Source: Promethearchaeota archaeon (GTDB taxonomy: Archaea; Asgardarchaeota; Lokiarchaeia; Sigyniarchaeales; SOKP01). From it: a DNA stretch of 36,628 nt. Of this stretch, positions 1 through 36,628 are shown piece after piece (position 1 is the first letter of the stretch; every line of letters begins with the position of its first letter). The notes beneath the pieces were generated by a model, which ran no database searches, had not been told where the DNA came from, and worked only from the letters and a program-made list of their open reading frames with translations. Position numbers and translations under genes: made by a program. Where the stretch lies: NCBI GenBank assembly GCA_011364925.1, contig RDOA01000008.1, positions 1-36,628 on the forward strand. The letters run 5' to 3'.

Positions 1-1302
1 TATTATTCCTTTTGGCCTATATTCGTCGAATTTTTCAGCTTTCTTAAAACTTTCATCTGCTATTGCGATCATTTCCTTTAAAAAGTCGGTTTCTTGTCTC
101 ATTAAGTCCATGAATTCATTATAATCAGTAGTTGACATTTTCATATTTTCCCATAGTGTTCTCGCATCTTTCGGCCCTAATTCCATGTAATAAGTAGTAG
201 TTACTTCTTCATAACTCTTTTTAGTTTTATATATTTCCACTCGTTTGTTTTCCACTAATTTGGCTAAATCACGTAATTGGGTGTAGAGTTCATCTTTCTT
301 CTTTTTATTAGATTCATTGTTTATTTTGATGCTCAGTTCAATACTTTCAGCTAACAATTTTTTCAACTCTGCTAACTTTTCCTCTCTTGGGACAAGGTCT
401 CGTTCAATTTCTTTTATTAAATCGAGCTTCCGTTGATTGTAATATTTCTTCTCTTCTTCAGTGAGCTCACTTTCTTCTAATTGTTTAATAATATCAGTAA
501 GTTCCACAAACAAGGATTCCGATTGCGCATATTCCCGAGCAAATTTTTCATTGAGAGAGGCTCGAATATCTGGGGGTTTTTTAAGCAGCGCAAGAGAATC
601 AGGTTTTACCTCAACGAGTTTTTCTCTCAATTTAACCCATTGTGGACTATATTCTACCGCTTTTTCAAAACATTCGATAGCTTTTTTCGAATTATTTAGG
701 TTTTCATAGATTAATCCTAAGTCAAACCACGCGTAACTGTGTTTTGGGTTAACATCTAAAGATCTTTCAAAATATGCTATAGCTTTTTCGTATTGTCCCA
801 TTTCTTTATACGCTAAGCCAAGACTATGCAAATGGTGTTCACTTTTGGGGTTAATGTTTGAAGCATTCTTACTAAATTTAATTGCTTCTTCGTAATTACC
901 GAGTCTAATGTTAATTTCACCGATTAGATTTAAAATATGTTCGTCAGTTGGATATTTTACTAAATCTTTTTCCAATAATTTAAGTCCTTTTTTATAATAT
1001 TTGGTTGCTTTGCTTCCTTTCGCCAGTTTAGAATAAGCATCACCTACACATGCATAAATCGGACCATATTTAGGGTGTAACTCTAGAGCAGTTGTTCCAA
1101 GCTTGATCATTTCTTCCCATTTTCCTAAATGCGATAGAGATTCCAATAACACACCCCAGCTAATGCTAACATTTGGTTCTAAATTTGTTAATTTAGTAAA
1201 TACTTTCACTGCCCCTTTAAAATCCCCCATCATGTAAGCTTTGGTACCGATAGCATATCCTTCTAAATGAGCAGACGATTTTGGAAATTCGTTCTTCCAC
1301 AT
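1..1302 (-). CDS. TPR-repeat protein, C-terminus beyond window edge
   Basis: A minus-strand frame runs open from ATG at 1302 to base 1, giving 434 codons with no stop, so the protein continues off the left edge. Residues about 10-215 form six tetratricopeptide repeats with the usual 34-residue spacing; one reads AIAYFERSLDVNPKHSYAW. From about residue 235 onward the sequence is rich in Lys and Glu and looks like a long helical or coiled-coil region, for example LTEEEKKYYNQRKLDLIKE. No signal peptide or membrane segment is visible, so it is probably a cytoplasmic scaffold. TPRs bind partner peptides; which partner cannot be told. There is no ATG further upstream in frame, so 1302 is the natural start. 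Confidence 0.85.
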   Translation of the reverse strand, partial: MWKNEFPKSSAHLEGYAIGTKAYMMGDFKGAVKVFTKLTNLEPNVSISWGVLLESLSHLGKWEEMIKLGTTALELHPKYGPIYACVGDAYSKLAKGSKATKYYKKGLKLLEKDLVKYPTDEHILNLIGEINIRLGNYEEAIKFSKNASNINPKSEHHLHSLGLAYKEMGQYEKAIAYFERSLDVNPKHSYAWFDLGLIYENLNNSKKAIECFEKAVEYSPQWVKLREKLVEVKPDSLALLKKPPDIRASLNEKFAREYAQSESLFVELTDIIKQLEESELTEEEKKYYNQRKLDLIKEIERDLVPREEKLAELKKLLAESIELSIKINNESNKKKKDELYTQLRDLAKLVENKRVEIYKTKKSYEEVTTTYYMELGPKDARTLWENMKMSTTDYNEFMDLMRQETDFLKEMIAIADESFKKAEKFDEYRPKGII

Positions 1303-1403
1303 TTTCAATTCATATAATATATAAAGATAAGAAGTAATAAAGTTCAGCTTTTTCAATCTTACTTTTTTTTTATCAAATTAAAATGGTGCCAGATAACAAT
1401 ATT

Positions 1404-1535
1404 CCGTGTGAGCGAGACGAGCGCACCCGTAGAAGACGGGTTTGGTGAGGTGGGGGTGTACGTGCTAAAGGCTTGAATGTGTCGAGGTGGATGATATTCG
1501 TTTCGAGATTGAAAGAAGGAATGCGTGTGACAAAG
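1404..1535 (+). repeat. Intergenic repeat family, copy 1 (GC-rich module plus tail)
   Basis: Bases 1404-1465 match 6887-6949 almost base for base. This GC-rich module contains a perfect hairpin, ACCCGT-AGAAG-ACGGGT. It is followed directly by AAAGGCTTGAATGTGT and a TTTCGAGATTGAAAG tail typical of the family, but the central core seen in the 5.0 and 7.0 kb copies is absent, so this copy has an internal deletion. The tail runs straight into a TPR gene remnant. It occupies most of the 435-base gap between the two flanking genes; the rest (1303-1403 and 1607-1737) is AT-rich. Confidence 0.75.
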
Positions 1536-1606
1536 TTATTGAAATTAACCCGAAGTACGAAAAAGCATTGGAATTAAGAGAAAAACTACTCAAAAATCGG
1601 ATTTAA
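1469..1606 (+). pseudogene. TPR gene remnant (C-terminal fragment)
   Basis: The frame ending in TAA at 1604-1606 encodes VIEINPKYEKALELREKLL and then KNRI, an unmistakable last TPR helix pair. It resembles the end of the 735-residue TPR protein just downstream. The frame is open back to 1469, but everything before about 1530 is repeat sequence, so only about 25 residues of TPR coding sequence remain. There is no start codon that would make a sensible protein. I read it as the 3' end of a lost TPR gene, cut or replaced by the repeat. Confidence 0.6.
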
Positions 1607-1683
1607 GATTATTTGAAGGTTTACTTGTTTTACAATACCGGTGAGAGCAAATCTTTTGAGCAACAATTATAACTGGAATTAGG

Positions 1684-1696
1684 TTATATAAATAAT
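1684..1696 (+). promoter_or_regulatory. TATA-box promoter for the beta-helix/TPR gene
   Basis: GTTATATAAATAATA is a good archaeal TATA element about 50 bases before the ATG at 1738. Transcription would start near 1712-1718, giving a leader of about 20-25 bases. Confidence 0.45.
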
Positions 1697-1737
1697 AAGA
1701 GCAAAAAATTTGACAATTTAGGAATCAGAAGATCAAG

Positions 1738-3945
1738 ATGCAAGAAATTTTTAATAAAACTACACCTAAAGTTCAAACTGAGAAGTTTAAAGAAAAAGAT
1801 TTGGTTAACTTATTTGAATACCACAAAGTTTCGGGCTCTGGAGTTCAGACAGATCCATACATAATTGAAAGTAGTGATGTTTTTCCTAAGGTTGATATAA
1901 TAGCAATTAAAAAATCAAATCTTTATATTCAATTTAGGAATCACGATTTAAGATCAATTAAATTTAAAAGATCATCAAATATAACAATTAAAAATTGTAA
2001 TTCTTCGAATCTGCAACTTCTTAATTGTTCTGAAGTAAAAATTTTCGATTCCACTTTCGATTTGCTAGAGATAAATAATTCCGTCAAAATTTCTATCCAT
2101 AATTCCAAGATTTCTTATCTGAAACTATTCAATTCCTTTCTAAACGAATTTGATAATTGTTCAATTAAAAGAATAGATAAACACCATAGCCCTGATAACA
2201 CCTTAAATATAGAAGGACAACTGGAAGATAAAGATAGAAAAAGTAATATATTCCAAAATAATGTCCCCTCGATAATAATCCTGTTTTTAGTATTACTTGT
2301 TTGTGGAGATATTCTTTTTTTTTCGTTCATAACGTACACAGTAACCCCCTATACTTTAATAATCATATCGATAATAACAGCTTCTATTATAAGTTTCATG
2401 GTTATTTCTGTTAAGGAAGCAATAAATTTACAAAAAAAGCTGAAAAAATATTATAACGGAAACATAGATTTGGAGTTTAATAATGGTAAAATTATCCTCG
2501 GTTGTGGATTAATAATATTAGGTTTAGTTTTAGCAAATTTATCAATTTATATTCTTTACACTGATCCCTTATTATGGTTACAAACCGAAATTACAACGAT
2601 TTATCTTCTCTCTTTAATCACAATTGCTTCTGTTATTATAACCATCGGTATAAACTCTATATTAAGAAATATGCGTTCTTTTAGAGATCGTTTTGTTAAA
2701 AAGAAAAGTCCGGTTTATCCTCTATTTCTACTCTATAACATCTTTTATGCTCTCATTTTGAGTTTTATGTATATAAGTGCTTTCCTTTTTAATTTAAATG
2801 ATGCTTTTTTAATTATCGCTCAGTTGCTACTCGCTTATCTTGTGATAAATTTTATCATCGCAGTATTTACAAAATTTAAACTTTCTAAATCTAAAGAATC
2901 TTCGGGGGCAACAAGATCTATCCTTGGGATATTCTTAGTGGGATCAGGAGGCTTTACTTTCCCTTTACTAAATTCTCTTCTCCCTGTTTACATCTATTAC
3001 CTTGGTTTGCTTAATTTCCCTCAAATTGCTATTTACTATTTCTTACTCATGTGTTCATCAGTTATTCTAGCTCTCTTCGGAATAATTTCCTTCCCTAAAA
3101 CTTCAAAATTTTTATCTGCTGTTCAATATAGCAAAAAGGAAAAGTATACTAAATCAATCAAATCCTTTCGATCTGCATTACGAACTGAACCATATAACGA
3201 AATTGGATTGTATAATTTAGGAATGACATATTACAAGAATGAGGAATATGCTAAATCAGTTGAAACTCTAAAGAAAGTTTTGACAATAAACCAAAACTCG
3301 ATACGTACCTTGATCGGTTTAGGATACGCTTTCACTGAGTTAGGAGATTTTGAATCTGCTATTAATTCTTGCGAAAAAGCGATCCATCTAATTAAAAATC
3401 CAGTTATATCAGTCTCAACTAAACTAAGCGATATAATTAAACAAACTTTCGCTCAACCAATTAAGGAGGAATCAGCGTGGCAAGCTTTAAGCTATGTATA
3501 TTCAGTTCAAAACAATTACGAGAAAGTAGTGGAAACAGCGAAGAAGGCGTTAAAGTTAAATCCTAGATATAAAGAAGCGTTGCTCTCTCTTGCATATGGT
3601 TATACTTATTTAGGTGAATATGATAAAGCAATTGAAGCTTGTAATAGTGCTCTAGATTTAGATTCTCGTTTTGGTTATACTTGGCATCACCTTGGAAGAG
3701 CTTATCACTTAAAAGGTGACCTAGACTTAGCATTTCAGATGTTTGAAAAAGCTGTTAAATTGTCTCCTAACGAACATAGAATTCGATTAAATCTTGCTAA
3801 ATTATTCTTAGATAAAAAAGAGTATTCTAGAGCCCTCGAAGAAATTGACATAGCTCTAAAACTTAAGCCAAATTTCCAAGATGCTATTGAGGTTAGAGAA
3901 CAAATTCTAACATTGATAAATGAAGACGACAATGTAAATAATTAA
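1738..3945 (+). CDS. Beta-helix / multi-pass membrane / TPR protein
   Basis: 735 residues in three parts. Residues about 45-140 are short Asn- and Ser-rich repeats (SSNITIKNCNSSNLQLLNC) of the right-handed parallel beta-helix type found in surface carbohydrate-binding or carbohydrate-cleaving proteins. Residues about 175-455 hold roughly eight hydrophobic segments. Residues about 460-725 hold about seven TPRs, for example YDKAIEACNSALDLDSRFGY. There is no N-terminal signal peptide, so which side of the membrane each end faces is uncertain. The order suggests a receptor- or scaffold-like protein joining a beta-helix to a TPR platform. I know of no characterised protein with this arrangement. 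ATG 1738 is preceded by a TATA box and lacks a strong ribosome-binding site. Confidence 0.85.
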   Translation: MQEIFNKTTPKVQTEKFKEKDLVNLFEYHKVSGSGVQTDPYIIESSDVFPKVDIIAIKKSNLYIQFRNHDLRSIKFKRSSNITIKNCNSSNLQLLNCSEVKIFDSTFDLLEINNSVKISIHNSKISYLKLFNSFLNEFDNCSIKRIDKHHSPDNTLNIEGQLEDKDRKSNIFQNNVPSIIILFLVLLVCGDILFFSFITYTVTPYTLIIISIITASIISFMVISVKEAINLQKKLKKYYNGNIDLEFNNGKIILGCGLIILGLVLANLSIYILYTDPLLWLQTEITTIYLLSLITIASVIITIGINSILRNMRSFRDRFVKKKSPVYPLFLLYNIFYALILSFMYISAFLFNLNDAFLIIAQLLLAYLVINFIIAVFTKFKLSKSKESSGATRSILGIFLVGSGGFTFPLLNSLLPVYIYYLGLLNFPQIAIYYFLLMCSSVILALFGIISFPKTSKFLSAVQYSKKEKYTKSIKSFRSALRTEPYNEIGLYNLGMTYYKNEEYAKSVETLKKVLTINQNSIRTLIGLGYAFTELGDFESAINSCEKAIHLIKNPVISVSTKLSDIIKQTFAQPIKEESAWQALSYVYSVQNNYEKVVETAKKALKLNPRYKEALLSLAYGYTYLGEYDKAIEACNSALDLDSRFGYTWHHLGRAYHLKGDLDLAFQMFEKAVKLSPNEHRIRLNLAKLFLDKKEYSRALEEIDIALKLKPNFQDAIEVREQILTLINEDDNVNN

Positions 3946-3953
3946 TGTAATTT

Positions 3954-4105
3954 ATCGGGCAAAGTATTCAGCCTACCATTCTCAAACGCGCGAGTGTGTG
4001 GCACTCGAAAGAGGAGTTCGAGGTTCAGGCTTAGGGTGAGAGAGGTTTGTGTAAGTTTTAGACGATAAACATCTCGAGATTGAAATGATGAGGGGGTGAG
4101 TTCCT
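3954..4105 (+). repeat. Intergenic repeat family, copy 2 (core plus diverged tail)
   Basis: Begins nine bases after the stop of the preceding gene. It carries the core with the perfect hairpin CGAGTG-TGTGG-CACTCG, then an overlapping alternative hairpin CTCGAA-AGAGGAG-TTCGAG. The GACGATA and CTCGAGATTGAAA tail motifs follow, but the final GTGTTCCGGA box is degraded. The core matches the 5.0 kb and 7.0 kb copies nearly base for base. Confidence 0.8.
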
Positions 4106-4118
4106 GAATGGGGGTTTG

Positions 4119-4877
4119 CTAATTCCAAATCTCATACCAAATAGCCATAAGTAGAAGCGGAGCAAAAAAACCTATAAGGGCTCCCCAGCCTATAAATTCA
4201 GGATTGATCGCCCAGCCTATCAACAATCCAATAAAACAAGTCACAAAGGATACAACAAGAAAAACGATTAAATTGCTTCCTGTTGAGGATATTTTCACTT
4301 GATCTGATTCTTGCTCCTTTCTATATACAAGTTTAAAGTCAGTGTTATCCGCGATTTGATATAGCTTTGGGTCTATATTTTTTTGATTCCTTTGTTCTTC
4401 GGTCATCTTGCGCAGTTTTTTCTTTTTTTTAATGACTTTAGAAAAATCAGAGTAGATGGGATTTTTTCCGAAGGCCATCGTTCTAAGCCAACGCTTATTG
4501 TCAAAGCTTTCAATCTCGTTAATTTGACATTTATATAAGTCGATCCATGCTAAATTTACAAGAGCATCGAGTCCTTTGAGTGTATGAATTGGATTTTTGT
4601 TGAGGACCAGGATTATCAAGTGCGTGAGATTTTCGAGATTTTTAATCTCGCTAATAGAATTATTAGCGAGTATTAGAACTTTTAGATTCTGTAGTGCTTC
4701 TAAACCTTCAATTTCAGATATTTGGTTATTGCTAAGGTTTAACACTTCCAGATTTTGTAAATCTTCGAGTCCCTCTATCGATGAGATTTGCGTAATTTTT
4801 TTCCCGGAAAGATTGAGGGTTAGTTGACCTTTTCTTCTTTTTGTTTTATACGTTTTATTTTGATAAATTACGGACAT
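4119..4877 (-). CDS. LRR protein with C-terminal membrane anchor
   Basis: 252 residues. Residues about 18-135 are five or six 22-residue SDS22-type leucine-rich repeats, for example LQNLEVLNLSNNQISEIEG, capped by a region with NPIYSDF. A conserved basic stretch follows (KKKKKLRKMTEEQRNQK), then two hydrophobic segments at about 203-250 that should anchor it in the membrane with the LRRs in the cytoplasm. LRRs bind protein partners; the partner is unknown. A close paralogue lies at 14125-14817, and the two diverge only after the basic stretch. A TATA box about 27 bases before the ATG suggests a leaderless mRNA. Confidence 0.85.
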   Translation of the reverse strand: MSVIYQNKTYKTKRRKGQLTLNLSGKKITQISSIEGLEDLQNLEVLNLSNNQISEIEGLEALQNLKVLILANNSISEIKNLENLTHLIILVLNKNPIHTLKGLDALVNLAWIDLYKCQINEIESFDNKRWLRTMAFGKNPIYSDFSKVIKKKKKLRKMTEEQRNQKNIDPKLYQIADNTDFKLVYRKEQESDQVKISSTGSNLIVFLVVSFVTCFIGLLIGWAINPEFIGWGALIGFFAPLLLMAIWYEIWN

Positions 4878-4898
4878 ATATTTTTATCGTCGATATTG

Positions 4899-4909
4899 CA
4901 TATAAAAGT
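4899..4909 (-). promoter_or_regulatory. TATA box of LRR gene, predicts leaderless mRNA
   Basis: On the minus strand the sequence reads ACTTTTATATG, centred about 27 bases before the ATG at 4877, the usual archaeal TATA-to-start distance. The transcript would begin at or next to the start codon. The paralogue at 14817 has the same arrangement. A perfect inverted repeat, CGGAAC/GTTCCG, lies further out at 4973-4994; neither strand has a T run after it, so it is not an obvious terminator. Confidence 0.5.
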
Positions 4910-5031
4910 TTTTCTGCTTTTTACTAGTTAAATCTATGTATTTGCTGGTAAATTCCATTTATAGTTTTTTTACGGAACGCTCATGGAAGTTCCGAATCAT
5001 TATGGCAGTATAGATCTATAAATAGGTACAG

Positions 5032-5214
5032 AGCTTTCGGGCGAGGTATTCAGCCTGCCACTCTCAAACGCGCGAGTGTGTGGCACTCGAAAGAGGAGTT
5101 CGAGGTTCAAACTTAGGGTGATAAAGGCTTGAATGTGTGAGCGGTGGACGATAAGTGTTTCGAAATTGAAAAAGGGAGTGTGTTCCGGATTACTATTTTT
5201 TTTTATAATTTAGT
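5032..5214 (+). repeat. Intergenic repeat family, copy 3 (near-complete core and tail)
   Basis: The clearest core-plus-tail copy. It has CTTTCGGGCGAGGTATTC, the core with hairpin CGAGTG-TGTGG-CACTCG, AGGGTGATAAAGGCTTGAAT, GACGATA, TTTCGAAATTGAAAAAGGG, GTGTGTTCCGGAT and a closing run of nine T. From the core through the tail it is almost identical to the 6.9-7.1 kb copy. The rest of the 458-base gap holds the divergent LRR promoter and AT-rich spacer. Confidence 0.85.
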
Positions 5215-5335
5215 GAAGGTTAATAATTTAGCGTTCTAATTTTATATTGATTAAGTGGCATAAAGTAGGTTTATTTAGAGGTGCATTTACATATTTAAGA
5301 AATCCCTTGGGTGGTGGCTTATCTTTGTAGGGATC

Positions 5336-5653
5336 ATGTTGTTAATCATAAGTAGCCTAATTTACGACCTATTAATATTTGTTTGGGAGATTTTTATAGA
5401 ATTTTATTGGGTTGTAATTTTGTTATCTGGGGTGGGTATTGGTAGTCTGGTTATAGGTGGGATAAAGCTGCAATATAACGCACCAAGCTGGATTGTGTTA
5501 ATCGGTGTAATACTAATTTTTATTTCGTTAATTTTAGCATCGCTTTTTATGAGTTTAGGAGGTATTTTATTGAGTTATGTATCGATACCGATGATACTTG
5601 TTGTTATAGGGCTTGTATGTATAGTAGTGGCAGGATTAATCAGAGAAAAATGA
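5336..5653 (+). CDS. Small multi-pass membrane protein
   Basis: 105 residues, almost entirely hydrophobic, with three to four predicted membrane helices (for example WVVILLSGVGIGSLVIGG) and a short basic C-terminus, GLIREK. The frame is open upstream to 5279 and encodes KKSLGWWLIFVGI just before the ATG, which would extend the first helix nicely, so the true start may be a non-ATG codon a little upstream. Family not recognised. It lies between two copies of the intergenic repeat and belongs to a run of small membrane-protein genes on this strand. Confidence 0.6.
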   Translation: MLLIISSLIYDLLIFVWEIFIEFYWVVILLSGVGIGSLVIGGIKLQYNAPSWIVLIGVILIFISLILASLFMSLGGILLSYVSIPMILVVIGLVCIVVAGLIREK

Positions 5654-5667
5654 ATTCTAGTTTAAAT

Positions 5668-5750
5668 TAGTGAGGGTTTGTGTAAGTTTTGACGATACAG
5701 TTTCGAGATTGAATGTGGAGCGTTGTGTTCCGGAACTTTATTCTCTTTCA
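5668..5750 (+). repeat. Intergenic repeat family, copy 4 (5'-truncated)
   Basis: Starts about 15 bases after a stop codon with AGTGAGGGTTTGTGTAAG, then GACGATA, TTTCGAGATTGAA and TTGTGTTCCGGAA before a T-rich end. It lacks the core hairpin region. The GGTTTGTGTAAGTTTT piece matches copy 2 rather than copy 3. Confidence 0.75.
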
Positions 5751-5841
5751 TTTTATATGTACCAATTAGTAATCAAAGCAAAATTATTTATTTCTAGATT
5801 GGTTAATATTATCTGAAATTTGTAGAGGAAGTGATGATTCA

Positions 5842-6309
5842 ATGATTTTGAGTGGAATCATTGGCACGATACTCTGGATTAGGTCTAGGCGTTGGTTCAA
5901 AGGCTATAAATCTCCATATCGGTTGTTAATTAGAATAATAATCCAGTTATGTATAGTTGGGCTAATTTCCATACTTTCGGCTACCATAGTCTTTTCTATT
6001 CCGCGTTCTTATGGAGATTATACGATATTTCTACCGTTATCTTATCCTTTCTTGGTGGCTTGGAATATCGATGGGTTGCTTCCTGTGTGGCCTCCTTATC
6101 AATATTATTCCATATCTGTATTTTTTATTCCAATTAAAGGGGGATTATTGAACTCAGAATATGGTTCATTTTCTGCTATCCTAGGGGAAATATTTTTCCA
6201 AAGTATGCCGCTTTTTCTGCTAACGAATATGGTCTTAACAGGGATTCTCCTTCTTCTAAGCGAATTACGGATTTTTCGTTTTAATATTAGTTCTAAATCT
6301 ATTCTATAA
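5842..6309 (+). CDS. Four-helix membrane protein, tandem paralogue 1
   Basis: 155 residues. It has a short N-terminal helix, a conserved basic loop (RSRRWFKGYK), a second helix (IQLCIVGLISILSATIV), a non-cytoplasmic loop of about 60 residues with LPLSYP and YYSISV, and a C-terminal helix pair ending LLLLSELRIF. The next gene is a tandem copy: the first 50 residues are almost identical while the middle loop differs. Function not recognised. GAGGAAGTGAT upstream resembles a ribosome-binding site for ATG 5842. Confidence 0.7.
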   Translation: MILSGIIGTILWIRSRRWFKGYKSPYRLLIRIIIQLCIVGLISILSATIVFSIPRSYGDYTIFLPLSYPFLVAWNIDGLLPVWPPYQYYSISVFFIPIKGGLLNSEYGSFSAILGEIFFQSMPLFLLTNMVLTGILLLLSELRIFRFNISSKSIL

Positions 6310-6345
6310 GTAAACAAAATTTTAAAAAAGGAAATGTATTAAAAA

Positions 6346-6786
6346 ATGATTTTATGTGGAATCTTGGGCACAATAATTTGGATTAGGTCGAGGCGCTGGT
6401 TCAAAGGTTATAAATATCTGTATCGGTTATTAATCAGAATAATAATCCAGTTATGTATAGTTGGGCTGATTTCTATACTTTCCGCTACCATCGTCTCTCC
6501 TCCGCGTTTATATGGTGAAATCTCAATTTTTTTACCCTTATCTTATCCAGTATTGCTACAATGGGGTATTTCTGGATATATGGTGTACCCTCCTATTCAT
6601 TATTACACAATAAGCGTGTTAGGTATTGATTTTACAGGTGGGGCGTTAGAATTTGGTGCTTCCGCTTACATTCAAGGGCAAATTTTTATGTATAGTATAC
6701 CGTTATTACTATTACTCAATCTGGTCTTTACAGGAGTTCTACTTCTTCTTAGTGAATTATGGAAGGTTTTTTTTTCTAAGAAGTAG
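6346..6786 (+). CDS. Four-helix membrane protein, tandem paralogue 2
   Basis: 146 residues, starting 36 bases after the stop of its twin, with AAGGAAATG as a possible ribosome-binding site. The basic loop RSRRWFKGYK and the helix IQLCIVGLISILSATIV are identical to the twin. The exposed loop keeps LPLSYP but is otherwise rewritten, and the C-terminal helix pair ends LLLLSELWKVF. The two are probably co-transcribed. The conserved N-terminal half and variable loop suggest duplication followed by change in the exposed face. Confidence 0.7.
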   Translation: MILCGILGTIIWIRSRRWFKGYKYLYRLLIRIIIQLCIVGLISILSATIVSPPRLYGEISIFLPLSYPVLLQWGISGYMVYPPIHYYTISVLGIDFTGGALEFGASAYIQGQIFMYSIPLLLLLNLVFTGVLLLLSELWKVFFSKK

Positions 6787-6860
6787 TTTAGTTTCTGAGC
6801 GTAAAAGAGTAAATTAATGAACTCCTGATAAATGAAGGTGCAGACATTATTCTCTTGATA

Positions 6861-7136
6861 AGTGCGAGCGAATGTGGTGAGGTGAACCGTGGGAGCGAGA
6901 CGAGCGCACCCGTAGAAGACGGGTTTGGTGAGGTGGGGGTGTAAGTGCCGAACTTTCGGGCGAGGTATCCAGCCTGCCACTCTCAAACGCGCGAGTGTGT
7001 GGCACTCGAAAGAGGAGTTCGAGGTTCAGGCTTAGGGTGATAAAGGCTTGAATGTATGAGCGGTTGACGATATAATGATTCGAGATTGAGAGGAGGGAGT
7101 GTGTTCCGGAGTTTCTACTCCATCTTCTTTTTTATT
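6861..7136 (+). repeat. Intergenic repeat family, copy 5 (longest copy)
   Basis: The fullest copy, about 270 bases. The GC-rich 5' module (hairpin ACCCGT-AGAAG-ACGGGT at about 6910-6926) is followed by CGAACTTTCGGGCGAGG, the core hairpin CGAGTG-TGTGG-CACTCG, and the tail with GACGATA, TTCGAGATTGAG and GGGAGTGTGTTCCGGA. A terminator-like stem and a T run close it. It stands out as a GC-rich island in an AT-rich region. Most of the 445-base gap from 6787 to 7231 is this element. Confidence 0.85.
7108..7136 (+). terminator. Stem-loop plus T-rich tract closing repeat copy 5
   Basis: GGAGT-TTCT-ACTCC forms a perfect 5-bp stem, followed by ATCTTCTTTTTTATT. Archaeal transcription can end at such T tracts. 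The same stem with a TTTT loop closes the copy at 13.67 kb, while other copies have only the T run. Confidence 0.45.
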
Positions 7137-7231
7137 AAGCAATTTTATTTACTAGGGGTAATTTACTATGTAAAGTTTTAATTTCATATTTTCACAGAAC
7201 ATTCAAAATGTAGAATCAAGAGGGAGGAGAG

Positions 7232-7402
7232 ATGAGTGAGGAAGAGATGGATAAGGTTATAAGGCTGCTTATTGACGAAGTTGCTAAGTTAAAGGACGAG
7301 CATGCCAAATGGAAAGTTATAATCGAAATAATATTTTTAGTTTCGGTTTCGAGTCTGATAATTTCTATTGTCGTATGGCTTGATTTTTTAGGAATAATAT
7401 GA
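7232..7402 (+). CDS. 56-residue coiled-coil, tail-anchored membrane protein
   Basis: A short gene with a strong ribosome-binding site (AGGGAGGAGAG directly before the ATG). The first 30 residues are a charged amphipathic helix (MSEEEMDKVIRLLIDEVAKL). One membrane helix follows at about 34-54, ending at the stop. This is the layout of a tail-anchored protein with a cytoplasmic helix, perhaps a small subunit for one of the neighbouring membrane proteins. Family not recognised. A repeat copy begins just after the stop. Confidence 0.6.
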   Translation: MSEEEMDKVIRLLIDEVAKLKDEHAKWKVIIEIIFLVSVSSLIISIVVWLDFLGII

Positions 7403-7412
7403 GAAACTCAGT

Positions 7413-7478
7413 TGGCAGACGATATTAGTTTCGAGATTGAAAAAGGGAGTGTATTCCGGAATTTACTTTTTTTTACTA
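7413..7478 (+). repeat. Intergenic repeat family, copy 6 (tail only)
   Basis: Starts about ten bases after a stop codon: GACGATATTAGTTTCGAGAT, TGAAAAAGGGAGTGTATTCC, GGAATTTAC and a T run. Only the 3' tail of the family is present. Confidence 0.8.
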
Positions 7479-7544
7479 ATGGATTGATCCAAAAGAGTGA
7501 AAGAGACAGTTTTAACCACCAATACATTTTTTGTACAAAACTGT

Positions 7545-7556
7545 AATTTTATATAG
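7545..7556 (+). promoter_or_regulatory. TATA box of receiver-LRR gene
   Basis: AATTTTATATAG lies about 32 bases before the GTG at 7583, which puts the transcript start within a few bases of the start codon. This supports GTG 7583 on a near-leaderless mRNA. Confidence 0.45.
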
Positions 7557-7582
7557 TCAAACTATTACCATATTATTGAATT

Positions 7583-9220
7583 GTGAAAGATAATATAACG
7601 CCCGAAGGTTCTCCTTACGATATTCTTCTCCTAGAAAAGGATTTTTCTACAATTAGGCTCTTAACGAGATATTTTGAAAGTAAAGGGGTAACCAGCAAGG
7701 CTGTGGTAAGTGGAGTAAAAGGATTGGAAGAATTAGAACACAACACCCCTAGATTAATAGTAATGTGTATAATGTTACCAGATTATAGTGGGTTTGAGCT
7801 CTGTAAAAAGATAAAATCAAATCCAAAATTGAAACATATCCCGGTATTTTTTTGTACTGCATTCCCTGGTTCTGAAGTTGAAAAACATCTTGTTGAGACA
7901 AAAGCAAACGGGTATATACTTAAGCCTTTTAAGCTTAGCGAATTCGATGGAATTCTCGACTTATTAAATCTACCTAAAAGTTTTGTTTGGAGGAAAATTA
8001 ATCAATACATAACATTGAAATTGGAAAATGGGAAAACTCAAATTTACGTAAAAAACAAGTTCGGTAAAGATTCGGTATATGAGACTGCAGATTTGTATCA
8101 AAAAGAAATAGTAGAGGGTCCTTCTGCACGGCCCTTACACGAAAACCACGATATAAATCCAGAGCAGGAGTTTTGGGGTATTTGTTCTAATCTACAGGCG
8201 TGGTACGAGAACGGTTACGATACTCGTTTGCTGCATACTAACTTAGCATTTAATCTATTAAAAGCATTAGTTAAGGCAGGGGATCTAATTGCGAAACGAG
8301 TCTTTAAAACTGAACTTGCTTTTATATTTAACAATCTAGATGTTGGAAAATTCATTGCGTTAGATCTCTCAAATTTATATTTGAATACAATACCAAGTTC
8401 AATTCAAAACTTTAAAAATCTTAAAAAGCTTGATTTAAGTGGAAATCACTTATCCGCACTTCCGGATTCAATTTCTCATCTTCAATTATTGAGAGAATTA
8501 AATTTAAAACATAATGAATTCGCATCCTTTCCCGCATCTGTTCTAAATTTAAAAGCTTTAGAAAAGTTGGATATAAGTAACAACTTGATAACTAGAATTC
8601 CAGAAGAGATAACTGAATTAGAGTTAAAAACCATTAATATGAGTTCGTGTAACTTAACAGAGATACCAGAGATAATAATGGAATTAAAAACTCTAGAGGA
8701 ATTGAACTTAAGTGAAAATAAAACGATCAAACGACTTCCTGAATCAATAGGAAATTTGAAATCATTAAGAGTTTTAGAATTGAGGTGGCTCAGTTTAGAA
8801 GAACTTCCAGAATCTATAGGAAATTTAACTGATTTACTTAAACTAGATTTAACTTACAATTGGCTACAATACTTACCAGAATCTATAGGAAATCTTATTA
8901 ACTTAGAAGAGTTAATTTTATACGCCAATAATTTGAAAGAGCTTCCTAAATCTGTTGAAAATTTAAAAAATCTTAAAAAGTTAATTTTAACAAAAAACTT
9001 GCTAGAAGAACTTCCCAAATTTCTTTCTAATCTTAAAAATCTGAGAGATTTAACATATGAATATAACGAATTCAACAAACACTCTAAAGCAGAGGAAGAG
9101 CTCATTCAAAAGTTTAAAGAACGATTACAACAGGCTAAAGAAGAAAGATGGGATAAAAAGAAGAATAAAGCAAAAAAGAAAGAAAATTTGAAAAGTAAAA
9201 AAACCTTTAAAAGAAATTGA
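7583..9220 (+). CDS. Receiver-domain / leucine-rich-repeat fusion, degenerate phospho-site
   Basis: 545 residues, GTG start. Residues about 12-128 are a CheY-like receiver: Glu18/Asp20 in the acidic pocket, Thr92 and Lys114 are present, but the phospho-acceptor Asp is Cys62 (VMCIMLPDYSGFE). A linker with HENHDINPEQEFWGICSN and NLLKALVKAGDLIAKRVFK leads into about eleven LRRs at 245-510 of the LPESIGNL type. A Lys-rich tail ends the protein. From family knowledge, a receiver without this Asp cannot be phosphorylated in the usual way and often acts as a protein-interaction domain. No membrane segment is seen. Probably a cytoplasmic scaffold. No histidine kinase lies nearby. Confidence 0.88.
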   Translation: MKDNITPEGSPYDILLLEKDFSTIRLLTRYFESKGVTSKAVVSGVKGLEELEHNTPRLIVMCIMLPDYSGFELCKKIKSNPKLKHIPVFFCTAFPGSEVEKHLVETKANGYILKPFKLSEFDGILDLLNLPKSFVWRKINQYITLKLENGKTQIYVKNKFGKDSVYETADLYQKEIVEGPSARPLHENHDINPEQEFWGICSNLQAWYENGYDTRLLHTNLAFNLLKALVKAGDLIAKRVFKTELAFIFNNLDVGKFIALDLSNLYLNTIPSSIQNFKNLKKLDLSGNHLSALPDSISHLQLLRELNLKHNEFASFPASVLNLKALEKLDISNNLITRIPEEITELELKTINMSSCNLTEIPEIIMELKTLEELNLSENKTIKRLPESIGNLKSLRVLELRWLSLEELPESIGNLTDLLKLDLTYNWLQYLPESIGNLINLEELILYANNLKELPKSVENLKNLKKLILTKNLLEELPKFLSNLKNLRDLTYEYNEFNKHSKAEEELIQKFKERLQQAKEERWDKKKNKAKKKENLKSKKTFKRN

Positions 9221-9313
9221 TAAACCAATATATTTATACTCTGTTGTCTTTTTCAATATCTATATTAATAATGAAATTAGCTTTTTCGTTAGTCTGACAA
9301 TTTATAATTAACT

Positions 9314-9814
9314 ATGAATCTTACAGAGCTCAAATCAAAAATTCCAGAGATATTTGAAGAAGTTAAAAAAGATGTTAAAAGTGTTTTAGGTCGACACCGA
9401 GCTGGATTATCTTTAGGATTTGCTGATATGGGAATAACTCCAACAAATATTGTAGGAGGTATGTACTTATATCCAGGCACGGAAATCGTATTAAACATAA
9501 CTCCTTTAGAAATTATGCTCAAATCTCAATCCTATGATATTGTATGGGCTTACATGTATCACTTACTCCTCAACTTATATCTGAAATCTTTGGGCATTCT
9601 TGACGAGATTGAATGCAAACATTTGACTTCATACGTAAGTAAAGAAATTTTCAAAAAAGCAGATCACCCTGCAATAATTATGGCTGAAAAAGGGTTCGGA
9701 TATTATATTCCAAACAATAAGATAATATATATGCCCCCAGCTTCAAAACCTGATGGGATTTCAACTGAATATAAAAAGTGTTTAAATAAAGAAAGTAAAG
9801 ATTATTTTTCTTAA
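9314..9814 (+). CDS. Metalloprotease-like protein lacking HExxH
   Basis: 166 residues. The layout (an N-terminal helix, GGMYLYPGTEIVLNITPLEI, then a helix HLLLNLYLKSLGILDE at residues 83-98) recalls a family of small archaeal gluzincin-like proteins in which this helix carries HExxH. Here the expected His-Glu-x-x-His positions read Asn87-Leu88-x-x-Lys91, so zinc binding and catalysis should be lost. The family assignment is from memory of the pattern and is moderate at best. A repeat tail follows shortly after the stop. No signal peptide. Confidence 0.6.
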   Translation: MNLTELKSKIPEIFEEVKKDVKSVLGRHRAGLSLGFADMGITPTNIVGGMYLYPGTEIVLNITPLEIMLKSQSYDIVWAYMYHLLLNLYLKSLGILDEIECKHLTSYVSKEIFKKADHPAIIMAEKGFGYYIPNNKIIYMPPASKPDGISTEYKKCLNKESKDYFS

Positions 9815-9831
9815 GGAAGAGAAAATTCTTA

Positions 9832-9892
9832 CTGTTACAAAACAGTTCGAAGTTGAAAGGAGGGAGCGTGTTCCGGATTATACTTTTTTTAA
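9832..9892 (+). repeat. Intergenic repeat family, copy 7 (tail only)
   Basis: Begins within 20 bases of the preceding stop: CAGTTCGAAGTTGAAAGG, GGGAGCGTGTTCCGGAT and then TATACTTTTTTT. The GACGATA box is not recognisable, so this is one of the shortest copies. Confidence 0.75.
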
Positions 9893-10023
9893 TTATATAA
9901 GTTAGAATTCACAAAAGATCGTGCGACAAAATTCAAAAATTATAAATTAGTATATTTTTACTATGATCAGAAATAAGTTGAAAAAATAGCCTTCTACTTT
10001 AAAATAATGTGAGGGAGTTAAAA

Positions 10024-10422
10024 ATGGTATTTTTGTGTAAGAGATGTGGAAGAGTGTTAAAATCAGCTAAAAGCATCAAATTAGGGTATGGACCCACTTG
10101 TTATAGAATCATAAAGTTTCATGATAATCCTATTAATATCCAAGAGGAAATTAAGTTTTTAAAGATTGAGATAAATCTGTTAAAGAAAGTGATAAGAGAA
10201 TTAAAATCTAATAAGAGTATATCCTATCAAACCTCTCCAATAATAAAGATAAGAAACCAAGAGAACTATCTCGAGAGAGATGTAAATAAGGGGCACATGA
10301 AAGAAGTAATTCAGGAATTAAAGAGTTGTTTTCAAAATTGTAATGGAGATGTAAAAAGTTTATTACAACCGATCGATATTGAACCGAATCTTATTAAAAC
10401 ATCTCAATTAGCTGTTGTTTAA
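10024..10422 (+). CDS. Zinc-finger coiled-coil protein (DUF6011-like finger)
   Basis: 132 residues from ATG 10024. The N-terminus carries CxxC at residues 5 and 8 and a third Cys at 26 in the pattern CKRCGRVLKS...GYGPTCYR, which matches the small finger often listed as DUF6011. After it comes a helix rich in Lys, Leu and Glu (about 40-65) likely to form a coiled coil, and a polar tail. A GTG at 10009 is also in frame, but GAGGGAG at 10011-10017 sits six bases before the ATG, so the ATG is the better start. Probably a nucleic-acid or protein adaptor; partner unknown. Confidence 0.7.
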   Translation: MVFLCKRCGRVLKSAKSIKLGYGPTCYRIIKFHDNPINIQEEIKFLKIEINLLKKVIRELKSNKSISYQTSPIIKIRNQENYLERDVNKGHMKEVIQELKSCFQNCNGDVKSLLQPIDIEPNLIKTSQLAVV

Positions 10423-10527
10423 ATCGTTCGAAAGATATATTCACACAAATATTTAACTAAAATTTTTTTCTTGTTTTTATTAGAAATACCCATATTAAAG
10501 TATACTTCAATTGGATAATTACAACAA

Positions 10528-11670
10528 TTACCTTTGAGCCTTAAAATAATCCAATACATTTTTAAGGGATTTTTGAACATCATTAACTTTGTTCATATCA
10601 ACCATGACAGTTTGGTCATATAATACAATGTATTTTAGTCCTACTTTAGCATAATTTTCTATTTTACTTATGATTTCATCTGAAGTCCCGGCAAATCCAA
10701 ATTCGCTGTATACATCTTGGGGGATTTTTTCTATGATATTCATCATTTGTTGTTTGTTGTATAAAGAAGGGATAAATTGAACTAAACCATCAAAAGAATC
10801 TCCTATAGGATGTGAAACGCCATATTTTTTAAAATGTTGGGAACCAAGAAATAATCCAGAAATTTTTAGTACTTCAGATTTGAGCATCCTTTTTACATCT
10901 TCGTTGTCCTCATCTATTATAAGGGGCGCAAACATACTAGGAATAAACTTATCTGTATCTCGCTCTGCTTTTTTAGCTGATTCTTGAATAACATTTAATT
11001 TTTCTTTATATACATTTGGCGAAGAGACATGAAATTTGCATGGATACCATCCATCTGCCAACTCTCCTGTCAGGTTTAGCATTTGTGGTCCATGTGCTGC
11101 TACCCATATAGGGGGATATTTATTTTTTCTATAGGGGTTCAATCCTAAGCATGCTCCTTTTAATTTCCAAATCTCACCCTCAAAATTTACATTCTTTTTT
11201 TCTTGCCAGAGTAATTTAATTATTTTTATACATTCCCTTAACCTAGAAACAGGTCTGTTGTAATCAATTCCATATGGAATTGTATTTAGATATTCACCCG
11301 CCCCCATTCCAAGGATTATTCTTCCTTTAGAAAGATTATTTTGAGCTAAAAAAAATTGAGCTAAATCTGCAGGGTGCCTTCTAAAACATTCGGTAACACC
11401 GGAAGCAATCTGTATTTTTTTTGTATTCATGACAACATTCGAAATTATAGTACACATATCGTAAAGATTATTAGGACTTTCTATAGATTTTGCGGCATCT
11501 ATAAACTCAGGATCCCATAGAACTTCTGGAAAAAAATTCATCAAATGATCATCGATTATGACACAGTCAAATCCAGCCTTCTCATAATTCTGAATCATAC
11601 TTAATCCGGCTTTAAATGGAACACCCTCAAAACTTGCATCAATTCCTATTCTAACATCAGATATATCCAT
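10528..11670 (-). CDS. F420-dependent LLM-class (luciferase-like) oxidoreductase
   Basis: 380 residues with the bacterial-luciferase-like TIM-barrel fold used by F420-dependent enzymes. Visible marks are the N-terminal strand VRIGID, DCVIIDDHL, KIQIASGVTECFRRHPADLA, KGRIILGMGAGEYLN, and PPIWVAAHGPQMLNLTGELADG. Such enzymes take hydride from or give it to reduced F420 (or FMN); the family includes methylene-H4MPT reductase, and the length and GMGAGE motif are closer to ketoreductase-like members than to Mer itself. Substrate not predictable. The minus-strand ATG is preceded by AAAGGATT. It lies alone between convergent and divergent neighbours. Confidence 0.85.
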   Translation of the reverse strand: MDISDVRIGIDASFEGVPFKAGLSMIQNYEKAGFDCVIIDDHLMNFFPEVLWDPEFIDAAKSIESPNNLYDMCTIISNVVMNTKKIQIASGVTECFRRHPADLAQFFLAQNNLSKGRIILGMGAGEYLNTIPYGIDYNRPVSRLRECIKIIKLLWQEKKNVNFEGEIWKLKGACLGLNPYRKNKYPPIWVAAHGPQMLNLTGELADGWYPCKFHVSSPNVYKEKLNVIQESAKKAERDTDKFIPSMFAPLIIDEDNEDVKRMLKSEVLKISGLFLGSQHFKKYGVSHPIGDSFDGLVQFIPSLYNKQQMMNIIEKIPQDVYSEFGFAGTSDEIISKIENYAKVGLKYIVLYDQTVMVDMNKVNDVQKSLKNVLDYFKAQR

Positions 11671-11750
11671 AATCCTTTGCCCTCTTTTAAAAAAATATTT
11701 CTTTGAGAATTGAATTATTATATATATTCTTTCAAGTCTATTTAATTATT

Positions 11751-11810
11751 TGCTTGAAGAATTTCGAAATTGAAAAGGGGGTGTGCTTCGGAATTTTCAC
11801 TTTTTTTTCG
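11751..11810 (+). repeat. Intergenic repeat family, copy 8 (tail only)
   Basis: GAAGAATTTCGAAATTGAAA, AGGGGGTGTGCTTCGGAA, TTTTCAC and a T run. It is still on the + strand although the gene to its left is transcribed the other way, so here it is not the 3' end of a neighbouring + gene. Confidence 0.7.
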
Positions 11811-11856
11811 TTTTATTAGTAGTAGAAGGATCTTTTTACCAGTATAATAGCAAGGA

Positions 11857-11867
11857 ATCTTTATATA
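11857..11867 (+). promoter_or_regulatory. TATA-like promoter of HTH-TPR gene
   Basis: CTTTATATATG is a near-consensus archaeal TATA box. A transcript from it would start near 11890 and have a leader of about 65 bases before ATG 11957. Confidence 0.4.
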
Positions 11868-11956
11868 TGTCCTTAGTAGTAATCTATACTAATAAAAAAC
11901 ATACTTAGACATTAACTAACAGAGAAATAAAGCGAGAAAATATCGGATTTAATTAA

Positions 11957-13621
11957 ATGGAATCTAAAAAAGTAAGAGAGGATTATAAGGACTCCGATTG
12001 GTTAAAACATCAGTTTTACGATTTAGGGAGAAGTATTCAAGATATTGCTAACGAGCAGGGAGTATCTATGATAACGATAAGAAAGTGGTTGGATATGTCG
12101 GAGGAGAAGAAGCAAGAGCTGCGGAGGAAACCAGATGTGATGTCTCAACGAAAATCATCGATTTACAAAGGTCTATGGAGGTTTAATCAAGGAAACTTTA
12201 AGAAGGCAAATGAGATCTTTGCCGGAGCCATCAAAAAAAATCCTTCTAATGCGGAGGCATGGCAATATAACGCAATGACATTATACGAGTTAGGGATGTA
12301 TGAAGAAGCGTGTACTCAAATTAAGAAAGCACACGAGATAAATCCCTACTCCATCGAGATTTGCTTTGAATTTATAAAAATCCATTTGAAAATTGGTACC
12401 TATGGGGAATTGCTACAGTTCTGTCAAGAGAATCAGAAGTTAGATCCAGACAGGTTCAAATATAAGTTTGTCGAGGTTCACGCACGATTTAGGCAATACG
12501 CTCTCGCTTTGGAACAGCTTAACGATTTATTGACCACACGACTCGAAGATTCAGATTTACTGAGGGTAAAGGATTATTTGATGCAAGCAAAAAGAAATTC
12601 CAGTAACTATTATATACCTGGTATTCAAACGGGTTTATTGCCACATATTCCTATTGGAGATGAGATTATCTATAGCTCAAACATGAGGATTCATTGGGAA
12701 ATTATTATTCCATCAAGTGAGAGTAAGTGGGCCAAAGTATCAGATGTTCTATCAGATTTGTCGAGCATTTTAGATTTTATATTCGATATAGTGGATGATG
12801 CCGTCGAGGATAAGATTATTAGAGGAGAATTCTCTACTGATGTCTTGATGACCCACGAAGGAATCTTTTTCATGAAGACGAATCCAGAAGAAAAGAGTAA
12901 ATTAAAAATACCCAAATTTATCCCTTGGCAATATATTAAGGTGGAAAAAGATAGTACTCTAGTAGTAGAGGATTATCATATAAAATTTAACTTCAATCAT
13001 TTACCCAATTATATAAAATTTAACTTTAATTATTTACCCAATTATGAATCGAACTCTTCATTCGTCGTTCGGACGCAGAAATTCTACGAATATATTATGG
13101 CTAAGAGATACAAATATACACAGAAGTGTTTAGAAAAAATAAAAAAATATGTAAAAGATTTTAGAGACGCTGATGCTCAAGAATGGTTTAATAGAGGTAA
13201 AAACAGTAATATCTGGCACTCTGACTACAACTTAGGGAATCAATTAGCTGATGCATTTGATCCCGCCAAATTAAGAATGAGACACGGCGATAAAGAAGTG
13301 AGTGATAAAGCTGAGAAAATAATCCTTATGTATTTAAATGAGAACGAGGGGAAAGCATTTACATCCAGCAGCCTTAGAAAGAGAATCGGAGAAACTGTAG
13401 AAGATTTGAAAATCCTAAATTATGTAAACGAAAATCTTGAGGGTATTTTAAACAAGTTAGTATATAACGGTAAGATCCAATTAGAAACTCATAATTTTGG
13501 TAAGTTTTATTATACAATACATTGTCCTTTTTGTCATAAAGAAATTACTAAAGGAGAGAAAATCTGTTCATATTGTCATACATCACTAGAAGAAAAAAGT
13601 GATAAAGGTTTGAATGTGTGA
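11957..13621 (+). CDS. HTH / TPR / zinc-ribbon protein
   Basis: 554 residues. Residues about 10-45 form a helix-turn-helix (GRSIQDIANEQGVSMITIRKW) of the type seen in recombinase and sigma-like regulators. About four TPRs follow (70-215). The middle (220-400) is a mixed alpha/beta domain I do not recognise. The C-terminus holds a zinc ribbon with CPFCHKE and CSYCHTS near 525-545. The combination suggests a DNA-binding protein with a protein-interaction platform. Residues about 342-363 contain an 11-residue direct duplication. The last codons (DKGLNV plus stop) lie inside a copy of the intergenic repeat, so the original C-terminus has probably been replaced or extended. Confidence 0.8.
   Translation: MESKKVREDYKDSDWLKHQFYDLGRSIQDIANEQGVSMITIRKWLDMSEEKKQELRRKPDVMSQRKSSIYKGLWRFNQGNFKKANEIFAGAIKKNPSNAEAWQYNAMTLYELGMYEEACTQIKKAHEINPYSIEICFEFIKIHLKIGTYGELLQFCQENQKLDPDRFKYKFVEVHARFRQYALALEQLNDLLTTRLEDSDLLRVKDYLMQAKRNSSNYYIPGIQTGLLPHIPIGDEIIYSSNMRIHWEIIIPSSESKWAKVSDVLSDLSSILDFIFDIVDDAVEDKIIRGEFSTDVLMTHEGIFFMKTNPEEKSKLKIPKFIPWQYIKVEKDSTLVVEDYHIKFNFNHLPNYIKFNFNYLPNYESNSSFVVRTQKFYEYIMAKRYKYTQKCLEKIKKYVKDFRDADAQEWFNRGKNSNIWHSDYNLGNQLADAFDPAKLRMRHGDKEVSDKAEKIILMYLNENEGKAFTSSSLRKRIGETVEDLKILNYVNENLEGILNKLVYNGKIQLETHNFGKFYYTIHCPFCHKEITKGEKICSYCHTSLEEKSDKGLNV
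12980..13045 (+). repeat. 33-bp in-frame tandem duplication inside the HTH-TPR gene
   Basis: Two adjacent 33-base units (12980-13012 and 13013-13045) differ at only two bases and encode IKFNFNHLPNY and IKFNFNYLPNY. The frame is kept. The near-identity points to a recent slippage duplication in the middle domain. Confidence 0.9.
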
Positions 13622-13690
13622 GCGGTGACGAAAAAAATTTCGAAATTGAAAAAGGGAGTGTGTTCCGGAGTTTTTACTCCAAACTTTTCT
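13599..13690 (+). repeat. Intergenic repeat family, copy 9, overlapping a gene end
   Basis: GTGATAAAGGTTTGAATGTG, TGAGCGGTGACG, TTTCGAAATTGAAAAAGGG, GTGTGTTCCGGAG and a T-rich end. The first bases match the AGGGTGATAAAGGCTTGAAT segment of copies 3 and 5, and they are also the last codons and stop of the upstream gene. Confidence 0.85.
13667..13690 (+). terminator. Stem-loop plus T-rich tract closing repeat copy 9
   Basis: GGAGT-TTTT-ACTCC, a perfect 5-bp stem, is followed by AAACTTTTCTTTT. It is equivalent to the stem at 7108 and likely ends the HTH-TPR transcript. Confidence 0.45.
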
Positions 13691-13822
13691 TTTAAATTTT
13701 TCATTTTGTTTTTTTTAGGCTTTCGGCCTTTAGTGTATCTTTTGGGGATAAATGCTAAATAGGTGGGTTACATTTGTGTTGTGTAATCAACAATTAAGAA
13801 AATAGAGGTGAGAGCAGTATAA

Positions 13823-14032
13823 ATGTCAAAATGTCCGTATTGTAAGGGGGATTTTCATTTAGAAGATTTTTTTGAAGTAGTTACTAAGGAGACGAAAAAA
13901 GGAAAAATTAGGGCAGACTTTCGTGATTTTAAGGGAGAGAGTTATAGTGTGAGAGGGTATGGGGTTAAGATGTGGGCTTGTCCTGGTTGTGGTTCGATTT
14001 TGGGGTTTTCAGAAGTGGCTTATGCTACTTAA
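13823..14032 (+). CDS. Small zinc-ribbon protein
   Basis: 69 residues with two knuckles, CPYC at residues 4-7 and CPGCGSILGFSE near the C-terminus, separated by about 45 residues of mixed charge. The layout matches the protein at 29969-30187 (CPMC ... CSHCNAIIG), so the two belong to one loose family. GAGGTGAG at 13806-13813 is a good ribosome-binding site, about ten bases from ATG. Role unknown; such free-standing ribbons often bind RNA or partner proteins. Confidence 0.75.
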   Translation: MSKCPYCKGDFHLEDFFEVVTKETKKGKIRADFRDFKGESYSVRGYGVKMWACPGCGSILGFSEVAYAT

Positions 14033-14048
14033 GGGTAATTTTAAGGGT

Positions 14049-14116
14049 AAGTTTAGTCGAGTTTGTGTGAGAAGAACGTGATTATTGTTTTCGGGATTGA
14101 AAGGTAGGAGTGTAAA
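14049..14116 (+). repeat. Intergenic repeat family, copy 10 (diverged)
   Basis: GTTTAGTCGAGTTTGTGTGA, GAAGAACGTGATTATTG, then TTTTCGGGATTGAAAGG and TAGGAGTGT. It starts 16 bases after the zinc-ribbon stop. The CCGGA box and T run are missing, cut off by the 3' end of the convergent LRR gene. Confidence 0.6.
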
Positions 14117-14124
14117 CAAACTAG

Positions 14125-14817
14125 TTATGGAAGCAAGAATTTAGATAACGAGGTAGAGATTATAATAAAAATTACCACGGTAAAACATTGCAAACACTCT
14201 AAAAGGCCTTCAGCTCCACTTACTGCGAGGTATGCTCCTGCCCCCGATCCTTGTTCTGGTTTATATTTAAGTTTAAAATGAGTATTTTCCGCTATTTGCC
14301 ATAGCTTTGGGTTTACACCTTTTCTATTCCTCTGTTCTTCGGTCATCTTGCGTAGTTTTTTCCTTTTCGAAACTACTTTATATAAATCCGCGTAGATTGG
14401 ATTCTTCCCTAAGAACATTTTTTCAAGACTTTGTTTATTGCTAAAACTTTCAATTTCGCTTATTTTGCATTTAAAAAAGTCAATCTCTTTCAAATTTTCA
14501 AGAGTATCGAGTCCCTTGAGGATGTAGATTGGATTCTTATTGAGGATGAGCAATTCTAAATTAGTAAGATTTACGAGGTTTTTAATCTCAGTAATCGAAT
14601 TATTAGCGAGAATTAGAACTTTTAGATTTCGTAGTGTTTCCAAACCCTCTATCTCAGAAATGGAGTTATTACTAAGGTTTAATACTTCTAGATCGTGTAA
14701 ATCTTCGAGGCTCTCTATAGATGATATATGCGTAATTTTTTTCCCTGAAAGATTGAGCGTTAAGCGACCTTTTTTTCTTTTTGCTTTGTACGCTTTTTTC
14801 TTAAATAATACAGACAT
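14125..14817 (-). CDS. LRR protein with short hydrophobic C-terminus (paralogue of 4119-4877)
   Basis: 230 residues. The start, the five or six SDS22-type repeats (LHDLEVLNLSNNSISEIEG) and the basic block KKLRKMTEEQRNRKGVNPKL are close to the first LRR protein. After KLKYKPEQGSG the tails differ completely: this one has AYLAVSGAEGLLE and a single hydrophobic segment (CLQCFTVVIFIIISTSLSK). It is likely a membrane-anchored interaction protein facing the cytoplasm. The sharp switch in similarity suggests tail exchange or loss of the second membrane helix. A TATA box about 28 bases upstream predicts a leaderless mRNA. Confidence 0.85.
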   Translation of the reverse strand: MSVLFKKKAYKAKRKKGRLTLNLSGKKITHISSIESLEDLHDLEVLNLSNNSISEIEGLETLRNLKVLILANNSITEIKNLVNLTNLELLILNKNPIYILKGLDTLENLKEIDFFKCKISEIESFSNKQSLEKMFLGKNPIYADLYKVVSKRKKLRKMTEEQRNRKGVNPKLWQIAENTHFKLKYKPEQGSGAGAYLAVSGAEGLLECLQCFTVVIFIIISTSLSKFLLP

Positions 14818-14840
14818 ATTAAATTTTTATATAATAATAC

Positions 14841-14849
14841 TATATAAAG
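14841..14849 (-). promoter_or_regulatory. TATA box of second LRR gene, predicts leaderless mRNA
   Basis: The minus strand reads CTTTATATA, centred 28 bases before the ATG at 14817. The first LRR paralogue has the same spacing. Confidence 0.5.
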
Positions 14850-15102
14850 GTTTTCGTGATTTTTACCAGTAAAAAAGAGCGAATATTACCAATATAACTC
14901 CGAACTTTTAAATAGGAGTCTGATCAGAGATCTTCTTTATAGTTAGTGGATTCCTGTATAACCTGTATAAAGGAAAATTTTAAAGCGTGAATAAGCCCTA
15001 ATTTTTAATCCAATTTTTTTCATAACTTACTCTAAGATTATGCAAGCCAAAACACTCTTTTTTGATAACTTATTTAAGAATTACCACTTTAGATTGAATA
15101 AA
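14850..15102. other. AT-rich intergenic spacer
   Basis: Part of the 409-base gap between the minus-strand LRR and flavodoxin genes. I see no convincing gene. A short inverted repeat (ACTCC/GGAGT at about 14897-14920) is present. The end of the gap holds a weak repeat copy. Confidence 0.4.
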
Positions 15103-15160
15103 GCATGTGTGTATGCGTGTCAGGCGTTTGGTTCGAAATCGAAAAACTATTCCGGAATAT
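15103..15160 (+). repeat. Intergenic repeat family, weak copy 11
   Basis: GCATGTGTGTATGCGTGTCA, GGCGTTTGGTTCGAAATCGA and CTATTCCGGAAT share the TTCGAAATTGA and TTCCGGA landmarks of the tail in the right order, but the spacing and intervening bases are diverged. Confidence 0.4.
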
Positions 15161-15226
15161 AATCAATATAATTTTAAAGTACCCAGTCGTATAGGCACTG
15201 AGAAATTACTCATTATTTATATATTT

Positions 15227-15685
15227 TTAAAGATTTTCAACAATTTTTTTGGCAAAAGCCTTGCATTTTTCAAGTTCTCCATCAATGAGAGGTCCTTCTA
15301 TTCCTTTGACGGCAACTTGTAATCCATTCATGATTTTCTCTAAGTTTGGATTTTTTTCAATTTGCTTTTCCATTTTTTTTACTGCTCTTCTCATAGGACC
15401 GCCAGTATTTATTCCATCTCCACTATGCGTATCAAAAACCACTATTTTTGTACCCGCATCGACATCGAGAGAAGAAATAAACTTCTTAATACTCTTTGCT
15501 TGACTACTCGCATATGTAGGGGAGCCTATCACCAGTGCCTCATAATCCTTAATACGCTCGCTCTCCACAACATCGACTTTCATTACCGTGACGTCATTGC
15601 CCGCTTCTTTAATTACATCTCCCATAGTTTCAGCAGCTTTTTTAGTATTCCCATATTTAGTTTCATACACAATAAGCACTTTCAT
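15227..15685 (-). CDS. Flavodoxin-domain protein
   Basis: 152 residues with the flavodoxin fold: VLIVYETKYGNTKKAAE gives the FMN-phosphate loop, ALVIGSPTYASSQAKSIKKF the second flavin loop, and KIVVFDTHSGDG the third. It is of the length expected for a one-domain electron carrier. It would bind FMN and pass single electrons between redox enzymes in the cytoplasm. GAGGAAG about six bases before the ATG is a ribosome-binding site, with a possible TATA element (TTTATAC in minus reading) around 15731-15738. A second flavodoxin-like gene lies at 22238-22726. Confidence 0.88.
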   Translation of the reverse strand: MKVLIVYETKYGNTKKAAETMGDVIKEAGNDVTVMKVDVVESERIKDYEALVIGSPTYASSQAKSIKKFISSLDVDAGTKIVVFDTHSGDGINTGGPMRRAVKKMEKQIEKNPNLEKIMNGLQVAVKGIEGPLIDGELEKCKAFAKKIVENL

Positions 15686-15916
15686 AATTCTTCCTCTTTA
15701 TAGTTTTTATTACGATCAAATTCTTTTTGTATAAATTAGTCATTTTTTACTATAAATATTTTTTTCCTTATTTCTAAGATTCCATCATGGAAACCCTTCA
15801 TTGTATTTAGGATTGAATTAGTCATTTGTCTTATCGCCATATGCGTGGTCTACTGGGAATTTTTTGATTTTTGTGAAAATAGATTAAGAGGATGTCTTCC
15901 AAAGATGGAAGTATTC

Positions 15917-16056
15917 GACAAAACTGTCAGCCTATCGCTCTCGAATGAGCAAATCTGTGTCATTCGAAAGAAAAGCCCGAGGTTCAAGCTTAGAGTGCTA
16001 AAGGCTTGGAAGTGTGAGAAGTTGACGATATATTTTTGGTTCGAAGTTGAGTAGAG
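15917..16056 (+). repeat. Intergenic repeat family, copy 12 (diverged full core)
   Basis: Aligns without gaps to copy 3 over about 110 bases (TCAGCCT, CTCTC, CATTCGAAAGA, CGAGGTTCA, CTTAG, TAAAGGCTTG, GTGTGAG, TGACGATA). Roughly a quarter of bases differ, mostly transitions. The strong hairpin here is CGAATGA/TCATTCG, using the same 3' arm as the CACTCG arm of other copies but a shifted 5' arm. The CCGGA tail box is lost. Confidence 0.7.
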
Positions 16057-16365
16057 AGATTGGATTTTATTATATTTACTCCCTCGACATCCCACTAAGA
16101 CCTTCTGTGATTTTCTGGAACAAGATAAGGAAAATTATTTTAACACGGATTTAAAAAGACCTATAAAGAATTGAATATTATCTTATTAAATTATAAAGAT
16201 ATGTTTTAAATTTAACTGAGTTTTAAATTTTCGATTCGCACATTGCGAGTTGTATGCGAAGCATATTCCGATTTTCACTTTGAATAAAAAGTTCAATTCT
16301 TTCTATTTTTAGGTAATCGGATTTATAATAGTAACTTGTACAAAAAACTAAAGAGTAGTAGAAAT
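16057..16365. other. AT-rich spacer before aIF1A with an inverted repeat
   Basis: No gene seen. TTCGCA at 16235-16240 and TGCGAA at 16255-16260 form a perfect 6-bp inverted repeat with a 14-base loop. ATTTATAAT at about 16319-16328 is a plausible TATA box for the aIF1A gene and would give a short leader. Confidence 0.4.
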
Positions 16366-16758
16366 ATGCCAAAGATGAAAAAAAAACAGGTAAAAAGAGG
16401 ACGGAGGAGTTCTACACCTGCTCCCACTCCGACAATCTCAAGAGTAAAAATGCCATATAGAAAAAATGGAGAAATGTTTGCGCGGGTGGTTGATATTTAT
16501 GGTCAAGAGCGGATGGGCGTGTATTGTGAAGATGGTAAACACCGTCGTGGAAGAGTCCGAGGAAAAATTAAAAAAAGAGTTTGGATAAGAAAAGGAGATT
16601 TAGTAATAATTAATCCATGGGATTTTGAAACAACAGTTGATGGTGAATCTGAGAAATGCGAAATATCTTGGAGATATTTACGCCATGAAGTCTCTTATTT
16701 AGAACGAAATAATAGAATTCCTAAATCTTTAGATATTAATAACATTCCAGTCTTCTAA
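16366..16758 (+). CDS. eif1A: Archaeal translation initiation factor 1A (aIF1A)
   Basis: 130 residues from ATG 16366. The OB fold of eIF1A/aIF1A is clear: MPYRKNGEMFARVVDIYGQE, VYCEDGKHRRGRVRGKIKKR, VWIRKGDLVIINPWDFE, ISWRYLRHEVSYLERNN. The factor binds the A site of the small ribosomal subunit and helps start-codon selection. The N-terminus has a basic extension of about 30 residues (KKKQVKRGRRSSTPAPTPT) beyond what is usual in archaea, and a short DGESEKCE insert follows PWDFETTV. A TTG at 16336 is in frame, but the ATG gives the family-typical MPK start. Confidence 0.92.
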   Translation: MPKMKKKQVKRGRRSSTPAPTPTISRVKMPYRKNGEMFARVVDIYGQERMGVYCEDGKHRRGRVRGKIKKRVWIRKGDLVIINPWDFETTVDGESEKCEISWRYLRHEVSYLERNNRIPKSLDINNIPVF

Positions 16759-16840
16759 AAATACCATTTTGAACTATATGAAAAGATAAGATTCGATCCT
16801 CTATTCTAATTTATTTTTTGTTCCAACTTCATGGGGATTT

Positions 16841-16955
16841 GCACTCGAGAATTAATGTGTGTGCGTCATTCGAAAGAGGAATTCGAGGTTTAGGCTTATC
16901 ATGGTAGGGATTTATGAGAAAGTTGGCGATACGAGTGCATTTAAGGATATTTAAG
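16841..16955 (+). repeat. Intergenic repeat family, copy 13 (diverged core)
   Basis: GCACTCGAGAATTAATGTGT, GTGCGTCATTCGAAAGAGG, AATTCGAGGTTTAGGCTTA, then GGGATTTATGAGAAAGTTGG and CGATACGAGT. The TTCGAA-AGAGGAA-TTCGAG hairpin of the core is kept with one wobble pair. Begins about 80 bases after the aIF1A stop. Confidence 0.65.
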
Positions 16956-17003
16956 TTGGCAAATAAAATATAGGAAAAGCATTTAATTATAAGAAGAAAC
17001 TAA

Positions 17004-17360
17004 TTGAAGCTTATGGAAGGGAAATATATTAGTCTCGTAACCTACAAGAAAAATGGGGATTCTAGAGCTACTCCAGTGTGGTTCGTGGAAGATGCTGAAA
17101 AACTCTATTTCGTAACAACTCAAGGAAGATATAAATTTAAACGAATAAAGAATAATCCAAATGTTAAAGTTGCACCTGCGAGCATGCGAGGCAAACCTAA
17201 AACCGAATATCTCGATGGAACAGCTCGAGTTCTCTCAGAGGATGAATTTATTCCGATCATCGCGTTGTTTAAAAAAAAATATCGCACATTCAGTTTAATG
17301 TTTAAAACGGACCGAGAGGGAGAAAAGAAACCATTTTTCATCGAAATTACCTTGAAATAA
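17004..17360 (+). CDS. PPOX-fold F420/flavin-dependent oxidoreductase family protein
   Basis: 118 residues with the split-barrel fold of the pyridoxamine-phosphate-oxidase superfamily: YISLVTYKKNGDSRATPVWF, KLYFVTTQGRYKFKRIKNNP, VKVAPASMRGKP and TEYLDGTARVLSEDE match the class often annotated as PPOX-class F420-dependent enzymes. Such proteins bind FMN or F420 as dimers; the substrate is unknown. The annotated start is TTG at 17004, just after a stop codon in frame; ATG at 17013 (MEGKYIS) is equally possible. The N-terminal helix common in relatives is missing or very short. Confidence 0.8.
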   Translation: MKLMEGKYISLVTYKKNGDSRATPVWFVEDAEKLYFVTTQGRYKFKRIKNNPNVKVAPASMRGKPKTEYLDGTARVLSEDEFIPIIALFKKKYRTFSLMFKTDREGEKKPFFIEITLK

Positions 17361-17436
17361 GCCTAGAAAATAATTAGAAGGGACCATATTATTTACGGTT
17401 TCGTTTTAGGCTCTATTGTAATCAAAAGGATTGCAC

Positions 17437-17535
17437 TTGCCAGCGAGAGTTTACAACAATCAAAAGAGAAGCTCTCAGACTTAGTGTAATGAGGGCTTTA
17501 ACATGGAAGCCGTCGACGATAAGTCTTTCGATTAA
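17437..17535 (+). repeat. Intergenic repeat family, copy 14 (strongly diverged)
   Basis: Keeps landmarks in order: CTTGCCAGCGAGAG, CAAAAGAGAAGCTCTCAGAC, TTAGTGTAATGAGGGCTTTA, GTCGACGATAAGTCTTTCGA. Its hairpin is now GAGAG/CTCTC. Begins about 75 bases after the preceding stop. Confidence 0.5.
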
Positions 17536-17586
17536 TAACGAAAATTTCATTAATCTTTTTATTGGTATTTCTCTTTTACTTTTATT

Positions 17587-18252
17587 GTGAATTGGAAAAA
17601 GAAAGTTTTGATAATACTAATTAGTGTTCTCGCGTTGGGAATAATTCTAACTCCTATAGTTAACAATTTTATTGTAATAAATTTTCAAATTTATTATATT
17701 ATAGATTACGATATAGAGGCACAGGATAGAGAGGAGATCATAAGTAGAGTAGAGACATTTAATTATAGCTCATATCTGAATCATATCCCCTGGAGTCACG
17801 ATTTATATAAAAGCTACATTGATGGGGATTATGTGATGTATTTGAAAAATAGCATTGAAAGGGACAATGGATTTCATTGGGCACTTGGGTATGAGCATTA
17901 TCTTAGATATTCATTTACGGCAAGTAATCGTTCCAGTTTGTATTTGACATATAATAATAATACGATCTTTGGCGTGGCAGATCAAGCAAACACCACCCTT
18001 TTATCTATTGATGATTATTTTTGGGACTATGTGGCGTTGTATTTAAATTTCACATGTTTATCGTATGTATATAGCAACAATAGCACGGTGTTATTGAAAA
18101 ACACGATTATTATCCATTTGAAGTTAGAATACGGTTATTTCTGTGGAAGTTTATGTGGGTTGTGGCATGATATTAATCAATATCTAGTTTTAAGTAATTC
18201 TTTAGATGTGATCGTGATTTTTATCTATTCTCTTTTTCCATCAGTTTCTTAA
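17587..18252 (+). CDS. Membrane-anchored surface protein, unknown
   Basis: 221 residues from a GTG. The N-terminus MNWKKKVLIILISVLALGII is a signal anchor; the remainder is rich in Tyr, Asn and Ser with several N-x-S/T sites (for example NNNTIF, NNSTVL), as in exported archaeal surface proteins. The C-terminal part has GYFCGSLCGLWHDINQYLVL, with two Cys that could form a disulfide, and a weakly hydrophobic end (VIVIFIYSLFPSVS). Family not recognised. It is followed 174 bases later by a second membrane protein on the same strand. Confidence 0.6.
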   Translation: MNWKKKVLIILISVLALGIILTPIVNNFIVINFQIYYIIDYDIEAQDREEIISRVETFNYSSYLNHIPWSHDLYKSYIDGDYVMYLKNSIERDNGFHWALGYEHYLRYSFTASNRSSLYLTYNNNTIFGVADQANTTLLSIDDYFWDYVALYLNFTCLSYVYSNNSTVLLKNTIIIHLKLEYGYFCGSLCGLWHDINQYLVLSNSLDVIVIFIYSLFPSVS

Positions 18253-18426
18253 AGCGATGAATATTATAAGACGATAGAAACTCTAAATTATAATTTAGAA
18301 AGATAGGACGAATTATGAGATAAAAACAAGAATATCTATGGGTATAAAAATACTTAATTTTGAATAGTTTAAAATATCACTTTAACTTATTTATTCCTTG
18401 AAATCAATTGTTGAAGAGGTTGTTAT

Positions 18427-18981
18427 ATGACCCAGAACGAGATTAAAACAGTGAGCTTGCTTGGGCTTAAAATAAATAGTAAAATCGCCGTAATTCTCTT
18501 TTACATAATTTTTCCATCAATGTTAAATTTATTCCCAATGCTGATCTATTATGGATTATCCTTTATTGAATACCCTCCCTTAGATTTATTTGCAAATCCT
18601 ATGTACCTCCTAGCTATAACGCTTTATATCGTGATACCACTTCTCTTAATTCCTCTTTTGATCTATATCTTGGTTGTGTGTATTTTGGCTCGGAAAATTT
18701 CTCGAGCTCAAGAAGTAGATAAGGTGCGCTGGTTCTGTTTTCGTTTAGACAATATTTCTCTCATCGTCCTTTTTGTATTATCTATCGTCAATCTTTTTTT
18801 CGACATTCAAGCATTATTTAGCTATATAGGTAATTTAATCACCTTTATTGGATTCTCACCTCCTCCACAAACCATACTTATTCAGATCTATACCTCGATG
18901 ATAATCATTTTATTTATGATGGGATTTTACATCTATACCTTGATTGTATGTGCGATGAATCGAAGGTTATTAAGGCAATAA
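18427..18981 (+). CDS. Four-helix membrane protein
   Basis: 184 residues with four clear membrane segments (about 17-40, 58-88, 107-130 and 152-178), for example LYIVIPLLLIPLLIYILVVC, separated by short polar loops including ARKISRAQEVDKVRWFCFRL. Both ends should be cytoplasmic. GAAGAGGTTG upstream of the ATG is a plausible ribosome-binding site. Family not recognised. Confidence 0.65.
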   Translation: MTQNEIKTVSLLGLKINSKIAVILFYIIFPSMLNLFPMLIYYGLSFIEYPPLDLFANPMYLLAITLYIVIPLLLIPLLIYILVVCILARKISRAQEVDKVRWFCFRLDNISLIVLFVLSIVNLFFDIQALFSYIGNLITFIGFSPPPQTILIQIYTSMIIILFMMGFYIYTLIVCAMNRRLLRQ

Positions 18982-19019
18982 ACTCTTTTGATAATCTTTT
19001 TTTTGCCTTTTTTGAGCAA

Positions 19020-19075
19020 ATGAGGCTTAGAGTTTTAAGGGTTTGTGTAGTAGTTAGGCGATAGAAGATTCGATA
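19020..19075 (+). repeat. Intergenic repeat family, weak copy 15
   Basis: TGAGGCTTAGAGTTTTAAGG, GTTTGTGTAGTAGTTAGGCG and ATAGAAGATTCGATATAAA match GGCTTAGGGTG, GGTTTGTGTAAG, GGCGATA and TTCGA landmarks of better copies. It begins about 40 bases after a stop. Confidence 0.45.
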
Positions 19076-19181
19076 TAAAAATTCTAATTTTTAAACATTC
19101 TAAAAAACTTCTATAAGAAAAAATCATAACTTTTAATAATCTCGTTCAAAATTCCTGAACAAACAACAGAATCAAGTTGGA

Positions 19182-20033
19182 TTATACCGTGTTATAGCCA
19201 TCATTTGGTTGATACGCTCTAAAATAATCAATCTTAAATGTTTTTGGATAGGGAACTTTTGGATCGTATTGACCTGTCCAAGCCCCTTCGAATCGATGTT
19301 CAAAAATACTAAGTAATAATTGCATCGAGTAATGAGGGGACTGATTAATCGTACGGATTTTTTTATTATCAAGATAAAAATCTAAACATGATGGTTTCCA
19401 TTCTAATCCATAAATATGATATTGAGAAGTGTCGATATTAAAATAATCTTCATAGAATTCATCTCGTATCTGTGGATCACCCCAAGGATGAACCCCGTAT
19501 CGAATGCCTGACGACTTAGAACTTGTATGAGAGCCTACTAACTCAAATATTGCGATTTCTGACGATTTTTTGGGAGAATCTTCATAACCTATCATCCATA
19601 AAGCAACATGATTAGCACTCGTTTTAAGACCCTTTGCTCTGAGTTCAAAATATCCGTATTGTGGAGTATAATTTTGAATATTTTCCTGTTCTTCTCTAAC
19701 CACCAAAGAATCGCTAAATCTGTGTTGACCTAATTTGCTTCCGAGAGGACCTGCAAATTCTCCCGTTTGAATAGAAGAGCATCTCACCTCTCCATCAAAT
19801 TCAGGGCACCATGGCTGTTGTTCTTTTGTGATTTGAAGCACTAAATTTCCGCTCTCAAAATAATAATTTGCTTTTGATTGTTCTCTGGAACTCCAATGAG
19901 GTAAGTAATATGGAATCCAATTATTATTATCAAGAATTGAACCCTCAAATTCATCATTGAACACCAGAGTATAACCTGATCTTTCCAGCGGGTTGGCCGG
20001 AAAATCTCCAAGAGATTGATTTTCATAATTCAT
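19182..20033 (-). CDS. GH16-like beta-glucanase-fold protein with altered catalytic motif
   Basis: 283 residues. The concanavalin-like fold of glycoside hydrolase family 16 shows in YTLVFNDEFEGSILDNNNW, YGYFELRAKG, HVALWMIGY, YHIYGLEWKPSCLDFYLDNK and FKIDYFRAY. The catalytic box, normally ExDxxE, reads E159-I-A161-I-F-E164: nucleophile and acid/base Glu are present but the middle Asp is Ala. There is no signal peptide, odd for an enzyme of polysaccharide breakdown. It may be a binding protein or act on an internal glycan. GAGGAATC before the ATG is a ribosome-binding site. Confidence 0.85.
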   Translation of the reverse strand: MNYENQSLGDFPANPLERSGYTLVFNDEFEGSILDNNNWIPYYLPHWSSREQSKANYYFESGNLVLQITKEQQPWCPEFDGEVRCSSIQTGEFAGPLGSKLGQHRFSDSLVVREEQENIQNYTPQYGYFELRAKGLKTSANHVALWMIGYEDSPKKSSEIAIFELVGSHTSSKSSGIRYGVHPWGDPQIRDEFYEDYFNIDTSQYHIYGLEWKPSCLDFYLDNKKIRTINQSPHYSMQLLLSIFEHRFEGAWTGQYDPKVPYPKTFKIDYFRAYQPNDGYNTV

Positions 20034-20097
20034 TTTTTTAGATTCCTCAGAAATTCTCTTTTTATTGATGTATGATTTTTAAAAGTCATTATAAAAA

Positions 20098-20964
20098 TTA
20101 TAACATATCAGAAAACAGACTTTTTCTTATACTTTTTCCCGTTTTAGTTGCTGCGATTCCTCCTTTTCCCGTCTCTTTTAATTCATATGGTAATTTACGA
20201 CCAACTTTCATCATAGCATCCACAACTTCATCTGCTGGGATAATGGATGTAACACCTGATAAAGCCATTTCAGCAGCTAAAAATGCGTTAACCACACCTA
20301 TAGCATTCCTTTTAATGCAGGGTGAAATGACTAAACCGGCAACTGGATCACAAACAAGGCCTAATAGATTTTTTAATGTTATTGCAATCGCGTTGTCTAT
20401 CTGAAGATGCGTCCCCCCTGCCATATATGTTATAGCCGCCGCTGCCATTGCAGATGCAACTCCAATTTCAGCTTGGCACCCTCCTTCACTTCCCGAAAGC
20501 ATTGCGTTATTTCCTATAATTGCTCCTATAGCTGCAGCGACGATTAAAGCATTTAATACTTCATCGTCCGACTTATTAAGGATTTCTTTCGCTTTAAAAA
20601 GAACAGCAGGCAGGGTTCCAGAAGAACCTGCTGTAGGACAAGCAACAATTAATCCCATCCCACTATTGTATTCGCCGATAGCCATTGCCCAGCCAACTGC
20701 TTCTTTTAAATTATTTCCGCAAAAAATTCCAGGTGAAAGCATTTTTTTTGCCTGATGGCTTGCTTCTTTGATAGGTAATTCAATATCACTTGTAAGGGCT
20801 TTTTCAAGGGACTGTTTCATGATATTTAGCGACTTATTAAGTTTTTCAATTATAAACTTTTTAGGAACATTATGAAATTCCATTTCATCGTTTATTATTA
20901 ATTCATGTAATGGAATCCCTAGAGTTTTAGATTCATTGAGCAGAATAGAAATTGATTCAAACAT
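20098..20964 (-). CDS. sdaAA: L-serine dehydratase, alpha subunit (iron-sulfur)
   Basis: 288 residues. It converts L-serine to pyruvate and ammonia with an oxygen-sensitive [4Fe-4S] cluster, acting with the beta subunit. Family motifs: VACPTAGSSGTLPA at about 107-120, SGSEGGCQAEIGVASAMAAA, and LGLVCDPVAGLVISPC; Cys109, Cys163, Cys205 and Cys216 are candidate cluster ligands. It overlaps the upstream beta-subunit gene by eight bases (its ATG precedes the beta stop), so the two are translationally coupled. Two-subunit forms are common in Gram-positive bacteria and scattered in archaea. Confidence 0.94.
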   Translation of the reverse strand: MFESISILLNESKTLGIPLHELIINDEMEFHNVPKKFIIEKLNKSLNIMKQSLEKALTSDIELPIKEASHQAKKMLSPGIFCGNNLKEAVGWAMAIGEYNSGMGLIVACPTAGSSGTLPAVLFKAKEILNKSDDEVLNALIVAAAIGAIIGNNAMLSGSEGGCQAEIGVASAMAAAAITYMAGGTHLQIDNAIAITLKNLLGLVCDPVAGLVISPCIKRNAIGVVNAFLAAEMALSGVTSIIPADEVVDAMMKVGRKLPYELKETGKGGIAATKTGKSIRKSLFSDML

Positions 20965-21622
20965 TAATTACCCTCACCCAAATTATTTCTGAATTATCTT
21001 TCAATGCATCAATTACATCTTCTGGTATCGCTGTATCTGCTTCAAGCCACGTTAAAGCTATCTTTTTTTTCAAATTTCTGGAGATTTTCATCGATCCTAT
21101 ATTTAATTTAAATTTTTGAAGCGTGTTTGCTATATTCACAAGTGCTCCAATCCTATCGTGATTTAATATCACTAATGTGTTCGGTTCTCCCCCAAATCCT
21201 GCTTCTAACCCATCAACTTCTTTGATTATTATGTTACCCCCTCCAATTGAGGAACCAATTACATTCATTTTTTCTGTTCCATCAAACATCTCTATGCTAA
21301 CTGAATTTGGATGATAATCTGCTCCTAAATCCACTACTTCAAACGAATAATCAAGGCCTTCTTTTTCAGCAATTTCAAATGCGTGTTTGATCATATCATC
21401 TTCAGGTGTAAATCCCAGTAATCCAGCTAAAATTGCGATATCCGTACCATGACCTTTATATGTCTCTGCAAATGAACCATGAAGCCCTATTTTTACAGAT
21501 TTAGGTTTTTTTCCAAATAATAACCGTGCGACATACGCAATTTGACACGCTCCAGCAGTATGACTTGAGCTTGGACCAACCATGATATGGCCAATAACAT
21601 CAAAGATAGAAGTGTATTTCAT
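20957..21622 (-). CDS. sdaAB: L-serine dehydratase, beta subunit with ACT domain
   Basis: 221 residues. The N-terminal domain carries the family signature HIMVGPSSSHTAGACQIAYV near residue 12. The C-terminal part from about 145 is an ACT domain (NTLVILNHDRIGALVNIANT), the usual serine-sensing module. First gene of a two-gene operon with the alpha subunit. No strong ribosome-binding site is seen before the ATG. Confidence 0.94.
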   Translation of the reverse strand: MKYTSIFDVIGHIMVGPSSSHTAGACQIAYVARLLFGKKPKSVKIGLHGSFAETYKGHGTDIAILAGLLGFTPEDDMIKHAFEIAEKEGLDYSFEVVDLGADYHPNSVSIEMFDGTEKMNVIGSSIGGGNIIIKEVDGLEAGFGGEPNTLVILNHDRIGALVNIANTLQKFKLNIGSMKISRNLKKKIALTWLEADTAIPEDVIDALKDNSEIIWVRVINV

Positions 21623-21756
21623 AACTTATTTCAACTTAATTTAATATATAAATATTTACGATTCTTGCTTGTACTTAGTTCGAGATCTATTCATTGAAAC
21701 AACATTTTTATTAACGGTTTACTTTTTACTGATCTAAGGCAAAGTTAAATTAAAAC

Positions 21757-22137
21757 TTGTTACGCGTGAATTATAAAAGCAACCCCCAATATTCATTTCC
21801 AAGATACAAAATTTTATTGATTTCTAAGGATAAACCAACCATCCAGTTGATGAACAGCTATTTTGATAGCAAGCAGTTTAGTGTTTATAATGCGTTAAGT
21901 TTTGCTCAAGCTCGGGAGGAATTAAAACGCTATATCCCCCTTTTAATCTTATTGGACAGGAGTCTTCCAGAGGATAACCGGAACATACTCATGGAACAAT
22001 TGAAACTCGATAAAAGGTTGAGTAAAGTTCCGATTAAAATCTTTGTAAGAAAGGAGTTTGAAAGAAAGAGCTTTTTTAAGGTTAGAAAAGAAGCTCAATC
22101 CTACAAAGAAGATATTGTTGATTATTACAAATTTTAA
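21757..22137 (+). CDS. Stand-alone response-regulator receiver domain
   Basis: 126 residues from TTG (GTG at 21766 is an alternative). YKILLISKDKPTIQLMNSYF starts the receiver fold; the phospho-acceptor Asp67 is kept in LILLDRSLPED, unlike the receiver-LRR fusion. The conserved Thr/Ser and the C-terminal Lys-Pro are poorly preserved (KIFVRKEFE, SYKEDI), so signalling may be weak or unusual. No output domain and no kinase gene nearby. Confidence 0.75.
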   Translation: MLRVNYKSNPQYSFPRYKILLISKDKPTIQLMNSYFDSKQFSVYNALSFAQAREELKRYIPLLILLDRSLPEDNRNILMEQLKLDKRLSKVPIKIFVRKEFERKSFFKVRKEAQSYKEDIVDYYKF

Positions 22138-22175
22138 ATCTTCTTGACCATCACTTCTAAAAAAATTAGATAATA

Positions 22176-22212
22176 TTTGCGTAGAGATATTCTAAGATTG
22201 AAAGGATTTTTT
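22176..22212 (+). repeat. Possible last copy of the intergenic repeat (tail remnant)
   Basis: GCGTAGAGATATTCTAAGAT, TGAAAGG and a T run lie 40 bases after a stop, at the position and in the order expected for the tail, but only AGATTGAAAG is convincing. Confidence 0.3.
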
Positions 22213-22237
22213 TAGTTAATTAAATTAATTTAACATT

Positions 22238-22726
22238 ATGAAAATTCTAGTTATTTATTTCACGATGTCAGGAAGGACGAAAAAAACTGCTGAAGCGATC
22301 GCAAGTGCTCTACGCGACCATGAGGTGAGTTTTTTACCTATACAATTGACTGGTAAATTTATCGAAAAGATAAAAAAATTAGATAAATTCGAGAACAACG
22401 ATTATTCAGACATAGAGTCCCAACTTACGGCGCTTAATGCCGTAAACTATGGTTTAATGATAATCGGTATGCCTACCTATGGAAATTTTCCTCCCAAGGT
22501 TTATAGCGAAATCTTAAGGAGGTTGAACGATTTAAACGGGAAAATGGTAGTATTATTCAATACCGCTCGATTTTCTGGTGGAAATTGTCTTGAATATATG
22601 AAAGAAAAGATTGAAGAAGTTGGTGGTAAAGTAATCGAGCAATCTAAATTTAGGAAATTATTCTGGATTGGGACCAAAAATGCGATTAAGTTTGGTAACC
22701 AAATCAATGAGACTATTACTTCATGA
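22238..22726 (+). CDS. Flavodoxin-like protein
   Basis: 162 residues. KILVIYFTMSGRTKKTAEAI is the FMN-phosphate loop, NYGLMIIGMPTYGNFPPKVY the second loop, and MVVLFNTARFSGGNCLEYMK the third, with an insert of about 20 charged residues after strand two. It is probably a flavin-binding electron carrier or quinone-reductase-like protein of the cytoplasm. It differs clearly from the flavodoxin at 15.2 kb, so the two are not a recent duplication. Confidence 0.85.
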   Translation: MKILVIYFTMSGRTKKTAEAIASALRDHEVSFLPIQLTGKFIEKIKKLDKFENNDYSDIESQLTALNAVNYGLMIIGMPTYGNFPPKVYSEILRRLNDLNGKMVVLFNTARFSGGNCLEYMKEKIEEVGGKVIEQSKFRKLFWIGTKNAIKFGNQINETITS

Positions 22727-22845
22727 AGCAGAGAAAAAATCCATAAAGAGAATTACACTCTAAAATTTAATATTGGTGAAGTTATTAGATTATGAGAGTT
22801 TTTAAAAATTTTAGAGAATTCTTAAAAAGCAAAAAAAAAAAAAGG

Positions 22846-23358
22846 TTATCGATAGGATATTTCCCAAATACCTTTAAACTCTTTCTGATTATTCAACTTT
22901 CCTGAAACAATCACCTCGTGGCATTCATGTAATTTTAATAGGGTGATAAGTGAACTTCGATCGAACTTCACCATCAAGTCGAGAAGGTTGTCATTATCGA
23001 AATCATAAATCTGCGTCGGTTTTTCTTCCGCAGGTATCTCATTGTTAAGTAAAACAGTGCTAAGATCAATGTTTTCTACACTATACCCCTCTGGTAATTC
23101 TATGTAAACGGTTATCCATTTTCCTTTACTATTCAAATTTAGAGTGTGTGGATTAAGCCTTATTGATGCTACTATCACATCATTGTCCTTATCTTTGTCC
23201 TGATCTGGCTTTTCTTCATGTTGTGTATCATCAATATCCTTTTCAATTGGAATATCATCGTCATATTGCGATTCAGTAAAAAATGTGCTAATACCTGAAC
23301 TAAAAATTATCCCAAAACCAAAGAACACAACTAAAATTCCTGCTATTTTTTTCTGCAT
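22846..23358 (-). CDS. Membrane-anchored surface protein with conserved beta domain
   Basis: 170 residues from ATG 23358 (a GTG nine bases upstream is in frame; GTGA before the ATG favours the ATG). A signal anchor (IAGILVVFFGFGIIFSSGI) is followed by an acidic spacer (DKDKDND) and a domain of about 110 residues with LNPHTLNLNSKGKWITVYIE, LPEGYSVENIDLSTVLLN and YDFDNDNLLDLMVKFDRSS. I know this domain from many archaeal and bacterial surface proteins; the DxDxD stretch resembles a calcium-binding loop. It is probably displayed outside the cell. Confidence 0.75.
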   Translation of the reverse strand: MQKKIAGILVVFFGFGIIFSSGISTFFTESQYDDDIPIEKDIDDTQHEEKPDQDKDKDNDVIVASIRLNPHTLNLNSKGKWITVYIELPEGYSVENIDLSTVLLNNEIPAEEKPTQIYDFDNDNLLDLMVKFDRSSLITLLKLHECHEVIVSGKLNNQKEFKGIWEISYR

Positions 23359-23367
23359 GAAGCTCAC

Positions 23368-23688
23368 ATTTCAGTAAAAAAAAACCCTACAAAATGATAA
23401 AATAACTCATATTTAAATATTTGCTAATTTTTCGACCGATTTTTTCATTTTTTTCTCGGAAATTATTAGAAAATCGCTTTCTGGAGAATTAAATAGAACT
23501 TTGTTCCTTTTTTTCCCATGAATTAATGGAATTAATTCATCAATTTTTAATGGACAGAAACGACCTAAATAAAAGAATTAAAACTTAAATGACACCCTAA
23601 TGCATTTAAATATTAAGCAGATTTATTTAAAATTTAACAGAACCATCTTTTTTAATTAAGCGTAATCAAATATCTATGGGGAGAAATC
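23368..23688. other. Divergent intergenic region with an operator-like palindrome
   Basis: 321 bases between divergent genes. TATA-like boxes face each way: ATTTAAATATG in minus reading near 23407-23418, and CATTTAAATATT at about 23603-23614. Between them, 23520-23538 is a perfect 8+8 inverted repeat, GAATTAAT-GGA-ATTAATTC, a possible regulator site for either gene. Confidence 0.4.
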
Positions 23689-24252
23689 TTGGATTGGATA
23701 AAACTTGCAAAGATCAAAAACTATTTATCTAACAGGATAGATGAGATAAAGGAGGGAAGTTACGTTCCCTCATATAAACAAATTAAAGCTTTGCCGGAAT
23801 TCAAGGGTGTTAGTGAGGAAACTTTTAATGTCGCTCGAAAGGAGTGGTATTTACGACATTTTGGTATGCGGGCAAAAAAGTTTACCGCACATTTAAAACT
23901 AATCAAGGAGGGCAACCTCTCTGAGTTGGTTCGGAACAATTATATGACGCAGTTGGAAGAGACAAAGCCACAGTACATCTCTGAGAAGGAATATACGGAA
24001 TATGCTATTAAAAAGCTAAAAAAGGATGTTTATAATGGATTGTGTTTTTTAATTCCAGGAGTACTGCTCTTAGCAAATGCACTTGTTGTTATGATTGTTC
24101 TTCATTGGGATTGGAATTATATAGGCGGATATGTTCAACTTGCGTCTATAATTATGTGTATTGGTCTATTTGCAATGGGTATTGGAATTTTAGTTATGAT
24201 TCACCCCAGGATTAAAGCTCGAAAACTTGAAAATGACCTTATGAAATTATAG
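23689..24252 (+). CDS. Helical protein with two C-terminal membrane helices
   Basis: 187 residues from a TTG that follows GGGGAGAAATC. Residues 1-115 are charged and helical, with a motif GSYVPSYKQIKALPEFKGVS that looks like a small folded unit. Two membrane helices at about 120-145 and 150-172 form a hairpin, and the end is basic. The N-terminal domain should face the cytoplasm. Family not recognised. Confidence 0.6.
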   Translation: MDWIKLAKIKNYLSNRIDEIKEGSYVPSYKQIKALPEFKGVSEETFNVARKEWYLRHFGMRAKKFTAHLKLIKEGNLSELVRNNYMTQLEETKPQYISEKEYTEYAIKKLKKDVYNGLCFLIPGVLLLANALVVMIVLHWDWNYIGGYVQLASIIMCIGLFAMGIGILVMIHPRIKARKLENDLMKL

Positions 24253-24462
24253 AGTGTTATCTATCATTCTTCTTTTCGTTAGCTCGGAAATAGTAGTTCT
24301 TATTTTTGATATTCTATCTCACCGGATTTTTATAAATCTTTTTACTGTGGTTAATCTTGTTCTTAATTAAAAGTTACTTCCATAATTACTAGCAAAAGAG
24401 CTGAATCCACTGTTAATATTTCATGTTTAGCAGTGTAGGGTGCTTAGAACAGAAAAGAACGT

Positions 24463-24894
24463 CTAAATCTCCCGAGACAGACGTAAATTTTTTTGTCTAA
24501 ACTTGTCTGCTTTTTTTAAAAGATTTTTAGCGTTTTCAAAGGTTACCTGAGTAATTGCCCTATCGAGGGGTAACCAGAGATAAGCTTCGTGCTCGTAGCT
24601 AATTTTGACATTTTTAGTGTTCGAGTTGATAAGAAAGCACCGTACGTATTTATGAATTCTTTGACCATCGAATGTGAATTTATAGTCATAAGATTCTTCG
24701 AATCCCTTTATGATGATTGCGTCAATAATTCCCGTTTCTTCCCTCAACTCCCTTAAGATTGTTTGTTCATCAGATTCGTTTGCTTCTTTATGACCTTTTA
24801 CAAATTCCCAATGACCTAAACCGTATTTAAGAAGCAAGTACTCGTTTTCGTGGTAAACGATTGCTGCGACTGAATATTCTTCCTTTAAGTTCAT
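24463..24894 (-). CDS. NUDIX hydrolase (Ap4A hydrolase-like)
   Basis: 143 residues with a perfect Nudix box G-x5-E-x7-REL-REE-TG-I at residues 34-56 (GHKEANE, then REL and REETGI). The short form, the GHWEFVKGH lead-in and YEHEAYLWLPLDRA resemble asymmetric diadenosine-tetraphosphatase-type members that cleave Ap4A to AMP and ATP; substrate assignment is tentative. A 45-base sequence just upstream (24910-24954) recurs at 26158-26202, after the Rag-like GTPase gene. Confidence 0.88.
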   Translation of the reverse strand: MNLKEEYSVAAIVYHENEYLLLKYGLGHWEFVKGHKEANESDEQTILRELREETGIIDAIIIKGFEESYDYKFTFDGQRIHKYVRCFLINSNTKNVKISYEHEAYLWLPLDRAITQVTFENAKNLLKKADKFRQKNLRLSREI

Positions 24895-24909
24895 TTCTCA
24901 ATTATATTA

Positions 24910-24954
24910 CGATAGTCAGATAATTAGAAATAAACCACCGTACTTCATATATTT
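24910..24954. repeat. 45-nt direct repeat, left copy flanking the GTPase gene
   Basis: The first 23 bases (CGATAGTCAGATAATTAGAA plus ATA) are identical to 26158-26180; over 45 ungapped bases there are about six differences. It lies 16 bases upstream of the NUDIX start. Confidence 0.85.
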
Positions 24955-25089
24955 GCAACATTTGATTCAAATATCCATCTTGTTTATCTTTATTTCTTAA
25001 TCAAAATATCATTCCTCGTCATTTATTTTAAGACCAGAAATATCAATTTAATATTCGTTTATTAACATAAATTTATATATCAAATTAAT

Positions 25090-25144
25090 CGTTTTATTCT
25101 TGGTAGGACTATTTATTAATCCATGGTTAATTAAGTACTGAGGT
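25090..25144 (+). promoter_or_regulatory. Conserved leader of Rag-like GTPase gene 1
   Basis: Bases 25090-25144 align with 33821-33880 before the paralogue: CGTTTTATTCTTGG, AATCCATGG, AATTA and TGAGGT in the same order. GAGGT at 25140-25144 is the ribosome-binding site. A TATA box, AATTTATATATC, lies at about 25070-25081. Confidence 0.6.
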
Positions 25145-25153
25145 ATGAACCGA

Positions 25154-26119
25154 TTGGAAGATTCTAAATCTCTCTATGAAAAAGCAGGAAGGCCTAAAGA
25201 AGCAAAATATAAGATATTATTTACAGGTTTGGATGGGGCAGGAAAAACAAGCATAATCTTGGCTCTGCAGAGGGAATTCTCAAAAATAGCTTTAATTGAA
25301 CCAACGAGGGGTGCTGAAAGGAGCAATTTTACATTATTAGGAAGAGAGATTACAGAATGGGATTTAGGAGGTCAAAAAAATTATCTTATTTCCTACCTAA
25401 AAAGCCCCGGCAAATATTTTGATGAGACAGCAATTGCAATTTATGTTATTGATATATTAGACACGTCTCGTATTGTTGAATCTCTGAGTTATTTCTATAA
25501 TGTCATTGATAAATTCAGAGAATTGAAAATTGAACCCTATATCAACATTTTCTTTCATAAATATGATCCCAAGTTAATCCAAAGCGTAGAAGAACAAATT
25601 CAATCTAAAATTTTTGGGCTAAAAAGAGAAATTACTCAGAAAGTGAATTATAATAAGATTCAATATTTTACAACTTCAATATATAATCCATATTCAATCA
25701 TGAATGCAATGTCTAAAATTTTACTTGATTTATTTCCAAAATCAGAGTTGTTACAAAAAACAATTGAAGAATTTGCGAGAAAACTGGATTGTGAAGGGTT
25801 AATGGTTATTGATAAAAATTCGATTATTTTAGGTTCCTTCTTCAAAGATGACGAGTCAAAAAAACTTTTAAGCAGTACAATTGCATACTTTTTGACTCTT
25901 AATGATGTATTTGATGAGATGGACATAGAACAACAAGAAGATCAACTTGTTCTTGGAAAAATGGGAAGATATTTCTTATTCAAACCAATCCTCTTAAGAG
26001 AAACATCCATAGCATACTATATGCTAGTATTAAAGAAACACAATCCATTTAATATCTATTATATAAACAAAGATTTTCAGACATTCGCTAATATGTTCAA
26101 GGATATTGTTAATAGTTAA
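25154..26119 (+). CDS. Rag/Gtr-like small GTPase with roadblock-like C-terminus, copy 1
   Basis: About 320 residues. Counting from the in-frame ATG at 25145: G1 GLDGAGKT at 28-35, switch Thr54 in EPTRGAE, G3 WDLGGQ at 72-77, and G4 HKYD at 138-141. HKxD instead of NKxD and WDxGGQ are marks of the Rag/Gtr family. From about 195 a roadblock/longin-like domain follows (CEGLMVIDKNSIILGSF, AYFLTLNDVF, GRYFLFKPILL). Eukaryotic Rags signal amino-acid state to TORC1; Asgard relatives are known, roles untested. I prefer TTG 25154: GAGGT touches ATG 25145 but is nine bases from this TTG, and the paralogue starts at the same position. Confidence 0.9.
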   Translation: MEDSKSLYEKAGRPKEAKYKILFTGLDGAGKTSIILALQREFSKIALIEPTRGAERSNFTLLGREITEWDLGGQKNYLISYLKSPGKYFDETAIAIYVIDILDTSRIVESLSYFYNVIDKFRELKIEPYINIFFHKYDPKLIQSVEEQIQSKIFGLKREITQKVNYNKIQYFTTSIYNPYSIMNAMSKILLDLFPKSELLQKTIEEFARKLDCEGLMVIDKNSIILGSFFKDDESKKLLSSTIAYFLTLNDVFDEMDIEQQEDQLVLGKMGRYFLFKPILLRETSIAYYMLVLKKHNPFNIYYINKDFQTFANMFKDIVNS

Positions 26120-26157
26120 TCTCAACAGCGCAAAAATTATCATCATAATCAATATTT

Positions 26158-26202
26158 CGATAGTCAGATAATTAGAAATACCCCGTTGTTCTTCATATAT
26201 TT
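26158..26202. repeat. 45-nt direct repeat, right copy flanking the GTPase gene
   Basis: Matches 24910-24954 in the same orientation and ends 27 bases before the APH gene's stop. Together the two copies bracket the GTPase gene and its promoter. Confidence 0.85.
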
Positions 26203-26228
26203 TACTTTTCCTAGCAACTAAATCTTCA

Positions 26229-27173
26229 TTAGATAGGAAATCTTTTCATTCGTATAGCAAGCAATTGAAACCCTGCGTTCACCAAATCGGGTAAGTTGTG
26301 TTCCAATCCAAATTCTATATAGCCTAGACAAGATCGCCCATATAAGAACTTCATCCGGTTTTCGAAGTTGGCATTAATTTCTCCCTTGTAATTAGCTAGA
26401 ATTTCTTCTATGAAATCATCCCCCTCGTCAAAGAACAGAAAATCTGCTGCTGGATCGTAAATCCTGGCTTCTTCAAAATCTACAATTCCGGTTATTATAA
26501 AATTTTCGGGATCAACTAATATATTACTAATGTCAAAATCTCCGTGTATAATTGCGTATTTGAACTTAAAATTTTCTTTTTCATTAAGGAAAGCATTAAA
26601 TAGGCTTATGATCCATTTTTTTTGAGTAAGGTTCATGGAATTGAATAAAGAACTTTGGATTTTATCAAAATAATTCTCCCAATACCTTCTATATTCCTTG
26701 TAAAAGTCAGAATTGTCAACCGCTCGATTTCTTATAGACTCATTTAATAATTCATCGGAGTGAAGCTCCGAAAGAAAAATACTGATTTCTTTAGCGATTT
26801 GAGGCTTTATAGGCTGAGGAATTTTATGGAAACATTGTGATAAGGGAATCCCCTCTATTTTTTCGTATCCCATGAGAGGGCAATCAGGATCTAAGGACAA
26901 ATAAAGAATGTCGGGGACAGTAACGGAAACGTGTTTTCGGATGTGTTCTAACATTTTTAGTTCGTTTTGTATTAATTTTACGCCTTTCTGATTACGCAAC
27001 ACCTTATCAGGGATTCGGAAAATATATCGGTTTTTGACTTCGAATACGTTATAAGTCCCATGGTAGAAAAAGTTGATATCTTCTTCTTCGATATCTGGGA
27101 AAAATCTATATAACGCCTTGATGACATCCGCCCTTGAGATATCACTCGCTCGATTTTCTTCAAAGAATGCCAT
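26229..27173 (-). CDS. APH/choline-kinase-like phosphotransferase
   Basis: 314 residues with the aminoglycoside-phosphotransferase kinase fold: an N-lobe with RYIFRIP and a Glu-bearing helix (IQNELKMLEHIRKH), the hinge MGYEKIEGIPLS, the catalytic loop H210-G-D212-x4-N217 (AIIHGDFDISNILVDP) and the metal site D232-F-E (GIVDFEEARIYDPAADF). It uses ATP or GTP to phosphorylate a small hydroxyl substrate; in environmental archaea that is rarely an antibiotic and may be a sugar or choline. It points the same way as the NUDIX gene, with the GTPase gene in opposite orientation between them. Confidence 0.87.
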   Translation of the reverse strand: MAFFEENRASDISRADVIKALYRFFPDIEEEDINFFYHGTYNVFEVKNRYIFRIPDKVLRNQKGVKLIQNELKMLEHIRKHVSVTVPDILYLSLDPDCPLMGYEKIEGIPLSQCFHKIPQPIKPQIAKEISIFLSELHSDELLNESIRNRAVDNSDFYKEYRRYWENYFDKIQSSLFNSMNLTQKKWIISLFNAFLNEKENFKFKYAIIHGDFDISNILVDPENFIITGIVDFEEARIYDPAADFLFFDEGDDFIEEILANYKGEINANFENRMKFLYGRSCLGYIEFGLEHNLPDLVNAGFQLLAIRMKRFPI

Positions 27174-27295
27174 TTTTATTACTTCATTGCTTTTCTCGGT
27201 TTTTTAAAGGTCTTGATCAAAATATTTATTTACGTTTATATGTTATTCTAATACTAGTATAGAATTGAGGGATTCTATTTAAAGAGGTTATAAAT

Positions 27296-27712
27296 TTGAG
27301 TCCAACAGATTATGAATATAACGATTTGGAAGGAGCAGTTTTAAAAGTTAAACTAAATTTAAAGAAGAAGGGGAATGAATACGGGATTCTTAATATATCA
27401 ACATCCCAAATCAAGAAATTAGCAGAAATAATTAATCTAATGACTTCCTCCCCTCAGACAAAGCCTGAATTTAGTCAAAAAATAGAAAAATATCTTTCTC
27501 CGAGATTTAACGAAATTCTGGGTATAATCTATGTGAATAAGACCCTCCCTGATCAAATTGGGATCGAATTTTCTAAGGAAAACCAAAAAGAAATACTCAA
27601 AGGGTTTGGATTTGCTTCAGTATTAGAAAAATTGAAGGATAAAAAAGTTGAATACGAAGAAATTTTTCAAAATATGAAAAATATGAAAATGGCTAAATTT
27701 CCTAAAACATGA
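27296..27712 (+). CDS. Hypothetical protein, 138 residues
   Basis: TTG start with GAGGTTAT seven bases upstream. The sequence is soluble and mixed: a beta-rich start (GAVLKVKLNLKKKGNEYGIL), helices with QIKKLAEIINLMTSS, and a Lys-rich end. No motif known to me. No membrane helix. Confidence 0.55.
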   Translation: MSPTDYEYNDLEGAVLKVKLNLKKKGNEYGILNISTSQIKKLAEIINLMTSSPQTKPEFSQKIEKYLSPRFNEILGIIYVNKTLPDQIGIEFSKENQKEILKGFGFASVLEKLKDKKVEYEEIFQNMKNMKMAKFPKT

Positions 27713-28033
27713 ATATCTAAAATTTTTATTTTCTTTATTAAAATTTCGCTGAATTACGGTTGCTGTTATTCATTTTAGGTTTTAATATTAGATTAGAGTA
27801 AATTGCATCATCTAGACGGAACGATGGTACATCTTTTATAGCATTATTTACAAATACAGTAATTATTTCGCTTTTATCAATTTCCAAGTCTTATTTAACT
27901 ATTTATTTGAGAAGTGCAACAATTATTTAAGAGTCCAATCAAAGTTTCGATCTGAAAACTAAATATGTATTTCTGATCTAATAATACTTAATAACAAAAA
28001 ATTAAACTAACCAAAAAAAGGAGGTATGAAATC

Positions 28034-28111
28034 ATGAATAAAGCTGAAAAAAAAGATGTAATGTATGTCAAGAAGTTTAATCCCGAACATTTTGTATCTT
28101 TAAGATTTTAA
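28034..28111 (+). CDS. Micro-ORF of 25 residues with strong ribosome-binding site
   Basis: AAAAAAGGAGGT, the strongest ribosome-binding site in the window, stands eight bases before ATG 28034. The peptide is MNKAEKKDVMYVKKFNPEHF, then VSLRF, followed by TAA and AT-rich, T-rich sequence. It could be a genuine small basic protein, a leader peptide, or the start of a gene cut short by a stop. It is the only coding candidate in the 518-base gap from 27713 to 28230. Confidence 0.45.
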   Translation: MNKAEKKDVMYVKKFNPEHFVSLRF

Positions 28112-28230
28112 TAATTATTTCTTTATAATTTTTAATCTATTACAAGGAATTTTGTTTGAACACTCTCTTTCTCTCTACTCTTCTTTGTTTCTTATAAACT
28201 CTTTATAGAATAATGTATAAATATATTTGA

Positions 28231-29463
28231 TTACTCTTGCATACTCTCAAGTTGATTAGATTCGGATATTTCATTGATTGATTTCATATATTTTTCTATT
28301 TGTAAGTATAAATTATTACAAAATTCTTCAAACTCCATCGGATTAAATGTAGCGCCAGCTTCTCTGTGAACATCTAACTTTTTCAAATCAGCCCAACTTA
28401 ACCCAACACCTAATATGGGAATGATTGTCAATCCCTTTTCTCGAGCGATATTTAACTCTGTGTTACAATCGTTGGAATTCAACGATTTTTCCGTCGACAT
28501 GAACACTAGTAATTCACAACGTGGTACTATTTTTTGCATCCAAGCGTCAATATTTCCCGTTAAATCAGCTTCGCAATAATATACGTAGCGTATTCCTTTT
28601 TGTCCTTCTAAGAATTGGGCAATTTCGTTGATCCGGTATCTCCTGTAATCATCAACCGCATGAGTGATAAAAACGCGAATTCCGCGCTTAAAAGTAGACC
28701 CTAATTCTACAAACTTTCCTGAAACTATTATTCCTATTAAAGCAATTATAAGTACAAAAAGTGCGTAAACCTGTAATTGACTCACGATAAAAAATGTGAA
28801 AGAATTCACCCATCTAACGAAGACGGCCCCAAAAAACATCACACCGCTTAAAATAAAATATGACGTTCTTATTCTCTCTCCAAAGAATACTAAATAGCTA
28901 GCCCCAATTGAAACTAATATAAGAGATGCGTACATAAACAGTAGATAAAAAGTATCGTTGAATAAAGAAGTGGCATCGAGAATTAAATTAAACATTGTGT
29001 TTATAAAATACAAAACTGCGAAAGCTATCATATAGTTTCCATAATATCTTCTGTTACTAATTCCAAATAACACGAAAGCGATAATTAAAACAAAGAAATG
29101 GCTGTATATAATGGCTAACATTAACCAATATAAGTTTGGAAGCGAAATTATTTTAGGATTCCATAAATAAAAAGGTAAACTAAATCCTAACAATGTATTA
29201 ATGAAGTCGTATCCGATTTGAGCCAGAATAAAATAGACGTAGACGATAATGCAAATAATTCTTAGAAACTTTAATCGTTTGAACTTTCTTTTATCTGTCT
29301 CTAACTCTACGCTTCCTAAGATCAAAAAGGACAACTGACTTAAACTAAGAGCAAAATAAAGATATAATATTGTATTATTCTGAAGAATTAAATAATGTAA
29401 AGGAAAAAATAAATTGACGAGAAGCACTAAACCAATCTTATATTTTTTTTGGATAGTTAACAC
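28231..29463 (-). CDS. Multi-pass membrane protein with C-terminal TIR domain
   Basis: 410 residues from a GTG. Residues 1-250 hold about eight membrane helices. After a short linker, residues 262-395 form a TIR domain: IRVFITHAVDDYRRYRINEI, the middle strand CELLVFMSTEKSL, then NSNDCNTELNIAREKGLTII, where Glu336 sits at the position of the NAD-cleaving Glu of active TIRs. TIRs act as NADases or assembly domains in bacterial, plant and animal defence. Membrane-embedded TIR proteins with a long eight-helix part are unusual. The NAD-site residues look kept, so activity is possible but unproven. Confidence 0.88.
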   Translation of the reverse strand: MLTIQKKYKIGLVLLVNLFFPLHYLILQNNTILYLYFALSLSQLSFLILGSVELETDKRKFKRLKFLRIICIIVYVYFILAQIGYDFINTLLGFSLPFYLWNPKIISLPNLYWLMLAIIYSHFFVLIIAFVLFGISNRRYYGNYMIAFAVLYFINTMFNLILDATSLFNDTFYLLFMYASLILVSIGASYLVFFGERIRTSYFILSGVMFFGAVFVRWVNSFTFFIVSQLQVYALFVLIIALIGIIVSGKFVELGSTFKRGIRVFITHAVDDYRRYRINEIAQFLEGQKGIRYVYYCEADLTGNIDAWMQKIVPRCELLVFMSTEKSLNSNDCNTELNIAREKGLTIIPILGVGLSWADLKKLDVHREAGATFNPMEFEEFCNNLYLQIEKYMKSINEISESNQLESMQE

Positions 29464-29684
29464 CCATTTAACTTGAGTAAATTATTTGGTTCTCTTTCTT
29501 TAGTATTTTACCCGCATTAATAAATTTTTGGATAAATTTGTCATAATTAAAGTTTTCATTATATCGGCTCTAAATGATTTTTTACTCCACAATACTCAAA
29601 AGGGAGATATATTACCTTTGCTGGTTGAGAGATTGGTTTTAACATCTGAAGACAGAGAAAACCAATAAATATTATCTATTTTAC

Positions 29685-29882
29685 CTACGTTACGCTGTGG
29701 AGATAAAGTGCAAGTAGTATGATACCGATAATGAGTAAAATTGCTCCTGGTACAAGAAATAAACAGATAAAGATTAAGTCAAACGCAGCCGGGCTGGTAT
29801 TCATTCCTACTATACCTAAAATTAGTAGTAATATCCCTACAACCAGTGAAATTAACCCTATAGCTTTTTTGTTAATTGCCAT
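29685..29882 (-). CDS. Small two-helix membrane protein
   Basis: 65 residues from ATG 29882 (a GTG nine bases earlier is in frame; GTGATC between them can serve as ribosome-binding site). Two membrane helices, AIGLISLVVGILLLILGIVG and LFLVPGAILLIIGIILLALY, form a hairpin with both ends inside. Family not recognised. Confidence 0.55.
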   Translation of the reverse strand: MAINKKAIGLISLVVGILLLILGIVGMNTSPAAFDLIFICLFLVPGAILLIIGIILLALYLHSVT

Positions 29883-29968
29883 TAAGATCACGCTATTTGT
29901 TAGCTCGCTAGAAATATGTGTTTACTATATATATAATGTTTAGCCTTTCTTGATTCCATAGTATAATC

Positions 29969-30187
29969 TTACATCGCTTTTCTAGTAACTCCTATTATGG
30001 CATTACAATGAGAACATACACTCATGTCGAGTGAAACCTCACCAGTTTTCGCAGAGTGGATAAAAATTGGAGTCTTTATCCGCATAGTTATAAGATCGCG
30101 AGTTATTAATAGACCTTTCTCATCCCTTTCGAGACTAATTTCCTTCTTGCACATTGGGCAAAGAATTGAGCTTGGAAGTTTGAACAT
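29969..30187 (-). CDS. Small zinc-ribbon protein
   Basis: 72 residues. CPMCKKEI at about 10 and CSHCNAIIGVTRKAM near the C-terminus make a zinc ribbon with a central beta segment of about 45 residues (GLLITRDLITMRIKTPIFIH). Same layout as the protein at 13823-14032. No strong ribosome-binding site seen. Likely a cytoplasmic binding module. Confidence 0.7.
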   Translation of the reverse strand: MFKLPSSILCPMCKKEISLERDEKGLLITRDLITMRIKTPIFIHSAKTGEVSLDMSVCSHCNAIIGVTRKAM

Positions 30188-30280
30188 AATTTCTTATCAC
30201 TATATATTACAATTTTGTAAAGTTGTATGATAAGTGATTCCTAAACAAAATAAAAATATACCGTTTTTAACGAATATTCG

Positions 30281-30709
30281 TCACATTACTTCCACTGATG
30301 GGACAGCGATTAGGGTTACAATTGCCTTGGAAACCAAGGTTTCGTTAATTTTTGAAACGATGAATACATTAGATTCTGATATAATTATTTTCTTTCCAGG
30401 ATTGATAACTTTAGACTTGCAAACAAGAACTTCGCCAATCGCGGGTTTGAAAAAATTTATTTTAAACTCAATAGTGAGAATTCGGAAATCGTTTGCAACA
30501 ATAGTATAAGCAGCGTATCCCGCTGTGTGATCCGCAATCGTGGCGATTACACCAGCGTGTACAAAGCCGTCTTGTTGTTGATATTCTGAGCGAATTTTAA
30601 GCCTTGATTCAAACACGCCATCGTCAACCTTGTCTGCTTGAAAGCCGAGATAAGCGGGAAATCCAAGAACAAAGTCTCTTTTTAAAAAATTAATTCTTTC
30701 TTCCTTCAT
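30281..30709 (-). CDS. PaaI-type hotdog thioesterase
   Basis: 142 residues with the hotdog fold of PaaI/acyl-CoA thioesterases: QDGFVHAGVIATIADHTAGY holds the HxG and the catalytic Asp, followed by RILTIEFKINFFKPAIGEVL and a strand pair GKKIIISESNVFIVS. Such enzymes hydrolyse acyl- or phenylacetyl-type CoA thioesters in the cytoplasm. The exact substrate is unknown. Confidence 0.88.
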   Translation of the reverse strand: MKEERINFLKRDFVLGFPAYLGFQADKVDDGVFESRLKIRSEYQQQDGFVHAGVIATIADHTAGYAAYTIVANDFRILTIEFKINFFKPAIGEVLVCKSKVINPGKKIIISESNVFIVSKINETLVSKAIVTLIAVPSVEVM

Positions 30710-30929
30710 TTTAATACAAACTATAAATTACCCTTTATTTATGGCAAGTAAATATTGAAATAAATCTTGATTTTAAAAATTTTGGGGTACAAAATCAAAA
30801 TCTTTTAACAAATCCTAGTTTTTCTAACTAAGCTCGCCTGCTTATTTACACATGATAGGTATAGTACATTTAAATACTACAATCGTTACCTAAGCGTGAC
30901 GATTCTAAAAAATTAAATTTGAAATATCC

Positions 30930-31748
30930 ATGAATAAATTCTTACAAAGAATCTTTTTGTTAACGATTCTTAGTCTCTTGTCAGTAGAAATTCTTTCTTA
31001 TTTCACCTTGCAGATCCCTGTATTTCCTCGTAACGAGAATACCAAAAATCTGAGAGCTAGTGAAAGTAGCGTAAAATGGAGTGGTAATATTTTGCTGGAG
31101 TACAATAATTATTATGAAATTTATGGATTTGTAGATCGTACCTTTTCTTTTAATTTCAATTCAATTGATTCAAATAATGGTAGCGTTTATGTCGACCTTA
31201 TCTTTTTAGTCATGGAAGAAAATACCTATAATACCTTCTTATTTAGCCTTAATCATTCAAATAATCTTTTCCAGGTTACTAATTCACACCCAATCAGAGA
31301 TTGCATGGTAGGTGGTGAATCTCATCATTGTGGGGGTTCATATTATCCCACTCAAGCCCAAACTCTCCATATGGTTTTTATTAACCTCGACTCAAATCAA
31401 AAAACAAGCAGTCTGACTTACTCAATTCAATTCGAAGAGAAAATAGGTTCAGAACCAGATCAAGGCGAAGATGAAGATACCTATATTCCAATAGAAGTTT
31501 TACCCGGTTACACCATTATCTTTCCGCTTTTAATACTTGTTGGGACAGCTACTGCGATTGGCACTATTCTAACTTTCATTATTGTCAAGAACTATTCTAA
31601 CCATCACAAACTCCAAATAGAAAAGACACTGGGAGTAACGCAAGTATATGTTAAATCAGATCCAGTATTATACTGTTCTTGGTGCGGTTTTAAGCTTGTA
31701 AGAGTCGTAAAGTATTGTCCCCGTTGCGGAAAAGAAATAGAATACTAA
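30930..31748 (+). CDS. Exported-domain membrane protein with cytoplasmic zinc ribbon
   Basis: 272 residues. A signal peptide or anchor (FLLTILSLLSVEILSYFTL) is followed by an outer domain of about 160 residues rich in Asn and Ser with Cys pairs (CMVGGESHHCGGS), one membrane helix at about 195-218 (IIFPLLILVGTATAIGTILT), and a cytoplasmic tail ending in a zinc ribbon CSWCGFKLVRVVKYCPRCGK. The layout, outer beta domain, single helix, inner ribbon, is that of a sensor or anchoring protein. ATTTAAATACT near 30867 may be its TATA box. Confidence 0.75.
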   Translation: MNKFLQRIFLLTILSLLSVEILSYFTLQIPVFPRNENTKNLRASESSVKWSGNILLEYNNYYEIYGFVDRTFSFNFNSIDSNNGSVYVDLIFLVMEENTYNTFLFSLNHSNNLFQVTNSHPIRDCMVGGESHHCGGSYYPTQAQTLHMVFINLDSNQKTSSLTYSIQFEEKIGSEPDQGEDEDTYIPIEVLPGYTIIFPLLILVGTATAIGTILTFIIVKNYSNHHKLQIEKTLGVTQVYVKSDPVLYCSWCGFKLVRVVKYCPRCGKEIEY

Positions 31749-31789
31749 TATCTAGCGTTTTCAAACCTTCTAATTCTTAAGCCAAAAAT

Positions 31790-31801
31790 CGAAAAATTAT
31801 A
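31790..31801 (+). promoter_or_regulatory. TATA-like box of methyltransferase gene
   Basis: AAAAATTATAAG lies about 25 bases before TTG 31820, so the transcript may begin at that TTG; no ribosome-binding site is visible. Confidence 0.3.
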
Positions 31802-31819
31802 AGTTTTTATGGCTATATA

Positions 31820-33013
31820 TTGCATGTAATTATATTTTTATGTAGAATAATATCAGACGAACAATTAGGAAAAATCTTTACTAACGGTGAAGCTAAAATA
31901 CTGCTAGATTTGTTTTCAGGAGCAGGTGGTTTGTCTTGTGGATTTGAATTAGCAAATTTCAAAATCGATTTAGCTATTGAATTAGATAATATTCATTATA
32001 AGTCTTATAAATTTAACCACCCCGATACATTAAGCCTTAACGAAGATATAACTAAATTTAACTGCAATGAGTTTGAGGAGACCTATATTAAGGGGAAAGA
32101 GGTTGAAGGTATAATCGGAGGTCCTCCATGTACAGGATTTTCGTCAGTAGGGAACAGAAGATCAAACGATCCACGCAATATGTTAGTATTTTTCTTTATA
32201 AAATGGGTAGAATACTTTAAACCCTTATTTTTTGTTATGGAAAATGTAAAAGGCATACTTACTATGGGTAGAGGACTAGTAGTAGAAAAAATCAAAAAGA
32301 TGTATAAGGACATCGGTTACAAGTGCAAATTGCAAACCTTATTAGCCGCAGATTACGGAGTCCCGCAATTAAGAGAGAGAGTCTTATTTATCGGGGCAAA
32401 GAATAATAATATTCAGCAGATCAATATCAAAAAAACTCATAAAGAAGATTCATATCAAAAAAATTCTTCTGACATAAATCCTTTACCATCTTTTCTAAAA
32501 GTTGGGGATGCTCTTTCAGATATTCTTGATCTTACTCCATACAGGGAAAACAACGGAAACGATATAGGTATAGAATATAATAAACCGCCTCAAACTAGTT
32601 ATCAAGCGTACTTAAGAAAACACTCAGACAAACTTTACGAGCATGTCGCTCCAAATCATAGCAAGAAAGTTGCAACTAGAATTTCTCACATTGAGCAAGG
32701 TAAAAATCACGCTTCTTTACCAAAAGAACTGCAGTTAAAAGGAGGTTATTCTAATATATATGGTAGGCTTCATTTAAATAAACCGGCAGACACTATAACG
32801 GGTAATTGTGGTTGCGTAAGCGCACCGGGAAGATTCATTCACCCTACTCAAAATCGGGCGATTTCGGTTAGAGAAGCTGCTCGGCTTCAGTCGTTTCCAG
32901 ACAATTATCGTTTTTTCGGAAGTATGAGAGATAGATACAAGCAAATTGGAAACGCAGTACCTCCTTTATTGGCTAACGCGATTGCGAAAGCAATAAAAGA
33001 TGTTGTCAATTGA
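31820..33013 (+). CDS. DNA (cytosine-5) methyltransferase
   Basis: 397 residues. Motifs in order: I, ILLDLFSGAGGLSCGFE (Phe32-Gly37); IV, GGPPCTGFSSVG with catalytic Cys104; VI, ENVKGI at 141; VIII, QLRERVLFIG; then a target-recognition region with GRLHLNKPADTITG; IX, REAARLQSFPDNYRFFG; X, QIGNAVPPLLANAIA. It transfers methyl from SAM to C5 of cytosine in a specific DNA site that cannot be read from sequence. No restriction endonuclease gene is beside it, so it appears to be an orphan. There is no ATG before the domain; TTG 31820 is the only sensible start. Confidence 0.92.
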   Translation: MHVIIFLCRIISDEQLGKIFTNGEAKILLDLFSGAGGLSCGFELANFKIDLAIELDNIHYKSYKFNHPDTLSLNEDITKFNCNEFEETYIKGKEVEGIIGGPPCTGFSSVGNRRSNDPRNMLVFFFIKWVEYFKPLFFVMENVKGILTMGRGLVVEKIKKMYKDIGYKCKLQTLLAADYGVPQLRERVLFIGAKNNNIQQINIKKTHKEDSYQKNSSDINPLPSFLKVGDALSDILDLTPYRENNGNDIGIEYNKPPQTSYQAYLRKHSDKLYEHVAPNHSKKVATRISHIEQGKNHASLPKELQLKGGYSNIYGRLHLNKPADTITGNCGCVSAPGRFIHPTQNRAISVREAARLQSFPDNYRFFGSMRDRYKQIGNAVPPLLANAIAKAIKDVVN

Positions 33014-33044
33014 TATAATACTTACTTTATTTGTCTTCGCTACT

Positions 33045-33266
33045 CTAAAATCTTAAGTAGGAATTAGCTGAACGGTACCTATTTTTTCTGTAAGGTTTCT
33101 CAGGGGCGTTAAAGAAGCATTTAGGGCAAAAAATTGTCAAAAGAGTGTCATTCCAGATGAACAATGCTTTCTTTATGGAATATTGAGGGTGATTTTCCAA
33201 AAACTCATCGAAAGAAATAAATTTTTCACAGTCAGGACATTTTCGTACTGAAGGCGGAAGCGTCAT
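33045..33266 (-). CDS. Small zinc-finger protein
   Basis: 73 residues. CPDCEKFISFDEFLENH near residue 10 and FCPKCFFNAPEKPYRKN near 52 form the metal site. The C-terminus is basic (YRKNRYRSANSYLRF), so nucleic-acid binding is possible. It is convergent with the methyltransferase gene, whose stop is 31 bases away. Confidence 0.7.
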   Translation of the reverse strand: MTLPPSVRKCPDCEKFISFDEFLENHPQYSIKKALFIWNDTLLTIFCPKCFFNAPEKPYRKNRYRSANSYLRF

Positions 33267-33357
33267 AACTGTACTTCCTAAATCTTGTATATTAAAAATA
33301 CATGGGTGTTAACCAAGTAATTTTTAACTTTACTTCATTATAAATATTTGATTTGTT

Positions 33358-33807
33358 ATGCCCGACAATGATAACACCCTTGAAAACTACGTAGAACCCG
33401 ATGCGGTTATCGAGTATATCTTTATCGAGAGAGCTGAAGAACAAAATAAACCTATTAACGACGATCAGGGATATATTATGGGATTTTTTAACATCTTTTT
33501 CTCTGGTACTTTTAAGAATAATTATCTAGCTGAGTTCAAAAATCAAATATTAAACGAACTAAATTATAGCTTAAAGACGTACGATCACTTTAAATCAAAA
33601 GCTATTGATATGACTCTCTATAAATTCGGGTTAGTTGACAACGAACGAAATATCACTGAATTCACAGAAATGAGCGAATCATTTTTTAAAGAATTGATAG
33701 CTTCATTGAGAAATTTAATGATTGTTGGGAATAATTTTGACATTGAAAATTTCAAGCGTCACCACATATTTAATCAATGGTTTGATACTTACACAAATAA
33801 AATTTAA
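33358..33807 (+). CDS. Hypothetical acidic protein upstream of Rag-like GTPase 2
   Basis: 149 residues, no membrane segment, acidic N-terminus (MPDNDNTLENYVEPDAVIEY) and a helical remainder rich in Phe and Asn (FNIFFSGTFKNNYLAEFKNQ). No family recognised. An AT-rich CATTATAAATATTTG lies just before the ATG, so the mRNA may have almost no leader. It is 80 bases from the GTPase gene on the same strand and could be its partner. Confidence 0.55.
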   Translation: MPDNDNTLENYVEPDAVIEYIFIERAEEQNKPINDDQGYIMGFFNIFFSGTFKNNYLAEFKNQILNELNYSLKTYDHFKSKAIDMTLYKFGLVDNERNITEFTEMSESFFKELIASLRNLMIVGNNFDIENFKRHHIFNQWFDTYTNKI

Positions 33808-33820
33808 ATATCAGCTTTAC

Positions 33821-33880
33821 CGTTTAATTCTTGGCGGAGTTATATGCCAGATAAATCCATGGAAATTATATGCTGAGGTG
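33821..33880 (+). promoter_or_regulatory. Conserved leader of Rag-like GTPase gene 2
   Basis: Aligns with the leader of the first GTPase gene (CGTTTAATTCTTGG, AATCCATGG, AATTA, TGCTGAGGT). GAGGTGA at 33874-33880 is the ribosome-binding site for TTG 33888. Confidence 0.6.
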
Positions 33881-33887
33881 AAATCTG

Positions 33888-34853
33888 TTGGTGGATTCTT
33901 TAATATTTTATGAAAAGGATGGAGAACCTAAAGAGAAAACATATAAAATTTTATTTACAGGTTTGGATAGTGCTGGAAAAACGAGTATAATTTTAACTTT
34001 ACAGAGAGAGTTTTCTAAGATAGCCTTAATCGAACCAACGAGGGGTGCTGAGAGAAGAAGTTTTACATTGTTCGGAAAGAAGATCACGGAATGGGATTTA
34101 GGCGGTCAAAAGAGTTATTTAATTTCCTATTTAAAAAACCCTGGTAAATTTTTTGACGGTACCGAAATCGTAATCTACGTTATTGATATTTTGGATGCCT
34201 CTCGTACTAAAGAATCTTTAGAGTATTTGTACGAACTCGTGGATAAATTTAAAGAGTTAGGGATTGAACCGTACATAAACATCTTTTTTCATAAATATGA
34301 CCCAAAATTAATCCAGAGCGTTGAAAAACAGATTAAATCAGAAATTCTTACGCTAAATAAAGAAATTATAAAGAATTTGGATTACAAAAAGCTACAGTTC
34401 TTTACGACCTCAATTTATAATCCGTATACGATTATGAACGCTATGTCTAAAATTTTATTAGAGTTATTTCCTAAAGCAGAGTTATTAAGAAAAACCATTG
34501 ATCAGTTTGCGAATAAACTAAAATGTGAGGGTTTACTAATTACTGACAATAATTCGATTATTTTAGGTTCATGGTTCAAAGATAAGGAATCCAAAAAACT
34601 TTTAAGTGGCACCATTGCTTACTTCTTAACGCTTAACGATGTGTTTGAAGATATGGTAATGGATCAAAGAGAGGATCAAATCGTCGTCAGAAAAATGGGA
34701 AAATATTTCTTATTCAAGCCATTCGTCTTAGAGACAACGAAGATACCGTATTATATGCTTGTATTAAAGAGTAATGATCCAATGGGACTATATTTTATTA
34801 ATAAAGATTTCGAGACTTTTGTAAAAATCTTCGGTAAAATCATCAAGAGCTAG
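33888..34853 (+). CDS. Rag/Gtr-like small GTPase with roadblock-like C-terminus, copy 2
   Basis: 321 residues from TTG, with GAGGTGA seven bases upstream. G1 GLDSAGKT, EPTRGAERR, G3 WDLGGQ and G4 HKYD are all present, and the C-terminal domain (CEGLLITDNNSIILGSW, AYFLTLNDVF, GKYFLFKPFVL) matches copy 1 closely over the whole length, including ITEWDLGGQ and FFTTSIYNPY. The two must be paralogues by duplication. It sits in a co-directional group with a 149-residue acidic protein before it and a zinc-ribbon protein after it. Confidence 0.9.
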   Translation: MVDSLIFYEKDGEPKEKTYKILFTGLDSAGKTSIILTLQREFSKIALIEPTRGAERRSFTLFGKKITEWDLGGQKSYLISYLKNPGKFFDGTEIVIYVIDILDASRTKESLEYLYELVDKFKELGIEPYINIFFHKYDPKLIQSVEKQIKSEILTLNKEIIKNLDYKKLQFFTTSIYNPYTIMNAMSKILLELFPKAELLRKTIDQFANKLKCEGLLITDNNSIILGSWFKDKESKKLLSGTIAYFLTLNDVFEDMVMDQREDQIVVRKMGKYFLFKPFVLETTKIPYYMLVLKSNDPMGLYFINKDFETFVKIFGKIIKS

Positions 34854-34892
34854 TTTCATATCTTTATATTTTGATATATCATTGAAATATTA

Positions 34893-34904
34893 CTGATATA
34901 TAAA
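34893..34904 (+). promoter_or_regulatory. TATA box before the zinc-ribbon gene
   Basis: TGATATATAAAT lies about 40 bases before ATG 34939, so the third gene of the GTPase group has its own promoter with a leader of about 15 bases. Confidence 0.45.
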
Positions 34905-34938
34905 TCCTATTAAGTAATTTTTTTTAAACGGCTTATTT

Positions 34939-35466
34939 ATGGAGGTAAAGAAAAATCTAAGAACAACAAAAGTCCTAATGGAGTTATATAACGGAGAAAA
35001 AATTAGATCACCGCTCCTTTTGTCAAAAGCTTTAGAGTTAATTGACGATATTCCAACTTCGATTGAATTAAAGGAAAATTTCATTAGGTTTGAAAACGAG
35101 TTTAATCAGCAAATTCTCTTAAAACGAGTATTCTACGATGTTTGGGGACTGGAACTTATATTTGATGGAGGATTCAGAAAAAGGATAAATTTAGTGTATA
35201 AATATTTAAGAACCCGGACCGTAAAGGCAATAGTGATTAACTTCTTTTATGGGATTTTTATTGGCAACTTAACTTTAGGTTTTCTTTCTTCAACAGATTT
35301 TGAGTCGCGAAACCAGCAATTAAAGAAAATTATCTCTTTAATTAATACGAAATTAAAAAGATTTGCTCTCTGTAAGTATTGTGGAGTAAAATTATCAGAC
35401 AATTTTAAAGTAAAGTGTAAATTTTGCGGAATTGAACTTAACTTTTCCGAGCTTCTACTATTGTAG
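34939..35466 (+). CDS. Zinc-ribbon protein downstream of Rag-like GTPase 2
   Basis: 175 residues. Residues 1-135 are alpha/beta with a helical middle (LLLSKALELIDDIPTSIELK) and a moderately hydrophobic stretch (AIVINFFYGIFIGNLTLGFL) that could be a buried strand pair or a membrane segment. The C-terminus holds a zinc ribbon, CKYCGVKLSDNFKVKCKFCG. Family not recognised; its position suggests a role with the GTPase. Confidence 0.6.
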   Translation: MEVKKNLRTTKVLMELYNGEKIRSPLLLSKALELIDDIPTSIELKENFIRFENEFNQQILLKRVFYDVWGLELIFDGGFRKRINLVYKYLRTRTVKAIVINFFYGIFIGNLTLGFLSSTDFESRNQQLKKIISLINTKLKRFALCKYCGVKLSDNFKVKCKFCGIELNFSELLLL

Positions 35467-35547
35467 TTATAAAACTAAGTTTATATTTTTTTTCTCTAAA
35501 CGGTTTTTCTCCAATTTCCTAATATATAAATCCTGTAGTTTAATAAG

Positions 35548-35994
35548 TCATTTTTTTTTTAACCATTTTGGAATCCTATATTCATCGACAATAATACAGT
35601 TTCCATGCTCCCAATCAGGATACGGTTTAATATCCAAAACAGGAGTATCATCAAATGCATCAAGGCCTTTCACAAAAAGAATATTTCCTTCTCGCTTAAT
35701 TAGCTCAACTAATGTTAAGCCAATAGGATTAGGATGAATAGGAGCCCTTGTTGCAAAGACACCAATAGCTTCTGTCTCGTGCTTCTTGCTAGGATGGTGT
35801 AAATAATTGGTATCCTTTATCTGATGCATCCAAAAGATTATGTAAATATGTGAGAAGTTTTCGATCCCATCCAATGCCTTTTTTAATTCTTCATTTACTA
35901 TTATTTTTGTAACAAGACTTCTATCTTTATCGTCCTCGTTAGGTGAGATTCTCTTAATATAACCTACTGGTTTAATTTGGAGATTATTATGCAT
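35548..35994 (-). CDS. trmO: TrmO-family tRNA methyltransferase (TsaA/UPF0066)
   Basis: 148 residues. The signature GVFATRAPIHPNPIGLTLVE plus the N-terminal PVGYIKRI, NFSHIYIIFWMH and GLDAFDDTPVLDIKPYPDW identify the TrmO family, which methylates N6 of threonylcarbamoyladenosine-37 in tRNA-Thr in bacteria using SAM. The usual SPNRPNPIG is APIHPNPIG here. Archaeal members are less studied, so the tRNA target is inferred. No second domain. Confidence 0.88.
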   Translation of the reverse strand: MHNNLQIKPVGYIKRISPNEDDKDRSLVTKIIVNEELKKALDGIENFSHIYIIFWMHQIKDTNYLHHPSKKHETEAIGVFATRAPIHPNPIGLTLVELIKREGNILFVKGLDAFDDTPVLDIKPYPDWEHGNCIIVDEYRIPKWLKKK

Positions 35995-36122
35995 AAGCTA
36001 AATTAAAAAACTCGAATATAAAAAATATTTGAATATCGAAATTCTGAATGTTTATATACTTTAAGATTAAATTATATGCATTTAGATTAGCTTATATCCC
36101 TAAGAACAAAATCAGAGAGATT

Positions 36123-36380
36123 ATGATAAAAAAATGCGAACTATGTGGGGATGAAATTATAGGATTTCCGTACAAATGTAAATACTGTAATAATGTTTAC
36201 TGTTTAAAACATCGGTTACCAGAAAATCACGCGTGCAAGCTTTCAAGCTCAAAAAGATTAGTCCCTCAAAAACTAGAGGTAAGTGGTATTTACTATCATG
36301 ATGATGATGTGTTAAAACGCTCCCAGAAATCTAAAAAAGTGAGAAAAAAGAAAAAACAAAGAAAAAAGAAAAATCCCTGA
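36123..36380 (+). CDS. AN1-type zinc-finger protein
   Basis: 85 residues from ATG 36123. KCELCGDEIIGFPYKCKYCN and VYCLKHRLPENHACK give the full AN1 pattern of Cys and His ligands at about residues 5-41. The C-terminus is very basic (KKVRKKKKQRKKKN). AN1 fingers in eukaryotes accompany ubiquitin-stress proteins; archaeal forms are found widely and their role is open. A longer reading from ATG 36048 is possible but the added 25 residues look non-coding. Confidence 0.82.
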   Translation: MIKKCELCGDEIIGFPYKCKYCNNVYCLKHRLPENHACKLSSSKRLVPQKLEVSGIYYHDDDVLKRSQKSKKVRKKKKQRKKKNP

Positions 36381-36445
36381 CTATAACCTCACTTCTTTGT
36401 AAAAGCAGTTAAGAAGAAAAAAATTAATGGTAAAGATTATAACTT

Positions 36446-36628
36446 TTACCTTTTAATTAGGTGGAATATGTAAATTCTATCTGAACCATGCACATTTATA
36501 AGCTCAAATCCGTTTTTGTTCATGAAATCTTCGATATAAGCTAAAACATTAGAATAAAACTTTTCTTTGTCATACTTTATAGTTTTAACTTCAGTTCTAT
36601 TAGCATGATACAGCGAATGAGTAAGTAT
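36446..36628 (-). CDS. C-terminal end of a protein running off the right edge
   Basis: Sixty codons open to the window edge, ending in TAA at 36446-36448. The visible part has YIEDFMNKNGFELINVHGSD and RIYIFHLIKR at the C-terminus. No family recognised from this fragment. Confidence 0.6.
   Translation of the reverse strand: MLTHSLYHANRTEVKTIKYDKEKFYSNVLAYIEDFMNKNGFELINVHGSDRIYIFHLIKR

What the first reader, a model, noticed from the sequence alone, without database searches (positions are those of the whole stretch)
1404..22212. A same-strand repeat family with a shared 3' tail and nested 5' ends
At least a dozen copies occur between genes. The better ones end in the same order: GACGATA, TTTCGAGATTGAAA, GGGAGTGTGTTCCGGA, T run. 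Copies at 7.4, 9.8 and 11.8 kb have only the tail; 5.7 and 13.6 kb reach further 5'; 4.0 and 5.0 kb include the core; 6.9 kb also has the GC-rich module. All are on the + strand, and I saw no reverse copy even beside minus-strand genes. A shared 3' end with 5' truncation is what retrotransposed elements show. A 3'-UTR cassette copied by recombination would also fit. I do not know a described archaeal element like this.
Basis: partly seen in the sequence, partly recalled or inferred. Interest (0 to 1): 0.78.

Follow-up and report, generated by a model that had tools for sequence, protein, structure and literature searches.

The report
Gene array built on 23S rRNA ends
In a Lokiarchaeon, a 35-kb stretch of extra genes sits just after where the 23S ribosomal RNA gene belongs, and its genes are separated by leftover copies of that rRNA gene's end, as if DNA had been captured there again and again.

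Summary
The repeat family is real, but it is not an unknown retroelement. The "GC-rich module + core" is the last ~120 nt of archaeal 23S rRNA (Rfam RF02540, window 6870-7006, E 2e-15, model end 2987/2987). The "tail" is that gene's 3' trailer and conserved terminator (GGGAGTGTGTTCCGGA, T run). About 15 partial copies lie at 1.4-19.1 kb, all in 23S orientation; none lie elsewhere in the 3.9-Mb genome. Neighbouring genes point either way.

In array-free relatives the 23S gene is followed within 1-3 kb by a conserved gene block. In this contig that block starts at ~36.8 kb, so the whole window is an island between 23S (off the contig end) and its normal flank. Copies decay away from the 23S side. 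Related Lokiarchaeota carry different arrays at the same place; other genera carry copies of their own 23S end. The genome has no RVT_1-type reverse transcriptase and one Xer-like recombinase.

Best reading: a gene-accretion hotspot at the 23S 3' end, each insertion leaving a partial 23S end, like tandem tRNA-gene/SCC islands or integron cassettes. DNA recombination is most likely; the enzyme is unknown. Retrotransposition is not supported. I found no published description, but only open-access papers were searched.

The parts
1..36628 (+). Island between the (unassembled) 23S gene and its conserved downstream gene block; the block itself begins at contig position ~36,820, just outside the window
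   Evidence: orthologues of the genes directly downstream of 23S in G009/G001/G011/G015/G020 start at L073:820 = C101:36819; contig C101 starts at window base 1
1404..1537 (+). Copy 1: 23S 3' part (profile 4-68) fused by internal deletion to trailer (154-219); terminator lost at GTGTG, followed by the 3' end of a TPR-like ORF
3953..4130 (+). Copy 2: 23S end (from profile 71) + trailer + box 2
5023..5207 (+). Copy 3: 23S end (from profile 59) + trailer + box 2 + T run
5658..5754 (+). Copy 4: trailer + box 2
6884..7137 (+). Copy 5: the fullest one; last ~120 nt of 23S rRNA (RF02540 match 6870-7006) + full trailer + terminator
   Evidence: (55.3 bits, E 2.1e-15, model 2856-2987/2987)
7413..7474 (+). 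Copy 6: distal trailer + terminator
9837..9896 (+). Copy 7: distal trailer + terminator
11757..11814 (+). Copy 8: distal trailer + terminator
13597..13694 (+). Copy 9: trailer + terminator; its first 25 nt encode the last codons and stop of the ORF 11957-13621
14057..14112 (+). Copy 10 (weak): trailer remnant broken at GGAGTGT
15089..15167 (+). Copy 11 (weak): trailer remnant + TTCCGGA
15927..16074 (+). Copy 12: 23S end (from profile 86) + trailer, terminator decayed
16859..16931 (+). Copy 13: 23S end/trailer fragment
17441..17531 (+). Copy 14: 23S end/trailer fragment
19023..19073 (+). Copy 15 (weak): trailer fragment
4119..4877 (-). Cargo gene, LRR protein, directly after copy 2 (71% aa paralogue at 14125-14817)
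5336..5653 (+). Cargo gene, 105 aa membrane protein; homologous gene + tail module in the array of another Lokiarchaeon (G017)
13823..14032 (+). Cargo gene, 69 aa zinc-ribbon-like protein; homologues between tails in G017 (two, adjacent)
16336..16758 (+). eIF1A gene inside the array, as in G008 (87% aa)

Best explanation
The repeats are partial copies of the end of the host's 23S rRNA gene (up to the last ~120 nt plus the 3' trailer and terminator). They are junction scars of repeated DNA insertions at a hotspot immediately downstream of the 23S gene. Each event places a short piece of DNA, usually one gene in either orientation, between the gene's terminator and a 5'-truncated copy of the same 23S end. 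The new proximal copy remains the working 23S 3' end and terminator. Repetition at the same place yields a same-strand, polar array in which older copies decay with distance. Shown: identity of the repeats with 23S, fixed orientation, confinement to one contig, conserved flank, different arrays in close relatives, and independent examples from other genera's own 23S ends. Inferred: that insertion works by DNA-level recombination between the 23S end/trailer carried on incoming DNA and the resident one (general homologous recombination or a recombinase acting in trans, perhaps helped by a break at the terminator or by a homing endonuclease). The enzyme is not identified.
For: Rfam LSU_rRNA_archaea match ending at model position 2987/2987; alignment with real 23S ends and trailers of relatives. 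All own copies on one contig, one strand; copies on contigs anchored by 23S or its flank all point the same way. The conserved block after 23S in array-free relatives lies beyond the array here and in G013, G002, G017, G004. G013 and G002 share ~94% identical flanks but unrelated arrays. Copy quality falls with distance (Spearman rho -0.55, p 0.035, n 15). Genes beside copies are on both strands (26 + / 23 -), with a median 24 nt from a + gene's stop to the copy. In G026 and G034 (a different genus) the copy matches that genome's own trailer. Homologous gene+tail module in two species whose left neighbours differ, the switch lying within box 2. In G034 the first 98 nt of 23S and copy are identical and the next ~97 nt differ at 14 sites plus gaps, which hints at recombination rather than simple duplication.
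Against: The own 23S gene is not assembled, so adjacency here is inferred from synteny. No recombinase is encoded among the window proteins scanned. 5' ends are spread rather than at one crossover point. A few copies in other genomes (G022:C141, G016:C240, G004:C91, G020:C67) are on contigs without a visible 23S. The polarity correlation is modest, and terminator function may bias which parts survive. G010 has an older copy nearer to 23S than a younger one, so insertion is not strictly ordered or carries older copies with it.
Confidence: 0.78

Rival explanations
1. Copying by a polymerase: the 23S transcript's 3' end (or the displaced DNA strand) is copied from the terminator towards the 5' side, stops at structured regions, and is fixed at a break beside the terminator together with captured DNA. 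This would be an RNA- or template-switch-mediated process acting in cis rather than a dispersing retroelement.
For: Fixed 3' side and nested 5' ends; no copy seen to run more than ~120 nt into 23S, and three copies start within ~4 nt of each other at GAACCG, just 3' of the GC-rich expansion in G010 23S; deletions between microhomologies inside copies (1404, G022).
Against: No RVT_1 protein in the own genome; nothing dispersed; some modules keep their own tail across species, which points to exchange of DNA units.
Confidence: 0.15
2. Retrotransposed 23S-derived SINE-like element.
For: Shared 3' tail, 5' truncation, one strand.
Against: Confined to one contig and one orientation; no RVT_1; no copies elsewhere in 3.9 Mb; in other genera the copies also follow the local 23S.
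Confidence: 0.03
3. Integron-like cassette system: each module is a gene with its own attC-like tail recombined by an IntI-type recombinase at an attI-like 23S terminator.
For: Gene-tail modules, sites all in one orientation, tail abutting stop codons, switch point within the tail motif; integrons are reported as enriched in Asgard archaea (PMC9668308).
Against: Only one PF00589 protein in the genome, with similar-length homologues in most relatives and hence probably XerA; genes on both strands; tails lack attC hallmarks by eye; tails have variable 5' ends.
Confidence: 0.12
4. Plain local tandem duplication and decay with retention of the 23S terminator as a useful terminator for neighbouring genes, without any insertion process tied to the 23S end.
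For: Local paralogues (4119/14125, 5842/6346); terminator part often the best-kept.
Against: Genes between copies are mostly unrelated; close relatives have entirely different genes there; about half of the upstream genes are on the strand opposite to the terminator.
Confidence: 0.07

Closest known systems
Tandem integration of archaeal/bacterial elements at 3' ends of tRNA or protein genes (archaeal tyrosine recombinases, PMC8371274; thaumarchaeal casposons in ef-2, PMC6563490)
   Same: A conserved gene's 3' end is the target; direct repeats derived from that gene; tandem accumulation at one locus
   Different: Target is 23S rRNA; inserts are mostly single genes without a recombinase; repeat length varies
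SCC elements at the 3' end of rlmH/orfX (PMC11767417)
   Same: Insertion at the 3' end of a conserved gene with direct repeats at the junctions
   Different: SCC carries ccr recombinases and short, constant repeats; here 40-250 nt nested repeats and no recombinase
Integrons and CALINs, including those reported in Asgard archaea (PMC9668308)
   Same: Array of gene modules separated by same-orientation sites, each abutting the gene end
   Different: No IntI recognised, sites are rRNA-derived and not evidently attC, genes on both strands
HeimM2 of Ca. Heimdallarchaeum (PMC8813620)
   Same: Asgard insert directly beside an rRNA gene, with an LRR gene and an rRNA-type homing endonuclease; the G034 insert here also holds a LAGLIDADG ORF, and the window holds LRR genes
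   Different: HeimM2 lies between 16S and tRNA-Arg; no array of rRNA-end copies is described in the passages read
SINEs derived from rRNA (from general knowledge)
   Same: rRNA-derived, 5'-truncated copies
   Different: SINEs are dispersed on both strands by a reverse transcriptase; these are local and on one strand

Membership tests
LSU rRNA 3' end (RF02540) | Covariance-model match above the gathering score that includes the 3' end of the molecule | tested here: met
   window 6870-7006, 55.3 bits (cut-off 50), model 2856-2987/2987; shorter copies only by alignment
Retrotransposed SINE-like element | Copies dispersed in the genome in both orientations | tested here: not met
Retrotransposed SINE-like element | Reverse transcriptase available in the genome | tested here: not met
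   no PF00078 match in 3.9 Mb (100% complete)
Retrotransposed SINE-like element | Shared 3' end with 5' truncation | tested here: met
   (proximal copies)
Integron/CALIN | Integron integrase (IntI) | tested here: inconclusive
   a single PF00589 protein of 317 aa with similar-length homologues in most relatives; the IntI-specific domain was not tested
Integron/CALIN | attC sites with conserved core and ssDNA fold | not tested
   no attC detector run; by eye no consistent RYYYAAC/GTTRRRY pair
Integron/CALIN | Array of gene modules with all sites in one orientation | tested here: met
Gene-3'-end integrative island (tRNA/SCC type) | Insertion at the 3' end of a conserved gene with an occupied and an empty state | tested here: met
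   (array-free G009, G006, G001, G011, G015, G020 against arrays in G000, G013, G002, G017, G004); G009 itself has one degenerate copy
Gene-3'-end integrative island (tRNA/SCC type) | Element-encoded recombinase | tested here: not met
   none among 20 window proteins; the single PF00589 of the genome is on another contig
Gene-3'-end integrative island (tRNA/SCC type) | Precise, repeated crossover point | tested here: inconclusive
   5' ends spread; one module switch and several left junctions at box 2/GTGTG
Casposon | Cas1 (casposase) and terminal inverted repeats | tested here: inconclusive
   no Cas1 among the 20 window proteins scanned; terminal inverted repeats not searched for specifically

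The most novel reading that the evidence does not exclude
A recombinase-less gene-capture system in Lokiarchaeota in which the 23S rRNA 3' end and terminator themselves act as the capture site, through copying of the rRNA end or a break at the terminator, so that the ribosomal RNA locus continually accretes single genes in a polar array.
Probability: 0.2. Interest if true: 0.85.

Novelty: new variant of a known kind. Interest (0 to 1): 0.62.

Why it matters
It identifies a specific, recurrent landing site for new genes in archaea closely related to eukaryotes, at one of the most conserved loci of the cell. It turns the question of how Lokiarchaeota acquire genes into one testable at a defined address. 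It also warns that rRNA-adjacent contigs of Asgard MAGs carry rRNA-derived repeats that may break assemblies, since several array contigs start or end at or near them.

Tried and rejected
Rfam at default thresholds over the whole window gave nothing; only a short stretch with permissive filters showed the LSU rRNA match. RF02540 finds no 23S in the own assembly. A supposed second copy in G034 at 4180-4267 was a T-run artefact. A donor-replacement test on G010 (proximal trailer like G009, distal copy like G006) is mosaic and inconclusive. Literature searches for rRNA-3'-end insertion arrays in Asgard archaea found nothing matching; only open-access papers are held.

Full report
What is there. 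Box 2 of the motif (GGGAGTGTGTTCCGGA) occurs seven times with at most three mismatches, all on the + strand, against 0.04 expected by chance. Profile searches give 13 clear copies (about 15 with two weaker ones) between 1404 and 19,073, all on the + strand, and no credible minus-strand copy in 76 kb of this contig. The copy at 1404 has an internal deletion, the distal copies have lost the terminator part, and the match at 22.2 kb is not supported.

What it is. The 'core' and 'GC-rich module' are the 3' end of 23S rRNA. Given a short stretch, Infernal matches window 6870-7006 to LSU_rRNA_archaea at 55.3 bits, E 2.1e-15, model 2856-2987 of 2987. The best hits of the element in related genomes lie at the very end of real 23S genes. 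The alignment continues through the 3' trailer to a conserved GGGAGTGTGTTCC(G/T)GA + T-run terminator present at the real 23S genes of many relatives. The organism is a Lokiarchaeote: matching public records are titled Candidatus Lokiarchaeota.

Where it is. In this genome (3.9 Mb, 112 contigs) every copy is on contig C101, + strand. The own 23S gene is not assembled. In array-free or nearly array-free relatives (G009, G001, G011, G015, G020, G006) the 23S gene is followed within 1-3 kb by a conserved gene block. Here the orthologous block starts at C101:~36,820, in the same order. The window therefore is an island of at least 35 kb between 23S, which should lie just left of the contig start, and its usual flank; copies are in its 23S-proximal half. 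The same flank follows arrays in G013, G002, G017 and G004. G013 and G002 are ~94% identical in the flank but unrelated in the array, so turnover is fast.

Independent cases. In G026 a Fic-family gene lies between 23S and a copy of G026's own trailer. In G034 a 6.2-kb insert with LAGLIDADG and RNase H ORFs lies between 23S and an 89% copy of its own 23S end; the only strong matches in that genome are at this locus. The process therefore recurs from each lineage's own 23S gene rather than being one inherited element.

Anatomy. Genes next to copies are on either strand (26 + / 23 -), and the stop codon of + genes is a median 24 nt from the next copy, sometimes inside it (window ORF 11957-13621 ends within copy 9). 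Gene modules recur: the 105-aa gene at 5336 and its tail have homologues in G017, with homology starting at GTGTTCCGGATTA of the upstream copy while the left neighbours differ; the zinc-ribbon gene at 13823 has two tail-flanked homologues in G017; the flavodoxin at 15227 occurs in the G013 array in the opposite orientation. eIF1A at 16336 sits inside the array here and in G008. Copy similarity to 23S falls with distance from the 23S side (rho -0.55, p 0.035).

Mechanism. Shown: 23S origin, fixed orientation, hotspot with empty and occupied states, variable cargo, partial copies. Inferred: each event inserts DNA behind the terminator and leaves a truncated 23S end. I favour DNA recombination between a 23S end/trailer on incoming DNA and the resident one, because modules with their own tail exist in different contexts, because G010 carries an older, differently typed copy inside an insert, and because the G034 pair is identical over 98 nt and then differs at 14 sites in ~97 nt, a step that simple duplication plus drift does not explain. 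Candidates for the agent are homologous recombination, the single Xer-like recombinase, or homing-endonuclease-induced breaks; none is demonstrated. The limit of copies at GAACCG, just 3' of a GC-rich expansion of 23S in G010 (by position probably the ES39 region), and microhomology deletions inside copies keep a polymerase-based copying model open.

Why not a retroelement. No dispersion, one orientation, no PF00078 reverse transcriptase in a genome rated 100% complete, and the sequence is rRNA. Only the nested 5' ends remain retro-like.

Known relatives. Functionally it resembles islands stacked at tRNA-gene or rlmH 3' ends and, in array form, integrons; it fails or leaves open their defining recombinase features. 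The nearest published Asgard parallel found is HeimM2, an LRR/homing-endonuclease element beside 16S rRNA (PMC8813620). No paper describing 23S-end arrays was found in the held library.

Limits. MAGs with missing rRNA genes; some copies in other genomes lie on contigs without 23S and may be separate array pieces, second 23S loci, dispersal or binning errors; counts depend on profile thresholds.

Noticed in passing
L043:16420-16995 (-) and 15157-15600 (-) (G034): LAGLIDADG_3 ORF and RNase H ORF inside the insert between 23S and its copied end; a possible driver of insertion in that genus.
   Followed up: partly
window 16336-16758: A translation factor eIF1A gene lies inside the array with rRNA-end copies on both sides, as also in G008; homology of the two loci stops on both sides of the gene.
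   Followed up: partly
L070:6779-6913, L069:1512-1604, L061:3114-3328, L099:1502-1599: Copies on contigs without visible 23S (one contig has uS4/uS11 genes); the G020:C67 copy is not of G020's own trailer type: dispersal, second 23S locus or binning error.
   Followed up: no
window 5842-6309 and 6346-6786: Tandem pair of unknown membrane proteins (68% aa identity) with no rRNA-end copy between them.
   Followed up: no
window 25145-26119 and 33888-34853: Two paralogous genes (D2 repeat, 77% DNA identity over 300 nt) in the distal island, both with orthologues at the array/flank border of G013 and G002.
   Followed up: no
L055:2239-2889 (-) and 674-1108 (+): GNAT acetyltransferase and 4HBT thioesterase as array cargo in G017; the acetyltransferase looks bacterial by eye (origin not tested).
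   Followed up: no
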